NCBI RefSeq assembly: GCF_023347235.1
Contig: NZ_CP094467.1
Coordinates: 806,001-870,000, forward strand
Direction: 5' to 3'
Length of the DNA stretch: 64,000 nucleotides
DNA from: Faecalibacterium sp. I4-1-79
Lineage (GTDB): Bacteria; Bacillota; Clostridia; Oscillospirales; Ruminococcaceae
The position numbers and the translations under genes were made by a program. Below are positions 1-64,000 of this stretch, one piece after another (position 1 is the stretch's first letter; every line of letters starts with the position of its first letter). The notes under the pieces were generated by a model. That model searched no databases and was not told the origin of the DNA. It saw nothing but the letters and a program-made list of their open reading frames with translations.

Positions 1-761
1 TTCTGTCCGCGATGGAACAGGCGGCTCTGGGCGGCAAACTCCTGCGCAAGGGCGTTGAAGCAGTAGTCGGTCAGCATAACGCCCTTGGGCGAGCCGGTAG
101 TGCCGCCGGTGTGCACCACCACGCAGGTGTGCTGAGGGTCGTAGGGCACGGCGGCGGGGCTGTGCCCCTTGCCTGCGGCGATAAAGTCCTTCCAGCGCAG
201 CACGTTGGAGGCGTAGCGGTTTTTATCCGGGTTGGTCAGCTTGTAGCCCACGGCCTTGGCCAGCGGCAGGCTGTCGGCGGGGCTGAGCACCACCACCCGC
301 TCCACGCTGGTGCGCTTTGCAGCCTGATGGCAGCGGGGGTACACCACGTTCAGGCAGATGAGCAGGCGGGACTCCACCTCCTCGATGTACTCCCGGATGC
401 CCTCAGTGCTGTACCGGGGGTCCACCAGATTCAGGGTAGCGCCCAGCAGGTCGGCGGCGTAGAAGGCGTAGACCACCTCCGGGGTCATCACGCTGACCAC
501 CGTGATGATATCGCCCTTTTTCACCCCCAGCGCCTGCAGGGCGGCGGCGGTCTTTTTGACCTGCACGATCAGGTCGGCATAGCTGAACTTGCGTCCGTAG
601 TATTCCAGCGCGGTGTCGCCCAGATGCCGCTCGTTGTTGCGGCAGACCAGCTCAAAGGCCGAGCACTCCGGCACGGTCTGGTGGATGTACTTTTCCTCAT
701 AATACTTCAGCCAAGGCTTTGCCTTGGAGGCATAGACCGGCTGCTTGGTGGTTTCCGTCAT
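1..761 (-). CDS. AMP-dependent acyl-CoA synthetase/ligase, 3' part beyond the left edge
   Basis: The reverse strand from the ATG at 761 reads about 253 codons of an ANL-superfamily adenylating enzyme and runs off the window. The N-terminal half is present and ends shortly after the phosphate-binding core motif TGGTTGSPKG (about residue 215), preceded by V-V-V-H. Members activate a carboxylic acid as acyl-AMP and usually transfer it to CoA in the cytoplasm. The C-terminal lid domain with the catalytic lysine lies outside, so substrate and completeness cannot be judged. A GAAAGG-type RBS lies about 11 bases upstream. The gene has its own strong promoter and a terminator-like hairpin in its leader. 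Fatty-acid or aryl-acid ligases are equally possible. Confidence 0.85.
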   Translation of the reverse strand, partial: MTETTKQPVYASKAKPWLKYYEEKYIHQTVPECSAFELVCRNNERHLGDTALEYYGRKFSYADLIVQVKKTAAALQALGVKKGDIITVVSVMTPEVVYAFYAADLLGATLNLVDPRYSTEGIREYIEEVESRLLICLNVVYPRCHQAAKRTSVERVVVLSPADSLPLAKAVGYKLTNPDKNRYASNVLRWKDFIAAGKGHSPAAVPYDPQHTCVVVHTGGTTGSPKGVMLTDYCFNALAQEFAAQSRLFHRGQ

Positions 762-838
762 AGGATCAAAACCTTTCTTCACTTTTTTCTTCTTTTCTCT
801 TTTCAGGTCTGCTGCCCGGCGCAGCGTCTGCGGCAGAC

Positions 839-871
839 AAAAAAGGCAGCTTGCCATAGTGGAAAGCTGCC
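839..871 (-). terminator. Terminator-like hairpin in the leader of the acyl-CoA ligase gene
   Basis: On the minus strand GGCAGCTT and AAGCTGCC pair (8 bp, 11-base loop) and are followed by six T. The hairpin lies between the promoter at 914-942 and the start codon at 761, about 40-70 nt into the predicted transcript. That position suggests an attenuator or the end of a short leader RNA rather than the terminator of an upstream gene. No T-box or known riboswitch motif was recognised. Confidence 0.6.
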
Positions 872-913
872 GGGATGCTGCTGCATCAGAGAAGGCAAAA
901 CCTCTCATTCAAT

Positions 914-942
914 ATTGTAGTAGAACCGCAGGGGAAAGTCAA
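914..942 (-). promoter_or_regulatory. Sigma-A-type promoter for the acyl-CoA ligase gene
   Basis: Reading the minus strand, TTGACT (937-942) and TACAAT (914-919) are separated by 17 bases. This is a near-consensus vegetative promoter; initiation is expected near 907. Confidence 0.75.
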
Positions 943-971
943 TAAACAAACCGTGCAACCGTGAAAAAGGG

Positions 972-1128
972 AAAGGGGCTGTTGCAAAATAAAAATGCGA
1001 TAGCAACTTGCACAAAGAAATAGTGCAAAAACAGAAACCCGGAACCCTTTTTGAGTCGTTTTGACCCTGAAAAGGTTCCGGGTTTTGTGCATGATTTTTT
1101 CAGAGAGCTATTTTGCAACAGCCCCTTT
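972..1128. repeat. MITE-like element with 20-bp terminal inverted repeats
   Basis: Perfect 20-bp inverted repeats at 972-991 and 1109-1128 (outer end AAAGGGGCTGTTGCAAAAT) bound a 157-bp sequence without coding potential. An inner imperfect hairpin pairs AACCCGGAACC (from 1036) with GGTTCCGGGTT (to about 1085). The GGGCTGTTGCAAAATAGC-type end resembles termini of known insertion sequences, so a non-autonomous derivative is likely. Its right half recurs at 28634-28683. No convincing target-site duplication was seen. Confidence 0.65.
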
Positions 1129-1135
1129 TGACTAC

Positions 1136-1353
1136 TTATTCATTTTTGGACTGGTTTTGCTTCGCTTCTTTATATGTATGGTACATCATAAGCCTTGCGT
1201 CCGGGTCTGCACCACCCGCAAGCAATTCCTCTTTGGTTTTTGTTTTCGGCTGACTCTTTTTGCCGCAGCCAGTTATACCAATCACCGCCGAAACCAGCAA
1301 GGTACTGCCGATACCTTAAAAAAACTCCGGCGGCTGACATTTCGTTCGTCCAT
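1136..1353 (-). pseudogene. Small Tat-type lipoprotein, frameshifted
   Basis: From the ATG at 1353 the frame reads MDERNVSRRSFFK and then stops early. Shifting frame just after the AAG at the RRSFFK segment gives a continuous lipoprotein signal and lipobox (GIGSTLLVSAVIGITGCG) followed by a short charged tail (KKSQPKTKTKEELL) to a TAA at 1136-1138. The total length is one base short of a 72-codon frame, so a single lost base (AAAGG to AAGG) explains everything. It starts 12 bases after the stop of the 1366-1965 lipoprotein gene and was probably its operon partner. No relative was recognised; the mature peptide would be only about 40 residues. A sequencing error remains possible. Confidence 0.55.
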
Positions 1354-1365
1354 CGTTTTATAACG

Positions 1366-1965
1366 TTACGACCACAGCTTTGCGTCCGCCATGATGAGCG
1401 CACCATCATTGCCATCCGGACCCTCGCCGATGGAATTTCCTGTATGGACATACACTTCCAATTTGATATATTCTGCGTCCGCAATATTTGCTTCAAAGTC
1501 GATTACCGAAGATTTTTTCTTCACGAACTCCGAAGTTGCTACAAGCTTATCATCTGCATACACTTTAATATAAGCGTTTCCGTCCTTATTCATCAGCTTG
1601 TGCGGTGCCAGCTTCATGGTCAGCTTCTTATATTTTTTGGATACACGATACTCTGCAAAACCGTACCCATATCCATTCGAGGTATAACTCTTCAAGAAAT
1701 CCCACTCGGATCCGTTCGAAAATGCACAAACCATATAGTTGACCGCTTTGGAGTAACTGTTTCCGGAGACATCCTCTGGTTCTACGCCGTTGTTCCATTC
1801 CAAATGTCCGGTGAACGCATCCAGCGATGCCAATGAAACCGAGCCATCGCCTTTATTCTGTTCCGGCCCAGGCACCGGGCCACAACCCGTCAAAGCACCC
1901 GCTGCGCCCACAAGAGCCGCCGCACCCATAACCTGCAAAAACTTTCTGCGCTCCATTTTTTTCAT
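1366..1965 (-). CDS. Tat-type lipoprotein with an NPCBM-like domain
   Basis: This 199-residue protein starts MKKMERRKFLQ, a twin-arginine-like signal, followed by a hydrophobic stretch and the lipobox LTGC (Cys about 28). Residues about 45-199 look like an NPCBM/NEW2-type carbohydrate-binding sandwich: a hydrophobic core strand (Y-K-K-L-T-M-K-L), an 'IKVYADDKLVATSE' strand, and the closing 'GALIMADAKLWS' segment. It would be tethered outside the membrane and bind a glycan or another surface polymer. The RBS AAGGAGG lies 8 bases before the ATG and a strong promoter lies upstream. The frameshifted small lipoprotein follows directly. The domain call rests on pattern similarity only. Confidence 0.7.
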   Translation of the reverse strand: MKKMERRKFLQVMGAAALVGAAGALTGCGPVPGPEQNKGDGSVSLASLDAFTGHLEWNNGVEPEDVSGNSYSKAVNYMVCAFSNGSEWDFLKSYTSNGYGYGFAEYRVSKKYKKLTMKLAPHKLMNKDGNAYIKVYADDKLVATSEFVKKKSSVIDFEANIADAEYIKLEVYVHTGNSIGEGPDGNDGALIMADAKLWS

Positions 1966-2037
1966 CGTACTGCCTCCTTGTTATTAATTATGTCCTCCAA
2001 ACGTTCCCATGCATTTTTTTGCATAGTATACACTTAT

Positions 2038-2065
2038 ATTATAGAGCAATACCGCTGATTGTCAA
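2038..2065 (-). promoter_or_regulatory. Promoter of the NPCBM-like lipoprotein gene
   Basis: On the minus strand TTGACA (2060-2065) and TATAAT (2038-2043) are both consensus, with a 16-base spacer. The leader to the ATG at 1965 is about 65 bases. Confidence 0.75.
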
Positions 2066-2112
2066 GGTAGTTGTCGGAAAATTCTAGCAATTCAACTTTA
2101 TAATGCAACAGC

Positions 2113-2160
2113 AACTATTTATGCGCAAAGCGAACGCGGCGCGCATTTCAAATCGTCCCG
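2113..2160 (-). repeat. Two-hairpin 3' element, fragment (first hairpin only)
   Basis: This is a partial copy of the dispersed element described in the findings. In the minus-strand sense it reads GGGACGATTTGA, then ATGCGC...GCGCAT, then ATAAATAG, and stops before the second hairpin. The TGA inside its opening segment is the stop codon of the oppF-like gene, so the element supplies the last codons of that gene. Confidence 0.6.
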
Positions 2161-3080
2161 CTCCCGGCAAGCCACTTTTCCGCCTCGGCGTCATTGCACA
2201 GCACCCAATGGCGCGGGCGCAATTCCCGCCACGCGGGGGGCGCGGCGGTGTAGTCGTGCATGGCGGGGTCGTAGACCAGCAGCTGCTTTTCCCGCTCCCG
2301 GCGCGGGTCCGGCATGGGAATGGCGGACAGCAGGCTGCGGGTGTAGGGGTGCAGCGGGTGGGTGACCAGCTCCTCGGCGTCCGCCAGCTCCAGAATATTG
2401 CCCTTGCGGATGACGGCAATGCGGTCGGAAATATAACGCATCACCGAAAGGTCGTGGGCGATGAACAGGTAGGTGATGCCGTGCTGTTTTTGCAGCTGGC
2501 GCAGCAGGTTGAGCACCTGCGCCCGGATGGACATATCCAGTGCGCTGATGGGCTCGTCCGCCACGATGAACTCCGGCTCTACGATCAGCGCCCGGGCAAT
2601 GCCGATGCGCTGGCGCTGCCCGCCGGAAAATTCGTGGGGGAAGCGGGAAGCAAACTCCGGCAGCAGACCTACGTCCAACAGCGCCTGCCGCACCTTCGCC
2701 TCCCGCTGCGCGGCGCTCAGCTCCGGGCGCACGTTCTGCAAGCCCTCGCCCACGATGTAGCTTACCTTGGAGCGCTCGTTCAGGGAGGATTGCGGGTCCT
2801 GAAAGATCATCTGAATTTCCCGGGTGAGCTGCTTATCCAGCGCGCGGGGAATTTTGCCGTTGATGCGTTGACCTTTGTATAAAATTTCGCCGCCGGTGGT
2901 GGGCAAAATGCGCAGGATGGCGCGGCCGATGGTGGTCTTGCCGGAGCCGCTCTCGCCCACAAGGCCGAAGGTCTCGCCCTTATAGATGGTAAAGCTGGCG
3001 TTCTGCACCGCAGCGTAAGCTTTGCGCCCGCTGCCGTAGGTCACCTGCAAATTTTTTACTTCCAGTAACGGCTCTGCCAT
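2148..3080 (-). CDS. Peptide ABC transporter ATP-binding protein, second subunit (OppF/DppF type)
   Basis: A 310-residue cytoplasmic ATPase that powers import of short peptides or related ligands together with the other ATPase, two permeases and the binding protein upstream. Visible are Walker A GESGSGKTT (about residue 42), the Q-loop region IFQDPQSSLNER, the signature FSGGQRQRIGIARAL, Walker B FIVADEPISALD, the switch His in FIAHDLSVMRY, and the C-terminal Opp/Dpp extension. It starts one base after the stop of the first ATPase gene. The C-terminus ends within a copy of a dispersed repeat, and the protein lacks the CPxxxxGC-type tail often seen after this domain. The transported substrate cannot be read from sequence. 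Confidence 0.9.
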   Translation of the reverse strand: MAEPLLEVKNLQVTYGSGRKAYAAVQNASFTIYKGETFGLVGESGSGKTTIGRAILRILPTTGGEILYKGQRINGKIPRALDKQLTREIQMIFQDPQSSLNERSKVSYIVGEGLQNVRPELSAAQREAKVRQALLDVGLLPEFASRFPHEFSGGQRQRIGIARALIVEPEFIVADEPISALDMSIRAQVLNLLRQLQKQHGITYLFIAHDLSVMRYISDRIAVIRKGNILELADAEELVTHPLHPYTRSLLSAIPMPDPRREREKQLLVYDPAMHDYTAAPPAWRELRPRHWVLCNDAEAEKWLAGSGTI

Positions 3081-3081
3081 A

Positions 3082-4131
3082 TCACAGCCCCTCCTTTTGC
3101 AGCTTTTTCACCGCAGCGGGCGGCTCGATGTGGGGCGCACGAGGGTCCAGCAGCCATGTGCGCGCCTTGTGGGTGGGCGATACCGCAAAGTAGGGCGGCC
3201 GCTTGACAAAATCGATCTTGAGCGCCTGCGGGTTGCGGGGCGCAAAGGCGTCGCCGTGGATCTCGGCAAACAGGTTGGGCGGCGTGCCCGGGATGCTGAA
3301 CAAATCCTCGCCCTTCACGCCCATCTGGGGCATACTGGACAGCAGCGCCCATGTGTAGGGGTGGCGGGGGTCGTAGTAAATTTCGTCTGCTGTGCCAATT
3401 TCCACGATGTCGCCCGCGTACATCACCGCCACCCGGTCTGCAAGGTTTGCCACCACGCCAAGGTCGTGGGTGATGAGCACGATGGTCAGGTGGTATTTTT
3501 CCCGCATCTGCCGCAGCAGCTGTAAAATTTGCGCCTGAATGGTCACATCCAGCGCGGTGGTGGGCTCGTCGCAGAGCAGTATTTTGGGGTTGCACGCCAG
3601 CGCAATGGCAATGACCACCCGCTGCCGCATGCCGCCGGAGAACTCGTGGGGGTACTGCTTATACCGCAGCGCAGGGTCGGAGATGCCCACGTCCCGCAGG
3701 TATTCCAGCGTCTTTTCCCGCGCAGCAGCGCCCTTTAAGCCCTGATGCAGGGTGACGGCCTCGGTGATCTGCTCGCCGATGGTCTTGAGCGGGTTCAGGC
3801 TGGTCATGGGGTCCTGCATCACCATGGCAATCTCCCGCCCGCGGACGGTGAGCCACTCTTTTTCAGTCTTGAGCGCCGCAAGGTGCAGCGGGGTGCAGCC
3901 GGGGGTGGGGTAGTAGTCGATGCTGCCGCCGGTGATGCTGCCGTTCGCGTCCAGAAGGCCCATAAAGCTTTTGGTGAACACACTTTTGCCGGAGCCGCTC
4001 TCGCCCACAAGGGCCAGCACCTCGCCCCGGTAAAGGTCGAGGTCGATGTCCCGGATGGCGTGCAGGGTGCGCCCGCGCAGCCCGAACCGGATCTGCAAGC
4101 CGCGCACCGAGAGGATGGGGTCTTGGGTCAT
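3082..4131 (-). CDS. Peptide ABC transporter ATP-binding protein, first subunit (OppD/DppD type)
   Basis: A 349-residue ATPase with Walker A GESGSGKSVFTKS, Q-loop MVMQDPMTSLNPL, signature EFSGGMRQRVVIAIAL, Walker B ILLCDEPTTALDVT and switch His LITHDLGVV, in the expected order. The tail carries the oligopeptide-transporter C-terminal domain (RHPYTWALLSSMP onward), although the usual cysteine-rich CPFAPRC-type motif appears as DAFAPRN without cysteines. Its stop is one base before the next ATPase start, so translation is probably coupled. It would form the ATPase heterodimer of the importer encoded at 2148-8803. Confidence 0.9.
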   Translation of the reverse strand: MTQDPILSVRGLQIRFGLRGRTLHAIRDIDLDLYRGEVLALVGESGSGKSVFTKSFMGLLDANGSITGGSIDYYPTPGCTPLHLAALKTEKEWLTVRGREIAMVMQDPMTSLNPLKTIGEQITEAVTLHQGLKGAAAREKTLEYLRDVGISDPALRYKQYPHEFSGGMRQRVVIAIALACNPKILLCDEPTTALDVTIQAQILQLLRQMREKYHLTIVLITHDLGVVANLADRVAVMYAGDIVEIGTADEIYYDPRHPYTWALLSSMPQMGVKGEDLFSIPGTPPNLFAEIHGDAFAPRNPQALKIDFVKRPPYFAVSPTHKARTWLLDPRAPHIEPPAAVKKLQKEGL

Positions 4132-4143
4132 GGGATATCCTCC

Positions 4144-5166
4144 TTATTGCAGATGGTTCTTGGGGTCGGCAGCGTCCGAGAAGGCGTTGCCGATCAGGTA
4201 AAAGGCGATGGTGACAAAGCTTAAAATCAGGGTGGGGTACAGCAGCTGATACCGCAGCCCGGCCTGCATCATCACCTTGCGGCCGTCGTTCACCAGATTG
4301 CCCAGCGAGGGCGTTTCCACCGAGAGCCCAAGGCCGATATAGGTGATGAACACCTCGTTGCCGATGGCTTCCGGGATGGTCAGCGCCATGCGCAGCATGA
4401 TGACCGAAACCAGATACGGCAGCAGGTTGCGCAGCACGATGCGCAGCGTGGGCGTGCCGATGCAGCGGGAGGCGATGTTATAGTCCCGGTCGCGGATAAT
4501 TAAAATCTGATTGCGGATGAACCGCGCCATCTCGATCCACCCTTTGATGGACATACCAAGGATCATCGTCCAGATGCTGGGGGTAGCCACATAGGAGATC
4601 AGGATCAGCACGATGGCGGTGGGGATGTTATCGAAGATGTTGTACAGCTCGGTGAACACAAAGTCCAGCCCGCGCACATAGCCCCACAGCACACCGGCGG
4701 TAATGCCTACGGCAGCCTCGATGACCGCCACGAAAAAGGCGATGGTCAGGCTGGTGCGCGCGCCCGCCCAGATGCGCGCCCACAGGTCCTGCCCGATGGA
4801 GTTGGAGCCCCAGAGAAAGCCCTGCTGCCCCGGGGCGATGTTGCGGTACTGGATGCCGGTGGCGGGGTCTACGGCGCAAAGGTTGGGGTCTGCCTGCCCG
4901 GGCAGCAGCGGCTGCACAAAGGCGAACACCACCACCGCCGCCAGCGCTGCCAGCAGCGCCACGGCAAGCTTATTTTTGAAAAAGGCACGGAAGGTGCTGC
5001 CCCAGTAGCTGTAACTGGTGCTGGCAGTGGCTTCGGCCTGCTGGCTGCTGAACCCGGCGGGGGTGAAAAGCTCCTCCTCCGGCAGGGTTGCCCACGCGGC
5101 GGGGCCGTCCTTTTGCAGGGTGTTCAGCTGCGCTTCCAGCTGACGGGAACACGCACGTTTGAACAT
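4144..5166 (-). CDS. Peptide ABC transporter permease (OppC/DppC type)
   Basis: A 340-residue inner-membrane permease. It has a roughly 65-residue cytoplasmic N-terminus, a first membrane span at about 68-88, an extracellular segment, and then the BPD_transp_1 domain with about five spans. The cytoplasmic coupling loop is visible as IASRCIGTPTLRIVLRNLLPYL, ending in the AIGNEVFITYIGLGL helix typical of DppC. The ATG shares one base with the stop of the upstream permease gene (TGATG), which indicates translational coupling. It pairs with the 5166-6107 product to form the channel. Confidence 0.9.
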   Translation of the reverse strand: MFKRACSRQLEAQLNTLQKDGPAAWATLPEEELFTPAGFSSQQAEATASTSYSYWGSTFRAFFKNKLAVALLAALAAVVVFAFVQPLLPGQADPNLCAVDPATGIQYRNIAPGQQGFLWGSNSIGQDLWARIWAGARTSLTIAFFVAVIEAAVGITAGVLWGYVRGLDFVFTELYNIFDNIPTAIVLILISYVATPSIWTMILGMSIKGWIEMARFIRNQILIIRDRDYNIASRCIGTPTLRIVLRNLLPYLVSVIMLRMALTIPEAIGNEVFITYIGLGLSVETPSLGNLVNDGRKVMMQAGLRYQLLYPTLILSFVTIAFYLIGNAFSDAADPKNHLQ

Positions 5167-6107
5167 CAGCGGCCACCTTCCTTCTTGCCAAAATTGATGC
5201 GGGGGTCAATGAGCACCATCAGGATATCGCCCAGTATCAGCCCCACGATGCCCACGCAGGCGTACAGCAGCACGATGCCCTGCACCATGGTATTGTCGTG
5301 GCGCTGCACACAGGTGACCAGCAGCCCGCCCATGCCGGGGATGCTGTACAGGCTTTCGATGTAAATGGAGCCCACCACGGTATTGAGAAATGCCGAGGGG
5401 ATATACTGCACCAGCGGCACCATGGCGTTGCGGAACACATGATGCAGCGCGATATCCCGCCCGCACACGCCCTTGGCGCGGGCAAGGCGAACGTAGTCCT
5501 TGTTGCTTTCGTCCACCATGTAGCGGCGCAGCCACATGGCGTAAAAGGCAAGGTTTGCAAGGCTCATGCTGCACACCGGCAGCACCCAGTACCGCCAGTT
5601 TGCGGCGTTGAACAAAAGTCCCACGCCCACCGCCGCCGTGCCGTACATCTGGATGTACAAAAAGTACACCGCAGCGGGCACAGCCTGTATCAGCACGATG
5701 AGCGCCGTGCCCAGCTTATCCGGCCAGCGGCCCTTGTACTGCCCCATCACAAGCCCCAGCGGGATGCCCAGCACAAGGCTGAGCAGCATGGCCAGCACGC
5801 CCATCTGCACAGAGATGGGCAGCTTTTGCGCTAAAATCTGGGTGACCGGAGCGTTCACCTTATAGATATGGCTCACCCCAAGGTCGCCGTGCAAAGCGTT
5901 TCTCCAAAAGCGCCCCACCTGCACCGGCAGGGGGTCAAGCAGCCCCATAGATTGCAGCCCGGCCTGAATCTGCGCCTCGGACATTTTTTCGTAGTTTGCA
6001 AAGTAGCCTTCCACCGGCATGAGCCGCAGCAGGCAGAACACCAGCGTCACGATGATAAACAGCGTCAGCACCGAGCGCCCGATGCGCTTTGCAAGATATT
6101 GCACCAT
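5166..6107 (-). CDS. Peptide ABC transporter permease (OppB/DppB type)
   Basis: A 313-residue permease. I chose the ATG at 6107 because the protein then begins MVQYLAKRIGRSVLTLFII, the family's usual start, and AGAGGTG lies 6 bases upstream. The frame stays open to 6350, but that extension is proline- and arginine-rich repeat DNA. The fold has a first span at about 10-30, a periplasmic segment (about 35-95) and a BPD_transp_1 domain. The motif FRNAMVPLVQYIPSAFLN precedes SIYIESLYSIPGMGGLL, as in DppB/OppB. It is separated from its binding-protein gene by 670 bases of repeats. Confidence 0.9.
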   Translation of the reverse strand: MVQYLAKRIGRSVLTLFIIVTLVFCLLRLMPVEGYFANYEKMSEAQIQAGLQSMGLLDPLPVQVGRFWRNALHGDLGVSHIYKVNAPVTQILAQKLPISVQMGVLAMLLSLVLGIPLGLVMGQYKGRWPDKLGTALIVLIQAVPAAVYFLYIQMYGTAAVGVGLLFNAANWRYWVLPVCSMSLANLAFYAMWLRRYMVDESNKDYVRLARAKGVCGRDIALHHVFRNAMVPLVQYIPSAFLNTVVGSIYIESLYSIPGMGGLLVTCVQRHDNTMVQGIVLLYACVGIVGLILGDILMVLIDPRINFGKKEGGR

Positions 6108-6210
6108 GGTGTGCACCTCTCTTTTTACTTGAAATATCGATAGATATAGCATACCGCAAATTGCCCTTTTTGGGAAGTGCTTTGTGGGCTTTTGCGGGAA
6201 AATGAGAAGA

Positions 6211-6240
6211 GGGACGATTTTGAATGCGCTCCGCTTCACG
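6211..6240 (+). repeat. Two-hairpin 3' element, short fragment
   Basis: GGGACGATTTTGAATGCGCT followed by CCGC matches the opening of the dispersed element in plus orientation, then diverges. It does not follow a plus-strand gene, so it is probably a degraded copy. Confidence 0.4.
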
Positions 6241-6467
6241 GGGAAAGCTTCTGCTTGCCGCAAGCGTGCAAAGACGCTCCGCTGGGCCAGAGGCAGGGAG
6301 GGGTGTTCCGACTCCCCCCTCCCTACCTCTGGACTCCACCCACCCCGCAACAGGTCAAGGGCTGCACGCCCTTGACAATCCTAAAGAAGAAGTCGAAGCA
6401 CAAAAAAGCTAGCGCTGCGCCAGTCGGCGCTATCGCTTTAACGCTTTTTTCGCTTCTCCATTTATAG

Positions 6468-6586
6468 CCCCTCAGTCGCTGCGCGACAGCTCCCCCCGGG
6501 GGAGCGAGCACGCCCGGAAACTTTGCCGCCATTGCTGAAGCCTTCCCCCGGTCGGGGGAAGGTGGCGCGTAGCGCCGGATGAGGGC
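6468..6586. repeat. GC-rich palindromic repeat (about 120 bp), copy 1
   Basis: This starts CCCCTCAGTCGCTGCGCGAC and ends GGCGCGTAGCGCCGGATGAG. Its reverse complement aligns along the whole length with 9034-9158, including the middle segment around GGCTTCAGCAATGGCGGC. Internal perfect palindromes (GCTCCCCCCGGGGGAGC; CCTTCCCCCGGTCGGGGGAAGG) imply a cruciform or RNA hairpins. No ORF is present. Confidence 0.6.
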
Positions 6587-6663
6587 GCAGACTGGCAGTG
6601 CTTTCCCGCAGCGCCGCCGCTTCCGCAGGAAGCAGGCGCTGCAAATGCCGTTTTCCTTCACGA

Positions 6664-6778
6664 CCCCTCCCGTGAAAATGCAAAGCCGGAGCGTCCGCAG
6701 ACGCTCCGGCTTTGCTCTATTAAAAATATTCTTTCCGCTATTTATGCGCAGAGCAACGCGGAGCGCATTTGAATCGTT
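6664..6778 (-). repeat. Two-hairpin 3' element, full copy A
   Basis: In minus-strand sense it begins directly after the stop of the binding-protein gene: ACGATTC, hairpin 1 ATGCGC/GCGCAT, the linker AGCGGAAAGAATATTTTT, hairpin 2 with core GGAGCGTCTGCGGACGCTCC flanked by CAAAGCC/GGCTTTG, then CATTTTCACGGG. It is likely to form the 3' end of the transcript. Confidence 0.7.
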
Positions 6779-8803
6779 TTACCGTGCATCCCGGTTGGCG
6801 TTATACTCGTCCATGGAAACGTAGTGGTCGAGGATATGGATGCCCTTCAGGCGGTTCGAGGAAAAGCCGGTGGGGGCGTACTGTCCCTCCCACAGGTTCA
6901 GCCGGGTGGCAATGTAGGGCGGAACCGGCAGGCTGAGCGGGATGACCAGCGCATTCTCGATGAGGTACGCCTCGGCATCGGCAAAGGCGGCGTACCGGGC
7001 GTCGAGGTCAGCGGTGATGGCCTTGGCCTTTTCTACCATGTCCATGTAGGTCATGACATAGTCGGCGGTCTCGCCGGTGATGATGCCGTCCTCTACGCCG
7101 GTGCGCAGAAAGGCATAGCAGGTGCCCCGGTCGCCCGCTTCCTGATAGAAGGGGTACACTTCGGTCTCGGGGTCGGAGTAGTCCGCGCCCCAGTAGTAGG
7201 ACATGAACTCGTAGGCACCCGCGCGGCGCACTGCGTTCAAAAAGTTATCCGACGGCCCCTGCGTGATGATAATATCCACAAAGTCAAAGCCGTCGTTCAG
7301 TACGCCCTCTACCTGCTGCTTGAACACCTGACACTGCTTGTCCCAGTCCACCACGGCGGGGTTGTAGGGGTACTGCACCTTAATGGGGAAGGTAGCCCCC
7401 GCAGCGGTCAGCTCCTGCACGGCGGCGTCGCGGTACTGCTTGGCGGTGGCTTCGTTGAAGTGGTCGGTCACCTTGGCAAGCGCGCCGCATTCGGTGTAGT
7501 CCACGCCCTTGCTGTCCGCGCAGAAGGAGGGCGGGGTGATGGTGTGCAGCTTGTAGTTTTCGTACCCTTCCGGCGCAGTGACCGCCAGCGTAACGGCGGG
7601 GTTGATGGCGTAGAGGAACGCCTTGCGGAAGTTGGTGCTGTTCACCGCCTTGGCCCAGTTGTCCGGCTGGTACTGGGCATCCACGCCGGTGGTGTTCCAG
7701 TTGGGGAACTGGTGGGCGTAGGGCAGGAAGTTGAAGAAATAAAAGTAGCTCTTGCCGGTCTCCGGGCGATCCATGGACACCATATCCTTGGTGGTATCGT
7801 CTGCCAGCCAGCTGTCCAGAATATCCGAGCTGATGGTGGCCTGATCGATCTCGCCGCGCCGCACCATCTCCGGGCCGCTGATGAGCGCCTCCTGATTGTA
7901 GATGTAGCGGATGGTGTCGATGTAAACATTGTCCTTATCGTAGTTTTCGGGGTTTTTCTTCATCACCCAGCTTTCCAGCGGGGTGTACTCTGCCAGATAG
8001 AACGCACCGCAGTTGCAGGCGGTCTCGGCGCTGGTGCAGAACTGGTCGCCCAGCTCCGCCAGCATGGGGCCGTAGGCAGGCTCAAAGGGGGCGTAGTTCA
8101 AAAGGCTCAAAAAGCCCGGGAAGTCGTAGTTCAAAGTATAGGTCAGGGTGTGCTCGTCCACAGCTGCCACGCCCACGGAGGAAAAATCCACAGCAGGGCA
8201 GGTGGTGGTGCTGCCGTCGGCGGCGGTCAGGGTCACGGTGCCTGCGGCGTCGATGGTGTAGGTGGTGCCGTCCTCGGCTACGGTGCCGTTGTTGGCGTTG
8301 TTGCGCCAGACGCAGTAGTTATAGTAGTCCTCAGCCCCGGCCACATAGGGGGTGACAAGGCTGGCGGTGCCGGAGGCGTAGTCCGGGTTCAGCAGATAGG
8401 CCAGCGCGTCCACAAAGTCCTGCGCGGTCACAGGGCCAAGCACCGCGCCAGTATAGTCCACCCAGTTCTCATCCCGCAGGTGGAAGGTCCATGTCAGGGT
8501 GTCGGCGTCCCACTCCCAGCTGGTGGCAAGGCCTTCGCGGATCTTACCACGGCTGTCGTACTCCACCAGCGTGTCCACGCAATGGGTGCCGTGGTACAGG
8601 TCCGGGTCGGCAGAGCAGATGAGATAATTCAGGGTGGCGGGCTGGCGGGCATACAGCACGGTGTAGGTGGCGCTGCCGTCACCGGCAGTGTCGCCCGCAG
8701 CGGAGCCGCCGCAGCTGCTCAGCAGCCCGGCAGCAGCGGTAGAAAGGGCTGCCGCACCGCCGGCCTTCAAAAACTGACGGCGGGAAAAAGCATGATGCAT
8801 CAT
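6779..8803 (-). CDS. Peptide-type ABC transporter substrate-binding lipoprotein (family 5)
   Basis: A 674-residue extracellular binding protein. The N-terminus has SRRQFLKAGG (twin-arginine-like), a hydrophobic region and the lipobox LLSSC (Cys about 31), so it should be lipid-anchored. The mature part follows the SBP_bac_5 pattern: VLYARQPATLNYL, TWTFHLRDENWVDYTGAVLG and TAQDFVDALAYLLNPD near the start. It is longer than most DppA/OppA proteins (about 540), with an insertion around residues 150-200. The two adjacent ATGs (8803, 8800) both lie behind AGAGG; the first was chosen. It heads the importer operon, with a promoter and leader hairpin upstream. Confidence 0.9.
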   Translation of the reverse strand: MMHHAFSRRQFLKAGGAAALSTAAAGLLSSCGGSAAGDTAGDGSATYTVLYARQPATLNYLICSADPDLYHGTHCVDTLVEYDSRGKIREGLATSWEWDADTLTWTFHLRDENWVDYTGAVLGPVTAQDFVDALAYLLNPDYASGTASLVTPYVAGAEDYYNYCVWRNNANNGTVAEDGTTYTIDAAGTVTLTAADGSTTTCPAVDFSSVGVAAVDEHTLTYTLNYDFPGFLSLLNYAPFEPAYGPMLAELGDQFCTSAETACNCGAFYLAEYTPLESWVMKKNPENYDKDNVYIDTIRYIYNQEALISGPEMVRRGEIDQATISSDILDSWLADDTTKDMVSMDRPETGKSYFYFFNFLPYAHQFPNWNTTGVDAQYQPDNWAKAVNSTNFRKAFLYAINPAVTLAVTAPEGYENYKLHTITPPSFCADSKGVDYTECGALAKVTDHFNEATAKQYRDAAVQELTAAGATFPIKVQYPYNPAVVDWDKQCQVFKQQVEGVLNDGFDFVDIIITQGPSDNFLNAVRRAGAYEFMSYYWGADYSDPETEVYPFYQEAGDRGTCYAFLRTGVEDGIITGETADYVMTYMDMVEKAKAITADLDARYAAFADAEAYLIENALVIPLSLPVPPYIATRLNLWEGQYAPTGFSSNRLKGIHILDHYVSMDEYNANRDAR

Positions 8804-8825
8804 AAAAACCTCTTTCGCTCTTTGT

Positions 8826-8864
8826 AAAAAAAGAGGCAACGGAACCACATCCGTTACCTCTTTT
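8826..8864 (-). terminator. Terminator-like hairpin in the leader of the binding-protein gene
   Basis: On the minus strand AGAGGTAACGGA pairs with TCCGTTGCCTCT around a 6-base loop (one G-T pair) and is followed by seven T. It lies between the promoter (8902-8930) and the start codon (8803), about 30-70 nt into the transcript, so it should cut expression unless antitermination or another fold intervenes. Confidence 0.75.
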
Positions 8865-8901
8865 GAACAGTCTGTCGGCTATTACTGGTAACTTTAAGTC
8901 C

Positions 8902-8930
8902 AGTATAGCATTGTTTGGGCGCAACGTCAA
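8902..8930 (-). promoter_or_regulatory. Promoter of the peptide importer operon
   Basis: Minus-strand TTGACG (8925-8930) and TATACT (8902-8907) have a 17-base spacer. Transcription is expected to start near 8895, just ahead of the leader hairpin. Confidence 0.7.
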
Positions 8931-8954
8931 ATAGTTTCCACTGGGCTGCCGGTC

Positions 8955-9014
8955 TGCGCCCTCTCAGGCGCTCCCTTTGGGAGAGCTGTCACCGCAGGTG
9001 ACTGAGAGGGCGCA
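8955..9014. repeat. Imperfect 60-bp palindrome
   Basis: TGCGCCCTCTCA at the left and TGAGAGGGCGCA at the right form perfect 12-bp arms. Inside are CTCCCTTTGGGAG and TGTCACCGCAGGTGAC, which pair locally. It resembles the palindromic units of the neighbouring 120-bp repeats and has no coding potential. Confidence 0.55.
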
Positions 9015-9033
9015 GCAAGGCTAATGGGTGTTG

Positions 9034-9158
9034 CCCCTCATCCGGCGCTGCGCGCCACCTTCCCCCGGCGGGTGAAGGCTTCAGCGGCGGCGGGAAAGTT
9101 CCCGGCAGCACCCAAAGGCTCCCCCTTGGGGGAGCTGGCGCGTTAGCGCCTGAAGGGG
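9034..9158. repeat. GC-rich palindromic repeat (about 120 bp), copy 2, inverted
   Basis: This is the reverse complement relative of 6468-6586, from GCCCCTCATCCGGCGC to GCGCCTGAAGGGGTGA, sharing the central GGCTTCAGCGGCGGCGGG segment. The two copies lie in opposite orientation on either side of the binding-protein gene. Together with the adjacent elements it fills the gap 8804-9284, where I see no gene. Confidence 0.6.
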
Positions 9159-9164
9159 TGACCC

Positions 9165-9279
9165 CTCCCCGTGAAAATGCAATGCCGGAGCGTCCGCAGA
9201 CGCTCCGGCATTGCTCTATTTAAAATAATTTTTCCGCTATTTATGCGCAAAGCAACGCGGAGCGCATTCCCAATCGTCC
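9165..9279 (-). repeat. Two-hairpin 3' element, full copy B
   Basis: It follows the stop of the 4Fe-4S gene on the minus strand. Hairpin 1 is ATGCGC/GCGCAT; hairpin 2 has the common core GGAGCGTCTGCGGACGCTCC with outer arms CAATGCC/GGCATTG, so two positions have changed together relative to copy A. Confidence 0.7.
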
Positions 9280-9284
9280 GGCTG

Positions 9285-10595
9285 TTACTCGGAGCGCGGC
9301 GCTTCGAGACTGGGTGCAGCAACGTTTGCAGGGGCTGCGCTCTGCCCGGCGGGGATGGTATCGGGCAGGGCAGTGGCGGCGGTCTCCGCAGTCTTTACGG
9401 CAGCTTCGGCGGCAGTTTCTGCCATAGCTTCCGCAGCGTTTTCCGCTGCCTTGGCGGCTTCCTCAGCGGCTTTGGCGGCACGCTCGGCCTTCAGCTGCTC
9501 GGCGCGCAGACGCGCTTCCTCCTGCCGCTTCTGGGTGCGCGCCTTGATGCGGCACACCGAGCACAGACCCTCGGCGCTGTCCGGGGCAATGGGCTTGCCG
9601 CACTGCTTGCACAGGGTCTTGGTGCACTTGTGCAGCACCACGGGGCCAAGGGTGGTAAGCTGGTACAGCTTCATGCCGTCAAAGCCCTTGTTGGAGCACA
9701 CGTTCATGCACACGCCGCACTCGCTGCACTTCCACGGGGTAAGCACCATGCGGGTCTGACCGTTTGGCATCTCCTCAAACTTCAAAGCGTTGGCGCGGCA
9801 GGCTTTTTCGCACCGGCCGCAGCCAAAGCAGTTGTCGGTGAATTTGGGCATATAGTAGCCGTACTGCAGGGGCGTTTCCATGGCGGCTTTCAGCTGCTTT
9901 GTGCGCTGGTGCAGCAGCAGACGGAAGTCCACCCCGCTGTCCTCCTCGCTGCGCAGACCGGGCAGCATTTGCAGCAGCTTTTTGGTGCCGCTCTTGGAGC
10001 CGTGGCTCACCTGTTCCAGCATCTCGCGGCGGGTCAGCTCCTGCACATGGTAGGGGTACTCCTTTTCCTCATAAGCCAGCGAGAACCGCGCTTCGAACAT
10101 CGGCTGACCGAAAAAGTCCACAAGGCGGGTCAGCTCCTTACGCAGCTGCTCGGCGCAAAGGTCGTTCTCGCACTGCCCGCAGGGGGTCAGGTCCAGCACG
10201 ATCTTTTTGTTCAGCGCCAGATATGCCAGCGCCTCCCACGAAAGCGCACAGATGCAGCTGCGCACCACGGTGTTTTTGCGGGTGGATTTTTCACAGCCGA
10301 TCCAGATGGTATCGCTGTCGGTGTCCGCCGCGGCGGTATCCCGCTGCACCTGCTCGGGCGAGGGGGCGATGCAGCCGCTGCGGCAGGCGGAAACGCACAG
10401 CCCGCAGTCGGTGCAGGGGTCCCAGTCCTTGACAAGGTTCGGGCGGGTAAAGATCTCCTCGCCGTATGGGCAGATGTCCTTGCAGGTCGTGCAGGGCTTG
10501 CGGTGGGGGTGCAGGTTCCAGCACTGGCGGCGGTTGATCTCGGGATGGCTGGTCTTCATCAGGGCATCCATTGCAGTTCTGGTAAAAAAGCCCAT
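9285..10595 (-). CDS. Multi-cluster 4Fe-4S ferredoxin-like protein with an Ala-rich tail
   Basis: A 436-residue cytoplasmic protein. The start at 10595 has AAGGAG 8 bases upstream. Cysteine motifs occur in order: CTTCKDIC and CTDCGLCVSAC (residues about 35-75), CGQCENDLC (about 140), CFGCGRCEKAC and CSECGVCMNVC (about 255-310), and a zinc-ribbon-like CKQCGKP...CSVC. The last 90 residues are a charged, then alanine-rich, probable coiled coil (ERAAKAAEEAAKAAENAAEA). It could shuttle electrons for an unidentified oxidoreductase. No reductase subunit is adjacent. It starts four bases after the trigger-factor-like gene, so the two are co-translated. The exact role is unknown. Confidence 0.75.
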   Translation of the reverse strand: MGFFTRTAMDALMKTSHPEINRRQCWNLHPHRKPCTTCKDICPYGEEIFTRPNLVKDWDPCTDCGLCVSACRSGCIAPSPEQVQRDTAAADTDSDTIWIGCEKSTRKNTVVRSCICALSWEALAYLALNKKIVLDLTPCGQCENDLCAEQLRKELTRLVDFFGQPMFEARFSLAYEEKEYPYHVQELTRREMLEQVSHGSKSGTKKLLQMLPGLRSEEDSGVDFRLLLHQRTKQLKAAMETPLQYGYYMPKFTDNCFGCGRCEKACRANALKFEEMPNGQTRMVLTPWKCSECGVCMNVCSNKGFDGMKLYQLTTLGPVVLHKCTKTLCKQCGKPIAPDSAEGLCSVCRIKARTQKRQEEARLRAEQLKAERAAKAAEEAAKAAENAAEAMAETAAEAAVKTAETAATALPDTIPAGQSAAPANVAAPSLEAPRSE

Positions 10596-10599
10596 GGTC

Positions 10600-11574
10600 T
10601 TACTCCTTTTCCACAACAGAGGTAAGGGCAGCGTGGTCGAGCAGGAAACGCTGCACCTTCTGGTTGGTCACGGCGGCGGCGATGGCGTCCCGGCTCAGCA
10701 CCTTGCGGATCTCTTCTTCCGGGGTGTCGTGCAGCTTGGAAAGGCGGGCGATCTCGGCGTCCACCTCCTGCTGGGTCACGGTGATCTTTTCAGCTTCGGC
10801 GATGGCGCGCACTGCCAGCATTGCCCGCAGCTGTCGCTCGGCTTCCTTGCGGTAGCCCTCCCGCACCTGCTCCGGGGTCAGCCCGGCGCTCTTGCAGTAG
10901 AGCTCCATGGTCATCTGGCTCTTGCGCAGCCGCTGGCGCAGCTGGGTCATCTGGTATTCGGCGTTCTGTGCCAGCAGCTCTGCGGGCAGTTCCACGGTCA
11001 GGTTCGCGCCTGCCATATCCAGCAGCGCCGCCCCGGCAATGCGGTCGGCGTTGGCTTCGTGGGACAGGCGTTTTTTCTCCCGCAGGCTCTCCCGCAGGGC
11101 TTCCAAGTCCGCAAAGCCCTGTGCCTTGGCAAAGGCATCGTCCACCGGGGGCACCTGCTTGCGCTCTACCGTGTGCAGGCAGATCTCAAACTGCGCCGTC
11201 TTGCCGGAAAGCTCCGGCACCCGGAAGTCGGCGGGGTAGGTGAAGTCGAAGCGGAAAGTCTCGCCCGCGCAGTGGCCGTACACCGCTTCCTCAGCGGCGG
11301 GCATCAGCTGCCCGGTGCCCAGCACCACGGTCACCTTTTCCATCCGGCTGTCCGGGATGGGCGCACCCTCCAGAAAGCCCTCGAAATCCAGCGTGACGCG
11401 CATCCCGCGGGCGGCGGGCGCGTCAGTCGGCACAAAGGGCGCGTGGACCCGCGCCAGATTGCCGATATCCGCTTCTACGGCCTTTTCCGATACCGGGCGC
11501 ACCCGGCGGGTGAAGGCAAGCCCCTTGTACTGCCCTAAGGCGGCAGCGGGCATGGTGTTTGCAGTCTGTTCCAT
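10600..11574 (-). CDS. Trigger-factor-like protein lacking the ribosome-binding domain
   Basis: A 324-residue protein. Residues about 55-140 match the FKBP-type peptidyl-prolyl isomerase domain of trigger factor (RGMRVTLDFEGFLEGAPI ... VVLGTGQLMPAAEEAVYG ... FDFTYPADF). Residues 150-320 match the helical substrate-binding C-domain. The roughly 110-residue N-terminal ribosome-docking domain with its GFRxGKxP loop is missing and replaced by about 50 residues. It therefore probably acts as a ribosome-independent chaperone/isomerase. AAGGAG lies 10 bases before the ATG. It sits between a membrane protein gene and the Fe-S gene, and may help the Fe-S protein fold or hold its apo form; that link is inference. 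Confidence 0.8.
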   Translation of the reverse strand: MEQTANTMPAAALGQYKGLAFTRRVRPVSEKAVEADIGNLARVHAPFVPTDAPAARGMRVTLDFEGFLEGAPIPDSRMEKVTVVLGTGQLMPAAEEAVYGHCAGETFRFDFTYPADFRVPELSGKTAQFEICLHTVERKQVPPVDDAFAKAQGFADLEALRESLREKKRLSHEANADRIAGAALLDMAGANLTVELPAELLAQNAEYQMTQLRQRLRKSQMTMELYCKSAGLTPEQVREGYRKEAERQLRAMLAVRAIAEAEKITVTQQEVDAEIARLSKLHDTPEEEIRKVLSRDAIAAAVTNQKVQRFLLDHAALTSVVEKE

Positions 11575-11604
11575 AGTCGAACACTCCTTTTTATAAAAGC
11601 GGCG

Positions 11605-13527
11605 TTACAGCCCGCGGGCGGCCAGCCAGCTTTCTGCGATCTGGGAGAACATCTCCGGGTACTGGGCATCTTCTTCTTTAAAGGCGCTCAGGTAGTACTC
11701 CACCTCGGCGCGGGTGGGGCTTGCGGTGCGCCGCCATATCGTAAAGGTGGTGCCGTTGCCCATATCAAAGGTGGCTTCCTGTGTAAAGTACTCGTCCCGC
11801 ACCGCAAGGAACCTCTCGTTCAGCTTGTGGGACATCTCGCCGCTGCCCACAAAGGTCTGGGGGAAGGGGTCGGCGGTAAGGACGTACTTTGCCTCAAAGA
11901 ACTGCATGGGGAAGTTGTGGGTGCCCGGCACCGAGAAACCGAAGGCCAGCTTATCGTTGATGGGCATTTCGGGCAGAAGGCAGTTCTTGAAGTGATCCGG
12001 GCAGTACAGCATATCGTGGGGGATCATGTAGCTGAGCTCACCCTCGGCGCAGTGGGTGTCGATCCAGTTGGCAATGGCCTTGATCTGCGGCAGATCCTTG
12101 CGGTCGTAGATCAGCTTGTCCAGCCGGACGAACTCCGACGCCGCCTTGAGGGGGAAGTGATCCACCAGAAAGCCCGGCAGGGCAATGGTGGTCAGGGGAG
12201 AGCAGCGCACCGAGGTGGCAAACACCAGCGTGAACACCCAGAACACGACCTTTGCCGCCCGGAAGCGGCTGATGCCCTCGGCCAGCGCCGCGGCGCCCAG
12301 CAAAAACAGGAGAAACCACCCCGGGAGGAACAGCAGCATCTGGTGGGAGCCGGTGTTCTGGATGCGGGTGAACAGCAGCATGCTCAGAAGGATCTCCAGC
12401 CCGGCAAGGCAGGGCAGCGCGGGCATTTTGCGCTTTTTCAGGCTGAACCACAGCCCCATGCCCACGAGCACAAGGTTCATCAGACCCATGCGGAAGAAAT
12501 GCAGCGAGATCTCGGCCACAAAGCCGCCGCCGTTATAGTAGGAATAGCGCTCGGCGTAGCTGTAAGCGAGGATGCGGCTGACCATCGGCCACAGCAGGAT
12601 CAGCATGGCCACCATGCTCATCAGGCCGAACAGCACGAGGTTGCGCACCTGCAAAAGCGCCTGCTTTTTCTGCCCGGCGCGGGCAGTGCGCGCGCTGCTT
12701 ACCAGCACCAGCACCGCGTAGGCAAAGTAGTAGCCCACCACAAAGTATAAGTACCACCGGCGGGAAAGGATGATGGCTGCCGTGGCAAGGAACAACAGGC
12801 AAAAGCGCACCGGCTCCAGCTTTTCAAACCGGAAGTCCAGCGTGAGCAGCAGGATGCTGAAGGCGAAGATGAGGCCGAACCAGTCCGGCTGGCTGAGCAT
12901 GGCGCTCATGCGCAGCCACGGGTAGGTGACCATCCAGGTCATGCCGATGAGGAAGTACCAGAAGCGGTTTTTCACCCGCAGCATCTGCCCCACCTTGATG
13001 GTAAGCCCTGCCAGCAGCACCAGCAGCATGGGCAGGATGCTGAACACCTGACAGAAGGCAAAGCTGTCGCCGGTGCGGTCACTCAGGCAGAAGGGAAAAT
13101 CCAGAAACAGGGTGATGAAGTTGGTGTAGTCCTCGGCAAGGGAGCCGAAGATGTACTGGAAACCCGCCGCCGGGCTTTGCAAAAAGGCGGCCTCGGCGCC
13201 GTACTGTTTGTTGATATAGTTGACGTAATCCCAGATATACACAAAGCTGCGGCGGTTCAACGCCCAGAAAAAGTAGACCAGCGACGCCGCCCACAGGCCG
13301 ACGAGCACCGCTTTGTGGAAGAGGTCAAATTTGATCCCCGCCACCCGCAGCACCAGCAGCACACAGGCAAACAGCACTAAGTTGCACCACAGGCTCACCA
13401 GCGGAAAAAAGAACTTACTGCCGGGCGCAGCCAGCGCAAAAACGGCCAGCAGCACCGCCGCTGCAGCCAGCACCAGCGCAGTTTTCGCCGCAGCGGAAAC
13501 GCGGGGCTTTGTAATGGGTTCGGTCAT
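11605..13527 (-). CDS. Multi-span membrane protein, possible GT-C-type glycosyltransferase
   Basis: A 640-residue protein with about 10-12 predicted membrane spans in residues 15-450, followed by a roughly 190-residue soluble C-terminal region. The first extracytoplasmic loop has an acidic aromatic motif (YIWDYVNYINKQYG), the place where GT-C family transferases carry their catalytic Asp. The layout, together with the C-terminal globular part, suggests a polyprenyl-phosphate-sugar or similar transferase, but I do not recognise a specific family. The start at 13527 was chosen because GGAGGG precedes it by about 9 bases; the frame is open further upstream over the promoter. It is the first gene of an operon with the chaperone and Fe-S genes. 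Confidence 0.55.
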   Translation of the reverse strand: MTEPITKPRVSAAAKTALVLAAAAVLLAVFALAAPGSKFFFPLVSLWCNLVLFACVLLVLRVAGIKFDLFHKAVLVGLWAASLVYFFWALNRRSFVYIWDYVNYINKQYGAEAAFLQSPAAGFQYIFGSLAEDYTNFITLFLDFPFCLSDRTGDSFAFCQVFSILPMLLVLLAGLTIKVGQMLRVKNRFWYFLIGMTWMVTYPWLRMSAMLSQPDWFGLIFAFSILLLTLDFRFEKLEPVRFCLLFLATAAIILSRRWYLYFVVGYYFAYAVLVLVSSARTARAGQKKQALLQVRNLVLFGLMSMVAMLILLWPMVSRILAYSYAERYSYYNGGGFVAEISLHFFRMGLMNLVLVGMGLWFSLKKRKMPALPCLAGLEILLSMLLFTRIQNTGSHQMLLFLPGWFLLFLLGAAALAEGISRFRAAKVVFWVFTLVFATSVRCSPLTTIALPGFLVDHFPLKAASEFVRLDKLIYDRKDLPQIKAIANWIDTHCAEGELSYMIPHDMLYCPDHFKNCLLPEMPINDKLAFGFSVPGTHNFPMQFFEAKYVLTADPFPQTFVGSGEMSHKLNERFLAVRDEYFTQEATFDMGNGTTFTIWRRTASPTRAEVEYYLSAFKEEDAQYPEMFSQIAESWLAARGL

Positions 13528-13563
13528 GGAACAAGACCCTCCTTGCAAAGTTTCATACCTTAC

Positions 13564-13592
13564 AGTATAACAACTCCCCGGGGCACTGTCCA
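13564..13592 (-). promoter_or_regulatory. Promoter of the membrane protein/chaperone/Fe-S operon
   Basis: Minus-strand TGGACA (13587-13592), 17-base spacer, TATACT (13564-13569). The -10 lies about 35 bases upstream of the chosen start codon. Confidence 0.6.
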
Positions 13593-13614
13593 GCACCCCG
13601 GCGGCGAAAAATGC

Positions 13615-13655
13615 AGAATGTCCCGCCGCTTTCAAAGCAGACGGGACATTTTTGC
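13615..13655 (-). terminator. Hairpin downstream of glgB
   Basis: AATGTCCCG and CGGGACATT pair around a 16-base interior on the minus strand just after the glgB stop, with a CTGCATTTTT tail. The T-run is displaced from the stem, so terminator strength is uncertain. Confidence 0.5.
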
Positions 13656-13662
13656 ATAAATA

Positions 13663-15618
13663 TTACTTGTCGGAAACTTCCGCAGTAGCCTTTGCAGCCT
13701 TTGCCGCCTTGCGCTTTTGCGCCAGCGCCCTGTTGGCGCTCAGGCGGGCGGCGTCCGGGTTCGGGGCTTCCGGGGTAAGCCGCAGCAGATAGCTGCCCAT
13801 GGCGGGCAGGTCCAGCGTCAGGGTGTAGTCCCTGCCGAACACGCCGCCGTCGGTGGTGTGGAAGTTCTGCTTGCGGTGCGCCTTGTGCACGCCGCCCCAA
13901 GTGCCGGCCTCGGTGTCCAGCACCAGCTCTGCGCTGCAGGGGAATTTAAGGTACAGGGGGAACTTTTTGTGGGCGTGGTCCTGCGTGTTCATCACGCAGA
14001 GCAGGTTCTGCCCGCGCCCCTTGCGCAGCCATGCGTACACGCCCTCGGCGCAGCTTTCGTTGGCCACCCACTCAAAGCAGTCCGGGTTGTACTCGCCGTC
14101 ATACAAAGCAGGCTCGGAGGCGTAGATGCGGCACAGGGCAGCAAAGTACTTCTGGAAGGCATCGTGGAAGGGGTATTCCAGCAAATTCCAGTCCAGCTCC
14201 CGCTTTTCGTCCCACTCCCGGAAGTGTGCCAGCTCGTTGCCCATAAAGTTCAGCTTTTTGCCGGGATGGGTATACATATAAAAATACAGGGTGCGCAGCT
14301 GGGCGCATTTTTCCGCGTAGCTGCCCCACAGCTTATCAATGATGGTTTTTTTGCCGTGCACCACCTCATCGTGGCTCAGCGCCAGCAGATACAGCTCGTT
14401 GTAGAAGTAGTGCATACTGAACAGCAGCTTGCCGTAGCAGCCCGGGCGCTCGCCGAAGGGGGTGGCAAAGTAGTCCAGCGTGTCGTGCATCCAGCCCATG
14501 TCCCACTTGTAGTCAAAGCCCACGCCCTCGTAGCGGGTGGGGGCGGTCACCTTGAGGAAGTTGGTGGAGTCCTCCGCCATGTAGATGCCGGTGGGCCAGC
14601 GCTCGTTCAGGCCGTGGTTCAGGCTGCGCAAAAAGTTCACCGCGCCCTGATTTACGCCGCGGTTGGGGTCGCCCTGCCAGTACAGCGCCCGGGAGATGGC
14701 GTCCATGCGGATGCCGTCGCAGTGGTAGACGTCCATCCACAGCCCGGCGGCGCTGCTCAGAAAGCTGCACACCTCCCGGCGGTAGTAGTTGAAGTTGCAG
14801 GTGCCCCACTCGCTCTGTCCCACGTCGCTGTCGTACTCGTACAGGTAGGTGCCGTCAAACTTTGCCAGAGCATCGGCGTTGGCGGCAAAGTGCACCGGCA
14901 CAAAGTCCATGATGACGCCAATGCCCATGCGGTGACAGGCGTTGACAAAGCCCGCAAACTGGGCGGGGGTGCCGTAGCGGCTGGTCACCGAGAAGTAGCC
15001 GGTGGTCTGGTAGCCCCAGCTGCCGTCAAAGGGATGCTCTGCCAGCGGCAGCAGCTCCACATGGGTAAAGTGGTGCTCCAGCAGCCACGGGATCAGCTCC
15101 CGCGCCAGCTCCTCGTAGTTGTACCACCCGTCCGAGCCGTCCGGCTTGCTTGCGCCGGGCTTGTGCTTCCAGCTGCCGACGTGCAGCTCGTAGATGTTCA
15201 GCGGGCGGTTGCGGCATTTGTCCCGCCGCTCCATCCACGCGGTGTCGTCAAAGGTGAAATCCAGCTTTGTCAGCTTGCTGGCGGTGCCGGGGCGCAGCTC
15301 GGTGGCAAAGGCGTAGGGGTCGCTGCGCATCACGGTGCTGCCGTCCGCGCCATGCACGCGGTATTTGTACAGATCCCCCTCCGCAAGGCCGGGGATAAAG
15401 GCGCTCCACACGCCGGTATCGGCTTTTTCCATGGGCACACCACGCTCCCAGCCGTCAAAGCCGCCGCACACCTCCACGGCGGTGGCACCGGGTGCCCACA
15501 CGGCAAAACGCCAGCCCTCGGCGCCGTTCGGGTCGGTGCAGGGGTGCGCACCCAGAATGCGGTAGGCATCGAAGCAGTCGCCACTGAAAAACGTGCGGGG
15601 GATCACAGGGTAATTCAT
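13663..15618 (-). CDS. glgB: 1,4-alpha-glucan branching enzyme
   Basis: A 651-residue GH13 enzyme that cuts alpha-1,4 chains and rejoins them as alpha-1,6 branches in glycogen. The N-terminal CBM48 (about 15-110, with [20 protein letters not shown]) is followed by the catalytic barrel. Visible catalytic regions are IMDFVPVHF, the nucleophile in [12 protein letters not shown], the acid/base in YMAEDSTNF, and [13 protein letters not shown]-terminal beta domain and an Ala/Lys-rich tail follow. Length fits the family. AAGGAG precedes the ATG by 9 bases, and a short hairpin (AACCGGCG/CGCCGGTC near 15645-15666) lies in the leader. It diverges from an amylase gene; other glycogen genes are not in the window. 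Confidence 0.95.
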
Positions 15619-15755
15619 GCAAAGATCTCCTTACTTCTCTATGTTGACCGGCGGTGTGCGCCGGTTGGTACAAAGCTATTTGGGCAAACTATCCAAGAGA
15701 AACGGCTGTTTACCGGCATGATAGCCGATAATCTTAGCGAATCTTGACAAAAATC

Positions 15756-15777
15756 GGCAAATTTTCACATATTTGCC
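15756..15777. promoter_or_regulatory. Dyad operator upstream of the amylase gene
   Basis: GGCAAAT (15756-15762) and ATTTGCC (15771-15777) form a 7-bp inverted repeat with an 8-base spacer, ending 11 bases before the -10 of the amylase promoter. The position suits a repressor or activator. The binding protein is unknown. Confidence 0.45.
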
Positions 15778-15785
15778 AAATCTTG

Positions 15786-15794
15786 TGGTATACT
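15786..15794 (+). promoter_or_regulatory. Extended -10 promoter of the GH13 amylase gene
   Basis: TGGTATACT is an extended -10 (TGnTATACT at 15786-15794). The -35 region is weak, which fits activator or operator control by the dyad at 15756-15777. Confidence 0.55.
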
Positions 15795-15853
15795 GTTGCT
15801 ACCGCCGTGCAAGCGGCGCAACTTTTTAAGCAATAGAACGGGAGCGAACGATC

Positions 15854-17209
15854 ATGGCTTGGTATGACGAAGCAGTATTTTATCACATTTATCCGCTGGG
15901 GCTGTGCGGCTGTGCGCACGAAAACGACGGCCAGCCCACCCCGGGCGCTTTTGCAAAGCTGGAAGCATGGGCAGCCCACGCGGCAAAGCTGGGCTGTACA
16001 GCCATCTACATCGGCCCGCTGTTCGAAAGCGGCTCCCACGGCTATGATACCATCGACTACCGTCTGGTGGACCGCCGCCTTGGCACCAACGAGGAGTTCA
16101 AGGCCTTTGTGGCAGCCTGCCACGCCCGCGGGCAGCGGGTCATCGTGGACGGCGTGTTCAACCATGTGGGCCGCGATTTCTTCGCGTTCCAGGACCTGAA
16201 GGCAAACCGCGAGAACGCCCGCTATAAGGACTGGTTCTGCGATGTGAACTTCTGGGGCAACAACGAGTATAACGATGGCTTTAGCTACGGCAACTGGGGC
16301 GGCTACAACCTGCTGGTCAAGCTGAACCAGCGCAACCCGGAGGTGCAGCAGTACCATTATGATACCGTCCGCTTCTGGGTGGAGCAGTTCGACATCGACG
16401 GCATCCGTCTGGACGCAGCCGATGTGCTGGATTTCGACTTCATGCGGGGGCTGCGCCGTCTGGCAAACGAGGTAAAGCCGGAGTTCTGGCTGATGGGCGA
16501 GGTCATCCACGGCGATTACAGCCGCTGGGCAAACCCGGAAATGCTGCACTCGGTCACCAACTACGAGCTGCACAAGGGCTTGTGGAGCGGACACAACGAC
16601 CATAACTATTTTGAAATTGCCCACACCATGCGCCGGCTGCAGGGGCTGTGCCACGACACCCGGCTGTATCTCTTCTCGGATAACCACGACGTGGAGCGCC
16701 TGCCCAACAAGCTGCGCAACCGGGAGCACATCCGGCATATCGCCATTCTGGTGTACAGCCTGTGGGGCATTCCGTCCATCTACTACGGCTCGGAGTTCGG
16801 CATCGAGGGCAAAAAGGAGTGGGGCAGCGACTGGCCGCTGCGCCCCTGCTTGGAGCTCAGTGACTACGCTGATGCAGAACATACAAATCCTGTTACCAGT
16901 GTATACAAAGCGCTGGGAAAATGCAAGGCTGAGTTGCCGGAAATGACCTACGGCGAGGTAAAGGAATTGCAACTCACCACTCAGTGCTACGCCTTTGCCC
17001 GGGTGCTGGACGGCAAGGCGGTTGTGGCGGTGCTGAACAACGGCGATACCCCCGCACAGCTGGAGTTCCAGCTGCCGGTGGAAACCGCCAAGGTCACCGA
17101 CCTGCTGGCGGATACTGTGGGCGCGCAGGAGGTGCTGGTCTCTACCGAGTGGAACCGCATGAAGGTGCAGCTGCCCTCCAATTACGCCACCCTGCTGAGA
17201 TTGGAATAA
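15854..17209 (+). CDS. Intracellular GH13 alpha-amylase family glycosidase
   Basis: A 451-residue enzyme without signal peptide, so it acts in the cytoplasm, probably on maltodextrins or glycogen. Conserved regions are YDTIDYRLVDRRLGTNEEF, VIVDGVFNHVG (region I), DGIRLDAADVLDF (nucleophile Asp), FWLMGEVIHGDY (acid Glu), and LFSDNHDVERL (transition-state Asp), followed by IPSIYYGSEFGIEG. A short C-terminal beta domain is present. The motifs resemble the maltogenic/neopullulanase-type subgroups, but the N-terminal domain of those enzymes is absent. The divergent glgB supports a role in alpha-glucan turnover. Its last 16 coding bases, including the stop, are duplicated 103 bases downstream. Confidence 0.88.
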   Translation: MAWYDEAVFYHIYPLGLCGCAHENDGQPTPGAFAKLEAWAAHAAKLGCTAIYIGPLFESGSHGYDTIDYRLVDRRLGTNEEFKAFVAACHARGQRVIVDGVFNHVGRDFFAFQDLKANRENARYKDWFCDVNFWGNNEYNDGFSYGNWGGYNLLVKLNQRNPEVQQYHYDTVRFWVEQFDIDGIRLDAADVLDFDFMRGLRRLANEVKPEFWLMGEVIHGDYSRWANPEMLHSVTNYELHKGLWSGHNDHNYFEIAHTMRRLQGLCHDTRLYLFSDNHDVERLPNKLRNREHIRHIAILVYSLWGIPSIYYGSEFGIEGKKEWGSDWPLRPCLELSDYADAEHTNPVTSVYKALGKCKAELPEMTYGEVKELQLTTQCYAFARVLDGKAVVAVLNNGDTPAQLEFQLPVETAKVTDLLADTVGAQEVLVSTEWNRMKVQLPSNYATLLRLE

Positions 17210-17312
17210 AGCAATGCCTGCGGCGTGACCGGAGCGAAAGCCTTTACCCTTTGGGGATAGGTTTCCCCCTTTCGGGGGGAAGCCTTTGTTCAGAAAGCTG
17301 AGATTGGAATAA
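17194..17312. repeat. 16-bp direct repeat enclosing the amylase terminator
   Basis: GCTGAGATTGGAATAA, the amylase 3' end with its TAA, occurs at 17194-17209 and again at 17297-17312. The 87 bases between contain a terminator hairpin. The pattern suggests a local duplication or insertion at the gene end. Confidence 0.6.
17260..17290 (+). terminator. Terminator after the amylase gene
   Basis: GGTTTCCCCC pairs with GGGGGAAGCC (one G-T pair) and is followed by TTTGTT. Confidence 0.65.
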
Positions 17313-17314
17313 CC

Positions 17315-17343
17315 TTGCACATTGCGCTGCGTTTTGCTACAAT
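17315..17343 (+). promoter_or_regulatory. Promoter of niaR
   Basis: TTGCAC (17315-17320), 17-base spacer, TACAAT (17338-17343). It begins just after the second copy of the 16-bp direct repeat. Confidence 0.65.
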
Positions 17344-17386
17344 AAGGAGAGAAAAGTCGTTTTACGGAAAGGAAGCCTGACCCTCT

Positions 17387-17905
17387 ATGAATGCAGCACA
17401 GCGCAGAGAACGCATCCTGACCCGGCTGAACAGCGCCGGTGCCCCCTTAAGCGCCAGCACGCTGGCGGCAGAACTGGGGGTGTCGCGGCAGATCGTGGTA
17501 GGGGATGTGGCGCTGCTGCGCGCCGGTGGGGCGCAGATCGATGCCACCCCCCGGGGCTACCAGCTGCACCCGGCGGAAAAGGGCTATACCGGCATTCTGG
17601 CCTGTGTGCACCGCACGCAGGAGGAGATGCGCCGGGAACTGTACACCGTGGTGGATCAGGGCGGCACGGTGGTGGATGTGGCGGTGGAAAACAGCCTGTA
17701 CGGCGAGATTCGCGCCACCCTGAACCTGTGCAACCGGTACGACGTGGACAACTTTATCCGTCAGGCAGCCGATGCGCCTGAAAGCCTTTTGAGCCGCATG
17801 ACCGGCGGCGTGCACCTGCACACTTTGCGCTGCCCGGACAAGGACACCTTTGCCCGCATCCGCGATGCTTTGGAGCAGCAGGGGCTTTTGTACCGCAAGG
17901 AGTGA
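17387..17905 (+). CDS. niaR: NiaR-type transcriptional repressor (HTH plus 3H domain)
   Basis: A 172-residue regulator. Residues 5-60 form a winged helix of the HTH_11 type (LSASTLAAELGVSRQIVVGDVALLR). Residues 75-170 are a 3H domain named after its conserved histidines, here in ACVHRTQEEM and in GGVHLHTL, with the core LYTVVDQGGTVVDVAVENSLYGEI. In Firmicutes, NiaR binds niacin through this domain and represses NAD-biosynthesis or niacin-uptake genes. None of those targets is in the window. The gene has its own promoter. RBS GGAAAGGAAG is about 12 bases from the ATG. Confidence 0.88.
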   Translation: MNAAQRRERILTRLNSAGAPLSASTLAAELGVSRQIVVGDVALLRAGGAQIDATPRGYQLHPAEKGYTGILACVHRTQEEMRRELYTVVDQGGTVVDVAVENSLYGEIRATLNLCNRYDVDNFIRQAADAPESLLSRMTGGVHLHTLRCPDKDTFARIRDALEQQGLLYRKE

Positions 17906-18001
17906 CCCTGCTCCGCTTATACCCAGTATAAAAAGGCTTGCGGGGCTTGTCTATCCGCAAAACCGGAAAAATGTTGGAAAATCAACAAAAAAGCAAAAGA
18001 G

Positions 18002-18553
18002 GTGGGTTTTCTGGATATCCGCATTGAAAAGACCGAGCGCGCCATCAAAGAAGCCTTTATGGAGCTGCGCCGTGAAAAACCGGTGGAGAAGATCCGTGTC
18101 AAGGAGCTGTGCGACCGCGCCTGTATCAATAAATCCACATTTTACGCCCATTATCAGGATATCTATGCGCTGGCCAACGCCATGGAGGACGAGATGGTGC
18201 ACGCGGTGGTGGAAAGTCTGCCCCGCCTGACCGCCAGCGATGTGAGCGAGCGCACCGAGTGGCTTGCGCGGGAGATGTTCCGCGCCTTTGCCGAGCATCA
18301 AGAAGAGATCAGCGTGCTGTTCTCCGGCTCCCGGCAGGGGCTGTTCATCAACCGGGTGGAACAGGCCATGTGCCAGTGCATCGCCCAGACAGACCCCACT
18401 TTTGAGGCGGACGTAGTGCGCAAGGTGGTGCTTTCCTTCTGTGTACAGGGGTGTTACTACACCTTTACCAGCTACTGCGGTCAGATGGACGAAAAACGCC
18501 TTGTGACCCTGCTTGCCTCCATCGCCCGCGCCGCGCAGCGGATACGGATGTAA
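18002..18553 (+). CDS. TetR-family transcriptional regulator
   Basis: A 183-residue protein with an N-terminal helix-turn-helix: TERAIKEAFMELRREKPVEKIRVKELCDRACINKSTFYAHYQDIYAL. The C-terminal part has the layout of the small Firmicutes TetR subgroup related to DhaS. Ligand and targets are unknown. The start is uncertain. The GTG at 18002 overlaps the best RBS-like sequence (AAAGAGGTGG), so initiation may instead be at the CTG at 18011, which would give the family's usual short N-terminus (DIRIEKTERAI). A two-hairpin element follows its stop. Confidence 0.85.
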   Translation: MGFLDIRIEKTERAIKEAFMELRREKPVEKIRVKELCDRACINKSTFYAHYQDIYALANAMEDEMVHAVVESLPRLTASDVSERTEWLAREMFRAFAEHQEEISVLFSGSRQGLFINRVEQAMCQCIAQTDPTFEADVVRKVVLSFCVQGCYYTFTSYCGQMDEKRLVTLLASIARAAQRIRM

Positions 18554-18556
18554 TGC

Positions 18557-18669
18557 GGGACGATCAAAAATGGCCGCCGCTTGTGCTTTGGCCATCTTTA
18601 GAGGAATAATTATTTTTACTTCGGGATAGCGGAGCGTCTGCGGACGCTCCGCTATCCCATTTTCACAGG
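18557..18669 (+). repeat. Two-hairpin 3' element, full copy E
   Basis: This is the only full copy on the plus strand, placed right after the plus-strand TetR stop, so it again lies sense and 3'. Hairpin 1 is ATGGCC/GGCCAT; hairpin 2 has the common core with outer arms GGGATAG/CTATCCC. It opens with GGGACGATC and closes with CATTTTCACAGGG. Confidence 0.7.
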
Positions 18670-18847
18670 GCAGGGACGTAACCGAAAACGGGCAGTTGCG
18701 CCCCGCCCATAAAAATACAAAGTCGGGCAGTCTGCGGGCTGTCCGATTTTTTGTTTTCACGGGGGGAGACACACCTTGACAAAACCACCAAAAAATAAGA
18801 CGAAAATTCGTCATCTGCACTTTTTTACCAGAATTTTTAAGAAAGAG
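18670..18847. other. Non-coding stretch with a second hairpin and a dyad
   Basis: A terminator-like hairpin TCGGGCAG/CTGTCCGA followed by TTTTTTG sits at about 18723-18749, and the flanking TTTTCACGGGG echoes the end of the two-hairpin element. Further on GACGAAAATTCGTC is a 6-bp dyad (near 18810-18823) that could be an operator for the adjacent TetR protein; this is speculative. No gene is seen. Confidence 0.4.
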
Positions 18848-18877
18848 TTTACACTATGCCGGAAACAGTGGTATTAT
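18848..18877 (+). promoter_or_regulatory. Promoter of the binding-lipoprotein/GGDEF-EAL operon
   Basis: TTTACA (18848-18853), 18-base spacer, TATTAT (18872-18877). Confidence 0.55.
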
Positions 18878-18937
18878 ATAAAATAGTATATCATGGCGTA
18901 AAATGCGCCTGCGTACGCCGGGAGGGTATAGATCAGG

Positions 18938-20353
18938 ATGAAGAACAAGATCTCGCGCCGCAGCTTTCTGGCGGCGGCTGCGGTCTCGGCAGCGGCACTG
19001 GTTGTGTCCGGCTGTGATGCAAAAACGAGCAAAAAAGCAGTGACCGACATCACGGTGTGGAACTACTACAACGGCGACCAGCTGGAAAGCTTCAACCGCC
19101 TTGTGAGCACCTTCAACGAGACCATCGGCAAGGAAAAGGGCATCCGGGTGTCCAGCTCCAGTCAGGGCACGGTGAACGATCTGGAAGCCAACGTGATGGA
19201 CGCTGCCGAGGGCAAGGTGGGCTCTGCGGAGATGCCCACCATTTTTGCCGCCTACGCGGATACCGCTTATAAACTGGATCAGATGGGCATGGTGGTGGAC
19301 CTGAAGGACTACCTGACCGAGGATGAAAAGGCCGCCTTTGTGCCCGGCTATATCACCGAGGGCGATTTTGACGGCAGCGGCAGCATAAAAATTTTTCCGG
19401 TGGCAAAATCCACCGAGCTGATGTTCTTTAACGATACCGACTGGCAGCGGTTCGCAAAGGAGACCTTTGTGCGTTACGGTGCTCTTTCCACCATGGAGGG
19501 CGTGACGGCGGTGGCCGAGCAGTACTATAACTGGTCCGGCGGCAAGGCGCTGTTTGGTCGGGACGCGATGGCAAACTATATGATTGTGGGCGCAAAGCAG
19601 CTGGGCTGCGAAATTTTTGAAGTGCACAACGGCAAAATGACCCTGCACTTTGACCATGATGTGGTGCGCAAACTGTGGGATAACTACTATGTGCCCTTCG
19701 TCAAGGGGTATTTTGCTGCGAATGGCCGCTTCCGCAGCGATGACGTAAAAACCGGCGCACTGCTGGGCTGTGTAGGCTCCTGTGCCAGCGCTACCTTTTT
19801 CCCGAAGCAGGTGATGCCCGGGGATAACCAAGTCCACGATATCGAGATGAAGGTACTGCCTGCGCCCCGGTTTGCCGGGAGCGAAAAGGTGGCGGTGCAG
19901 CAGGGAGCCGGCATGGTGGTCACCACCGGCACCGAGGCCGAGATCAACGGCGCAGTCACCTTTTTAAAGTGGTTCACCGAGCCGCAGAATAACATCGCTT
20001 TCGCGGTGGAGTCGGGCTATCTGCCGGTGACCACTGCCGCCAACGACATGGACGCCATCCGTGCAAGCGGGCTGGAGCTGACCGACAATATGGAGCAGAC
20101 CCTTTCCGGCGCGGTGAAAACGGTGCGCGAAAACGAGCTGTACACCCCTACGGCCTTTGCAGGCGGCAATGCAGTCCGCAAGATACTGGAATACAGCATC
20201 GGCGATCAGGCCAGTGCCGACCGGGACACGGTGCTGGAACGCATCGCCGCAGGCCAGAGCGCGGAAGCAGCCATGGCAGAATTTTTGACCGACGACTATT
20301 TTGAGGCGTGGTATCAGGCCACCCTTGCACAGTTACAGCAGTACGAGGGCTGA
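18938..20353 (+). CDS. Extracellular solute-binding lipoprotein (family 1), without transporter genes
   Basis: A 471-residue protein. The N-terminus has SRRSFLAAAA and lipobox VVSGC (Cys 26), so it should be exported and lipid-anchored. The mature sequence follows family-1 (sugar-type) binding proteins: ITVWNYYNGDQLESFNRLVSTFNE near the start, PTIFAAYADTAYKLDQMGMVVDL in the first lobe, and QGAGMVVTTGTEAEINGAVTFLKWFTEPQNNIAFA in the C-lobe. No permease or ATPase is adjacent. Instead it is followed after 34 bases by a membrane GGDEF-EAL protein, which suggests that it reports ligand to that sensor rather than feeding transport. That role is inferred from context. Confidence 0.88.
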   Translation: MKNKISRRSFLAAAAVSAAALVVSGCDAKTSKKAVTDITVWNYYNGDQLESFNRLVSTFNETIGKEKGIRVSSSSQGTVNDLEANVMDAAEGKVGSAEMPTIFAAYADTAYKLDQMGMVVDLKDYLTEDEKAAFVPGYITEGDFDGSGSIKIFPVAKSTELMFFNDTDWQRFAKETFVRYGALSTMEGVTAVAEQYYNWSGGKALFGRDAMANYMIVGAKQLGCEIFEVHNGKMTLHFDHDVVRKLWDNYYVPFVKGYFAANGRFRSDDVKTGALLGCVGSCASATFFPKQVMPGDNQVHDIEMKVLPAPRFAGSEKVAVQQGAGMVVTTGTEAEINGAVTFLKWFTEPQNNIAFAVESGYLPVTTAANDMDAIRASGLELTDNMEQTLSGAVKTVRENELYTPTAFAGGNAVRKILEYSIGDQASADRDTVLERIAAGQSAEAAMAEFLTDDYFEAWYQATLAQLQQYEG

Positions 20354-20387
20354 CCGCCCGCAAAAAAGACGGAAAGGGGGCAGGGCG

Positions 20388-23300
20388 ATGTTTGACGCAT
20401 GGAAAGAGCGCCAGCGGCAGCGCTTGAAAAACAGACCGGAAAGAACCGTGTTCTACAATATTTTTGCCACCATGATGCTGGTGCTGGTGGTGGAGCTGCT
20501 GATGGCGGTCGCCAGCATCCTTGCCGTCAACGTGACCGGGCAGCTGGACGAAAACGCCAAGGATCTGCTTACCATGCGGGTGCGCAACCGCGCCAGCTAT
20601 GTGCAGGAGATCCTGCGGAACGCGGAGGATCTGGATCAGCTGAGCGAGCAGATCACCGCCACCACCCAGCAGCTGCTGAAAAGCGGCGATATCTCGCTGG
20701 ATACGCTGGATAACAGCAGCGAGCAGAGCGATGCTTTGCTGGTAGCGCTTGCCCCGCAGCTTCTGGACACCCTGCGCACAAAGCAGGTGACCGGCATCTT
20801 TCTCATCCTGAACACCCATGATCTGGACACCTGCGAGGTGGGCAAAAAAATGCCCGGCATCTACCTGCGGGATATGGACCCGGACGCCCGCCCTTCGGAG
20901 CGCAACAGCGACCTTTTGCTGGAACGCGCCAGCGCCACAGTGGTAAAAGAGCTGGCCATCGGCACGGATAAGGGCTGGCAGCCCGCCTTCCCCTATCAGG
21001 GAGATACCAAGGGCGGCATCCTGCGCACGGTGTTTCAGACCGCGTATAAGAGCGGTGCCAGCCTTTCGGCGGAAAGCTATGGCCGCTGGACCACCAACTC
21101 CTACTGTCTGGCAGGGGACGACCGGCACGCCATTGCCTACTCGATGCCGCTGATCCTGCCGGACGGCACGGTATACGGCGTGGTGGGCGTGGAACTGCTC
21201 ACGGACTATCTGCAAACAAAGCTGCCCTTCACCGAGCTGGACGAGGACAAGGCAGGCACCTATTTTATCGTGACCACTACCGATGATGCGCTGACGGACG
21301 ACGTGCTCTCCCTGCGCAAGACCGTGACCTCCGGCGAGGATCTGGTAACGGCAGATGCACCGCTGGGCGTTTTGAACTGCCGCAGCAACGGCAACGGCGG
21401 CAACTGGGCGGAGCTGAACGGCAAGCGCTATTATATGGTGCTGGAGCCGCTGCTGGTGTATAACCGCAACGCGCCCTTTGCCGCCGAAAAGTGGTTCCTG
21501 GCAGGTACCATGGAGCAGTCGGTGCTGCTGGCTTTTTCCGACCGGGTGCGCGAGGTGCTGCTGGCTACCTTACTGTTCACGCTGGTGCTGAGCGTTTTGG
21601 GCAGCCTGCTGATCTCGGCACGGCTGGCCAGCCCCATCAACCATTTGTACCGCGAGGTGATAGACGCGCAGGAGAAAAAGACCTTCCCCCGCCTGTCCCG
21701 CACCGCCATCCGGGAGGTGGACCGCTTTGCCGAGACCATTACAGAGCTGAACAGGGAGCTGGTGACCAACTCCACCAAGTTTTTGCGCATCATGGATATG
21801 GCCAGTGTGGAGATCGGCGGGTACGAGCTGCGCACCGACACCGGCAGCGTGTTCGTGACCGATAATTTCTTCTCCCTGCTGGGCAAGCCCGAGATGCAGG
21901 GCGAGCCGCTGAGCGTGCGCCGCTTTGAGGAGGTACTCAAGGGCATCCGGGAAAAGAATCCCTGTGACCACACCGCCGAAGGGGACGAGCTGCTGACCAT
22001 TCAGCAGCCGGACGGCGTGCGGTACATCATGCTGCGCAGCACCATCGAGGGGCACGCCAAGATCGGCCTTGCCGAGGACGTGACTGCCGCTGTGCTGGAA
22101 CGGAAGCGCATCGAGCACGAGCGCGATCACGATATCCTGACCGGGCTGTACAACCGGCAGGCCTTCAACCGGGTGTGCACCGAGCTGTTCGCCGCGCCGG
22201 AGCGCATGGGCGTGGCGGCGCTGATGATGATGGACTTGGATAACCTCAAGCACATCAACGATACCTACGGCCACGACTGGGGCGACCAGTACATCCGCCG
22301 CACCGGTCAGTGCCTGCGGGACAATACCCCCGCCGGGACGGTCTGCGCCCGCCTTTCCGGCGACGAGTTCCTTGTGCTGTTCCACGGCTACCGCAGCCGG
22401 GACGCAGTGCGGGAAAAGATCGACTGCCTGACGAAGGCCATGCAGCAGAGCGTGGCGCTGCTGCCCAGCGGCAACGCTTTGCACATCAGCCTTTCCGGCG
22501 GCATCGCGTGGTACCCGGACGATGGGCAGGACTGGGAGACCTTGAAAAAATACGCCGACTTTGCCATGTATCAGGTCAAGCATTCGGAGAAGGGCCGGGT
22601 GGAGGAGTTCGACATCGGGGTGTACAACCGCGAAGCCTACGCCGAGCGCACCCGCCGGGAGTTCCGGCAGCTGCTCAGCAATGCGCAGGTGTTCTACTGC
22701 TTCCAGCCCATCTTCTCGGCGCGCAGCGGCAGGGTAGTCGCCTACGAGGCGCTGATGCGCTCCGACCTGCCCACCCTGCGCTCCCCGGCCACCATCATGA
22801 AGCTGGCGCGGGAGCAGGGGGCACTGTACGAGATTGAGCGCATCACCTTTACCAAGGCGCTGGAGACCTTCGACAGCCTGTGCCGGGCGGGCAGTGTGTC
22901 CGGGGATGCCATGCTCTTTGTCAACTCCATCGCCAACACCTGCCTGTCGCATGAGGACGGCAAATATATAAACAGCCATTGGCACGAGCTGTGCCGCCGC
23001 ATGGTCGTCGAGATCACCGAAGAGGAAGAGATCGACTACGAAGCACTGGAGAGAAAGCGCAATGCACCGGGCTTTTCCGGGATGTTTGCACTGGACGATT
23101 ACGGCAGCGGCTATTCCAACGAGAATACGCTATTGCAGCTTGCACCCCGGTTCGTCAAGGTGGATATTACCATCATCCGTGGCATCGACACCTCGCCGGA
23201 CAAGCAGCAGATCCTGCGCAATGTGGTGGCCTACGCCCACCCCCGCAGCATGAAGATCGTTGCCGAGGGCGTGGAGACCGCCGCCGAGCTGCGCACGGTC

Positions 23301-23423
23301 ATCGAGCTGGGCGCAGACCTTTTGCAGGGCTATTTTCTGGCACGCCCGGCCATTGTGCCGGGGGATATCGCGCCGGAAGCGGCTGCGATCATCCGGGAAT
23401 TGCAGCGCCGGAAAAAAGACTGA
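20388..23423 (+). CDS. Membrane-bound GGDEF-EAL cyclic-di-GMP enzyme with an extracellular sensor domain
   Basis: A 1011-residue protein. The start at 20388 has GGGGGCAGG upstream; the upstream-open frame overlaps the previous gene. Membrane spans lie at about 24-46 and 385-410, enclosing a roughly 340-residue Cache-like extracellular domain. A HAMP/linker and PAS-like segment follow (about 410-585). The GGDEF domain (about 600-760) has MDLDNLKHINDTYGHDWGD and the signature SGDEF, a variant often active. The EAL domain (about 765-1005) keeps EAL, ITEEEEIDYE, LDDYGSGYSN, the Lys in VKVD and EGVET, so phosphodiesterase activity looks intact. It could both make and break c-di-GMP according to ligand state of the binding lipoprotein encoded upstream. 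Confidence 0.9.
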   Translation: MFDAWKERQRQRLKNRPERTVFYNIFATMMLVLVVELLMAVASILAVNVTGQLDENAKDLLTMRVRNRASYVQEILRNAEDLDQLSEQITATTQQLLKSGDISLDTLDNSSEQSDALLVALAPQLLDTLRTKQVTGIFLILNTHDLDTCEVGKKMPGIYLRDMDPDARPSERNSDLLLERASATVVKELAIGTDKGWQPAFPYQGDTKGGILRTVFQTAYKSGASLSAESYGRWTTNSYCLAGDDRHAIAYSMPLILPDGTVYGVVGVELLTDYLQTKLPFTELDEDKAGTYFIVTTTDDALTDDVLSLRKTVTSGEDLVTADAPLGVLNCRSNGNGGNWAELNGKRYYMVLEPLLVYNRNAPFAAEKWFLAGTMEQSVLLAFSDRVREVLLATLLFTLVLSVLGSLLISARLASPINHLYREVIDAQEKKTFPRLSRTAIREVDRFAETITELNRELVTNSTKFLRIMDMASVEIGGYELRTDTGSVFVTDNFFSLLGKPEMQGEPLSVRRFEEVLKGIREKNPCDHTAEGDELLTIQQPDGVRYIMLRSTIEGHAKIGLAEDVTAAVLERKRIEHERDHDILTGLYNRQAFNRVCTELFAAPERMGVAALMMMDLDNLKHINDTYGHDWGDQYIRRTGQCLRDNTPAGTVCARLSGDEFLVLFHGYRSRDAVREKIDCLTKAMQQSVALLPSGNALHISLSGGIAWYPDDGQDWETLKKYADFAMYQVKHSEKGRVEEFDIGVYNREAYAERTRREFRQLLSNAQVFYCFQPIFSARSGRVVAYEALMRSDLPTLRSPATIMKLAREQGALYEIERITFTKALETFDSLCRAGSVSGDAMLFVNSIANTCLSHEDGKYINSHWHELCRRMVVEITEEEEIDYEALERKRNAPGFSGMFALDDYGSGYSNENTLLQLAPRFVKVDITIIRGIDTSPDKQQILRNVVAYAHPRSMKIVAEGVETAAELRTVIELGADLLQGYFLARPAIVPGDIAPEAAAIIRELQRRKKD

Positions 23424-23431
23424 AATACAAG

Positions 23432-23465
23432 CCCTCCCGGGCGCTGCGGCGCTGGGAGGGTTTTT
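23432..23465 (+). terminator. Terminator after the GGDEF-EAL gene
   Basis: CCCTCCC and GGGAGGG pair around a 15-base interior and are followed by TTTTT. The next gene's RBS begins only about 6 bases later, leaving no room for a promoter. Confidence 0.75.
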
Positions 23466-23484
23466 GCAACGGAGGTAAATAGAT

Positions 23485-24423
23485 ATGGTTCAGGTGGATC
23501 TCATCACCGGCTTTTTGGGCGCAGGCAAGACCACTTTTTTGCGCCGCTATGTGCGGTATCTGGTGCAGCAGGGGCATAAGGTGTGCATTCTGGAAAACGA
23601 TTTTGGCGCGGTGAACGTGGACGCCATGCTGGTGCAGGAGGTGCTGGGCCCCGGCTGCGATGTGGAGACCATCAGCGGCGGCTGCGACTGCGACACCCAC
23701 CAGCGCCGGATGCGCACCAAGCTCATCGCCATGGCTATGCGCGGCTTTGACCGTGTGGTGGTGGAGCCCAGCGGCATCTTTGACGTGGACGAGTTTTTCG
23801 ATATCCTGCGGGACGACCCGCTGGACCGGTGGTATCAGCTGGGCAGCGTCATTGCCGTTGTGGATGCCCTGCTGCCGGAAACGCTTTCGCCGCAGGCAGA
23901 GTACCTGCTGGCGTCCGAGACCATGAACGCGGGCCGCGTGCTGCTGAGCCGCGCCCAGCTGGCAGCGCCTGCCCAGTGCGCTGCCGCCGCTGCCCACTTG
24001 GAGCGTGCACTGGAAGCCGCAAAATCTTCCCGCCGCTTTGCGCCGGGGGAGATCCTTGCCAAGGATTGGAATGCCCTGACCGATGCCGACCTTGCCGCCC
24101 TTGCCGCCTGCGGCTACCGGCAGGCCAGCTGCGAAAAGCTGCATTTTGACCAGCACGCGGCCTTTACCTCCCTTTGCTTTCTGGAACTGCACCTCACCCC
24201 GCAGCAGCTGCAGGCTGCTGCACAGCGGCTGTTCGCCGCGCCGGAGTGCGGGCAGGTGCTGCGGGTAAAGGGCTTTGCGCCCGCCCCGGCAGGCGGCTGG
24301 CTGGAGCTGAACGCCACCGCCGCCGGCTGCACCCTTGCGCCCATCCCGCAAGGGCAGGAGGTAGTCATCGTCATCGGCGAGGGGCTGGACAAAGCCGCCA
24401 TTGAAGCAAACCTGAAGGGGTGA
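23485..24423 (+). CDS. CobW-family (G3E) GTPase
   Basis: A 312-residue P-loop GTPase of the metal-chaperone class. Walker A is GFLGAGKTTFL (residues 8-18). The family's CxCC metal motif (GGCxCC) appears as GGCDCD (about 66-71), so one cysteine is replaced by aspartate. EPSGIFD represents the Walker B region. A clear SKxD guanine motif is not visible (LLSRAQ). The C-terminal CobW_C domain (about 215-300) is present. Such proteins usually deliver zinc, cobalt or iron to a client enzyme. The altered motif may change metal choice. Two oxidoreductase genes follow, but a client cannot be assigned. Confidence 0.85.
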   Translation: MVQVDLITGFLGAGKTTFLRRYVRYLVQQGHKVCILENDFGAVNVDAMLVQEVLGPGCDVETISGGCDCDTHQRRMRTKLIAMAMRGFDRVVVEPSGIFDVDEFFDILRDDPLDRWYQLGSVIAVVDALLPETLSPQAEYLLASETMNAGRVLLSRAQLAAPAQCAAAAAHLERALEAAKSSRRFAPGEILAKDWNALTDADLAALAACGYRQASCEKLHFDQHAAFTSLCFLELHLTPQQLQAAAQRLFAAPECGQVLRVKGFAPAPAGGWLELNATAAGCTLAPIPQGQEVVIVIGEGLDKAAIEANLKG

Positions 24424-24477
24424 AAGGCAGTTTTCACCTATAACAAAACGCATTGTGGAAAAACAGGAGGGAGCATC

Positions 24478-25602
24478 ATGCAGGAAGTACGTGCAGCCGT
24501 TATTGGCACCGGGGTCATGGGGCGCAAGTATGCCCAGATGATCGCAGAGGGAAAGGCGGGGGCATTGCGCCTGACCGCCGTGGTCTGCCGCAGCGCCGGG
24601 GCGCAGCAGTGGGCAAAGGATACCCTGCCGGATACGGTGCGGGTGTGCCCCAGCGCAGACCAGCTGTACGACTACGCGGAGGAGTTTGATGCCGTGTTGG
24701 TGGTCACCCCGCACAAGACCCACCCGGCGCTGGTGATGCAGGCTTTTGCCCACGGCAAGCACGTCTTGTGCGACAAGCCCAGCGCAAACGCGCTGGCACC
24801 GGCGCTGGAAATGAACTGCGCCGCCGAAAAAAGCGGCCTTGTTTTCGCCATGATGTTCCATCAGCGCCGCTACAAAAAGTATATGCGACTTAAAAAATTA
24901 CTGGATGATGGGGTTCTGGGCGAGATCAAGCGGGTGCAGCTGGAAAACAGCCGCTACTTCCGCACATGGATGTACCACCGCTCCGGCAGCTGGCGTTCCA
25001 GCTGGGCGGGGGAGGGCGGCGGCGCGCTGCTCAATCAGGGCCAGCACATTCTGGATATCTGGCAGTGGCTGTTCGGGATGCCGACTAGTATTTATGCGGT
25101 AATACCATACGGCAAGTATAACGATTTCATGGTGGATGACGAGGCTACTCTGCTGATGGAGTACCCGCAGCAGCGCACGGCAACCTTTATCCTCTCCACC
25201 GGCGAGGGCAGCTACACCGAGCGGTTGGAGATCGTGGGCACCAAGGGCACCGCCCTGCTGGAAGAGGACACCCTCACCCTGCACACCTACACGCCGGACA
25301 CCGAGACCTACCGCCGTACCGCAGACTGCACCGAGCGCCAGCAGCTTACCGAGACCACCACCACCGAGCAGTTCGCCCCGCAGGCAGAGCCTTACCCGGA
25401 GATGCTGGCAAACTTTGCGGATGCCATCCTGCACGGCACGCCCCTGACCGCCCCCGGCGTGGAGGGCGTGCGCGCACTGGAGCTGACCGATGCGGCTTAC
25501 CTGTCCGCATGGCTGGGGGAGAAGCTCACCCTGCCGCTGGACGCAAACCGCTTTGAACAGGAGCTGCAAAAGCATATTCAGGAGGAACAGACGAATGGCT
25601 AA
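24478..25602 (+). CDS. Gfo/Idh/MocA-family oxidoreductase
   Basis: A 374-residue NAD(P)-dependent enzyme of the sugar/inositol dehydrogenase superfamily. The Rossmann motif is AVIGTGVMGRKYAQ (8-21). The characteristic EKP motif is DKP (LCDKPSANAL, about 96-101), keeping the catalytic lysine. The substrate side has NQGQHILDIWQWLFG (about 182-196) with the conserved His/Asp. AGGAGG lies 6 bases before the ATG. The substrate is likely a sugar, sugar acid or inositol, but is not identifiable from sequence. The stop overlaps the start of a second family member. Confidence 0.88.
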   Translation: MQEVRAAVIGTGVMGRKYAQMIAEGKAGALRLTAVVCRSAGAQQWAKDTLPDTVRVCPSADQLYDYAEEFDAVLVVTPHKTHPALVMQAFAHGKHVLCDKPSANALAPALEMNCAAEKSGLVFAMMFHQRRYKKYMRLKKLLDDGVLGEIKRVQLENSRYFRTWMYHRSGSWRSSWAGEGGGALLNQGQHILDIWQWLFGMPTSIYAVIPYGKYNDFMVDDEATLLMEYPQQRTATFILSTGEGSYTERLEIVGTKGTALLEEDTLTLHTYTPDTETYRRTADCTERQQLTETTTTEQFAPQAEPYPEMLANFADAILHGTPLTAPGVEGVRALELTDAAYLSAWLGEKLTLPLDANRFEQELQKHIQEEQTNG

Positions 25603-26620
25603 GCTGCGGTTTATTATAGTAGGTTCCGGCTGGCGGTCGCTGTTTTACTGGCGTGTCGCGCAGGCGCTGCCGGAGCGGTTCGAGCTGTGCGCCATGCTTT
25701 GCCGCACCGAGGAAAAGGCCGAAAAGATGCACCGGGAGTACGGCGTGCCGGTAAGTACCTCGGCGGAGCAGTGCATTGCCCTGCACCCGGATTTCGTGGT
25801 GGTGGCAGTGAATAAAGCGTCCATCGCCGCCGTCAGCACCGAATGGCTTGCCCGGGGCTTTGCCGTGCTGTGCGAGACCCCGGCGGCGCTGGAGGAGAAC
25901 GCATTGTGCGCCCTCTGGCAGCTGCACCGGCAGGGCGCAAAGCTGCAGGTGGCAGAACAGTACTGGCTGTACCCCACGCTGGCAAAACGGCTGGCGGCGG
26001 TGCACAGCGGCGCGCTGGGCACGCCGCAGTTTGCCCGGCTGTCGGTGGCGCACGGCTACCACGCAGTCAGTCTGGCGCGGCAGTTCCTGAACGCCGGGCA
26101 GCAGCCGGTGCGGGTGACCGGCCGCAGCTGGACGGAAAAGATCATCGAAACGGATTCCCGCTGGGGCGCGGTGCATAACGGCGCACTGGTGGAAAAGACG
26201 TTGCAGCAGCACACGCTGGAATTTGCGGGCGGTGGCACGGCGTTTCTGGATTTTAACGGCGTGCAGTACCACTCCTATCTGCGCAGCACCCACACCAGTG
26301 TGCAGGGAGAGCGGGGCGAAGTGTTCGACGACACCCTGCGCTGTCTGGATGCCGCCGGGGAGCCGGTGTGCCGTCCGCTGACCCCGCTGCCGGACCCGCT
26401 GGCAGCAACCGCCGCGCAGGCGGGGCTGAACGAGGACGAGACTGCCATCGCTTGTTTTCTGGACAGGATGCAGGGCTATCTTGCCGGCGGGGCAGAGGTG
26501 TACCCGCTGGCAGACGCCTTGCAGGACGCCTACCTTGCCCTGCTGATGGAGCACGCCCTTGCCGTCCCCGGCCAGCCGGTGGAAAGCACCCCGCAGCCGT
26601 GGAACACAGAAGAAAGATAA
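25595..26620 (+). CDS. Second Gfo/Idh/MocA-family protein with an altered EKP motif
   Basis: A 341-residue protein whose ATG at 25595 overlaps the previous stop (ATGGCTAA); GGAGGAACAG lies just upstream. The Rossmann start is IIVGSGWRSLFYWRVAQ. At the position of the lysine-bearing EKP motif it reads CETPAALEEN, so the catalytic lysine is replaced by threonine. The C-terminal domain is present (AVHNGALVEKTLQQHTLEF onward). It may be a non-catalytic partner of the preceding enzyme, forming a hetero-oligomer, or use a different chemistry. The call as a family member is firm; the function is not. Confidence 0.8.
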   Translation: MAKLRFIIVGSGWRSLFYWRVAQALPERFELCAMLCRTEEKAEKMHREYGVPVSTSAEQCIALHPDFVVVAVNKASIAAVSTEWLARGFAVLCETPAALEENALCALWQLHRQGAKLQVAEQYWLYPTLAKRLAAVHSGALGTPQFARLSVAHGYHAVSLARQFLNAGQQPVRVTGRSWTEKIIETDSRWGAVHNGALVEKTLQQHTLEFAGGGTAFLDFNGVQYHSYLRSTHTSVQGERGEVFDDTLRCLDAAGEPVCRPLTPLPDPLAATAAQAGLNEDETAIACFLDRMQGYLAGGAEVYPLADALQDAYLALLMEHALAVPGQPVESTPQPWNTEER

Positions 26621-26623
26621 AAA

Positions 26624-26662
26624 AGGCTCAGAAGCACCTGTCGGCGCTTCTGAGCCTCTTTT
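26624..26662 (+). terminator. Terminator after the oxidoreductase pair
   Basis: AGGCTCAGAAGC and GCTTCTGAGCCT form a 12-bp stem followed by CTTTT. The gap 26621-26955 also holds a two-hairpin element of the convergent gene and no coding sequence. Confidence 0.8.
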
Positions 26663-26712
26663 CACGATTGGAGCCGTGACGGCAACCAGCCAGTTCTCCG
26701 TAGCAGCCCTTT

Positions 26713-26932
26713 CCGTGAAAACGGGACAGCGGAGCGTCCGCAGACGCTCCGCTGTCCCAAAATTATAAATGTTTTTCCGCTAAAAATGCCCAGCAACGAC
26801 GACGACCGCCGCCAGTGGCGGAAACAGGGAGGAGTTGTTGGGGCAGCGGCCAGCAAGACGCAAGTGCCGCCCAAGGCACGATGCGGATGCTGGGTGCCGC
26901 AACCCGTAAGACGCGGAGGGCATTCAAATCGT
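26713..26932 (-). repeat. Two-hairpin 3' element, full copy C with an enlarged first hairpin
   Basis: It lies sense and 3' of the threonine-aldolase-like gene. Hairpin 1 has stem ATGCCC/GGGCAT, but its loop is expanded by over 100 bases that contain further self-complementary segments (GTGCC/GGCAC; CCGCCACTGGCGG-type). Hairpin 2 keeps the common core with outer arms GGGACAG/CTGTCCC and ends CGTTTTCACGG. Confidence 0.65.
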
Positions 26933-26955
26933 TATATTCAAAAAGGAGCGCGGGA

Positions 26956-27978
26956 TCACATCAGGTCGATCAGCGCTTCCACCTCGTCCATGCGGGTAGC
27001 CCAGCTGGTGGCGATACGCACCACGGTGTGGGTGTCGTCGAACTTCTCCCAGAAGCCGAACTTTGCCTTGCCTTCCAGCGCAGCCAGCTGGGCATTTTCC
27101 AGCACAAGGAAGATCTGGTTGGTGGGGGAGTCCATAAAGAAGCGATAGCCCTTTTCCGCAAAACCGGCCTTCAGGCGGTTGGCAGTGGCAATGGCGTTTT
27201 TGCTGATGGAAAAATACAGGTCATCGGTGAACAGCACATCGAACTGGATGCCCAGCAGCCGCCCCTTTGCCAGCAGTGCGCCCTGCTGCTTGACCATGGT
27301 CATAAAGTGCGCCGGTGCGCCGTGGGGGAACACCACAGCCTCGCCGCACAGCGCACCCACCTTGGTGCCGCCGATGTAGAACACATCGGTCAGCCGGGCA
27401 AGGTCGGCCAGCGTTACGTCCGTACCATCGGCAGCCAGACCGTAGCCCAGCCGTGCACCATCTAAGAACAGCGGCATCTTGTACTCCTGACATACAGCGT
27501 GCAGGGCTTCCAGCTCTGCCTTGGTGTACAGGGTGCCGTACTCGGTGGGGTGGGAGATGTACACCATGCCGGGGAACACCATGTGGTCGTGGTTGTCATC
27601 GGCGTAGAAGGTGGCCACCAGCGCCCGCAGCTCGGCGGCGTCCATCTTGCCGTTGTGCTGCGGCAGGGTGATAACCTTGTGGCCGGTGTACTCGATGGCA
27701 CCGGCTTCGTGCCCGGCCACATGGCCGGTGGCAGCAGCCACTACGCCCTGCCACCGCTGCAGCATGGACGCGATGACGATGGCGTTGCTCTGGGTGCCGC
27801 CGGAGATGAACTGCACGTCGGCCTCCGGGCAGGCGCAGGCGGCGCGGATCTTCTCCCGGGCGCTGGCGCAGTAGGGGTCGGTGCCGTAGCCGGAGACCTT
27901 TTCAAAGTTGGTCTCGGTCAGCTTTTGCAGAATGGCGGGGTGTGCACCCTCGCAATAGTCGTTTTCAAAATACAGCAT
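26956..27978 (-). CDS. Threonine-aldolase-like PLP-dependent enzyme
   Basis: A 340-residue fold-type I PLP enzyme of the beta-eliminating lyase/threonine aldolase group. It has the N-terminal YFENDYCEGAHPAIL, ISGGTQSNAIVIAS, VISHPTEYG-like 'VYISHPTEYGTLY', the PLP-binding Asp/Arg LFLDGARLGYGL, and the Schiff-base lysine in FYIGGTKVGALCGE. It would cleave threonine or related beta-hydroxy amino acids to glycine and an aldehyde, but family members vary in substrate. The ATG at 27978 has GAGGAG 9 bases upstream; the frame upstream covers the promoter. It is monocistronic, with its own promoter. Confidence 0.85.
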   Translation of the reverse strand: MLYFENDYCEGAHPAILQKLTETNFEKVSGYGTDPYCASAREKIRAACACPEADVQFISGGTQSNAIVIASMLQRWQGVVAAATGHVAGHEAGAIEYTGHKVITLPQHNGKMDAAELRALVATFYADDNHDHMVFPGMVYISHPTEYGTLYTKAELEALHAVCQEYKMPLFLDGARLGYGLAADGTDVTLADLARLTDVFYIGGTKVGALCGEAVVFPHGAPAHFMTMVKQQGALLAKGRLLGIQFDVLFTDDLYFSISKNAIATANRLKAGFAEKGYRFFMDSPTNQIFLVLENAQLAALEGKAKFGFWEKFDDTHTVVRIATSWATRMDEVEALIDLM

Positions 27979-28021
27979 GGCAAAACGCTCCTCTATATAA
28001 TTGTAAGAAAACAGTACCTTT

Positions 28022-28050
28022 ATTCTACATCGCCGCGAAAACCCTGTCAA
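28022..28050 (-). promoter_or_regulatory. Promoter of the threonine-aldolase-like gene
   Basis: Minus-strand TTGACA (28045-28050), 17-base spacer, TAGAAT (28022-28027). Confidence 0.75.
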
Positions 28051-28202
28051 ACCCAAAACGGCGCACGGTACACGCAATGCACCGCAAAAACGCTTACAGG
28101 ATACCCGGTGCGACACTATGTTGACCAGAACCACAGCCTACGACAGTTTTTTACGAAAGTATGATTATTTCCAGAAAGACGAAAAGTTTTTCAAAAAAGT
28201 GC

Positions 28203-28230
28203 TTGACAATTCTGCTGCATCTGGTATAAT
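28203..28230 (+). promoter_or_regulatory. Promoter of tRNA-Leu
   Basis: TTGACA (28203-28208), 16-base spacer, TATAAT (28225-28230) with an extended TG. Both boxes are perfect consensus, as expected for a stable RNA gene. Confidence 0.85.
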
Positions 28231-28274
28231 AACTATCGTTCCGAGCATCGCAGCTCACGAACACAACAGAATAT

Positions 28275-28361
28275 GCGGATATGGCGGAATTGGCAGACGC
28301 GTTAGATTCAGGTTCTAATCGGGGCAACTCGGTGGAGGTTCAAGTCCTCTTATCCGCACCA
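28275..28361 (+). tRNA. tRNA-Leu (anticodon CAG)
   Basis: An 87-base class II tRNA. The acceptor stem GCGGATA pairs with TATCCGC, and the discriminator A is followed by an encoded CCA. The anticodon arm TTAGA-TTCAGGT-TCTAA gives CAG, reading CUG. The long variable arm and GGTTCAAGTCC T-arm fit tRNA-Leu. A consensus promoter lies 45 bases upstream and a terminator follows. Confidence 0.95.
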
Positions 28362-28366
28362 CAAGG

Positions 28367-28395
28367 AAGGCAGCTTTTAGTAGCTGTCTTTTTTG
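28367..28395 (+). terminator. Terminator after tRNA-Leu
   Basis: AAGGCAGCT and AGCTGTCTT pair (one G-T) around a 6-base loop and continue into TTTTG. Confidence 0.75.
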
Positions 28396-28633
28396 TTTTA
28401 CATGACTATTTCCCTTTGGCTGCAACGGCGATAACAGGACTTGAACAGCACTGCAACGCCGCAGGCGGGGCAACGTGTAGGAATGTCTACCAGGAGGACT
28501 GCCACTGAAATAGAAAATCCGAACCTTTTCTCGATAGGAGAAGGGCTCGGATTTTTTGGTTTATTGGTTCTTGGATCGTGCCGGAATTTACGGCTCAGGC
28601 AAGGCTTTCAATTTTTCGAGCCATAAAGGCTCC
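28396..28633. other. Non-coding remnant region between tRNA-Leu and a lipoprotein gene
   Basis: No credible gene is present. A hairpin AAATCCGA/TCGGATTT followed by six T lies at 28515-28557. The short frame 28441-28626 has no RBS or recognisable domain. The placement beside a tRNA, plus a truncated MITE-like end at 28634-28683, suggests decayed mobile DNA. Confidence 0.4.
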
Positions 28634-28683
28634 GAAAAAGGTTCCGGGGCTTGTGTATTTTTCAGAGAGCTATTTTGCAACAG
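28634..28683. repeat. Truncated copy of the MITE-like element (right half)
   Basis: GAAAAAGGTTCCGGGG, CTTGTGTA and CAGAGAGCTATTTTGCAACAG match the right half of 972-1128 nearly base for base. The left terminal repeat is missing. Like the full copy, it lies just downstream of a minus-strand lipoprotein gene. Confidence 0.6.
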
Positions 28684-28695
28684 TCCGGAACGGAT

Positions 28696-30798
28696 TTACT
28701 TTCCGAGTACAACGGAGAGCCTGATTTCCTTTTCCGTCTCGCTCAGGTCAAGAGCGCCGCCATCGGCGACGGTCACGTGCAGCTCATAGAGCGTACCGGC
28801 GGTAAGTTCCGTTACAGCCTTGCCGTCCTCGTCTGTGATCGACCACAGTGCAGGATCGACCTTTGCCAGCTTGCCGTCCACGCCATAGGCGTAGAGGGTC
28901 AGACCGGAGGTGCTGCCGGACAGGTTGTTCATACGGAAAGCTACCGTGGTGTTGGGATGTACGTTGCGGACGGTCACAGTGTTGCGCCAGCTTGCAACGG
29001 TGCCTTCGCCGCCGTTCTGCGCAAACCGCTCCTGCGAAAGGACGTTTCTTGCCGCCTGATCAAGCTCGACCTTGCGGTAGGGCATTTCGGGCAGATAAAC
29101 AAACCGGTCCTGCAGACGAAGCAGTTCCAGATAGCCCGTCGGGCAGTAGAGCGCGTTGCCGCTGTTGCCGGCATACATACCAATGGCCATGTTGTTGTAG
29201 CCGTATTTGTTGGAAACATCCATCGTGAAAACCGTCTCGCCGGTTTCAAAATCCAGAATGATGTACTGCCACATCCCGGTGGTCACATCCTGCACATAGC
29301 CGTAGATATAGCCCGTTGCGGTGGAAAGCTTCATGATGGAGGTGTCGCTCAGGTCGTTCCGGCACCAGACGCTCTTCATTTCGTAGCCGTTTGCGGTCTT
29401 TACGGTGTCCATGCGCTCGATGCCGGGGGCAATCATAATGTTGCCCTTCATGAGCCAGCTCTGGTCGTAAATATTGGCGTAGCTCTGGATGGAGGAGTCG
29501 TTGTTGGGGTCCGCCAGACCTGCATTGCCCGCGCCAAACCAGTTGCAGACGATGGTGCTGACGGTGCCATTGCCGTCGTCATAGACGATGGCAGAGTTCT
29601 CAACGGCTACCTGATAGCCCTCGGGCAGGTCATCCAGCACCGGGGCGCTTGCCACGACCTCGCCGGTCTTCATATCGAGCGCAAGAAGGTTTACAATATC
29701 CTGATTGTCGGTGAACAGCACAAGGTTCGGTGTCAGTGTGGGAGAGCAGCCACCGCCCCATGCAAGACCGCCGCCGGTGGTCTTATCGCCTTCGCCGCTC
29801 ACCTTTGCACCCGCGCTCTCATAGGGCGTGCACCACACAACGTCTACGCCTTCTTCTGCGCGCAGAAGATAGCAGTTCTGGTTGGTCAGGACCACCGCAC
29901 CGTCCTTGGAGGCGGCGATGCCGTTTTCAGCGCCCTCGCCGGGGGTCAGTTCGTGGACAAAAACAGCCTTTGAAAGGTCTGTCTGCTCGCCGTTCAGGAT
30001 CGCATCAATGGCAGAACGGGCAATATAGCCGATGACGCCCTGCTGCTGGCGCTGCGGATAAATGCGGAAGCCGCCCGTTGCAAACCAGAGGTTTCCGTCA
30101 TAATCAAAGACCACGGACAAAAGATTCTGCGTCAGCTCTTTTCCAAGCGCGGCCTCGGCAGCAGCTTTGATATCAATGTCCAGCACCTTTTCAAATTCCG
30201 GCAGAACATTGCCGTTTTCATCCGTTGCACGGAGCATCAGCACATGGTTGTTGCTCGTGGGGCAGACGATGCGGTTGGATTCGTCAAGGAAGGTATAGGA
30301 GCTCTGGATAACGTAACCGCCGCCGTCATGCTGTTTGGGGGAGAAATAGCCGAGCGTCTTTGTCTCTTCGGCGTTCAGGTCTCGGATGGCGATGCCGCCC
30401 AGCAGCGGCACAACGGCATGACCGTAGCTGTCAAAGTAGATGGCGGGCGAAGCGTTCGCGTTCGTCGTCTCATAGGAAACGTTGATCTCCGGATAGATGG
30501 CAAGCGGCAGGATCTCATCCGTCGAGTCGGTGTTGTAGCCGTCGTGATGAATGTTTGCATCACTCTTGGCCATGTAGGGGTTTTCCTCCACCTGCTTGGG
30601 GTTCAGAGCCTTTACCGGCAGCGCCGCAGAGGCTTGTTCCGCTGAAGAGGGCTGTACCGCAGCGGACGGGGCAGCGGGCTGCGAAGCGTCAGCACTGTCT
30701 GCCGGCGTCTGTGTTCCGCCGCAGGCAGCCATGGAAAGGCACAATGCTGCGGTCAGCGACAGGCTTAACGCAGAATGGACGATGTTTCTCTTTTTCAT
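28696..30798 (-). CDS. Large secreted lipoprotein, probable beta-propeller
   Basis: A 700-residue protein with a lipoprotein signal (MKKRNIVHSALSLSLTAAL, lipobox SMAAC, Cys 26), then a Ser/Ala/Pro-rich linker (to about 65). The rest is beta-rich, with repeated blade-like segments such as VVFDYDGNLWFATGG, LALDMKTGEVVASAP and IILDFETGETVFTMD, typical of PQQ- or YVTN-like propellers. The final roughly 100 residues look like a separate beta sandwich. It would sit on the outer face of the membrane. No enzyme motif was recognised. AAGGAG precedes the ATG. A degenerate receiver gene lies immediately upstream in the same direction, beside a divergent two-component system. Confidence 0.7.
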   Translation of the reverse strand: MKKRNIVHSALSLSLTAALCLSMAACGGTQTPADSADASQPAAPSAAVQPSSAEQASAALPVKALNPKQVEENPYMAKSDANIHHDGYNTDSTDEILPLAIYPEINVSYETTNANASPAIYFDSYGHAVVPLLGGIAIRDLNAEETKTLGYFSPKQHDGGGYVIQSSYTFLDESNRIVCPTSNNHVLMLRATDENGNVLPEFEKVLDIDIKAAAEAALGKELTQNLLSVVFDYDGNLWFATGGFRIYPQRQQQGVIGYIARSAIDAILNGEQTDLSKAVFVHELTPGEGAENGIAASKDGAVVLTNQNCYLLRAEEGVDVVWCTPYESAGAKVSGEGDKTTGGGLAWGGGCSPTLTPNLVLFTDNQDIVNLLALDMKTGEVVASAPVLDDLPEGYQVAVENSAIVYDDGNGTVSTIVCNWFGAGNAGLADPNNDSSIQSYANIYDQSWLMKGNIMIAPGIERMDTVKTANGYEMKSVWCRNDLSDTSIMKLSTATGYIYGYVQDVTTGMWQYIILDFETGETVFTMDVSNKYGYNNMAIGMYAGNSGNALYCPTGYLELLRLQDRFVYLPEMPYRKVELDQAARNVLSQERFAQNGGEGTVASWRNTVTVRNVHPNTTVAFRMNNLSGSTSGLTLYAYGVDGKLAKVDPALWSITDEDGKAVTELTAGTLYELHVTVADGGALDLSETEKEIRLSVVLGK

Positions 30799-30828
30799 AA
30801 ACCGTTCTCCTTGTTGTGTTCGTTGCGG

Positions 30829-31218
30829 TCAGACCAGTGCTGCTCCGCCTGATTTTTTTCCATCCAGCCAGATGCGGAATCCCTGCCGCAAGGCGGCTTC
30901 GGTCACCGGCTCCAGCAGAAAATAGTCTGCACGCAACCGGAAGGCATGGAGCGAAAAATCCAGATCGCTGCACCAGATAATGCGTGTCTGTGGACAAAGC
31001 GCGCGCAGATGCTCTACTGCATTCAATCCGTCGACCCCCGGCAGGGCAATCACGGCATTTGTCAGCGGCTCGTTGCGTGCAGCCTCAAAAAAGCTTTCCT
31101 GATCGTGGTAACAGTCCATTTTCGGGAACAAGCAATGTTCGGCGCAGAACCGCGAGATCTGCTCTGCCAGAAAAGCTTCCTGCGCCCTGCTGCTTGTCAG
31201 CACGGCAATTCGGTACAC
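30829..31218 (-). CDS. Stand-alone degenerate receiver domain (pseudo-receiver)
   Basis: A 129-residue protein. I chose the GTG at 31218 because AAAGGAGG lies 6 bases upstream. It has a CheY-like alpha/beta pattern: YRIAVLTSSRAQEAF, NAVIALPGVDGLNAVEHLRALCP, RIIWCSDLDF, AFRLRADYFLLEPVTEAAL. All phosphorylation residues are altered. The acidic pair after strand 1 is Ser-rich, the phospho-Asp is replaced in VIALPG, and the conserved Lys of KP is Glu (LEPV). It therefore probably works without phosphorylation, perhaps by protein contact. It has no DNA-binding domain. It shares its promoter with the lipoprotein and lies opposite a real LytTR regulator. Confidence 0.65.
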   Translation of the reverse strand: MYRIAVLTSSRAQEAFLAEQISRFCAEHCLFPKMDCYHDQESFFEAARNEPLTNAVIALPGVDGLNAVEHLRALCPQTRIIWCSDLDFSLHAFRLRADYFLLEPVTEAALRQGFRIWLDGKKSGGAALV

Positions 31219-31264
31219 AGCGTGCCTCCTTTCTCTTGCGCCATCGTTGGCGTTCTCTGCTTTC

Positions 31265-31292
31265 AGTATACGGACAGGCATGGTCTTTTCAA
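31265..31292 (-). promoter_or_regulatory. Promoter of the pseudo-receiver/lipoprotein operon
   Basis: Minus-strand TTGAAA (31287-31292), 16-base spacer, TATACT (31265-31270). Confidence 0.6.
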
Positions 31293-31362
31293 GCCATTTA
31301 GCACGAAAGCCCCTTTTCCGTCACGAAATCCCATTTTCGGCTGCGACATAACCGGGCAACTG

Positions 31363-31371
31363 TGCTATAAT
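31363..31371 (+). promoter_or_regulatory. Extended -10 promoter of the LytTR two-component operon
   Basis: TGCTATAAT is a perfect extended -10 (31363-31371); the -35 is poor, so activation is likely needed. It is about 95 bases from the divergent promoter, so one regulator could act on both. Confidence 0.6.
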
Positions 31372-31429
31372 CAGGATGAAAGAGTTTATAAAGGAGGTTG
31401 GAAGCTGTAAAACGGCTTCCTGATACAGC

Positions 31430-32152
31430 ATGAGGATCGCAATCGTCGATGACCTTGATACCGAGCGCACACTGCTGAAGGAGCGCTTGGCACGGCAGCT
31501 GCGCCAGCGCGGTACAGAAGCAGATCTTTTAGAATTTGACAGCGGAGAAGCTTTTCTGGCGGCAGAAGAAGCGCAGCGCTTTACCGCCGCATTTTTGGAT
31601 ATTTACATGGATGGTTTAAGCGGCATGGACGCGGCAAAGGAACTTCGGAAAACAGACGCAGACTGTCTTCTGGTTTTTACCACCACCTCGACAGACCATG
31701 CACTCGAGGGGTTTCAGGTACGGGCATTTCATTATCTGGTCAAGCCCTTTTCAGAGGCCGAGTTGTCCGGTCTGTTGGATGAAATGCTCGCAAAACTCCC
31801 CCGCCCGGAGCCGGTTTTGACGGTGAAGGTGGATGGCAGCGACATCCGTTTGCGCTATCGTGATATCATATCCGCCGAGCATTTCGCCCACATGATCAAC
31901 ATCCGCACCACTGCCGGCAAAACGCTTGCTACGCGCCAGAGCTTCAAAGCGTTCACCGAGCCGCTCAAAAAAGATCCGCGCTTTTTTGTCTGCGGACGTG
32001 GCGCGATCATCAATATGGAAAATGCTGCCGATTTTCAGGCTGCCGCCTTCTGTATGACGGACGGCAGCCGCGTCTATGTCAGTCAGGAGCTTTTGAAAGC
32101 CGCCCGGCAGGCCTTTATGGAATTTCTGCTGCAAAGGGGGCGTGCGGATTGA
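31430..32152 (+). CDS. LytTR-family response regulator
   Basis: A 240-residue regulator. The receiver domain (1-118) has the acidic pair in IAIVDDLDTE, the phospho-Asp in AAFLDIYMDGLSGMD, the Thr/Ser in LVFTTTS and the Lys in YLVKPFSEAE, all intact. The LytTR DNA-binding domain (about 130-235) includes LRYRDIISAEHFAHMINIRTT and FFVCGRGAIINMENA. It is of the AgrA type and would bind direct repeats upstream of target promoters, probably including the divergent lipoprotein unit. The kinase gene overlaps its stop. Confidence 0.92.
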   Translation: MRIAIVDDLDTERTLLKERLARQLRQRGTEADLLEFDSGEAFLAAEEAQRFTAAFLDIYMDGLSGMDAAKELRKTDADCLLVFTTTSTDHALEGFQVRAFHYLVKPFSEAELSGLLDEMLAKLPRPEPVLTVKVDGSDIRLRYRDIISAEHFAHMINIRTTAGKTLATRQSFKAFTEPLKKDPRFFVCGRGAIINMENAADFQAAAFCMTDGSRVYVSQELLKAARQAFMEFLLQRGRAD

Positions 32153-33468
32153 AGGACGTTCTGCGCCCGGTTCTGGAACTTACGGTCGTGTTTCCCGGTT
32201 TGCTGCTTGCGTATTTTCCGGTAGGTTCCTATCTGAAGCTGCCGCCCGCAAAGCTTGCAGCAGGGGCGGTGCCGCTGCTGCTCGGGCTTTGCCTTGGCGG
32301 CGGGCTGTTTTGCTATCATTTTGGCATTTCAACGGCGTTCTCCGTGCTGCTTATTACGCTTACAGCAATTTTTTTGTATCTCAGAACGCTGCGTCTCTCT
32401 CTCTGGAAATCCGGAACCATCGCGCTTGCGGTCTGCGCGGTATTTGCGTGCCTGAACAGCCTGTCCCGGGCCGTCGGCACGGCAATCGTGATCCGGATGC
32501 AGCTGCCGCCGGACAAGCCGTGGTTCTGCTTTGGCGCCTGCATCTTTTATAATGCGGTCTGCTGGCTGATCACTGCCGCAGCCTATTATCCCGCCACCCA
32601 CGCAGTACGCGCGATGGTGGAGGATGACAATTTTGCGCAGACGTGGTATGTGTTCTGGGTACTGCCGCTGGTGTTCATCCTGCTGAACCTTTTTATAACC
32701 CCGCGCTACCAGATAACGCTCCGGACGGGGCGGGTCTTGCAGGTCTACATCGTTATGAGCATCGCGCTTTTGTTTCTGATGTTCATGTTCAATGCGATCT
32801 TTCTGCTGATGGCAAACAGCCTTAACCGGAATGCGAGATTGCAGCAGGAAAACCAGTTTCTTTCCATGCAGCAGCAGCGCTATGAAAGCCTGAAAACCGC
32901 CATTGATGAAGCCCGGCAGGCGCGGCACGATATGCGCCACCAGCTGAATCAGATCTCCGCACTGGCCGAGGCAGGAGATCTGGATAACCTGAAGGCTTAC
33001 CTTGCAAAAACGGTCTCCCGGATCCCGGATCTGGATATGAATTTCTGCGAAAACCGTGCAGCGGACAGTGTTGTCGGCTATTATTGTGCCCTTGCAAAGC
33101 GTGAGGGTGTTCCCTTTTGTGCCAAACTCGACTTACCACAGGTGCTTCCTGTGGACGAGATCGATCTGTGTCTGGTGCTGTCTAATCTTCTGGAAAACGC
33201 ATTCGAAGCCAGCCTGCGCACCGCACCCGCCCGGCGCAAGATCGCGATCACCGCGTATGTCCATGCCGAGCGGCTTCTTCTGGTCGAAGTGGAAAACGCA
33301 TTTGACGGCGCAGTTCACGAAAAAAGCGGGGTGTTCCGCTCTTCCAAGCGAAGGGAAAACGGGATCGGCATCCAGTCTGTCCGCCATATTGCAGAAAAGA
33401 CCGGCGGGGCAAGCACGTTTACCCATCAGAATGGCGTTTTCTCTGCCAAGGTCATGCTCTGCGGATAA
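32149..33468 (+). CDS. GHKL-type sensor histidine kinase (AgrC-like)
   Basis: A 439-residue membrane kinase starting at a TTG (32149) that overlaps the regulator stop; AAAGGGGG lies upstream. The N-terminal half has about six or seven membrane spans and little extracellular sequence, as in peptide-sensing kinases. The dimerisation helix holds the phospho-His in ARQARHDMRHQLNQ. The ATP-binding domain has NLLENAFEA (N box) and GIGIQSVRHIAEKTGG (G2). It would phosphorylate the preceding LytTR regulator. No autoinducer-peptide precursor or processing enzyme is visible nearby, so the signal is unknown. Confidence 0.9.
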   Translation: MKDVLRPVLELTVVFPGLLLAYFPVGSYLKLPPAKLAAGAVPLLLGLCLGGGLFCYHFGISTAFSVLLITLTAIFLYLRTLRLSLWKSGTIALAVCAVFACLNSLSRAVGTAIVIRMQLPPDKPWFCFGACIFYNAVCWLITAAAYYPATHAVRAMVEDDNFAQTWYVFWVLPLVFILLNLFITPRYQITLRTGRVLQVYIVMSIALLFLMFMFNAIFLLMANSLNRNARLQQENQFLSMQQQRYESLKTAIDEARQARHDMRHQLNQISALAEAGDLDNLKAYLAKTVSRIPDLDMNFCENRAADSVVGYYCALAKREGVPFCAKLDLPQVLPVDEIDLCLVLSNLLENAFEASLRTAPARRKIAITAYVHAERLLLVEVENAFDGAVHEKSGVFRSSKRRENGIGIQSVRHIAEKTGGASTFTHQNGVFSAKVMLCG

Positions 33469-33533
33469 GGAGCCTTTTGCTTTTGCGGGGATTTTTATAC
33501 CCGATTTTTTACAAAAAATTCACCCTGGCAGGG

Positions 33534-33562
33534 TTGCCGCCGCATACCGGATGTGCTATGAT
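33534..33562 (+). promoter_or_regulatory. Promoter of mgtE
   Basis: TTGCCG (33534-33539), 17-base spacer, TATGAT (33557-33562) with an extended TG. The leader is about 65 bases. I see no M-box magnesium riboswitch in it. Confidence 0.6.
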
Positions 33563-33632
33563 GAGGTGCAAAATTTGAAGCGGAGCGATGGATTTTGATT
33601 TGTCGAGCTCGCGGAATCAGGAGGAACTACCC

Positions 33633-35009
33633 ATGCAGAAGAATTATGTACAGGAAATTCTGAGCATCATTCACAGTGGTCTGCCCAAGGCAGAGCTGGC
33701 CGAAAAACTGTCGGATTACCATGAAAAGGATCTGGCAGATGCGTTGGAGGCACTGACCCCCGCCGAACGACAATCGCTCTATTCCATTCTGGGCGTGGAT
33801 ACCGTTGCCGAGATCTTTACCTATCTGGACGATGCCGAGCCGTATCTGAAGGAGCTGCCCAGCCACGAGGCCGCAAAGGTCATTTCCAACATGGACTCGG
33901 ACGATGCGGTGGACGCACTGGAAGACCTTGACGATACCGATAAAAACGAGATCGTCAACAAGCTGGACAAAGACTCGGTGGAAGATGTGAAGATGCTGCT
34001 CTCTTATGACGAGGATGAGATCGGCAGCAGAATGACCACCAACTACATCTCCATCAAAAACGATATGACCATCCGGCAGGCGATGAGCGAGCTGGTAAAG
34101 CAGGCCGGAGAAAACGACAACATCTCCACCCTGTATGTGGTGGATGAAAACGAGCATTTCTACGGTGCCATCGACCTGAAAGACCTCATCATTGCCCGGG
34201 CAGAGGAGAGCTTGGAAAGCCTGATCGTCCGCTCCTATCCCTATGTCACCGACCGGGAGCAGATCAGCGATTGTATCGACCGCATCGTGGACTACGCGGA
34301 GCGCAGTCTGCCTGTGTTGAACGATGCCGGTAAGCTGGTGGGCATCATCACCTCGTCCGATGTTGTCGAGCTGGTCGATGATGAGATGGGCGATGATTAC
34401 GCAAAGCTGGGCGGTCTGACCGGCGAGGAAGATCTGAACGAAAGCGTATTTGAAAGCGTGAAAAAGCGTCTCCCGTGGCTGATTGCATTGCTGTTCCTCG
34501 GGATGCTGGTCTCCTCGGTCGTCGGCGCGTTTGAATCTGTGGTAGCGGTGCTGCCGGTGGTCATTTGCTTCCAGTCCATGGTGCTGGATATGGCCGGTAA
34601 TGTTGGTACCCAGTCGCTGGCTGTGACCATCCGCGTGCTGGTGGATGAAAACCTGACCCTTTCCAAAAAATTGCAGCTGCTCTGGAAGGAGACCCGCGTG
34701 GGTCTTTTGAACGGTGCCATTCTGGCTGTGATGGCCTTGGGCTTTCTGGGCTGCTACATCCACTTTTTCAAGGGCTATGTCTGGACCTCGGCCTTTTTGC
34801 TGTCCGGCTGTGTCGGGCTGTCGCTGATCGTGTCCATGGTCATTTCCAGTCTGGTGGGCACGCTGATCCCGATGCTGTTCCATAAGATCCATATCGACCC
34901 GGCGGTCGCTTCCGGCCCGCTGATCACCACGATCAACGATCTGGTGGCGGTCGTGGTCTACTATGGCCTTGCCATGGTCGTGCTGATCGATCTGTTCCAC
35001 CTTGCATAA
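33633..35009 (+). CDS. mgtE: Magnesium transporter MgtE
   Basis: A 458-residue magnesium channel/transporter. The ATG at 33633 follows AGGAGG by 9 bases. The N-domain (about 15-125) contains DALEALTPAERQSLYSILG and SNMDSDDAVDALEDLDD. A CBS pair (about 130-255) follows with YISIKNDMTIRQAM and LPVLNDAGKLVGIITSSDV. A plug helix and five membrane spans end the protein, with the conserved PVVICFQSMVLDMAGNVGTQSLA in span 2. Acidic patches in the N and CBS domains fit intracellular Mg2+ gating. It is monocistronic, with promoter and terminator. Confidence 0.95.
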   Translation: MQKNYVQEILSIIHSGLPKAELAEKLSDYHEKDLADALEALTPAERQSLYSILGVDTVAEIFTYLDDAEPYLKELPSHEAAKVISNMDSDDAVDALEDLDDTDKNEIVNKLDKDSVEDVKMLLSYDEDEIGSRMTTNYISIKNDMTIRQAMSELVKQAGENDNISTLYVVDENEHFYGAIDLKDLIIARAEESLESLIVRSYPYVTDREQISDCIDRIVDYAERSLPVLNDAGKLVGIITSSDVVELVDDEMGDDYAKLGGLTGEEDLNESVFESVKKRLPWLIALLFLGMLVSSVVGAFESVVAVLPVVICFQSMVLDMAGNVGTQSLAVTIRVLVDENLTLSKKLQLLWKETRVGLLNGAILAVMALGFLGCYIHFFKGYVWTSAFLLSGCVGLSLIVSMVISSLVGTLIPMLFHKIHIDPAVASGPLITTINDLVAVVVYYGLAMVVLIDLFHLA

Positions 35010-35020
35010 TGGGTGCATCC

Positions 35021-35056
35021 AGCAGGGCGTTCCCTCCGGGGAGCGCCCTGCTTTGC
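35021..35056 (+). terminator. Terminator after mgtE
   Basis: AGCAGGGCGTTCCC pairs with GGGGAGCGCCCTGCT around TCC; TTTG follows. Confidence 0.75.
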
Positions 35057-35062
35057 GTTAAG

Positions 35063-35107
35063 ATGTTTTTTCCGCTGAAAATGCTCAGAGGGCATTCAGG
35101 CTCGTCC
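35063..35107 (-). repeat. Two-hairpin 3' element, fragment G
   Basis: In minus sense it reads GGGACGAGCCTGA, a shortened hairpin 1 (ATGCCC/GGGCAT-type arms with a tiny loop) and AGCGGAAAAAACAT; hairpin 2 is missing. It lies downstream of the candidate minus-strand transcript at 35137-35306, in the usual sense-3' arrangement. Confidence 0.5.
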
Positions 35108-35136
35108 CAGCCCAAAGAACAGTCGTGAACAAAAGA

Positions 35137-35306
35137 AAAAGCGACGACCCGTGCAGGTGGGTCATCGCTTTTCTCGTCCCTTGCGGGACAGGCAGGGTAA
35201 ATGATAAGAAGGTAAATGAAGAAAATAGCAAGGTGAAAAACAAAAGCGTGTGCGGAGCCGAAGTTGCTGCTCCAAAGTGAAGATGTATCCAAGTTTCACT
35301 TTTGTT
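35137..35306 (-). ncRNA. Candidate minus-strand small transcript with its own promoter and terminator
   Basis: A promoter (35313-35341) and a strong minus-strand terminator bound about 170 nt in a 659-bp gene-free gap (35010-35668). The terminator pairs AAAAGCGATGACCC with GGGTCGTCGCTTTT and is followed by TCTTTT. The 5' end can fold, because TTGGATACA and CACTTTGG arms have partners nearby. No ORF with an RBS was found; a leaderless 45-codon GTG frame is possible but unconvincing. No RNA family was recognised. Confidence 0.35.
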
Positions 35307-35341
35307 GGATACAACATACCACTTTGGAACAGAAATTGCAA
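35272..35341 (-). promoter_or_regulatory. Promoter with nested operator dyads
   Basis: Minus-strand TTGCAA (35336-35341), 17-base spacer, TATGTT (35313-35318) preceded by TG. Over the start site lie nested inverted repeats: TGTATCCAA (35284-35292)/TTGGATACA (35305-35313), and outside them CCAAAGTG (35272-35279)/CACTTTGG (35320-35327). This looks like a repressor site covering -10 to +35. Confidence 0.5.
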
Positions 35342-35551
35342 GAGGTTTTTTAAAATTTCTCCCTAAAAATACGCGGGAAATCGCATTTTTGTAGAAACGC
35401 ACAAATTTTGCGGAAAGTTCCCGGCAAACTGACGAACAAGCATAAAAACGGAAAGCCTGCCGGAAAACCGTGCAGGATACCTTTATAAAACCGGCGGGCA
35501 ATAGGAGATAGGCATGGAAAGCTGATTTTCGTGGGATATAGCCTGCACCGC

Positions 35552-35580
35552 TTTACAAGCAGCCGGTGGTGTGTTAAGAT
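35552..35580 (+). promoter_or_regulatory. Promoter of the MATE/exonuclease operon
   Basis: TTTACA (35552-35557), 17-base spacer, TAAGAT (35575-35580); the leader is about 80 bases. Confidence 0.5.
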
Positions 35581-35668
35581 GGACACATCTGCTGCAACCG
35601 GAAAAATGCACGCGCCGGGCAGCGGCAGCGTACCGGAAAAGTGTCCGGTGTCGGGAGGGGAGAAACGG

Positions 35669-37045
35669 ATGACAAAGCTACTGCATGGCAATGAAAAAAC
35701 CAGCCTGAACGGCGGACGGGAGCCGCTGTTCAGCCAGAAGGAACTGCTGGTATTGGCCGTTCCGCTGCTGGTGGAGCAGCTGCTGGAAGTAACGGTGGGC
35801 ATGGCCGACACCATGATGGTGTCCCGCTGCGGCGAGGCGGCCATCTCCGGCGTCAGTCTGGTGGATATGATCAACAACCTTATCATCGTGCTGTTTGCGG
35901 CGCTGGCTACCGGCGGCGCGGTGGTGGTAAGCCAGTATCTGGGGGCAAAGGATCGCCCGGATGCCGACAAAAGCGCCGGTCAGCTGCTGCTGCTCAGCGG
36001 ACTGTCCGGCATGGTGATCGGCGCGGTATGCTTTGTGCTGGCCCGCCCCATGATCCGGCTGTTCTACGGCTCTATTGACGCTGACGTGCTGGATGCGGGC
36101 GTGAAATATTTGCAGATCATCGCCCTCAGCTACCCGTTTCTGGCGCTGTACAACGGCGGCGCGGCGCTGTTCCGCAGCATCGGCAACTCCAAGATCTCCA
36201 TGCAGATCAGCTTTCTGATGAACATCATCAACATCGTGGGCAACGCAGTGTGCATCTTCGGCTTCAAAATGGGAGTGGACGGCGTAGCGTGGCCCAGCGT
36301 GGTGTCCCGCGTGGTGGCTGCGGCGCTCATCCTGCGCAAGTGCTACCGGGAGGATGCGGTGCTTACCGTGCCAAAGACCCTGCGGCTGGACGGTGGCATG
36401 GCAAAGCGCATTCTGGGCATCGGTATCCCCTCGGCCTTTGAAAACAGCCTGTTCGAGGCCGGGCGCATTCTGGTGGTGAGCATGATCTCCACCTTCGGCA
36501 CGGTGCAGATCGCAGCCAACGCAGTGGCAAACAATTTGGACGGCATGGGCGTCATCCCGGGCAAGGCCATCAGTCTTGCCATGATCACGGTGGTGGGACG
36601 CTGCATCGGTGCCGGTGACCACGAACAGACCGTTTACTACACCCGCAAGCTGCTGCTGTGGGCTTACATTACGATGGGGCTTTCCAACGGGGCGATCCTG
36701 CTGTTCCTCCGGCAGCTGGTGGGCATCTACGCCCTTTCCGGCGAGACCATGGAGCTGGCCATCACGCTGGTCACCATCCACGCGGGCTGCGCCATTATCT
36801 TCTGGCCGCTGTCCTTCGTGCTGCCCAACGCCCTGCGCGCGGCCAACGACGTAAAATTTACCATGGTGGTGTCCATCCTCAGCATGGCATGCTGGCGGCT
36901 GGGCTTCAGCTATCTGCTGTGCGTCCGCATGGGCTGGGGCGCTGTGGGCGTGTGGGTGGCTATGGTCATCGACTGGACCTGCCGCGTGACCTGCTTTGTG
37001 CTGCGCTTCCGCAGCGGCGCATGGAAAACAAAATATCAGGCATAA
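35669..37045 (+). CDS. MATE-family efflux transporter
   Basis: A 458-residue, roughly 12-span exporter that exchanges cations for drugs or metabolites. The start at 35669 has GGGAGGGGAG upstream; the frame upstream lacks an RBS. Family features are VPLLVEQLLEVTVGMADTMMVSR in span 1, ATGGAVVVSQYLGAKDRPDA, and in the second half GIGIPSAFENSLFEAGRILVV with AANAVANNLDGMGVIPG. Substrate is unknown. It is followed after 16 bases by exonuclease III and then a second small exporter, so the three are probably co-transcribed. Confidence 0.92.
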   Translation: MTKLLHGNEKTSLNGGREPLFSQKELLVLAVPLLVEQLLEVTVGMADTMMVSRCGEAAISGVSLVDMINNLIIVLFAALATGGAVVVSQYLGAKDRPDADKSAGQLLLLSGLSGMVIGAVCFVLARPMIRLFYGSIDADVLDAGVKYLQIIALSYPFLALYNGGAALFRSIGNSKISMQISFLMNIINIVGNAVCIFGFKMGVDGVAWPSVVSRVVAAALILRKCYREDAVLTVPKTLRLDGGMAKRILGIGIPSAFENSLFEAGRILVVSMISTFGTVQIAANAVANNLDGMGVIPGKAISLAMITVVGRCIGAGDHEQTVYYTRKLLLWAYITMGLSNGAILLFLRQLVGIYALSGETMELAITLVTIHAGCAIIFWPLSFVLPNALRAANDVKFTMVVSILSMACWRLGFSYLLCVRMGWGAVGVWVAMVIDWTCRVTCFVLRFRSGAWKTKYQA

Positions 37046-37061
37046 CAATAAGGAGAAAAGC

Positions 37062-37814
37062 ATGAAACTGATCAGCTGGAACGTGAACGGTCTGCGCGCC
37101 TGCCTGACCCACGGCTTTGCCGAAAGCTTTGCCGCGCTGGACGCGGACATCTTCTCGGTGCAGGAGACCAAGATGCAGCCGGGACAGGCAGATTTTGCGC
37201 CGGAGGGCTACACCGAATACACCTATTCGGCCGAGAAAAAGGGATACTCCGGCACAGCCTGCTGGTGCAAAACGGCACCGCTGGCAGTGACCACCGGCAT
37301 CGGGCTGGAACAGCACGACCACGAGGGGCGGGTGCTGACGCTGGAATACCCCGGCTTTTATCTGGTGAACTGCTACACCCCCAACAGTCAGGACGGGCTG
37401 AAGCGGCTGGACTACCGCATGGAGTGGGAGGATGCCTTCCGGGCGTACCTGCTGGCGCTGGACGCAAAAAAGCCGGTGATCCTGTGCGGAGACCTGAACG
37501 TAGCACACACTGAGATGGATATCAAAAACGCTAAGACCAACCGCATGAGCGCGGGCTTTACCGATCAGGAGCGCGCCAAAATGACCGAGCTGCTGACGGC
37601 GGGTTTTGCGGACAGCTTCCGGGTGGTGCACCCGGACGAGGTGAAGTACAGCTGGTGGAGCTACCGCTTCCACGCACGGGAAAAGAACGCGGGCTGGCGC
37701 ATCGACTATTTTATCGTTTCCCGGCGCATTGCAGACCGCATCCGCGCCGCCGAGATCCACAACGAGATCTTTGGCTCCGACCATTGCCCGGTGGAGCTGC
37801 AGATCGACCTGTAA
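37062..37814 (+). CDS. xth: Exodeoxyribonuclease III / AP endonuclease
   Basis: A 250-residue Mg2+-dependent enzyme of base-excision repair that cuts at abasic sites and trims 3' ends. The ATG follows AAGGAG by 7 bases. Active-site motifs are in order: MKLISWNVNGLRA (Asn), FSVQETKMQPGQ (Glu), YTPNSQDGLKRLDYR, VILCGDLNVAH (Asp/Asn), YSWWSYRF and the final GSDHCPVEL (Asp-His). Length is typical of the ExoA branch. It is cytoplasmic, located between two transporter genes. Confidence 0.95.
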   Translation: MKLISWNVNGLRACLTHGFAESFAALDADIFSVQETKMQPGQADFAPEGYTEYTYSAEKKGYSGTACWCKTAPLAVTTGIGLEQHDHEGRVLTLEYPGFYLVNCYTPNSQDGLKRLDYRMEWEDAFRAYLLALDAKKPVILCGDLNVAHTEMDIKNAKTNRMSAGFTDQERAKMTELLTAGFADSFRVVHPDEVKYSWWSYRFHAREKNAGWRIDYFIVSRRIADRIRAAEIHNEIFGSDHCPVELQIDL

Positions 37815-37829
37815 TATAAGGAGAAGCCA

Positions 37830-38315
37830 ATGCTGAAAAATTATCTTCTGATCTTCCTTATCTCCATGGTGCCCATCATCGAGCTGCGCGGGGCCATCCC
37901 TATCGGGCTGGGCATGGGGCTGCCGGTGCTGCCCACCTACCTTTTGTGCGTGCTGGGCAATATGATCCCGGTGCCCTTCATCTACCTGTTTGCCCGCAAG
38001 TTCCTTATCTGGGGCTACTACAAGCCCCTCATCGGCCCCATCTGCCGCTTTTGCATCAACAAGGGCGAAAAGGGTGGCCGCGCACTGGAAGCCAAGGCAG
38101 GCAAGGGCCTGACTGTGGCACTGCTGCTGTTCGTGGGCATCCCGCTGCCGGGCACCGGTGCGTGGACGGGCACGCTGGCAGCCTCCATTCTGGATATGAA
38201 GTTCAAGGACGTGCTGATCGCCTGTATGGGCGGTGTGCTGCTGGCGGGCATCATCATGGGCTTGGCAAGCGCCGGGCTGCTGGGCGCGCTCAGCGGGCTG
38301 TTTGCGGCAGGCTGA
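37830..38315 (+). CDS. Small multidrug-export family membrane protein (COG2426)
   Basis: A 161-residue membrane protein with about four spans. Conserved family features are IIELRGAIPIGLGMGLP near the N-terminus, GNMIPVPFIYLFARKFL, and the reentrant FVGIPLPGTGAWTGTLAASIL. The family is named for putative export but its substrate is not established. It starts 15 bases after the exonuclease III stop with AAGGAG upstream, so it ends the MATE-xth operon. Confidence 0.8.
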   Translation: MLKNYLLIFLISMVPIIELRGAIPIGLGMGLPVLPTYLLCVLGNMIPVPFIYLFARKFLIWGYYKPLIGPICRFCINKGEKGGRALEAKAGKGLTVALLLFVGIPLPGTGAWTGTLAASILDMKFKDVLIACMGGVLLAGIIMGLASAGLLGALSGLFAAG

Positions 38316-38437
38316 CAAAACGCGGACGCTTTTGTCGTGAAAAATGCCGGTAGCTTTTCCGCCCGGAGTGTGTTAAACTAGGTAACAGTTGTGTAAAGAC
38401 AGGGATCTGCTCCCGGTCAGAAAGGACGTTATAGAAC

Positions 38438-39826
38438 ATGGATCAGGCACTGAATCAGAAAATTGACGCATATATTGCGGAAAATAAGGAGCAGCTGCTG
38501 CAGGACATTGCAGCGCTGGTCGCCATCGACAGCGTGGAGGGCACCCCGGAGGAGGGCGCACCCTTCGGCGCAGGCCCCCGGGCGGCACTGGACAAGACGC
38601 TGGAGCTGGCAGCAGGCATGGGCTTTGCCACCCGCAACTGCGAAAACTACATCGGCTATGCCGAGCTGGCCGGTGCAGACCCGGAAAAATATCTGGCTAC
38701 CATCTGCCATGTGGACGTTGTGCCCGTGGGCAACGGCTGGACGGCAGACCCCTTTAAGATGCGCATTCAGGACGGCTGGCTGCTGGGCCGCGGCGTCTCG
38801 GACGATAAGGGCCCGATGATCGTCACTCTGTACGCGCTGAAGTTCCTCAAAGAGCAGGGCTACCAGCTGCGCTACCCCATCCGTGCCATTGTGGGCGACA
38901 ACGAGGAGACCCACATGAACGATGTGAAGTACTATCTGGAAAACTATCCCGCCCCGGTGTTCTGCTTTACCCCGGATGCCGAGTTCCCGGTGTGCAACGG
39001 CGAAAAGGGTCACTTCGGCGGCAAGATCGTCAGCCCGGTGTGCAACGGCGTCATTGCAGAGTTTGAGGGCGGTGTTGCCAACAACGCGGTGCCGGACCGC
39101 GCCAGCGCACTGGTCAAGACCGATATCCGCAAGCTGAAGAACGCCCCCAACATCACGCTGGAACCGGAAGGGGACGGCGTGCGGGTGCGCGGCTGGGGCA
39201 AGTCCGGCCATGCCGCTATGCCGGAGGGCACGGTGAACGCCATTGGTCTGGTGGTGGAGTATCTGCTGGACAACGGCCTGTGCAACGATGCCGAGCGCGC
39301 TTATCTGGAGGCACTGCGCAAGCTGCACAGCTCCACCGCAGGCACCGGCCTTGGCATCGACTGCGCCGATGGCCCCTTTGGCCCGCTGACCATCATCGGC
39401 GGCCGCATCTATATGGAGGACGGCAAGCTGGTGCAGACCATCGACAGCCGCTTCCCCACCTGCACCGACGGCGAAAAGCTGACCGCACAGATCACCGCTG
39501 CGCTGGGCGAGGGCGCAAAGCTGGAGGATGTGGACGCAGCCGAGCCTTTCTACATCGAGGCCGACAGCCCCGCCATCCGCGCCTGCATCGACACCTACAA
39601 CGAGGTGACCGGCGAGAACGCCACCCCCTTCACCATGGGCGGCGGCACCTATGCCCGCCACTTCCCCTATGCTGTCAGCTTCGGCCCGGAGCATGAGGAC
39701 GTGAAGCTGCCGGAGTTCGGCGGTCCGATGCACGGCGCTAACGAAGCTGCTCCCATCGACAAGCTGCTGGAGGCCGTCAAGATCTACATTCTGGCGCTGC
39801 TGCGGTTGGAAGAGGTCGACTTCTGA
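38438..39826 (+). CDS. pepV: M20-family dipeptidase (PepV/Sapep type)
   Basis: A 462-residue zinc peptidase, cytoplasmic, that cleaves dipeptides. Metal ligands and catalytic residues are visible: the first His/Asp in ICHVDVVPVGNGW, the bridging Asp in GRGVSDDKGPM, the Glu pair in VGDNEETHMND, the Asp of FTPDAEFPV, and the last His in YARHFPYAVSFGP. A lid/dimerisation domain lies at about 200-350, with HAAMPEGTVNAI. RBS AAAGGACG is somewhat distant from the ATG. It precedes the DUF3842 gene by 8 bases. It fits use of peptides imported by a system like that at 2.1-8.8 kb. Confidence 0.9.
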   Translation: MDQALNQKIDAYIAENKEQLLQDIAALVAIDSVEGTPEEGAPFGAGPRAALDKTLELAAGMGFATRNCENYIGYAELAGADPEKYLATICHVDVVPVGNGWTADPFKMRIQDGWLLGRGVSDDKGPMIVTLYALKFLKEQGYQLRYPIRAIVGDNEETHMNDVKYYLENYPAPVFCFTPDAEFPVCNGEKGHFGGKIVSPVCNGVIAEFEGGVANNAVPDRASALVKTDIRKLKNAPNITLEPEGDGVRVRGWGKSGHAAMPEGTVNAIGLVVEYLLDNGLCNDAERAYLEALRKLHSSTAGTGLGIDCADGPFGPLTIIGGRIYMEDGKLVQTIDSRFPTCTDGEKLTAQITAALGEGAKLEDVDAAEPFYIEADSPAIRACIDTYNEVTGENATPFTMGGGTYARHFPYAVSFGPEHEDVKLPEFGGPMHGANEAAPIDKLLEAVKIYILALLRLEEVDF

Positions 39827-39834
39827 GGTACGGC

Positions 39835-40254
39835 ATGAACGTGCTTGTCATTGACGGACAGGGCGGGGGACTGGGGCGCCAGCTGGTGGCTGCCCTCAGT
39901 GCCCAGTGCCCGGACATCCGGCTGGTGGCCGTGGGCACCAACAGTGTGGCCGCACAGGCCATGCACAAGGCCGGGGCGCAGCGCGCCGCCACCGGTGAGA
40001 ATGCCGTGGTGGTGAACTGCCGCAATGCGGATATCATCGTGGGGCCCATCGGTATCGTCATTGCAGATGCGCTGCTGGGGGAGATCACCCCCGCCATGGC
40101 CACGGCAGTATGCCAGAGCAGCGCCACCCGGGTGCTGATCCCGGTGAACCACTGCGAAAACTATATCGTCGGCGTGCCCGACCAGCCCATCGGCAGCCTT
40201 GTAGCTGCCGCCGTGCAGAAGGTGAAAGCCCTCTGCGCCGGGGAAGGCTGCTGA
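39835..40254 (+). CDS. DUF3842 family protein
   Basis: A 139-residue protein with a Rossmann-like N-terminus (MNVLVIDGQGGGLGRQLVAAL) and a conserved C-terminal half (IIVGPIGIVIADALLGEITPAMA ... VNHCENYIVGVP). It matches the DUF3842 family found in Clostridia, whose function is unknown. The glycine-rich start suggests nucleotide binding. It lies 8 bases after the dipeptidase gene with which it is probably co-transcribed. Confidence 0.8.
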   Translation: MNVLVIDGQGGGLGRQLVAALSAQCPDIRLVAVGTNSVAAQAMHKAGAQRAATGENAVVVNCRNADIIVGPIGIVIADALLGEITPAMATAVCQSSATRVLIPVNHCENYIVGVPDQPIGSLVAAAVQKVKALCAGEGC

Positions 40255-40269
40255 AAATTTCTACAAACA

Positions 40270-40307
40270 AACAGGCGGCTGTACAAAATGCTGTACAGCC
40301 GCCTGTT
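40270..40307. terminator. Bidirectional terminator between convergent genes
   Basis: AACAGGCGGCTGTACA and TGTACAGCCGCCTGTT form a perfect 16-bp stem with a 6-base loop. It serves the plus-strand DUF3842 gene and probably the minus-strand HD gene. Confidence 0.85.
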
Positions 40308-40315
40308 TAGTTTAT

Positions 40316-40903
40316 TCAGCGCATATTGCTGGTGCGATGCTCCATCAGGTAGGTAGCCTGCAGGTCTGCGATGTGCAGTTTGACCGCCAGCGGGTACTTG
40401 TCGTAAGCTTCCGAGATGGCAAAACAGCCGCCCCGGGCAGCATCGTCAAAGCCGCCCATGTGCCAGCGGATGGCAACCGCTTCCTCCACCTTCAGCTTCA
40501 TGAACCGCTCGATGAGGAACACGCTCTTTTCGCCGTGACCGTAGGGAAAAAGGTCGTCCACACTGTAAAAAGGCGCTTTCTCCCACTGTCCGGTGGCTTC
40601 GTTCTTCACGTTGCGGGTGCCCAGCTTGTAGTAGTTGGCCTTGCACAGATCGTGCAGCAGGGCACAGATGGCGTAGCTTTCCTCGCTTTCGCCCTCGGTG
40701 AAAAAGCTGTCGTGCAGCGCGTGGTAGACGTTCAGGCTGTGCATACACAGCCCGCCCTCACAGGCTCCGTGAAAACGGGTGGACGCCGGTGCGGTGAAAA
40801 AATCCGTCTTTTTGTCCAGCCAGTCCAGCAGCTTTTCGCTGCCCGGGCGGGTGACATGCTGCTGCCACACGTCCAGAAACTCTGCGCGGTCGCCCCCGCT
40901 CAC
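40316..40903 (-). CDS. HD-domain phosphohydrolase-like protein
   Basis: A 195-residue cytoplasmic protein. Metal-binding histidines follow the HD pattern: FHGACEGGLCMHSLNVYHAL, CALLHDLCKANYYK (the HD pair), YGHGEKSVFLIERF and AIRWHMGGFD. Its substrate, perhaps a nucleotide, is unknown. It starts at a GTG (40903) that overlaps the stop of the PC4-like gene (GTGA), with GGAGG about 10 bases upstream, so the two are translationally coupled. Confidence 0.8.
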   Translation of the reverse strand: MSGGDRAEFLDVWQQHVTRPGSEKLLDWLDKKTDFFTAPASTRFHGACEGGLCMHSLNVYHALHDSFFTEGESEESYAICALLHDLCKANYYKLGTRNVKNEATGQWEKAPFYSVDDLFPYGHGEKSVFLIERFMKLKVEEAVAIRWHMGGFDDAARGGCFAISEAYDKYPLAVKLHIADLQATYLMEHRTSNMR

Positions 40904-41121
40904 AGCTCCATATCCTCCAGAATGCCCTTGAGGATGGCCAGCTCGTCGTGGCTCAGGGAGATACCCTTGCCCATGCGGGTGCCGTCCGGGGACCAGTCGC
41001 GGATGTCGTACTTAGGCTCGCCGTCGTTCCAGCTGATAAGGTTCAGCTGACGCTCCCAGCCGCGGGGACGCTGGCTCAGCACGGCTACACGCTGGACAAC
41101 TTCGTATTTGATCTCTGCCAT
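40900..41121 (-). CDS. PC4-like single-stranded-nucleic-acid-binding protein (YdbC family)
   Basis: A 73-residue protein, MAEIKYEVVQRVAVLSQ with a following GWERQLNLISWNDGEPKYDI and the C-terminal helix LSHDELAILKGILEDM. This matches the bacterial YdbC/PC4 family, whose members bind single-stranded DNA. AGG is 9 bases before the ATG. It has its own promoter and is coupled to the HD protein gene; a joint role in nucleic-acid or nucleotide metabolism is plausible. Confidence 0.8.
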   Translation of the reverse strand: MAEIKYEVVQRVAVLSQRPRGWERQLNLISWNDGEPKYDIRDWSPDGTRMGKGISLSHDELAILKGILEDMEL

Positions 41122-41155
41122 ATTGCAAAACCTGCCTTTATGTTTGTATGCTACC

Positions 41156-41184
41156 ATAATAAGGGAAGTGCGGCGAGATTTCAA
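41156..41184 (-). promoter_or_regulatory. Promoter of the YdbC/HD operon
   Basis: Minus-strand TTGAAA (41179-41184), 17-base spacer, TATTAT (41156-41161). Confidence 0.7.
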
Positions 41185-41222
41185 CAGGTAAACTGAAATA
41201 TTTTAAAAAATTTTTGTTACGC

Positions 41223-41624
41223 TCAGCCGTAAGGGGCGTCCTCGCGCCATTCCACCAGCTCCAAAACGGCGGTCGTGTCCTCGTCCGGGGCAGGGTGGCG
41301 GCTGTGCAGCTTCTGCTTTGTGCTGAACAGTTCCGGTGCGTAGTGTGCCATCACGCTGGTCTGCACGTCCCCAGCCAAAAAGGCGGCGGCGTTCTTCTGG
41401 CGGCAGGCCACGGGAGTACCGTCTGTCATGGGGACGCCGGGCTTTTCCGGCTGCGGCTCCTCCGGCGGGGGCAGCTGGGTGCCGGGCATGTCCGGCGCAG
41501 CCGGGGGCTGCAGGGGCATACTGCCCAGCGGCGGGGCGATGCGGGTGCTGTTTGCCTGCGGGGCGGCAGCGGTGCCGGACTGGTTTTCCAGTTCGTGGCG
41601 GATGAAGGGTTCCAGAGAATTCAT
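41223..41624 (-). CDS. Unknown Pro-rich small protein downstream of sbcC
   Basis: A 133-residue protein, unrecognised. The ATG at 41624 was chosen because GGAGG lies 8 bases upstream. Residues 1-15 form a short helix (MNSLEPFIRHELENQ). Residues about 20-70 are Pro/Gly-rich and probably disordered (PPLGSMPLQPPAAPDMPG, PPPEEPQPEKPG). Residues 75-130 are a more ordered acidic tail containing MAHYAPELFSTKQKL and AVLELVEWRED. It has no signal or membrane span. It begins 41 bases after the sbcC stop and may be part of the sbcDC operon. Confidence 0.55.
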   Translation of the reverse strand: MNSLEPFIRHELENQSGTAAAPQANSTRIAPPLGSMPLQPPAAPDMPGTQLPPPEEPQPEKPGVPMTDGTPVACRQKNAAAFLAGDVQTSVMAHYAPELFSTKQKLHSRHPAPDEDTTAVLELVEWREDAPYG

Positions 41625-41665
41625 CAAATTCACCTCCGCCCCTAGTGTGCCCCGCCAGAAGCGTT

Positions 41666-44470
41666 TTACACCCGCAGCTCTATGGTGGAGCCGCCGGTGC
41701 GGGCCTTGTGCACCACCACCTGCCGGTCGATGCGGTCTTTCAGCGCCCCCACATGGGAGATGATGCCCACCAGACGGTCGCCCTCGGTCAGGCCGGAGAG
41801 CACCCGGATAGCCAGTTCCAGCGATTCCTCGTCCAGCGAGCCGAAGCCCTCGTCCAAGAACAAAGTGTCCAGCCGGATGCCGCCGGCGCTGCTCTGCACC
41901 TCGTCCGAAAGGCCAAGCGCCAGTGCCAGCGAAGCCTTGAAGCTCTCACCGCCGGAAAGGGTCTTTACGCTGCGGCGGGTGCCATTGTAGTGGTCGATGA
42001 CGCCAAGGTCCAGCCCGGACTGGCTGCGCTGGTTCTCTGCGCCGATGCGTTCCAGCTCGTACTGCCCGGCGGTCATCTGCATCAGGCGGGTGTTGGCGTA
42101 GCGCAAAATGCGGTCCAGATAGTTCATCTGGATGTAGGCTTCCAGTTTGATCTTCTGCTTGCTGGTCAAAGTGCCGCCCGCTGTGGCAGCCAGCGCGCTG
42201 ACCCACTGCCACCGGCTTTCCAGCGTCTGCCGCGCTTCGGCGGCCGCGCGGTACTGCGCCGCCGTTTTGCGGTTGGGCAGCAATTGTGCCGAAAGCTGCT
42301 TTTCCCGGCTGCGCAAAGTCTCCCGCGCGGCGGTCAGCGCGGTCTGCTGTGCGGTAAGTTCCTCGGCGCTGCGGGCGGGCAGCTCCTTTTGGGCGGCGGT
42401 CTGCTGTGCGGTCAGTGCATCCACGGCGGCTTCGGCGGCGGCAACGGTCTGCTCGGCCTGCTTCAGGCGGCGCTGTGCCGTGTCCATGCCGGCGCGCAGG
42501 GTGCGGCGGTCGGCTTCCAGCTTGTCCAGTGCCGCCTGCGCGTCCGCGCGCCGGGGGTAGGGCAGGGCGGCGCGCCGCTCTGCGATCTGCTCTTCCAACG
42601 CGTCTGCGCTGGCATTCTGGGCGGCGGCGTTGCGGTCAGCTTCGGCAGCGGCCTGTTCCAGCGCCGGGCGCTGGCGGGTCTTGTTTTGCCGGTCAGCTTC
42701 CAGCTGTGCCTTGCGGCGGCAGTCAGCTTCGGCCTGTCGGCACTGGGCGGCACAGCCGGCCTGTGCCGTCTGCAAGGAAGCGCTTTCCTCGGCCAGAACG
42801 TTGGTCATCAGGGCAAAGGTGAGGGGCACCGTGCCCTCCGGGGCGGTAAAGCGCTCCGGCAGCAGGGTCTCGGCGTCCCGCCGGAGAGAGATCTTTGCTT
42901 CGTTGGCAGTAGCCAGTGCGCTCTGGGCGGCAGCGCTGGCAGTCTGTGCCTGCCGGTCAGCCGCGGCAGCAGCCTGCCGTGCAGCTTCCACCTGCGCCTG
43001 CGTGGGTGCGGTATGGGGCAGCAGGGCGCGGGCAGGGTGATGGGTACTGCCGCACACCGGGCAGGGTGCGCCCTCGGTCAGGCTCTCGGCCAGCAGTCCG
43101 GCCTGTGCGTCCAAGAATGCCCGTTCCAGCGTATTCTGCCGGGTGCGGGCTTCGTCCTGTGCGGCGGCAGCGGCGCGGTAGCTCTCCTGCGCCTTGTGGG
43201 CGCGTTTGGCCTGATGCTGGCATTCCGCAAGGCGCTGTTCCAGCTTTGCCAGCGCTTCGCCGCGCTGTGCCAGCTGGGTGCTGCGGGTTTGCAGCGCCAG
43301 CAGCCGGGTGTCCGCGTCTGCCAGTGCGGAAAGTTCGGTCTCAGCGGCGGCAAGGGCGGCGTTCAGACTGTCCAGCTGGGTGCGCCGCTTGTGCGCCTGT
43401 GCTGCCGCCAGCCGGGCGGCGTCCCGCGCTTCGGTCTGCTGGCGGCAGAGGGCGTCCAGCGCGTCATAGGCCGCAAGGGCGCTCTGTGCCTGCGTCACCT
43501 GCGCGGTGAGGGCATCCAGCTGCGCAGCGTCCCCGGCGTGGCGGTCGGCTTCGGCGCGGGCAGCGTCCAGTGCGGGCCTTGCGGCGGCAAGCTCTGCCTG
43601 CCGGGCGGTCAGCTGCTGCGCCAGCCGCTGTGCCTGTGCGGCTGCACCCAGCTGCCGCTGCACCGTGTCCAGCTGTGCTTCGGTGGTTTGCAGGGCGGTG
43701 CCGGCTTCTTCCAGCGCCGCCGCCTGCCGTGCGGTCAGGGCGTCCAGTAAAGTAAGCGCCGTTTCCGGCACGGTCTGGGCGCACAGGGCGCACAGCGCCT
43801 CGGCGTCTGGGTCCTCCGGGCTGAATTGCAGCCCGCCCAGCAGGCTGTCCAGCTTGGCGTTCTGAGCGGTGCGCTGCTGGTTCAGCGCGGCGGCTTCTGC
43901 CTGCAAACGCTCCTGCAGTTGGGCATAGCGCTGGGTGCGGAACAGCTTGCGGAAGATGCGGCTGCGCTCCTCCGTAGAAGCGTTGAGCAGCTTTGTGAAC
44001 TGCCCCTGCGCAATGAGCACGATCTGGGAAAACTGGTTATAGTCCAGCCCGATGATCTCCTGCACGGCGGCGGTCACGTCCTTCGCCTTGGTCACCGGAG
44101 GGCGGGTGTCCGGGTAGGTCAGGGTGGCATCTGCTTTTTCGGTGGTCATGCCCTCGCCCCGGGCCTTGGGGCGCTGATACTCCGGGTTGCGGCGCACCGT
44201 GTAGCGCACACCGTGCACCTCAAATTCCAGCTCCACAAAGGTGGGGGTTTTGTCGTCTGCGTACTTGCAGCGCAGCATGGAGCCCTCCCGGATGCCGCTG
44301 CTGGAATGATCGTACAGCGCGTAGGTGATGGCGTCAAAAATAGTGGTCTTGCCCGCGCCGGTGTCGCCGGTAATGAGATACAGCCCGCCTTTGCCCAGTT
44401 TTTCAAGGTCAAGGGTAGTCTGGGCGGCATAGGGGCCAAAGGCCGAAAGGGTCAGTCGCAGCGGTCTCAT
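41666..44470 (-). CDS. sbcC: SbcC, ATPase subunit of the SbcCD nuclease
   Basis: A 934-residue SMC/Rad50-like protein. With SbcD it cleaves DNA hairpins and protein-blocked ends. The N-terminus is MRPLRLTLSAFGPYAAQTTL with Walker A GDTGAGKTTIFDAI (about 35). Two long Ala/Gln/Arg-rich coiled-coil arms (about 180-480, 530-780) flank a zinc hook, CPVCGSTHHP (about 475). The C-terminal ATPase half has LSGGESFKASLALALGLSDEVQ (signature) and TLFLDEGFGSLDEESL (Walker B). Its start overlaps the sbcD stop (ATGA). In a genome with many palindromic repeats this enzyme is apt, though that is only context. Confidence 0.95.
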   Translation of the reverse strand: MRPLRLTLSAFGPYAAQTTLDLEKLGKGGLYLITGDTGAGKTTIFDAITYALYDHSSSGIREGSMLRCKYADDKTPTFVELEFEVHGVRYTVRRNPEYQRPKARGEGMTTEKADATLTYPDTRPPVTKAKDVTAAVQEIIGLDYNQFSQIVLIAQGQFTKLLNASTEERSRIFRKLFRTQRYAQLQERLQAEAAALNQQRTAQNAKLDSLLGGLQFSPEDPDAEALCALCAQTVPETALTLLDALTARQAAALEEAGTALQTTEAQLDTVQRQLGAAAQAQRLAQQLTARQAELAAARPALDAARAEADRHAGDAAQLDALTAQVTQAQSALAAYDALDALCRQQTEARDAARLAAAQAHKRRTQLDSLNAALAAAETELSALADADTRLLALQTRSTQLAQRGEALAKLEQRLAECQHQAKRAHKAQESYRAAAAAQDEARTRQNTLERAFLDAQAGLLAESLTEGAPCPVCGSTHHPARALLPHTAPTQAQVEAARQAAAAADRQAQTASAAAQSALATANEAKISLRRDAETLLPERFTAPEGTVPLTFALMTNVLAEESASLQTAQAGCAAQCRQAEADCRRKAQLEADRQNKTRQRPALEQAAAEADRNAAAQNASADALEEQIAERRAALPYPRRADAQAALDKLEADRRTLRAGMDTAQRRLKQAEQTVAAAEAAVDALTAQQTAAQKELPARSAEELTAQQTALTAARETLRSREKQLSAQLLPNRKTAAQYRAAAEARQTLESRWQWVSALAATAGGTLTSKQKIKLEAYIQMNYLDRILRYANTRLMQMTAGQYELERIGAENQRSQSGLDLGVIDHYNGTRRSVKTLSGGESFKASLALALGLSDEVQSSAGGIRLDTLFLDEGFGSLDEESLELAIRVLSGLTEGDRLVGIISHVGALKDRIDRQVVVHKARTGGSTIELRV

Positions 44471-45609
44471 AGGGTGTCGCCCTCCTTCCAGATCTCCTCA
44501 ATCAGCGCTTGGCAGAACGCCGTCTGCTCGGCGGTCAGGGGCTGGTTATTCTGCAGCTGGTAGAAGGCTGCCAGATGCTCCAGCGGGGAGATGCTCTCGG
44601 TGCGCTCCGGGGCGCAGATCTCCTGCTGCTGGCGGGTGCGCTGGTTGTCGTAGTCCAGCTGCATCAGGTTGGGATAGATGACCCGCAGCCGCGCCAGCGC
44701 ATCCGGCACATCCTGCTCGTCGGTCAGGGTGATGTACAGGTAATCGTCCACGGCGGTGCCCTCGTAGCGGCTGCGGTCGGTCAGTTCCATGTAGCTGCCC
44801 CGCAGCCCGCGCAGCTCGTGCCGGGGGGTCAGGGGCGCGGTGGTGATGTGCACTTCGCCCTTTGCACCCAGCTCCACAAAGGTGGCGCTTTTGCACTGCC
44901 CCGCCTCCGAGAAGGAGTACTTCAGCGGCGTGCCGCAGTAGCGCAAGGTCTCCCGCCCCACCTTCTGCGGGCTGTGCAGATGCCCCAGCGCCACATAGTC
45001 AAAGGCATCGAACAGGGCGGCGTCCACGCTGTCCACCCCGCCCACCGAGGGTTCTTCGCTCTCGCAGGCGGCAGCACCCGCCACAAACTGGTGCGCCACC
45101 AGCACGCTGCGGTGGCCGGGGTCCGGGGTGCAGTGCCGCAGCACGCAGGCAAGGGCATCATTGTAGCTTTCAATGGGCTCGTCCGGCCAGACGTGCCGCA
45201 CCATGGCGGGCTTCAAAAAGGGCAGTAAGTACACATCCACCGTGCCGTGGGCATCCTGCAAAGGGATGGGCTGCGGCGCACCGGTGAACACCGGGCTGAC
45301 GTAGACTTGGCTGTCGGCCAGCAGGGCAGAGCCAAAGGCCACCCGGTCGGCGGAATCGTGGTTGCCGCTGATGGCGAACACCGGCAGCTTCCGCGCCGCC
45401 AGTTGGGTAAGGAACCAGTCCAGCAGCCGCACCGCTTCGGCAGGGGGAACGGGCTTGTCGTAAAGGTCGCCTGCCAGCAGCACGCCGTCCACAGGGGTCT
45501 CATCCAGCAGGGTCAGAATTTCTTCCAGAATATACCGCTGATCCTCCAGCATGGAAAACTCGCACACCCGCTTGCCCAGATGCAGGTCGGACAAATGCAG
45601 AAAACGCAA
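44467..45609 (-). CDS. sbcD: SbcD, nuclease subunit of the SbcCD complex
   Basis: A 380-residue Mre11-like phosphoesterase. Metal-binding motifs are LHLSDLHLGKRV, LLAGDLYDKPVP, ISGNHDSADRV and VALGHLHSPQ in the expected order. The C-terminal SbcD domain follows (about 275 onward). The start is a TTG at 45609, behind AAAGGCGG; this gives the canonical MRFLHLSDLHLG N-terminus. It is the first gene of the sbcDC operon and has its own promoter. Confidence 0.95.
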   Translation of the reverse strand: MRFLHLSDLHLGKRVCEFSMLEDQRYILEEILTLLDETPVDGVLLAGDLYDKPVPPAEAVRLLDWFLTQLAARKLPVFAISGNHDSADRVAFGSALLADSQVYVSPVFTGAPQPIPLQDAHGTVDVYLLPFLKPAMVRHVWPDEPIESYNDALACVLRHCTPDPGHRSVLVAHQFVAGAAACESEEPSVGGVDSVDAALFDAFDYVALGHLHSPQKVGRETLRYCGTPLKYSFSEAGQCKSATFVELGAKGEVHITTAPLTPRHELRGLRGSYMELTDRSRYEGTAVDDYLYITLTDEQDVPDALARLRVIYPNLMQLDYDNQRTRQQQEICAPERTESISPLEHLAAFYQLQNNQPLTAEQTAFCQALIEEIWKEGDTL

Positions 45610-45644
45610 ACAGGAACACCGCCTTTCAAAAAACGCTTTGCCCT

Positions 45645-45674
45645 ATTATAACGCAGCCGCCGCTGCACGCGCAA
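45645..45674 (-). promoter_or_regulatory. Promoter of sbcDC
   Basis: Minus-strand TTGCGC (45669-45674), 18-base spacer, TATAAT (45645-45650). Confidence 0.6.
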
Positions 45675-45725
45675 CCAAGGAGAACAGAAAAACGGACAAC
45701 TGCTGTTTGCCGTTGCGACCCCTTC

Positions 45726-45835
45726 TGTGAAAATGGGACACCGGAGCGTCCGCAGACGCTCCGGTGTCCCAAAATTTAAAATGATTTTTCCGCTGAATAT
45801 GGCCAAAGCGCACGCGGAGGCCATTCCAAATCGTT
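45726..45835 (-). repeat. Two-hairpin 3' element, full copy D
   Basis: It follows the peptidoglycan-binding gene on the minus strand. Hairpin 1 is ATGGCC/GGCCAT, like copy E but unlike A and B; hairpin 2 has the common core with outer arms GGGACAC/GTGTCCC. Confidence 0.7.
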
Positions 45836-45851
45836 TTACGGTCTGCGTATA

Positions 45852-46322
45852 TCAGAACATCTTTTCCCAAGTGGCGTAGCCCACGCTGCCGTCTGCCGTC
45901 AGACCGTTGCGCCGCTGGAACCGCTGCACGGCGGCAGCGGTGGCTGCACCGTATTTTCCGTCATCCTTCAGCCGCTCGCCCAGAGAGTTGAGCTTTTGCT
46001 GCACCAGCCGCACTGTGCCGCCGGAGGAGCCGGTGTGCAGCACGATGCCGGGGTAGGGCACTTTCAGCCCGTGCTTTGCGGTGTAGCGGGTGTAGAGCAC
46101 GTTCCATGTGTTCTGCCCCACCTTGCCGTCCATGTTCATCTTGTTTTTCAGCTGGAACTCCTGCACGGCGCGCTGGGTGCTTGCGCCGAATTTGCCGTCC
46201 GGCTTCAGCGCATCGTACCATGTGCACGCATCGCGCACGCCGTTGAGCCACGTCTGTACAAGTGCCACGTCCGGCCCGGAGGAGCCGCGCTGGAGCAGGG
46301 AATAATAACCGGGAATCGCCAT
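45852..46322 (-). CDS. Peptidoglycan-binding protein with two PG_binding_1 domains
   Basis: A 156-residue protein made almost entirely of two tandem PG_binding_1 repeats: GSSGPDVALVQTWLN ... DGKFGASTQRAVQEFQ (about 13-58) and GSSGGTVRLVQQKLNSLG ... DGKYGAATAAAVQRFQRRNG (about 97-143). No enzymatic domain and no signal peptide are visible, so export would need another route, or the protein acts inside. GGAGGG precedes the ATG. It lies 49 bases after spoIIR on the same strand. Confidence 0.85.
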   Translation of the reverse strand: MAIPGYYSLLQRGSSGPDVALVQTWLNGVRDACTWYDALKPDGKFGASTQRAVQEFQLKNKMNMDGKVGQNTWNVLYTRYTAKHGLKVPYPGIVLHTGSSGGTVRLVQQKLNSLGERLKDDGKYGAATAAAVQRFQRRNGLTADGSVGYATWEKMF

Positions 46323-46371
46323 AAGGGGATCCCTCCTTTCCCTCCATGCTATGCTCCGGCGGGGTGCGGCG

Positions 46372-47007
46372 TCACCCCGCCAGCAGCACTGTCTGCCGCC
46401 GGGCAGTCAGCCGGTGCGCCCAGTCCACCAGCCGGAACCGCAGGATGTACTGCCCGCAGACAAGGTCGTTCTCCGCAGGCAGGGCGTAGCCACCCTGCGC
46501 AAAGCTGCACAGCCCCGGGTATAGCACACACCACCAGTTGCGCCCGCCGCCACTGCCAATATCAATGCGCACGGCATCGTACCGCCCGGCGGGCAGCTGA
46601 CCGGTGGGGTAGCGCCGGGCGGGGAAGTACATATTCACGAGATACACCCGCACCGGGGCATGGATGCCCTGCGCGGCAAGTGCCCGCTGCGCCGCCAGCT
46701 GAAACTGCAAAAGCTGCCCCGCCGCCCACGCTCGCGCCTCCGGTGCGCTTTGCGCCGGGCACTGCTGCATCACGGCCAGCACGGCGTCCCGCACCCGGAG
46801 CTTGGCACTCTGGTCGGCCACGGCATTGCTGGCTGCCCGGATGTGCAGCCGCAGGGTGTCGGCGCACAGCGCTGCCCCTGCATCCAGCTGGGTGCGCCCC
46901 CAGCACAGCCCCTGCAAAGCGCCGCATAGCGCAAAGCCCGCCAGCAAGCTGGCGCACAGCAGCCGCATTTGCCGGACGGAAAGCGGCTTTAAGAAAAAAC
47001 GCACCAT
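46372..47007 (-). CDS. spoIIR: Stage II sporulation protein R
   Basis: A 211-residue exported signalling protein. The N-terminus is a signal/membrane segment (about 15-37). The SpoIIR core is clear: LRLHIRAASNAVADQSAKLRVRDAVL (about 52-77), then YFPARRYPTGQLPAGRYDAVRIDIGSG and NWWCVLYPGLC. In spore formers it is made in the forespore and triggers SpoIIGA processing of pro-sigma-E. No other sporulation gene is in the window. The RBS AGAGGGG lies within a terminator-like hairpin, so expression may be restricted. In a non-sporulating host it would be a relic or reused gene. Confidence 0.88.
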   Translation of the reverse strand: MVRFFLKPLSVRQMRLLCASLLAGFALCGALQGLCWGRTQLDAGAALCADTLRLHIRAASNAVADQSAKLRVRDAVLAVMQQCPAQSAPEARAWAAGQLLQFQLAAQRALAAQGIHAPVRVYLVNMYFPARRYPTGQLPAGRYDAVRIDIGSGGGRNWWCVLYPGLCSFAQGGYALPAENDLVCGQYILRFRLVDWAHRLTARRQTVLLAG

Positions 47008-47055
47008 AAAAACAGACCCCTCTTCTGGAAATGATAACCAGAGGATGGGTCTGTT
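47008..47055 (-). terminator. Terminator-like hairpin covering the spoIIR RBS
   Basis: On the minus strand AACAGACCC pairs with GGGTCTGTT (9 bp), CTCTGG with CCAGAAG-side bases inside, and TTTT runs straight into the ATG. The descending arm contains the AGAGGGG RBS, so the structure could stop transcription or block translation. Confidence 0.55.
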
Positions 47056-47070
47056 GCGGCGGGGTTATAC

Positions 47071-47108
47071 AAAAAAACTCTCCGCCATTACTGCAAAATG
47101 ACGGAGAG
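47071..47108 (-). terminator. Terminator of the UPF0210 gene
   Basis: CTCTCCG and CGGAGAG pair around 17 bases and are followed by seven T on the minus strand. Confidence 0.75.
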
Positions 47109-47118
47109 GGAGTTTATG

Positions 47119-48486
47119 TTAGTTCTTCAAAGACTGCATGGGTGCGGGCAGGCGGCCGCCGCGGTTGATGAACACCGAGGGGTCGTGGCTGTTTACCGGC
47201 ATGATGGGACCGTAGCCCAGCAGGCCGCCGAAGTCCAGCACCTCACCGGCCTTGCGGCCAATGGCGGGGATGACGCGCACGGCGGTGGTCTTGCTGTTCA
47301 CCATACCAATGGCGGCTTCGTCCGCGATCAGGGCGCTGATGACGGCGGGGGTGGTGTCGCCGGGGATGATGACCATATCGATGCCCACAGAGCAGACGGC
47401 GGTCATGGCTTCCAGCTTTTCAATGGTCAGGCAGCCGATCTCGGCAGCGTGGATCATGCCGGCATCCTCACTGACCGGGATAAAGGCACCGGACAGACCG
47501 CCAACGTGGTTGGAGGCCATCACGCCGCCCTTCTTCACAGCATCGTTCAGCAGGGCAAGGCAAGCGGTGGTGCCGCAGCAGCCGCAGGTCTCCAGACCCA
47601 TCTCTTCCAGAATATTGGCCACGCTGTCGCCGATGGCAGGGGTGGGAGCCAGAGAAAGGTCGATGATACCGGCGGGCACGCCCAGTGCCTTGGAGGCAAG
47701 GTTTGCCACCAGCTGGCCTACGCGGGTGATCTTGAAGGCAGTGCGCTTGACAAGCTCTGCCACCTCGTCAATGGGGGCGTCCTTGGGCAGGCGTGCCAGC
47801 GCGGCGCGCACAACGCCCGGGCCGGAAACGCCCACATGGATCTCGCAGTCCGGCTCGCCGGGGCCGTGGAAGGCACCGGCCATGAAGGGGTTATCCTCCG
47901 GGGCATTGCAGAACACCACCAGCTTGGCAGCGCCGATGCACTGACGGTCGGCGGTCAGCTCGCTGGCCTTCTTCACGGCCTCGCCCATCAGCTTGATGGC
48001 GTCCATGTTCAGACCGGCCTTGGTGGCGCCGATGTTCACCGAGCTGCACACGATGTCGGTCTCGGCCAGTGCGCGGGGGATGGATTCGATCAGGCGGCGG
48101 TCACCGGCAGAAAAGCCCTTGTGCACCAGTGCGCTGTAGCCGCCCACAAAGTTGACGCCCACCTTTTTACCGGCGGCGTCCAGCGTCTTTGCAAAGTCCA
48201 CAGGGTCTGCCTCCGGGCAGGCACCCAGCAGCATGGCAATGGGGGTAACGCTGATGCGCTTGTTGATGATGGGGATACCGTACTCGGCGCTGATGTGCTC
48301 CACGGTGGAGACAAGGTTCGCAGCCTTGGTGGTGATCTTGTTGTAGATATTCTCGCAGGCCTTTTTGGGGTCCGGGTCGATGCAGTCCAGCAGGCTGATG
48401 CCCATGGTCACGGTGCGCACGTCCAGATTATCCTGCGTGAACATCTCGATGGTCTCCAGGATATCCCCGGTGTTAAACATACTCAT
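47119..48486 (-). CDS. UPF0210 (DUF711, PFL-like) family protein
   Basis: A 455-residue cytoplasmic protein of a well conserved but functionally undefined family distantly related to glycyl-radical-type barrels. Typical segments are [29 protein letters not shown] at the start, [31 protein letters not shown], and [29 protein letters not shown] sequence lies about 12 bases before the first ATG; the second in-frame ATG (48480) is an alternative. It almost always lies next to an ACT-domain gene, as here (24 bases). Confidence 0.9.
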
Positions 48487-48510
48487 AGCGGTTGCGGGCT
48501 CCTTTCCGGC

Positions 48511-48780
48511 TCAGATGGTGTGCATGGCGTCAAAAACTTCCTGACGGGTCACGTTGATCTGCATCCCCATCTCGGCGGCAAGCGCATCGGTGCGCTTGTG
48601 CAGCTGGTCGTGGTCAACATTGCAGTTGGAAAGATCCACCAGCATGATCATGGCAAACATCCCCTGCAGGATGCTCTGGGTCACATCCTCGATGTTGATG
48701 TTCAGTTCGGTGCACAGACCGGCCACCTTTGCGACAACGCCCACGGTATCGTGTCCAATGACGGTAATGAAAGCTTTCAT
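48511..48780 (-). CDS. ACT-domain protein (UPF0237)
   Basis: An 89-residue single ACT domain: MKAFITVIGHDTVGVVAKVAGLCTELNIN with the ligand-site loop GHDTVGVVAKV, then IEDVTQSILQGMFAMIMLVDL. ACT domains bind amino acids. In this family the partner is the UPF0210 protein encoded next, so it probably senses an amino acid for it. The start at 48780 has GAGGGTGG upstream. Confidence 0.9.
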   Translation of the reverse strand: MKAFITVIGHDTVGVVAKVAGLCTELNINIEDVTQSILQGMFAMIMLVDLSNCNVDHDQLHKRTDALAAEMGMQINVTRQEVFDAMHTI

Positions 48781-48847
48781 GGTTTCCACCCTCGTTTTCC
48801 TTATAGTGATTGGTGCCGCCAAAGACCCGGCACACGCTTACCCTTCC

Positions 48848-48876
48848 AGTATAGCAGATTTAGCAAATTTTGAACA
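48848..48876 (-). promoter_or_regulatory. Promoter of the ACT/UPF0210 operon
   Basis: Minus-strand TGTTCA (48871-48876), 17-base spacer, TATACT (48848-48853). Confidence 0.5.
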
Positions 48877-48954
48877 CACTTTTTGTAAAAAAGAGCAGAA
48901 TCCGGGGGCAAAAGACATTCTATATAAAAATCAAGTGCATTCTGCCGGGGCTTG

Positions 48955-48963
48955 TGCTATACT
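48955..48963 (+). promoter_or_regulatory. Extended -10 promoter of the Lrp/aminotransferase operon
   Basis: TGCTATACT is an extended -10; the -35 is weak. It diverges from the ACT/UPF0210 promoter about 100 bases away, so Lrp could regulate both. Confidence 0.5.
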
Positions 48964-49018
48964 TATATTTAATTTCCCGCGGATTTCCGTGTAGAGGGTT
49001 GATAAGGAGTATATGACA

Positions 49019-49498
49019 ATGGAACAGCTTTTGAAGATTCTGGAAAACAACGCCCGGCTGCCCGTGGAGGACATTGCCACCATGCTGAACAAATCCCCCG
49101 CCGAGGTGGCGGCGATGATGGACCTTGCCCGGGCACAGGGCATCATCAAGGGCTACAAGACCCTTGTGGACTGGGAAAAGGCCAAGGTGAACCGCGTGGA
49201 GGCAGTCATCGAGCTGAACGTCAGCCCCAAAAAGAGCCGCGGCTTTGACGAGATCGCTGCCACCATCGCCGCCTTTGACGAGGTGGAGAGCGTGCTGCTG
49301 ATGAGCGGCGGGTACGACCTGCAGCTGGTGATCAAGGGACAGACCTTCCAGGAGATCGCCCTGTTTGTGGCAAAGCGGCTCTCGCCGCTGGACGATGTGC
49401 TGTCCACCGCCACCCATTTTGTGCTGCGCACCTACAAAAAAGAGGGGCGGCTGTATCAGGATGAAGAAATTGATGAAAGAGAGTGCACGGTGCTGTGA
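49019..49498 (+). CDS. Lrp/AsnC-family transcriptional regulator
   Basis: A 159-residue regulator with an N-terminal winged helix (LLKILENNARLPVEDIATMLNKSPAEVAAMMDLARAQGII) and a C-terminal RAM ligand-binding domain (VEAVIELNVSPKKSRGFDEIA ... VLLMSGGYDLQLVIKG). The ATG at 49019 was preferred over 49013 because AAGGAG is then 9 bases away. It probably responds to an amino acid and controls the downstream aminotransferase, with which it overlaps (TGATG), and possibly the divergent ACT/UPF0210 genes. Confidence 0.9.
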   Translation: MEQLLKILENNARLPVEDIATMLNKSPAEVAAMMDLARAQGIIKGYKTLVDWEKAKVNRVEAVIELNVSPKKSRGFDEIAATIAAFDEVESVLLMSGGYDLQLVIKGQTFQEIALFVAKRLSPLDDVLSTATHFVLRTYKKEGRLYQDEEIDERECTVL

Positions 49499-50682
49499 TG
49501 GATTATGATAAACTGATCGCGCCTGCCGCCAAGGCCATGCGCCCCTCCGGCATCCGCAAATTTTTCGATCTGGCCGCCGAAATGCCCGAGTGCATCAGCC
49601 TTGGCGTAGGCGAGCCGGACTTCAAGACCCCGTGGGCTGTGCGCGAGGCCGGCATTGAAAGCCTTGAGCATGGCCGCACCCGCTATACCTCCAACGCCGG
49701 CTTAAAAGAGCTGCGCGCCGAGATCAGCCGGTACTTGGAGCGGCGCATGAACCTGCGCTACGACCCCATGCGGCAGATCCTTGTGACCGTGGGCGGCAGC
49801 GAAGCCATTGATATGTGCATCCGCACGCTGGTCAAGCCCGGGGACGAGGTGATCATCCCGGAGCCCTGCTTTGTGTGCTACGAGCCCATCACCACCCTGT
49901 CCGGCGGCGTGCCGGTGCACGTTGCCTGCCGTCAGGAGGACGAGTTCCGTCTGCGTGCCGATGCACTGAAGGCAGCCATCACCCCCAAGACCAAGCTGGT
50001 CATCATGCCCTTCCCCAATAACCCCACCGGTGCGGTGATGGAGCGGGAGGATCTGGAAGCAGTGGCTGAGGTGCTGCGCGGCACCGACATCATGGTGCTG
50101 TCCGATGAAATTTACGCAGAGCTGAACTACGGTCTGCGGCCGCACGTTTCCATTGCCACCCTGCCCGGCATGGCAGAGCGTACTATTGTGGTGAACGGCT
50201 TTTCCAAGAGCTACGCCATGACAGGCTGGCGGCTGGGCTACGCCTGCGGCCCGGAGGCGGTCATTAAAATTATGACCAAGATCCACCAGAGCGCTATTAT
50301 GAGCGCCCCCACCACCAGCCAGTACGCCGCCATCACCGCCCTGAAAGAGTGTGACGGCGAGATCGATCGGATGCGGGACGAGTACAATATGCGCCGCCGT
50401 CTGGTGGTGCGCAGCTTCAACGATATGGGTCTGACCTGCTTCGAGCCCCGGGGTGCGTTCTACGCCTTCCCCTGCATCAAGAGCACCGGCATGAGCAGTC
50501 AGGAGTTCTGCACAAAGCTTTTGGAGCAAAAGCACGTTGCCATCATCCCCGGCGATGCCTTTGGCGCTTCCGGCGAGGGGTACTGCCGCGTTTCCTACGC
50601 TTACAGCGTGGAGCACCTGACCGAGGCGCTGAAGCGCATCCGGGAGTTTTTGGTGGAAAACAACATCTACCACGGCAACTGA
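49498..50682 (+). CDS. Class I/II PLP-dependent aminotransferase
   Basis: A 394-residue cytoplasmic enzyme transferring amino groups between an amino acid and a keto acid. Visible are ISLGVGEPDFKTPWAVREAG at the start, YTSNAGLKELRAEI, MPFPNNPTGAVM, the Asp/Tyr of VLSDEIYAELNYG, the Schiff-base lysine in VVNGFSKSYAMTGWRLGY, and the substrate Arg in GYCRVSYAYSVE. The ATG shares its A with the stop of the Lrp gene. Aspartate-, aromatic- and PatA-like activities are all possible. Confidence 0.92.
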   Translation: MDYDKLIAPAAKAMRPSGIRKFFDLAAEMPECISLGVGEPDFKTPWAVREAGIESLEHGRTRYTSNAGLKELRAEISRYLERRMNLRYDPMRQILVTVGGSEAIDMCIRTLVKPGDEVIIPEPCFVCYEPITTLSGGVPVHVACRQEDEFRLRADALKAAITPKTKLVIMPFPNNPTGAVMEREDLEAVAEVLRGTDIMVLSDEIYAELNYGLRPHVSIATLPGMAERTIVVNGFSKSYAMTGWRLGYACGPEAVIKIMTKIHQSAIMSAPTTSQYAAITALKECDGEIDRMRDEYNMRRRLVVRSFNDMGLTCFEPRGAFYAFPCIKSTGMSSQEFCTKLLEQKHVAIIPGDAFGASGEGYCRVSYAYSVEHLTEALKRIREFLVENNIYHGN

Positions 50683-50694
50683 GGAGGAACACAG

Positions 50695-51579
50695 ATGGAA
50701 CGGCGAGAGCGGAGAAACGCAGTGACCGTGCTGGCCCCGGCCAAGCTCAATCTGGCACTGGATGTAGTGGGCCTGCTGCCCAATGGCTACCACGCGCTGG
50801 ACATGACCATGCAGACCATTACCCTGTACGAGCGGGTGATGCTGCGCCGCAGCGCCGGGCTCAGTCTGCGTCTGCCGGGCAGCCTTGTGCAGCCCAACGA
50901 TAAAAATACCGCCATCAAGGCGGCGCTGGCGTTCTTCTACTACACCGGTCTGCTGGCGGGGGTGGATATCACCATCTACAAAAACACCCCGGTGCGGGCG
51001 GGCATGGCGGGCGGCAGCGCAGACGCAGCCGCCGTGCTGGTGGGTCTGAATGCCCTGTACGGCGCAAAGCTTTCCATGAGCGAATTGTGCGCGCTGGGCG
51101 CAGGCATCGGCGCGGACGTGCCCTTTGCCCTGATGGGCGGCACCTGCCGGGTGCAGGGCGTGGGTGACCTGCTCAAGGCGCTGCCCCCTGTGCCGGACTG
51201 CTGGTTCACGGTGGTGATGCCGGACTACGGCGTGTCCACCCCGGAGGCCTTTGCCGCCTATGATACCGTGGGCAGCAGCACCCACCCGGACTGTGAGGCG
51301 CAGGAAAAGGCTATCCGCGCCGGAAACTTGGACGCCGTATGTGCTGCCGCCGGGAATGCGCTGGAAGAGTGCAGCGGCGCAAAGGATAACGAAGCAATCA
51401 AGTCCCTGCTCCGGGCGCACGGCGCTGTTACCGCCCTGATGACCGGCAGCGGTGCAGCAGTGTTCGGCGTGTTCCGGGACGAAGCTGCCGCCAGAGCCGC
51501 CGCAGCGGCAGCAAAGCGGCAGTGGCCGCAGGTCTACGTTGCCAAGCCCGACCGCGGCGGTGCCCGGGTGATCCGCTAA
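50695..51579 (+). CDS. ispE: 4-diphosphocytidyl-2-C-methyl-D-erythritol kinase
   Basis: A 294-residue GHMP kinase of the MEP isoprenoid pathway, phosphorylating CDP-ME at the 2-hydroxyl. Motifs are LAPAKLNLALDVVGLLPNGYH (motif 1, with the catalytic Lys), PVRAGMAGGSADAAAVLVGLN (ATP loop) and LMTGSGAAVFGVF (motif 3). It starts 12 bases after the aminotransferase stop with GAGGAG upstream, so it belongs to that transcript. Its terminator also covers the RBS of the next gene. Confidence 0.95.
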   Translation: MERRERRNAVTVLAPAKLNLALDVVGLLPNGYHALDMTMQTITLYERVMLRRSAGLSLRLPGSLVQPNDKNTAIKAALAFFYYTGLLAGVDITIYKNTPVRAGMAGGSADAAAVLVGLNALYGAKLSMSELCALGAGIGADVPFALMGGTCRVQGVGDLLKALPPVPDCWFTVVMPDYGVSTPEAFAAYDTVGSSTHPDCEAQEKAIRAGNLDAVCAAAGNALEECSGAKDNEAIKSLLRAHGAVTALMTGSGAAVFGVFRDEAAARAAAAAAKRQWPQVYVAKPDRGGARVIR

Positions 51580-51590
51580 AAAAAGTATAA

Positions 51591-51638
51591 ACCTCCTTCC
51601 CGCAGGGCATACTGAACCCAAAGGAAGGAGGTCTTTTT
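51591..51638 (+). terminator. ispE terminator that also sequesters the DUF378 RBS
   Basis: ACCTCCTTCC (51591-51600) pairs perfectly with GGAAGGAGGT (51623-51632), followed by CTTTTTT. The descending arm is the Shine-Dalgarno sequence of the GTG-started gene at 51640, so the same hairpin can end transcription or hide the RBS. Confidence 0.75.
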
Positions 51639-51639
51639 T

Positions 51640-51846
51640 GTGCAGACCTTTTACAAAATCTGCCTGCTGCTGCTCATTGTGGGCGGCGTGAACTGGGGGC
51701 TCGTGGGGCTTTTTCAGTTCGACCTTGTGGGCTGGCTGCTGGGCGGCAGTACCTCGGTGTGGTCCCGTATCGTGTTTGCGCTGGTGGGCTTGGCTGCTCT
51801 TGGCTGCATTCCGAATCTGTTCAGCGAGGAACCGGAGGAAGAATAA
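51640..51846 (+). CDS. DUF378 family small membrane protein
   Basis: A 68-residue protein with two membrane spans (about 5-25 and 43-60). The conserved DUF378 signature is ILLIVGGVNWGLVGLF-like, here LLLIVGGVNWGLVGLFQFDLV, then FALVGLAALGCI. The tail is acidic. The function is unknown. It starts with GTG behind a perfect GGAGG that lies within the preceding terminator hairpin. Confidence 0.85.
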   Translation: MQTFYKICLLLLIVGGVNWGLVGLFQFDLVGWLLGGSTSVWSRIVFALVGLAALGCIPNLFSEEPEEE

Positions 51847-51848
51847 CA

Positions 51849-51884
51849 AAACGGCTGCTGCACTTAACAGTGCGGCAGCCGTTT
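51849..51884 (+). terminator. Terminator after the DUF378 gene
   Basis: AAACGGCTGCTGCACT pairs with AGTGCGGCAGCCGTTT (16 bp, one G-T) around TAAC. Confidence 0.75.
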
Positions 51885-51912
51885 GTGCATTGCAGCGCTT
51901 CCGGTAAAAAAA

Positions 51913-51946
51913 CAGGTCTGGAAAATCTTTGGATTTTCCAGACCTG
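51913..51946 (-). terminator. Terminator of the peroxiredoxin-like gene
   Basis: CAGGTCTGGAAAATC and GATTTTCCAGACCTG form a perfect 15-bp stem with a 4-base loop; on the minus strand seven T follow. Confidence 0.85.
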
Positions 51947-51972
51947 ATAATAAAAAGCGTTTTCTGCGTGGA

Positions 51973-52617
51973 TTACTGGTCGTTGTCCACATCGTCCCAG
52001 CCGATAAGGTCGGGCAGGGTCAGCGTCTCGTCCGAGCAGTGGTGGCTTGTGCGGCGCTGGTCGGCAGCTTTCGTATGGATCACCTCGCGGGCAAGCTCCC
52101 GGATGGCAACGCAGTCCTCCGGCAGGTCGGTCTGGCTGCGGCCGGAGTGGGTGAACAGAATCTTGCCCTCGTGGCCGACGATCAGGGTCATGGGCAGGAT
52201 CTGCGGAGCATTGCGGTCGTAGTGATAACCGGCATCCCGGGCGCTTTTGTAGATGCGCTGGGCAGAAAAGCTCCAGCTCAAAAGCCCGCGTGCCTGCTCC
52301 ACCCCCAGATAACTGTATAGCACACCCGGCGCATCGCAGATGATGGGGAAGGGAAACTCCTTCCCCTGCGTAGCCTCGGCCACCGCGCGGGGCGCTGAGC
52401 GCACCACACACGCCAGCCGTACACCCCGCAGCCGCGGCAGGGTCTTTAAGTAGCGGGTCAGGTATTCCCGGGTGACCGGGTGGTCGAACCCGGGCAGAAA
52501 GATCATGCACAGGGGTTCGGTGCCCGCACACAGGGCGTAAAAATCGTTGCCCGGGGTGGTGGGGGTGTCAAAGGTGAACCGGGGAATGGAAGTACCAACC
52601 AGATGCTCAGAACTCAT
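51973..52617 (-). CDS. Peroxiredoxin-like (AhpC/TSA-like) protein without catalytic cysteines
   Basis: A 214-residue thioredoxin-fold protein. Residues about 20-160 follow the AhpC/TSA layout: FDTPTTPGNDFYAL, a strand and turn, REYLTRYLKTLPRLRGVRLACVV, FPIICDAPGVLYSYLGV, and LPMTLIVGHEGKILFTHSG. The segment aligned to the usual CPxCR active site reads HPVTREYL, so both cysteines are replaced and peroxidase activity is unlikely. The start is uncertain: ATG 52617 lacks a well spaced RBS, and ATG 52632 has AAAGG directly abutting. It lies just downstream of a probable 6S RNA, within reach of read-through. Confidence 0.65.
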   Translation of the reverse strand: MSSEHLVGTSIPRFTFDTPTTPGNDFYALCAGTEPLCMIFLPGFDHPVTREYLTRYLKTLPRLRGVRLACVVRSAPRAVAEATQGKEFPFPIICDAPGVLYSYLGVEQARGLLSWSFSAQRIYKSARDAGYHYDRNAPQILPMTLIVGHEGKILFTHSGRSQTDLPEDCVAIRELAREVIHTKAADQRRTSHHCSDETLTLPDLIGWDDVDNDQ

Positions 52618-52648
52618 GCCGCAATTGCACATCCTTTCAAATGGTGAT

Positions 52649-52869
52649 AAAAAAATCCACAGCCGTGCCCTGTGTTTGCAGGGGCACAAGCGGTGGATTG
52701 GATTACTATAAAGATCCCGCCCGGTCGTCTGCGGCCAATCAAACCTACCCTTACGGACAGGTGGGTGCCCTGTCTCCGGAATCACGCTTCCTCATCGAGC
52801 CTCCATGGTCGACCCATGGCGGGGAGGTCTGCAATCCACCGGAGAACTCCGGGCTCCCGTTGAATGATT
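52649..52869 (-). ncRNA. ssrS: Structured non-coding RNA, probable 6S RNA
   Basis: A roughly 220-nt minus-strand transcript without ORF. A closing stem CGGTGGATT (from 52841) pairs with AATCCACCG (to 52691); a large asymmetric bubble follows; then CCCGCC/GGCGGG and GGTCG/CGACC continue the rod, as in 6S RNA, which mimics an open promoter and binds RNA polymerase. A strong terminator (GTGCCC/GGGCAC inside ATCCAC/GTGGAT, then seven T) ends it, overlapping the closing stem's 3' arm. TATGAT at 52876-52881 is the likely -10; no good -35 was seen. The identification rests on fold and remembered family resemblance, not on a covariance search. Confidence 0.6.
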
Positions 52870-52940
52870 AGTAGGATCATACAAACCGCAACAAATCGAG
52901 CCGGGCAGGAAGTCTTGCACGGGTCAATCCGTCAAAGGAC

Positions 52941-53255
52941 TTACTCGATATCGTAGTCCTCGCTCAGACGCTGCTCAAACAGCTTGCTGACTTCCATCAG
53001 CACCTCGTCGTCCTCTACAACGTCCAGATATTCGCCTTCGTCATCTTCCCCGACACTCAGGATCACCAGCTGGGCGTCCTCGTTCAGGTCCTCTTCGTTT
53101 TCGGCGTATTCCACAACAGCCAGATAATGCACACCCTTGTGGTCCAGCGCATCGATCACTTCAAAGGTGACCTCGTTGCCGTCCTCGTCCTCAAGGGTCA
53201 TCAGGTCGGGCTGATATTCTTCTTCCGTATTGGGGTTCTTGATCTCGTCAGACAT
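52941..53255 (-). CDS. DUF1292 family acidic protein
   Basis: A 104-residue, strongly acidic cytoplasmic protein. The DUF1292 core is MTLEDEDGNEVTFEVIDALDHKGVHYLAVVEY and the tail is LSEDYDIE. Members are widespread in Firmicutes, commonly near ruvX (yqgF); a ruvX gene lies 1 kb away here. The function is not established. The ATG at 53255 has AGGAG 6 bases upstream; the frame upstream covers the promoter. Confidence 0.88.
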   Translation of the reverse strand: MSDEIKNPNTEEEYQPDLMTLEDEDGNEVTFEVIDALDHKGVHYLAVVEYAENEEDLNEDAQLVILSVGEDDEGEYLDVVEDDEVLMEVSKLFEQRLSEDYDIE

Positions 53256-53327
53256 AATACGCTCCTGTATTGCTTCATCACAAAAAGCAGTTGATGCTGC
53301 GGGCTGTACCCCGCTTGGTCTGCTTAT

Positions 53328-53356
53328 AGTGTAGCGTGTTTTGCCCGGTTCGTCAA
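53328..53356 (-). promoter_or_regulatory. Promoter of the DUF1292 gene
   Basis: Minus-strand TTGACG (53351-53356), 17-base spacer, TACACT (53328-53333). Confidence 0.65.
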
Positions 53357-53429
53357 GATGCTTTTTCGCACAGAAATCATTGGATAAATTTTCACGCAAT
53401 TTCCTCTCGCACTGCCGCGCAGAATATGG

Positions 53430-53435
53430 TATACT
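53430..53435 (+). promoter_or_regulatory. Extended -10 promoter of the cyclophilin gene
   Basis: TATACT at 53430-53435 is preceded by TGG (TGnTATACT); the -35 is weak. The -10 lies about 70 bases before the start codon. Confidence 0.5.
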
Positions 53436-53503
53436 ACTGGTTGAATCTTTTGCGCTGCGCTGTGCAGCGTTGTAGTACAGTATATGGAACAGGGAGCGGG
53501 AGT

Positions 53504-54226
53504 ATGTTGAAAAAATTAGGGGCAGTCTGTCTTGCGGCGGTGCTGCTGCTTACCGGCTGCACGCTGCGGCCACAGGAAAACGGCAACGCCGTCCAGAGCG
53601 TCAGCCGCCCGGCGGTGGAATCGGCCGAGCTGCAATTCACCCACCCGGCAGCGGGGGACACGGTTGCGGTGTTCGATACCTCTGCGGGTGTTTTCCGGGC
53701 GGTGCTCTTCCCGGAAAAGGCCCCGCAGGCCTGCGATAACTTTATTGGTCTTGTGCAGCAGGGCTACTACAACGGCCTTACCGTGAGCCGGGTGGAGAAC
53801 CAGTTTGTGGTGGAAGCCGGGCAGGGCGCAGACGGCAAGGGCTCTACCATCTGGAAGGGCAGTCGCTACCCGGTGGAAGCATCGGACAGCCTGCACCACT
53901 ACGCCGGGGCGCTGTGCATGGGCGTGGACGCTTCCGGCGCGTGCGCCAGCGTGTTCTATGTGGTGGAATCGCTGCCGGGAGAACAGTCGGTAACGCAGGA
54001 GCTGGTGGACCAGATGAATGCCGCCGGTTACCGCGCCGAGGTGGTATCCGCTTACCAGACGGCGGGCGGCGCGCCCTATCTGGACTACACCGATACCGTA
54101 TTCGGGCAGGTGTACGAGGGCATGGACATCGTGGACACCATCGCCCAGACCGCTGTGGACGAAAACCAGAAGCCCACCACCGAGATCACCATCAACAGCG
54201 TGAGCATCGAGACCTATCAGGGATAA
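53504..54226 (+). CDS. Lipoprotein cyclophilin-type peptidyl-prolyl isomerase
   Basis: A 240-residue exported protein. The signal and lipobox are MLKKLGAVCLAAVLLLTGC (Cys 19). The cyclophilin domain (about 55-240) has RAVLFPEKAPQACDNFIGLVQQGYYNGLTVSRVENQFVVEAGQ, close to the family's FHRVIxxFMIQGGD region but with the catalytic Arg/Phe positions altered (VSRVENQFVVEAG keeps R and F). The end, FGQVYEGMDIVDTIAQTAVDENQKPTTEITI, is typical. It would help secreted proteins fold outside the membrane. The start at 53504 has GGGAGCGGGAG upstream. Confidence 0.88.
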   Translation: MLKKLGAVCLAAVLLLTGCTLRPQENGNAVQSVSRPAVESAELQFTHPAAGDTVAVFDTSAGVFRAVLFPEKAPQACDNFIGLVQQGYYNGLTVSRVENQFVVEAGQGADGKGSTIWKGSRYPVEASDSLHHYAGALCMGVDASGACASVFYVVESLPGEQSVTQELVDQMNAAGYRAEVVSAYQTAGGAPYLDYTDTVFGQVYEGMDIVDTIAQTAVDENQKPTTEITINSVSIETYQG

Positions 54227-54237
54227 ATAGTAAAGTC

Positions 54238-54277
54238 AAAAAATGATGCCTGTGCGTGAGCACAGGCATCATTTTTA
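54238..54277. terminator. Bidirectional terminator between convergent genes
   Basis: AAATGATGCCTGTGC and GCACAGGCATCATTT pair perfectly (15 bp, loop GTGA); T-runs are present on both strands. Confidence 0.85.
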
Positions 54278-54706
54278 TATTTCCCCGGGGTGCTCCTTGC
54301 GCCATGCAAGGTAGTCCTCTAAAATCACCGTGGCGCTGACCGAATCCAGAATCTCCTTGCGGCGGCTGCCGTAGGTGCCGCTTTCGTCCAGAAGGTCGGC
54401 GGCGGCGCAGGTGGTCTGACGCTCGTCCCACATCCGCACCGGCAGGCCGCTCCAAAGTTCCACGGTCTTTGCCAGCTTGCGGCTCTTGGCGGCGCGCTCG
54501 CCCTCGGTGCCGTCCATATTCAGAGGCAGGCCGATCAAAATCATCTCGGCTTCGATCTCCTTGGCTACCTCGCATACCCGGGCGGCAACCTTGTTGCGCG
54601 CCTTTAAGGTGATCTGGGGCGTGATGGCGGTGGTCAGAAATTCGGTGCGGTCGCAGGTGGCAAGGCCGGTGCGGCTGTCCCCGTAGTCAACGGCTAAAAT
54701 CTTCAT
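54275..54706 (-). CDS. ruvX: Putative pre-16S rRNA nuclease (YqgF/RuvX)
   Basis: A 143-residue RNase-H-fold protein. Motifs are ILAVDYGDSRTGLA, the second acidic region around MILIGLPLNMDGTEG, and WDERQTTCAAADLL, then the final DSVSATVILEDYL Asp. The family matures the 5' end of 16S rRNA in E. coli. The start at 54706 was chosen because GAAAGGGAC lies 6-10 bases upstream; the frame runs on over the addB start on the opposite strand. Confidence 0.92.
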   Translation of the reverse strand: MKILAVDYGDSRTGLATCDRTEFLTTAITPQITLKARNKVAARVCEVAKEIEAEMILIGLPLNMDGTEGERAAKSRKLAKTVELWSGLPVRMWDERQTTCAAADLLDESGTYGSRRKEILDSVSATVILEDYLAWRKEHPGEI

Positions 54707-54844
54707 ACAAAGTCCCTTTCCGGTGTGCAGAATGTTTTTTTCAGTGTACCACAGCGGCGGCGGGATTGCAAAGAAAAGCGGTGGTTTTATCTTTGCTTTC
54801 GTGTTACAATAAAGACAAAAATCAACGAGCGGGAGGAGACCGAA

Positions 54845-57800
54845 ATGCTGAAACTGGTTCTGGGCGCTTCCGGCAGCGGCAAAACCACCCTGCTGTATGC
54901 CCGCATCCGTGCCCGTGCCGAGGCGGGAAAGCGCAGCATCCTGCTGGTGCCGGAGCAGTTTACCTCCAGCACCGAAGCGCGCATCTACCGGGAGCTGGGG
55001 GATGCCCTTTCCGGCATGGTGGAAAGCTATTCCTTCACCAGTCTGGCCGAGCATATCCTTGCGGCGCTTGGCGGCGCGGCGGTGCAGACCCTGACCGATG
55101 CCGGGCGGGCGGTGCTGGTGCGCCGTGCGCTGGAGGAATTGCAGGATAACGTGCACTACTACTACCGCCACCGGCGCAGCGCGGCCTTTTGCCAGATGGC
55201 TGCAGAGACCATAGACGAGCTGAAAAGCGCCGGGCTTTCCGGGCAGCAATTGCAGGAGCTTGCCCGGGACTGCGGCACCGAGAGCGCAAAGCTGGGCGAG
55301 TTGGCGCTCATCTTTCAGGGCTACGAAAGCCTGCTGGCGGGCACCGGCATGGACCCCGCCGACCGTCTGGAGCTGGCTGCCGACCGTCTGGAAGCCGCGC
55401 TTGCCCGGGACGAGCTGCCGGACTTTCTGCGTGAGCGCGAGGTGTTCATTGATGAGTTCGACACCTTCAACGCGCCCAAAAAGCGGCTGATGGGCGCCAT
55501 GCTGGCCGCTCTGCCCGCCGTGACGGTGGCACTGTGCGAGGATGGTGCACCCATGCAGCCCGGCGATCTGGAACTGTTCTCCGGTGCAAAGCAGGTGGCG
55601 GCGCAGCTGCGCCAGCTGGCGCGTAAAAACGGCGCACAGGTGGCAGCGCCGGAGCTGCTGCGGCGGGACCTGCGCCACAAAGACGCCCCGGGCCTTGCTG
55701 CCTTGACTGAGCTGCTGGAGACCGGCAGCTGCACCCCGCCGGAAAGCGCCCCGGAGCTGCGGCTGTTTGCCGCCGCCAGCCGGGAAGAGGAAGCCCGCTG
55801 CGCCGCTGCCGCCATCCGCCGCCTGATGCGGCAGGGGGTGCGCTGCGGAAAAATTGCGGTGGTCTGCCGCGATATCAGCCTGTACCGGGCTGCGGTGCGG
55901 TACGAGTTCCGTATGGCAGAGATCCCTCTGTACTGCGACGAACCCACCACCCCGGAGTTCAGCGCCCCTGCCACGGCAGTGCGGGCACTGCTGGCGCTGC
56001 TACGGGGCGCGGACATGACCGAGCAGCTGACCGTGCTGGCCAAGACCGGCCTGTGCGACCTGACCGAGCCGGAAGTCTGCGCGCTGGAAAACTATGCCTA
56101 CACATGGTCGCCCAATGCAGCGGCGTGGCGGGCAGAATTTACCAAAAGCCCCCGGGGCTTCGGTGACGCCGAGCTGACCGAGGAGGATACGCTGAACCTG
56201 ACCCGCGCCGAAAACGCCCGCAAAAAGCTGGTGACGGCGGTGGATACCCTGCGCAGCAAGGTGCGCAGCGCCAACGCGGAACAGATCAGCCGGGCGCTGT
56301 ATTTCTGCCTGAAGGAACTGGGCGCAGAGGAGCAGCAGGCCGCGCAGGTGGAGGATATCCGCACCGCCCGGGGCATCCCGGCAGCAGAGGAAGCCGCCCG
56401 CGAGTGGAACGTGGTGATGCAGCTGCTGGACGAGATGGCGCGGCTGCTGGGCAGTCAGGGCATCACTGTGCCGGAGTATGAGGATCTTTTCAGCCTGCTG
56501 CTGCGCTCCTCTGATCTGGGGCACATTCCGCAGACCTTAGACGCGGTGGTGCTGGCAAGCGCCGGTAAAATGCGTCTGGATGCGCCGGACTATGTATTCG
56601 TGATGGGGCTTGCGGAGGGGGAATTCCCCTGCACTCCCGCAGAAAGCGGCCTGCTGACCCACGCCGACCGCGATTTGCTGATGGCAAAACAGATCGACCT
56701 GCCGGACTGCTTTGAGAACCGCGTGGTGCGGGAGCAGGTCTGTTTTTACAAAGCCCTTACCGCCCCGGCAAAGGGGCTGTGGATGAGCTGGCCGAAAGGG
56801 CAGGGACAGACCCTGTGCGCTGCGCTGGAGCCCATCGTGGAGGCATTGCAGCCCGCCGCGCCGCAGCTGGAACTGATCGACCTTGCTGCCACCCCCGCAG
56901 ACGGCTTAGACGTGCTGGGCGGCGGCTGGCCGCTGACCGAGCTGGAGCGCGCCAGCCTGACCGAGGCGCTGCGCGCCCCCGGCGAAGGGGTACAGGCGCC
57001 CCGGGGGCTGGCACTGTTACAGCGCATGGAGCAGGACCCGCCCCGGCAGGTGCAGGATCTGCCCACGCTGGAAATGCTGCTGGGCAGGCGGCTGCACATC
57101 TCGCCCAGCCAGCTGGAAAAATATTATACCTGCCGCTACGGCTACTTTTTGCAGTATGTGCTGGGGCTCAAACCCCGCCGCCGTGCGGAGCTTTCGGCAG
57201 ACCAGAGCGGTACCCTGATGCACTGGGTGCTGCAAATGGCGCTGGACCCCCACCCCGGGGCAGACAACCCCTGCGCCGGGCTGCGCCCCTTTTTGGAGCT
57301 GGACGATGCCGCCATGGCTGACCTTGCCGCCGCACTGGTAGACGAGTACGCGCGGCGCTACCTGCCGGAGGATACCGCACGCTTTGCCTACCTGCTCTCC
57401 CGGCTGAAAAAGAGCATGACCAGCCTGTTGTGCTATCTGCGGGACGAGCAGAACCAGTCCCAGTTCAAGCCCGTGGCCTGTGAGCTGAAAATAGGCCGGG
57501 GCGAGGACGCTGTGCCCGGACAGGTGTACCGCCTGTCGGACGGGCGCACGGTGCAGCTGGTGGGCACGGTGGACCGCGCGGACGAGTGGATCGAGGACGA
57601 CGGCACCCGCTGGGTACGGGTGGTGGACTACAAGACCGGCAGCAAAAAGCTGGACTTGAAAGAGGTCTACTGCGGGCTGGACTGCCAGATGCTGCTGTAT
57701 CTGTTCAGCCTGACCCGGGATTCCGGCGGGCGCTTTACCGGCGCACAGCCGGCGGGCGTGTTGTATCTGCTGGCCGACCCCGCCCCCCAGACCCTGCCCC

Positions 57801-58207
57801 GCGGGCAGGCTGCCCGGGCGGTGGAATACCAGCTGGACGGCCTTGTGCGGGACGAGCAGAAGATCTTTGACGCAATGGATGCGGACGAAACGGGCAAATA
57901 TCTGCCCTTCGGCTACCGCAACGGTGCACCCAGCCCCTACCAGAAGGACAAACGGGCCGACAGCGCCAAGCTCAGCCGCATTCAATTGCATCTGGACGAC
58001 CTTGTCACCCAGATGGGCGAGCAGCTTTACGGCGGGCAGATCGACGCCGAGCCGCTGGTGGTGAGCAGCAGCAAAAGCCCCTGTACTTGGTGCGATTACA
58101 GCTTTATCTGCTGCCACGAGACCGGGGTGCACGAGCGCGCGCTGGAAGCCCCCGCAAAGCCCTTTGAACCTGAGGAAGAACCCGAAGAAAAGGAGGAACA
58201 GCCGTGA
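54845..58207 (+). CDS. addB: AddB, helicase/nuclease subunit of AddAB
   Basis: An 1120-residue protein that with AddA resects double-strand breaks to start recombination. The N-terminus is MLKLVLGASGSGKTTLLYARI with Walker A GASGSGKTT. Inactivated helicase domains occupy the middle. The C-terminal RecB-like nuclease has VVDYKTGSKKLDL (catalytic Asp/Lys). The four iron-sulfur cysteines are split as in known AddB: one in KYYTCRYGYFLQ (about 760) and three in CTWCDYSFICCHE near residue 1080. GGAGGAG precedes the ATG. Length fits Clostridial AddB. The stop overlaps addA. Confidence 0.95.
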   Translation: MLKLVLGASGSGKTTLLYARIRARAEAGKRSILLVPEQFTSSTEARIYRELGDALSGMVESYSFTSLAEHILAALGGAAVQTLTDAGRAVLVRRALEELQDNVHYYYRHRRSAAFCQMAAETIDELKSAGLSGQQLQELARDCGTESAKLGELALIFQGYESLLAGTGMDPADRLELAADRLEAALARDELPDFLREREVFIDEFDTFNAPKKRLMGAMLAALPAVTVALCEDGAPMQPGDLELFSGAKQVAAQLRQLARKNGAQVAAPELLRRDLRHKDAPGLAALTELLETGSCTPPESAPELRLFAAASREEEARCAAAAIRRLMRQGVRCGKIAVVCRDISLYRAAVRYEFRMAEIPLYCDEPTTPEFSAPATAVRALLALLRGADMTEQLTVLAKTGLCDLTEPEVCALENYAYTWSPNAAAWRAEFTKSPRGFGDAELTEEDTLNLTRAENARKKLVTAVDTLRSKVRSANAEQISRALYFCLKELGAEEQQAAQVEDIRTARGIPAAEEAAREWNVVMQLLDEMARLLGSQGITVPEYEDLFSLLLRSSDLGHIPQTLDAVVLASAGKMRLDAPDYVFVMGLAEGEFPCTPAESGLLTHADRDLLMAKQIDLPDCFENRVVREQVCFYKALTAPAKGLWMSWPKGQGQTLCAALEPIVEALQPAAPQLELIDLAATPADGLDVLGGGWPLTELERASLTEALRAPGEGVQAPRGLALLQRMEQDPPRQVQDLPTLEMLLGRRLHISPSQLEKYYTCRYGYFLQYVLGLKPRRRAELSADQSGTLMHWVLQMALDPHPGADNPCAGLRPFLELDDAAMADLAAALVDEYARRYLPEDTARFAYLLSRLKKSMTSLLCYLRDEQNQSQFKPVACELKIGRGEDAVPGQVYRLSDGRTVQLVGTVDRADEWIEDDGTRWVRVVDYKTGSKKLDLKEVYCGLDCQMLLYLFSLTRDSGGRFTGAQPAGVLYLLADPAPQTLPRGQAARAVEYQLDGLVRDEQKIFDAMDADETGKYLPFGYRNGAPSPYQKDKRADSAKLSRIQLHLDDLVTQMGEQLYGGQIDAEPLVVSSSKSPCTWCDYSFICCHETGVHERALEAPAKPFEPEEEPEEKEEQP

Positions 58208-61200
58208 GCGGACCCAAATGGACCCCGGCGCAGCAGGCCGCCATCGCCGACCGGGGCGGTGCGCTGCTGGTAAGCGCAGCCGCAGGCAGCGGCAAGACCG
58301 CTGTGCTGACCGAGCGTGCGGTGCAGCTGATCACCGACCCGGAGCACCCGGTCAATGCCGACCGGCTGCTCATCGTTACCTTTACCAACGCGGCGGCGGC
58401 AGAGCTGCGCGCCCGCATCGGGCAGGCGCTGCTGCACCGCAGCCAGCTGCAGCCCGGCAACGCCATGCTGCGCCGTCAGCGGATGCTATTGCAGCGTGCC
58501 CCCATCTGCACCATTGATGCTTTTTGTCTGAACCTGCTGCACAAGCATTTTCAGGCGCTGGATATCCCGCCGGATTTTGCCCCGGCAGACCCCGGCACGG
58601 TGCAGCTGCTGCGGGGCGCGGCGTTGGCTGAAACGCTGGAAAACGCCTACCGCGACCCGGATTTCTGCGCCTTTGCAGACCTGTACGGCAAGGGACGTAC
58701 GGACAAGCCCGCAGGCGATGCCATTTTGCAGATCTACGACTTTCTGCGGGCGCTGCCGGATTACGACCGCAAGCTGGATGAATTTCTTGCGCCTTACGAG
58801 CAGGAAAACGGTTTTGCCGACACCTGCTGGCACGACCTGCTGCTGGCCGAAGCTGCCCGCTGCGCCAGGGCTGCGCGGGAACTGCTGACGGCAGCACTGG
58901 CCGACTGCCGTGCGGATTTTGCACAGGAGCAGGCAGCTGCTGAGGAAAAAAAGACCCCCACTGCCCGGGCAAAGGCACAGGCCGCGGTGGCAGAAAAATA
59001 CGAGGAAGCCGGTACAAGGCTGGAAAAAGCCGCCGCCCTCTTTGCGCAGGCAGAGCAGCTGGCTGCTGCCGGGCAGTGGGACCCGCTGTACGACCTGCTC
59101 ACCCCCTATGTGCTGGGCATGGAGGAAGCTCCCGGGCTGAAAGGCATGAAAAAGCGTCTGGGCGGCGACCACAAGGCGGAGATCAAGACCCGCTCGGACG
59201 AAGCCGCCGCCCTGTTCGAGCAGATGACCCAGCTCATCTGCTGCTCCGAGGCCGAAGCCGAGACCGACCGGCAGATCACCCTGCCCCGGCTGCGGGCACT
59301 GTTCGCCGCCGTGCGGGACTTCGATGCCCGGTTCACAGCCAGAAAGCGGGAGCGCAAGCTGCTGGAATTCAGCGATTTTGAACACCTTGCCCTGCGGTTG
59401 CTGCGCACCCCGGAGGGTACGCCTACCCCCTTGTGCGAGAACATCCGGCAGGACTACGCCGCCGTGATGGTGGACGAATATCAGGATACGAACGCCCTGC
59501 AGGACGCCCTTTACCGCTGCCTTGCCGCCCCGGCGGGAGATAACCTTTTCCTTGTGGGCGATTTGAAGCAGAGCATCTACCGCTTCCGGCAGGCAGAGCC
59601 GGGCATCTTCCGGCAAAAGCTGGACAGCTGGCCGCTGCTGCCGGGCGCAAAAGCCCGTCCCCGCCCGTCGGAGGGTACCCCGGGCACAGACGCACTGCTG
59701 GCGCTGGATGCAAACTTCCGCTCCGCACCGAAGGTAGTGGCGGGCATCAACTACCTCTTTGAGCAGCTCATGACCCCGGAGCTGGGCGATACCGCCTACG
59801 GGGACGGGCAGCGTCTGGTCTGCGGTGCACCCGGGGAATATCAGGGCAGCGTGGAAGTGCAGTTTCTGCCGGACGATGAGACGGAAACCGATGCGGGATG
59901 GATCGCCGAACGCATCGCGCAGCTGGTTTCTGCCGGGGAGCCGGTGCGGGAGGGTAGTACCACCCGCCCGGTGCGGTACGAGGACTGTTGCATCCTGCTG
60001 GCGGCGCGCACCGAGTTCCCGGCCTATGTAGAGGCACTGACCGCCCGGGGCATCCCGGTATACGCCGACGCCCGGGAGAACCTGATGCTTGCACCCCACA
60101 TCCGTCCCCTCATCGCCCTGCTCAAGGTCATCGACGACCCCTCGCAGGATATCTATCTGGCTGCTGCCATGCTGGGCCCCATGTTCGGCTTTACCGAGGA
60201 TGATCTTGTGCGGCTGCGCGCCCGCAGCCGTCAGGTGTCGGCAGAGCCGGACAAAAAGCCCGCCCGCATCAGCCTGTACGGCGCGCTGCTGCTGGCGCTG
60301 GAGGACCCGGCAGATGATCCCTTTACCGAGAAGGTGAAGGATTTCTACGCCCACCTTACCGCCCTGCGGCAGATGGCACGCAGCGCCCCGGCAGAGCAGC
60401 TGCTGGAGGAAATTTTTGCCTCCACCGGTTATCTGGCGGCGCTGGGCGTGCTGGAAAACGGTGCCCGCCGCCGGGAGGATGCCCGCCGCTTTGCCTCCTT
60501 CTGCGCCGCCTCCGGCACAGGCGGCATCTCGGCGCTGGTGCGCGCCATTGATGCCGCCGCGCAGGCCGGCAGCACCGGACAGGACACCGTGCCCAGCGGG
60601 GTGCACCCGGGGTGCGTGTCCATCATGACCATCCACCGCTCCAAGGGTTTGCAGTTCCCGGTGGTGTTCGTAGGGGATACAGCCCGCAAGTTCAATGCTT
60701 CGGATATCCGTCAGCCGGTGCTGGTGCACCGCACTTTCGGCGCGGGGCTGCGGCTGCGGCCGGAGAACGGTGAGGGCGCTTACAAGACCGCTGCCTACAC
60801 CGCGCTGGCCAATGTCCACGCCAAGGAACTGCGCAGCGAGCAGATGCGCCTTTTGTATGTGGCGCTCACCCGCGCGCAGGATAAACTCATCCTCACCGTG
60901 CCCCTGAGCAGCGGCAAAACTGCAAAGCCCTTTGCCAAGGCGGCGGCTTTTCTGGCTGCCGGGGCGGGGGCTACGCTGCACCAGCAGGCCAACAGCTTTG
61001 CCGACTGGCTGCGGGCGGCGCTGCTGGTGCACCCGGACGGCGGGGTGCTGCGGCAGCTTTCCGGCAACCGGGAACTGCTGTTTGTGCAGACCGAAAGCAT
61101 GATGAATATCAAAGTGTGCGACGAAGCCGTGCACTTGTCTGAGGAACTGGATGCAGATACGGCGGACGAAGCGCCGGAGACCGACTTGGCACTGGTGGAG

Positions 61201-61890
61201 AAGCTGCGGCAGGGCTTTGCGTGGCAGTACCCGGCGGCAGCGCTTGCACAGGTGCCCGCCAAGGTCAGCGTGACCAGCATCGTGCACAAGGCCGAACAGA
61301 CCACGCTGGAGCGCCCGGGCTTCCTTTCCAAGGACGGCCTGACCGCCGCCGAGATGGGCACGGCGCTGCACGCCTTTTTGGAGCATGCGGACTTTGCCCG
61401 GTTGGCTGCGGCCAAGGCTGCGGGCAAGCTGGACAAGGCCATCCCGGCAGAGCGGGACCGGCAGGTGGCATTGCAGCTGACCGCCCCGGAGATCGCGGAA
61501 AAGCTGGATGCGGTGTGCATCCGCCGTTTTGTGGAAAGCGAAGCCTTTGCAAAGATCTGCGCCGCCGAGCAGGTGCTGCGGGAGCTGCCCTTCATCACGG
61601 CGCTGCCCGCCGGTGCAGTGCTGGCGGCGCAGGGGCACGAGGAACTGCCCGCTGCCGCAGACGCGCAGGTACTGGTGCAGGGTATTGCCGACCTTGTGCT
61701 GGTGTACCCGGACCATCTGGAACTGCTGGACTACAAGACCGACCGCCGCAAGGCCGAGAGCGACTTTTTGCGCGCCTACCGCGCCCAGCTGAACCTCTAC
61801 GCCATTGCAATCGAAAAGCGCTTTGCCCCGAAAAAGGTGACCTATAAGGGCATCTACTCCTTTGCACTGGGCAAACTGATCGAGGCGTAA
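58204..61890 (+). CDS. addA: AddA, helicase/nuclease subunit of AddAB
   Basis: A 1228-residue UvrD-like helicase-nuclease. The GTG start overlaps the addB stop, with AAAAGGAGG upstream. Helicase motifs in order: SAAAGSGKTAVLTERA (I), VTFTNAAAAELRARI (Ia), MVDEYQDTNALQDAL (II), LVGDLKQSIYRFRQAEPGIF (III), NFRSAPKVVAGIN (IV), MTIHRSKGLQFPVVFVGD (V), LYVALTRAQDKLILT (VI). The C-terminal nuclease has ADLVLVYPDHLELLDYKTDRR with the catalytic Asp, Asp and Lys, then YRAQLNLYA. It unwinds and degrades DNA ends until a recombination signal. Confidence 0.96.
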   Translation: MSGPKWTPAQQAAIADRGGALLVSAAAGSGKTAVLTERAVQLITDPEHPVNADRLLIVTFTNAAAAELRARIGQALLHRSQLQPGNAMLRRQRMLLQRAPICTIDAFCLNLLHKHFQALDIPPDFAPADPGTVQLLRGAALAETLENAYRDPDFCAFADLYGKGRTDKPAGDAILQIYDFLRALPDYDRKLDEFLAPYEQENGFADTCWHDLLLAEAARCARAARELLTAALADCRADFAQEQAAAEEKKTPTARAKAQAAVAEKYEEAGTRLEKAAALFAQAEQLAAAGQWDPLYDLLTPYVLGMEEAPGLKGMKKRLGGDHKAEIKTRSDEAAALFEQMTQLICCSEAEAETDRQITLPRLRALFAAVRDFDARFTARKRERKLLEFSDFEHLALRLLRTPEGTPTPLCENIRQDYAAVMVDEYQDTNALQDALYRCLAAPAGDNLFLVGDLKQSIYRFRQAEPGIFRQKLDSWPLLPGAKARPRPSEGTPGTDALLALDANFRSAPKVVAGINYLFEQLMTPELGDTAYGDGQRLVCGAPGEYQGSVEVQFLPDDETETDAGWIAERIAQLVSAGEPVREGSTTRPVRYEDCCILLAARTEFPAYVEALTARGIPVYADARENLMLAPHIRPLIALLKVIDDPSQDIYLAAAMLGPMFGFTEDDLVRLRARSRQVSAEPDKKPARISLYGALLLALEDPADDPFTEKVKDFYAHLTALRQMARSAPAEQLLEEIFASTGYLAALGVLENGARRREDARRFASFCAASGTGGISALVRAIDAAAQAGSTGQDTVPSGVHPGCVSIMTIHRSKGLQFPVVFVGDTARKFNASDIRQPVLVHRTFGAGLRLRPENGEGAYKTAAYTALANVHAKELRSEQMRLLYVALTRAQDKLILTVPLSSGKTAKPFAKAAAFLAAGAGATLHQQANSFADWLRAALLVHPDGGVLRQLSGNRELLFVQTESMMNIKVCDEAVHLSEELDADTADEAPETDLALVEKLRQGFAWQYPAAALAQVPAKVSVTSIVHKAEQTTLERPGFLSKDGLTAAEMGTALHAFLEHADFARLAAAKAAGKLDKAIPAERDRQVALQLTAPEIAEKLDAVCIRRFVESEAFAKICAAEQVLRELPFITALPAGAVLAAQGHEELPAAADAQVLVQGIADLVLVYPDHLELLDYKTDRRKAESDFLRAYRAQLNLYAIAIEKRFAPKKVTYKGIYSFALGKLIEA

Positions 61891-61933
61891 AAGGGAAAAG
61901 TCATATTTTTTCCAAAGAACGCATAAAAAGAGC

Positions 61934-61962
61934 TTGACAGGGCAGATAAAGCGTGGTAGAAT
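61934..61962 (+). promoter_or_regulatory. Promoter of infC-rpmI-rplT
   Basis: TTGACA (61934-61939), 17-base spacer, TAGAAT (61957-61962); initiation near 61969. Confidence 0.85.
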
Positions 61963-61968
61963 AGCCGA

Positions 61969-62164
61969 GTAAAGAAAGCAGCTACGGCCCGTGCCGCGCT
62001 CGCCTTGCGGGAGAATGTCCCCGGGCTATACCCGAAACAGCAGTATATTTCTTTGAAAATGCTGCGGCTTTGTGTGAAATTTCGCGCGGCTGTCCAGAAT
62101 ATGGGCGGCCGCGTTTTCTATGCCAAATATTGCAACACTATGGATTTTGTTTGGAGGTGCATTC
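61969..62164 (+). promoter_or_regulatory. Leader of infC-rpmI-rplT with attenuator, probable L20 leader
   Basis: The leader is about 195 nt. Near its end, CGCGGCTGTCC (from 62085) pairs with GGGCGGCCGCG (to 62113) around a 7-base loop, followed by TTTTCTAT, a typical attenuator. In Firmicutes, L20 binds such leaders and promotes termination ahead of infC. The gene order and position match; the detailed L20-binding fold was not modelled. Confidence 0.65.
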
Positions 62165-62698
62165 ATTATCGCTACCGCTGGAAAGTCGAAGGAACTGGAG
62201 ATCAACGGCCAGATCCGTGATCGTGAGGTTCGCCTGATCGGTGCAGACGGCGAGCAGAAGGGCGTTGTGTCCATTCAGGTGGCCATGCGCGCTGCAGAAG
62301 AAGCCGGGCTCGATCTGGTAAAGATCGCACCGCAGGCTGTGCCGCCTGTGTGCAAGGTGCTGGACTACGGTAAATACCGTTTTGAACAGCAGAAGAAGGA
62401 GAAGGAAGCCAAGAAGAACCAGAAGGTGGTCGAGGTCAAGGAGACCCGCCTTTCGCTCAATATTGACACCAACGACTTCAACACCAAGCTCAACCAGACT
62501 GCCAAGTTCCTGGCAGCCGGACACAAGGTAAAGGTTTCGATCCGTTTCCGCGGCCGCGAAATGGCGCACAGTGCTCTGGGCGCAGACGTGCTGAAGCGGT
62601 TTGCCGAGGCGCTGCCTCAGGCATCCACCGATAAGCCGCCCGTGCTCGAGGGCCGCACGATGTCCATTCTGCTGATCCCGAAACCCAATAAGGACTAA
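62165..62698 (+). CDS. infC: Translation initiation factor IF-3
   Basis: A 177-residue factor that binds the 30S subunit and checks initiator tRNA and start codon. I start it at the ATT at 62165: GGAGG lies 7 bases upstream, and the protein then begins (M)IATAGKSKELEINGQIRDREVRLI, the usual length. The upstream ATG (62120) lies in the leader without RBS. Rare AUU starts in infC are known to allow IF-3 to repress its own synthesis. The N-domain, lysine-rich linker (EKEAKKNQKVVEVKE) and C-domain (KVKVSIRFRGREMAH) are complete. Confidence 0.95.
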   Translation: MIATAGKSKELEINGQIRDREVRLIGADGEQKGVVSIQVAMRAAEEAGLDLVKIAPQAVPPVCKVLDYGKYRFEQQKKEKEAKKNQKVVEVKETRLSLNIDTNDFNTKLNQTAKFLAAGHKVKVSIRFRGREMAHSALGADVLKRFAEALPQASTDKPPVLEGRTMSILLIPKPNKD

Positions 62699-62716
62699 TT
62701 TTAGGAGGAAACTAAA

Positions 62717-62920
62717 ATGGCTAAGATGAAACTGAAGACGCACTCCGGCGCTAAGAAGCGCTTTAAGCTGACCAAGAACGGCAAGATCAAGCGTGGTCAT
62801 GCATTCCGCAGCCACATCCTGACCAAGAAGACCACCAAGCTGACCCGTGGCTACCGTCAGCCCAGCTACGTTGATAAGACCAACGCAGCTACCATCAAGA
62901 GCATGCTGCCCTACGCCTAA
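62717..62920 (+). CDS. rpmI: 50S ribosomal protein L35
   Basis: A 67-residue basic protein, [19 protein letters not shown] onward with [17 protein letters not shown], the L35 signature. It lies between infC and rplT with AGGAGG upstream, in the universal order. It assembles into the large subunit. Length is typical. Confidence 0.98.
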
Positions 62921-62975
62921 GAGCGAGCCGCAGGTACACAAAACTTTCTACGAGATACTAAAGGAGATATAAAAA

Positions 62976-63326
62976 ATGGCACGTATCAAAGGCGCAACCA
63001 TGACCCACAAACGTCGTAAGAAGATGCTGAAGCTGGCCAAGGGCTTCTACGGCTGCAAGAGCAAGCACTTTAAGATGGCCAAGCAGCAGGTCATGAAGAG
63101 CGGTAACTACGCTCTGGCTGGCCGCCGCATGAAGAAGCGTCAGTTCCGCAACCTGTGGATCTGCCGTATCAACAACGCAGTTCGTCCTCTGGGCATGAAC
63201 TACTCCACCTTTATGGCTGGCCTGAAGAAGGCAGGCATTGAGCTGAACCGCAAGATGCTGTCCGAGATGGCCATCAACGATCCCCAGAGCTTTGCCGCTC
63301 TGGTCGAGACCGTGAAGAACGCCTGA
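62976..63326 (+). CDS. rplT: 50S ribosomal protein L20
   Basis: A 116-residue protein: [20 protein letters not shown], then [22 protein letters not shown] and [21 protein letters not shown]. It is needed early in large-subunit assembly and, in Firmicutes, represses this operon through the leader upstream of infC. AAGGAGA precedes the ATG. A strong terminator follows. Confidence 0.98.
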
Positions 63327-63343
63327 TAAAGACCTTGCATCGT

Positions 63344-63376
63344 GACGCCCGCGCGTATACGCGGGCGTCCGTTTTG
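63344..63376 (+). terminator. Terminator after rplT
   Basis: GACGCCCGCG and CGCGGGCGTC form a perfect 10-bp stem with a 6-base loop, then CGTTTTG. Confidence 0.85.
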
Positions 63377-63415
63377 TATCCGGGCATTTTTTGCGGCCAG
63401 GGAAACAAGGCAACG

Positions 63416-63462
63416 GGGCAGCGCCCTGCCGCAGAAACCTGCGGCAGACGCTGCCCTTTTTC
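63416..63462 (+). terminator. Second terminator hairpin after rplT
   Basis: GGGCAGCG and CGCTGCCC enclose an inner stem CTGCCGCAG/CTGCGGCAG with loop AAAC-type; TTTTT follows. It acts in tandem with the hairpin at 63344. Confidence 0.7.
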
Positions 63463-63509
63463 TATTATATCCAAAGCAGAACGCATACACACCTGTTCAG
63501 GAGGAACGC

Positions 63510-64000
63510 ATGGACGAAAAGATCACCAGCCGGGAAAACGCAAAAATAAAATATGCCTGCCGCCTTGCTTCCAGCGCAGCATTCCGCCGTACTGAGGGGC
63601 GCTTTCTGGCCGAAGGGCGCAAGCTGTGCCCGGAGCTTTGCCGCGGTGCAGAGCTGGAGACCCTGTTTTATACCGAAAATGCGCTGGAAAAGTGCCCGGA
63701 ACTTGCCGCTTTGCCGGGCGAGCACTATCTGGTAGAGGATCATGTGGCGGACAAGCTGGCAGACGTGGGCACCCATCAGGGTGTGTTCGGGGTGTTCTGC
63801 ACCCCGGTGCATACCTTGGAGGAGGTGCGCCCCGGTGGGCGGTATCTGGCACTGGAGCGGGTGCAGGACCCCGGCAATGTGGGTACTTTGCTGCGCAGCG
63901 CAGCGGCCTTTGGATTTGATGGTGTCATCCTGAGCGAGGGCTGCGCCAGTGTCTACGCCCCCAAGACCCTGCGCGCCTCCATGGGCGCAGCGGTGCGCAT
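63510..64000 (+). CDS. TrmH/SpoU-family RNA methyltransferase, cut by the right edge
   Basis: The first 163 codons of an rRNA 2'-O-methyltransferase. The ATG follows AGGAGG by 5 bases. The N-terminal substrate-binding domain reads ITSRENAKIKYACRLASSAAFRRTEGRFLAEGRKL. The SPOUT domain begins with VGTHQGVFGVFC and motif 1 LALERVQDPGNVGTLLRSAAAFGFDGVIL, followed by APKTLRASMGA. Motifs 2 and 3 of the trefoil knot lie beyond the window. It would methylate a ribose in 23S rRNA; the site is unknown. The same N-terminal layout is common in Firmicutes members located after rplT. Confidence 0.92.
   Translation, partial: MDEKITSRENAKIKYACRLASSAAFRRTEGRFLAEGRKLCPELCRGAELETLFYTENALEKCPELAALPGEHYLVEDHVADKLADVGTHQGVFGVFCTPVHTLEEVRPGGRYLALERVQDPGNVGTLLRSAAAFGFDGVILSEGCASVYAPKTLRASMGAAVR

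What the first reader, a model, noticed from the sequence alone, without database searches (positions are those of the whole stretch)
6664..45835. Dispersed two-hairpin element with compensatory changes, always sense and 3' of genes
Five full copies (6664-6778, 9165-9279, 18557-18669, 26713-26932, 45726-45835) and three fragments (2113-2160, 6211-6240, 35063-35107) share the order ACGATT - hairpin 1 - AGCGGAAAAAT.ATTTT - hairpin 2 - CATTTTCAC. Hairpin 2 always contains GGAGCGTCTGCGGACGCTCC. Its outer arms differ but stay paired: CAAAGC/GCTTTG, CAATGC/GCATTG, GGGACAG/CTGTCCC, GGGACAC/GTGTCCC, GGGATAG/CTATCCC. Hairpin 1 varies as ATGCGC/GCGCAT, ATGGCC/GGCCAT and ATGCCC/GGGCAT. Paired changes on both hairpins argue for selection on RNA (or cruciform) structure. 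All five full copies follow a stop codon in transcript orientation, including the single plus-strand copy. This suggests a 3'-end processing, stability or termination module, or a mobile element that targets gene ends.
Basis: seen in the sequence. Interest (0 to 1): 0.78.

Follow-up and report, generated by a model that had tools for sequence, protein, structure and literature searches.

The report
Stem-swapping palindromic repeats in Faecalibacterium
A short two-hairpin DNA repeat, present roughly a hundred times per genome in one group of Faecalibacterium gut bacteria, behaves like a past or present mobile element whose hairpin stems are exchanged whole between copies, so its matched stem changes are not by themselves proof of a working RNA.

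Summary
The repeat is real and goes far beyond the window: 131 kept of 149 model matches in the window's own Faecalibacterium genome. High numbers (74-120 scored matches, capped) occur in 8 of 31 genus genomes, which group together in a gyrB tree of 30 (90/97). Pairing is exceptionally well kept.

"Always sense and 3' of genes" fails genome-wide: in same-direction gaps 37 copies are sense, 32 antisense; divergent gaps are avoided. Sense copies do hug the stop codon (median 8.5 nt).

Much of the covariation between strains is whole-stem replacement: at 13 of 50 comparable orthologous sites hairpin 2 has a different but still paired stem, and 12 of the 13 stems occur at another site of the window genome. 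Loop inversions, hairpin-1 presence/absence and one clean empty site point to DNA-level events. In four complete genomes 69 of 70 close pairs are tail to tail, and single copies lean to one replication strand.

Best reading: a REPIN-like non-autonomous element of unknown mobiliser; hairpin 2 may serve as gene end where it landed in sense. It lacks the REP tag, so it is not filed as a REP.

The parts
6666..6780 (-). full copy 1; hairpin 1 6744-6768, hairpin 2 6680-6715; overlaps the stop codon of a family-5 solute-binding protein gene (6779-8803 -)
6608..6642 (-). third (tail) hairpin GCAGCGCC..GGCGCTGC with the same CTGCGG tip, part of the longer element tail
6211..6234 (+). inverted 5' half of hairpin 1; with copy 1 it bounds a composite of about 570 nt with inverted ends
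9165..9280 (-). full copy 2; hairpin 1 9243-9267, hairpin 2 9179-9214; in G009 the same site has the same hairpin-1 arms and another hairpin-2 stem, in G018 no copy is seen there
18557..18672 (+). full copy 3; hairpin 1 18570-18595, hairpin 2 18623-18658; in G018 the same site has no hairpin 1 and a different hairpin-2 stem
26709..26932 (-). full copy 4; hairpin-1 arms at 26910-26923 and 26786-26798 separated by an insertion of about 105 nt; hairpin 2 26723-26758
45721..45837 (-). full copy 5; hairpin 1 45799-45824, hairpin 2 45735-45770; the L042 allele (F. prausnitzii ATCC 27768) has the hairpin-2 loop inverted
2113..2160 (-). hairpin-1-only fragment fused to the end of an ABC-transporter ATPase gene (2148-3080 -), followed by part of another repeat
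35063..35107 (-). hairpin-1-only fragment

Best explanation
It is a high-copy, non-autonomous palindromic repeat of REPIN/MITE type, largely confined to one group of Faecalibacterium. SHOWN: copies consist of separable modules (hairpin 1, hairpin 2, a tail with a third hairpin); they sit between genes and avoid divergent gaps; close neighbours are nearly always tail to tail; orthologous sites can be empty, lack hairpin 1, have the hairpin-2 loop inverted, or carry a different hairpin-2 stem that is again paired and in most cases known from other sites. INFERRED: copies spread as DNA hairpins, probably exposed as single strands at the replication fork, by an enzyme that reads the fixed CTGCGG tip and the hairpin shape rather than the arm sequence; stems are then exchanged between copies by ectopic gene conversion and kept perfect by template switching between arms. 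A copy that lands in sense directly behind a stop codon can take over as that gene's 3' end (hairpin plus T4-T6).
For: 131 kept matches in the genome; 8 of 31 genomes with 74-120 scored matches, 2 with 4-5, 21 with none, the 8 grouping at 90/97 in the gyrB tree. Clean empty site 155102 vs L046, where the copy interrupts a small palindrome. Hairpin 1 absent at shared sites in L033, L040, L041 and in G018 at copy 3. 13 of 50 comparable orthologous hairpin-2 pairs replaced by another paired stem (10 of 60 mapped sites not comparable); all 13 G018 stems have the family's flanks and 12 of 13 occur at another G000 site. Hairpin 2 replaced with hairpin 1 unchanged at 796958 vs L052 and with unchanged hairpin-1 arms at window copy 2 vs G009. 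Two loop inversions among the 31 pairs shown. Close pairs (starts under 600 nt apart) tail to tail 12/12, 20/20, 18/18, 19/20; single copies lag:lead 69:38, 44:33, 32:19, 74:32 in G000, G030, G029, G018; 35:16 in convergent gaps, where gene direction cannot be the cause.
Against: No mobiliser identified: Y1 transposase PF01797 is found in 6 of the 8 high-copy genomes (one a fragment, one with a stop) against 5 of 23 others (p = 0.012), but not in G018 and G029, which have 148 and 87 matches. No target duplication shown. The strand lean is not significant alone in G030 (p = 0.25) and G029 (p = 0.09), and G000 and G018 share sites. The tip is nearly always CTGCGG on one strand although inversions occur, which an RNA reading (UNCG tetraloop; stability recalled, UNCG also named in PMC8794818) would also explain; with G018 no inversion at otherwise identical arms was seen in 50 pairs. 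Ori and ter were inferred from gyrB positions, not measured.
Confidence: 0.58

Rival explanations
1. A 3'-end RNA module: hairpins 1 and 2 are selected as RNA behind stop codons to terminate transcription or protect the message; paired changes reflect selection.
For: Strong covariation; tip CTGCGG in one orientation in 97 of 121 and in 97 of 109 hairpin-2-like sites of the fetched G018 loci; T-run usually of 4-6 after hairpin 2; sense tandem copies lie a median 8.5 nt behind the stop, antisense copies 176 nt from the stop they face; genes facing the hairpin-1 end have an own terminator-like hairpin before the element in 18 of 74 cases, genes facing the hairpin-2 end in 32 of 73, baseline gaps 28 of 78 (copies of 60 bits or more).
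Against: 37 sense vs 32 antisense in tandem gaps; T-run lengths similar in all orientation classes (means 3.8-4.3, no formal test); half-steps by G.T are rare (26 of 2222 cells against 620 double changes) and not clearly above A.C; stems replaced whole between strains; no Rfam family at gathering score on a copy in the window or in 10 loci; seven sub-threshold hits around copy 3, all far below their gathering scores.
Confidence: 0.17
2. A DNA-level landmark: perfect palindromes kept for protein binding, cruciform formation or chromosome organisation, spread long ago and now immobile.
For: High numbers in all 8 genomes of the group; 60 of 131 G000 sites map onto the 70 fetched G018 loci; no G.T excess by symmetric count; strand lean.
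Against: Arm sequence is too variable for ordinary sequence-specific binding (73 different strings in 121); hairpin 1 is missing at several sites; no binding protein known.
Confidence: 0.15
3. A passive repeat: only gene conversion and arm-to-arm template switching maintain the palindromes; there was no special transposition and there is no function.
For: Stem replacement, loop inversions, mosaic arms in the GCGTTTG class; template switching can pair stems and invert loops (PMC8794818, PMC8604942).
Against: Does not explain how so many sites arose in one group of genomes, the tail-to-tail pairing or the strand lean.
Confidence: 0.1

Closest known systems
REPINs / REP doublets (BIMEs) of Pseudomonas, E. 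coli and others
   Same: High-copy extragenic palindromes, mostly between convergent or same-direction genes, inverted doublets as unit, recognition that in a perfect-palindrome REP depends on the loop and its orientation (PMC3733652 abstract and passages, PMC8266576 abstract, passages and section 19, PMC3116915 abstract)
   Different: No GTAG or CGTC tag beside the hairpins; stems of about 16 bp against 5-13 bp; two unlike hairpins per unit; no Y1 transposase found in two of the high-copy genomes; whole-stem replacement between strains was not in the parts I read
IS200/IS605-type non-autonomous elements (hairpin ends, single-strand transposition; family traits recalled and from the PMC6006769 listing)
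   Same: Two hairpins, strand lean relative to replication, one insertion at a small palindrome; Y1 transposases commoner in high-copy genomes
   Different: No matching IS ends found; PF01797 not found in two high-copy genomes; target and cleavage sites unknown
MITEs such as Correia elements (recalled)
   Same: Short, non-autonomous, intergenic; inverted outer ends in pairs
   Different: Single copies have unlike ends; no target duplication shown; no transposase tied to it
Template-switch-maintained hairpins (PMC8794818 abstract and passages, PMC8604942 abstract)
   Same: Loop inversions and simultaneous paired changes
   Different: Here whole stems known from other sites appear, more than arm-to-arm copying alone would give
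Intrinsic terminators
   Same: Strong hairpin followed by T4-T6 just behind stop codons in sense copies
   Different: Nearly half of tandem-gap copies are antisense; T-runs no longer in sense copies

Membership tests
REP / REPIN | High-copy short palindromes in extragenic space | tested here: met
   131 kept matches, 3 inside gene calls
REP / REPIN | GTAG or CGTC unpaired tag next to the stem | tested here: not met
   Read by eye: hairpin 1 is preceded by ACGATTTnGA, hairpin 2 by TTTCG or ATAGA in the consensus and the listed copies
REP / REPIN | Inverted doublets as unit | tested here: met
   69 of 70 close pairs in four genomes are tail to tail
REP / REPIN | RAYT / TnpA-REP (Y1, PF01797) in the genome | tested here: not met
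   No match in G018 or G029; found in 11 of 31 genomes, 6 of 8 high-copy and 5 of 23 others, p = 0.012; RAYT and IS200 types not told apart
IS200/IS605-derived element | Ends and target of a resident TnpA | tested here: inconclusive
   One IS200-like copy lies directly 5' of a repeat copy at G000:2540815; ends not matched
IS200/IS605-derived element | Orientation bias relative to replication | tested here: met
   Lag:lead 69:38 and 74:32 for single copies, same direction but not significant in two more genomes; ori and ter inferred
MITE with TIR and TSD | Target site duplication | tested here: inconclusive
   The one clean empty site shows no obvious duplication
Structured RNA (Rfam-type) | Covariation above control | tested here: met
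   explained in part by stem replacement
Structured RNA (Rfam-type) | Match to a known family at gathering score | tested here: not met
   Only 6S and tRNA in the window, a TPP riboswitch in 10 loci, none on a copy; seven sub-threshold hits at copy 3
Structured RNA (Rfam-type) | Transcription of the element | not testable with these tools
   No expression data held
Intrinsic terminator | Sense orientation behind genes | tested here: not met
   37 sense, 32 antisense in tandem gaps

The most novel reading that the evidence does not exclude
A mobile or exchange system that is addressed by hairpin shape and a fixed CTGCGG tip while the stem sequence is free: an unidentified single-strand enzyme inserts, pairs and swaps hairpin modules between more than a hundred sites, so that each site carries an interchangeable, nearly always perfect stem, and some copies have become gene ends.
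Probability: 0.25. Interest if true: 0.78.

Novelty: new variant of a known kind. Interest (0 to 1): 0.55.

Why it matters
Covariation is widely taken as the best proof of a functional RNA. Here is a dispersed family in a major gut bacterium where much of the covariation between strains comes from exchange of whole stems. It is a natural warning case and a test bed for separating RNA selection from DNA-level stem exchange and template switching. It also documents a large palindromic repeat family outside the tagged REP classes, with no confirmed transposase, and could give markers for typing Faecalibacterium strains.

Tried and rejected
Pseudoknot between the hairpin-1 loop (CCGC) and downstream AGCGGA: conserved, but 0 of 5 pairs changed on both sides, and changes on the downstream side (AAGG, AGAGG, ATAGG) are not matched in the loop. 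Not supported.

RAYT/IS200 partner: PF01797 in 31 genus genomes is commoner in high-copy genomes (6 of 8 vs 5 of 23, p = 0.012) but not found in G018 and G029. Left open as a candidate, not accepted.

Terminator-only reading: T-run lengths similar across orientation classes. The terminator scan misses T4 runs, so its counts that include the element are low.

G.U versus A.C as proof of DNA-level constraint: symmetric counts (12:15; 7:12 in G018; both drop terminal mismatches) looked clear against ordinary terminator-like hairpins (61:28; Fisher p = 0.04). But bidirectional terminators are counted twice in that control, and a few of its hairpins look element-like (tip CTGCGG in 5 of 117). The model-fitted alignment gives 26:11, 15:10 without the outermost pairs, with several cells in rows whose hairpin 1 is broken. 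I treat the test as inconclusive.

Phage or plasmid origin: the exact 20-mer hits one viral contig with unrelated context; two unannotated human-gut phage records show 77.6% and 85.3% identity over part of copy 3 and were not followed; no plasmid match.

Other genera: 4 of 197 family genomes match at E <= 1e-5, two of them Faecalibacterium (G000, G016), the other two single weak hits. Five of the 41 genome-contig loci lie outside Faecalibacterium and share only the 20-mer hairpin core, not the family's flanks.

Literature: the searches that named Faecalibacterium (listings only, at most 20 rows each) showed no description of this repeat; the library is open-access only, so this is weak evidence of absence. 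Searches were searches for mechanisms. Seen: PMC8794818 abstract and passages; PMC8604942 and PMC3116915 abstracts; PMC3733652 abstract and passages; PMC8266576 abstract, passages and section 19; PMC6006769 listing only.

Rows dropped: of 149 listed matches, 131 kept; 18 dropped (mostly antisense shadows of kept palindromes, plus weak or partial ones at 236132, 891892 and 534853). Of 148 listed in G018, the 4 weakest were left out. In one search four of the 60 sites (29205, 3181622, 2524271, 2474148) were left out by hand because the hairpin found was unrelated, six more had no comparable hairpin. Two of the 13 replaced sites (490613, 2535652) lie in close pairs, where assignment is less sure; at 490613 the G018 stem equals that of its G000 partner copy. 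Alignments A2 and A3 had six rows with wrong limits and were replaced by A4. In one search eight loci were wrongly reversed; repeated correctly. One genome (G027) is missing from the gyrB tree, because at most 30 loci are returned.


Full report
WHAT WAS CHECKED. The window is G000:C1:806001-870000 of a complete 3,227,950-base genome. Exact core matches in named F. prausnitzii assemblies (36 of 41 loci) and about 95% identical flanks in them show that it is a Faecalibacterium. The five copies and three fragments exist as described, and all five full copies follow a stop codon in sense. Four points needed correction and are listed under the observation check; the main one is that the 20-base core is not constant genome-wide.

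ANATOMY. Consensus in sense: GGACGATTTnGAATG - hairpin 1 - TTCAGCGGAAAAATTATTTTTAATTTCG - hairpin 2 - CATTTTCACGGGAGGGG, in many copies followed by TCGTAAAGGnAAACGGCATTTGCAGCGCC and a third hairpin. Hairpin 1 has 6 pairs in a few classes (ATGCGC 31, ATGGCC 26, ATGCCC 20, ATGGCT 11 of the 114 found). Hairpin 2 has about 16 pairs; its tip is CTGCGG in 97 of the 121 copies (of 131) in which it was found, and the arm strings nearest the tip number 73. Some copies carry one recurrent insertion of about 105 nt in the hairpin-1 loop (window 26713 copy and others), and 2588355 carries another insertion inside hairpin 2.

COVARIATION. On 33 copies: 27 pairs counted, 12 changed on both sides, 97.2% of 891 cells paired, 0 of 500 shuffles as high (these 33 were chosen for the exact core, so the inner pairs of hairpin 2 could not vary). 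On 103 matches from G000: 20 of 22 pairs changed on both sides, 620 such cells, 98.2% of 2222 paired (alignment fitted to the model, one row a cut duplicate). The palindromes are beyond doubt. Whether RNA folding is the reason is a separate question. G.T against A.C cells came to 12:15 in a symmetric count, 7:12 in G018, 26:11 in the fitted alignment, 15:10 without the outermost pairs. A control of 117 terminator-like hairpins in the same stretches gave 61:28. I call this test inconclusive.

ORTHOLOGOUS SITES. One site is cleanly empty in L046, and the copy interrupts a small palindrome. At 1265698 the relatives L028 and L053 hold an ordinary hairpin instead, itself differing by paired changes between them. 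Hairpin 1 is missing in L033, L040 and L041. In the window: copy 1 is absent in G009 together with downstream sequence, which looks like a deletion; in G018 that site has a hairpin 2 of another stem class and no hairpin 1. Copy 2 has another hairpin-2 stem but the same hairpin-1 arms in G009, and is not seen in G018. Copy 3 lacks hairpin 1 and has another stem in G018, and has other hairpin-1 arms in G014. In the systematic comparison, 60 of 131 G000 sites mapped onto the 70 fetched G018 loci, all of which were fetched because they hold a match, so this says nothing on occupancy. Ten were not comparable; of 50, 23 were identical, 9 had one-sided or loop changes only, 5 had 1-3 paired changes and 13 had at least 4. 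In the 13, at most one of 14 pairs differs on one side only; all 13 G018 stems lie in the family's own flanks, and 12 of the 13 occur at another G000 site. At 796958 versus L052 hairpin 1 is identical and only hairpin 2 is exchanged. Two of the 31 pairs shown have an inverted loop (851721 vs L042, 17300 vs L033); with G018 the one inverted loop lies in a replaced stem. One-sided changes do exist, so correction is not immediate.

PLACEMENT. Gap classes for 131 copies: 51 convergent, 37 tandem sense, 32 tandem antisense, 7 divergent, 1 without an upstream gene, 3 inside a gene call. Divergent gaps hold 7 of 127 copies against 47 of 241 background gaps, p = 0.0002 (the background includes gaps with copies). 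Tandem sense copies start a median 8.5 nt after the stop, 25 of 38 within 30 nt; tandem antisense copies end a median 176 nt from the stop they face, 2 of 33 within 30 nt (which adds copies inside gene calls to these classes). So orientation is not preferred, but sense copies hug the stop. Genes facing the hairpin-1 end have an own terminator-like hairpin before the element in 18 of 74 cases, genes facing the hairpin-2 end in 32 of 73, baseline 28 of 78. This fits a takeover of the gene end by sense copies; it does not prove it, since there is often no room for another terminator.

PAIRS AND REPLICATION STRAND. Neighbours whose starts lie under 600 nt apart are tail to tail in 12 of 12 (G000), 20 of 20 (G030), 18 of 18 (G029) and 19 of 20 (G018) pairs. 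Single copies lie lag:lead 69:38, 44:33, 32:19 and 74:32, with p = 0.0035, 0.25, 0.09 and 0.00006. Genes in the fetched G000 stretches lean the other way, 239 lead to 197 lag, and in convergent gaps the copies are 35:16. Ori was set from the position of gyrB and ter at half a genome; moving ter between 42% and 58% does not change the direction.

DISTRIBUTION. A gyrB tree of 30 of the 31 puts the 8 together with support 90/97, just under the tool's own mark of 95/80; the two low-copy genomes lie in the neighbouring group. In the family, 4 of 197 genomes match, two of them outside the genus and weakly. A Y1 transposase is in 6 of the 8 high-copy genomes and 5 of 23 others (p = 0.012), but not found in G018 and G029.

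KNOWN KINDS. It works most like REPINs: extragenic palindromes, inverted doublets, convergent and tandem gaps (PMC3733652, PMC3116915), and like the perfect-palindrome REP whose transposase reads the loop and its orientation (PMC8266576, section 19). It is not filed as a REP, because the tag was tested and not met and a Y1 transposase is not found in two high-copy genomes. Template switching is a published route to paired changes and loop inversions (PMC8794818, PMC8604942) and probably acts here as well; exchange of whole stems between sites needs more, most simply ectopic gene conversion.

VERDICT. A real, large palindromic repeat family of one Faecalibacterium group; mobile origin likely, mobiliser unknown; much of its covariation between strains is stem exchange; a gene-end role for some sense copies remains open.

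Noticed in passing
window 41666-44470 and 44467-45594 (-): SbcC-like and SbcD-like genes (hairpin-cleaving nuclease, function recalled; domains) lie next to copy 5.
   Followed up: partly
G000:C1:2540218-2540574 (L138): An IS200-like transposase copy ends directly 5' of a repeat copy at 2540815.
   Followed up: partly
L027, L028 and window 2084-2160: A second variable-arm hairpin repeat (GCAATTCAAC..GTTGAATTGC and relatives) forms mosaics with hairpin 1 and hairpin 2.
   Followed up: no
tails of many copies, e.g. L148, L159, L166: Other dispersed repeats follow the element (GGAACGAACTCCCTCAGTCAAA.., GAGCTGTCGCGCAGCGACTGAGGGG..), nested and mosaic.
   Followed up: no
window 26786-26923; L003, L058, L130, L183: A recurrent insertion of about 105 nt sits in hairpin-1 loops whose outer arms differ.
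   Followed up: partly
window 18722-18747 (+): Another hairpin with the CTGCGG tip and a run of T lies just behind copy 3.
   Followed up: no
L028 vs L053 at the 1265698 site: An unrelated ordinary hairpin differs by several paired changes between two close strains, so the effect may be general in this genus.
   Followed up: no
window 52710-52914 (-) and 28275-28361 (+): 6S RNA and tRNA-Leu (cag).
   Followed up: no
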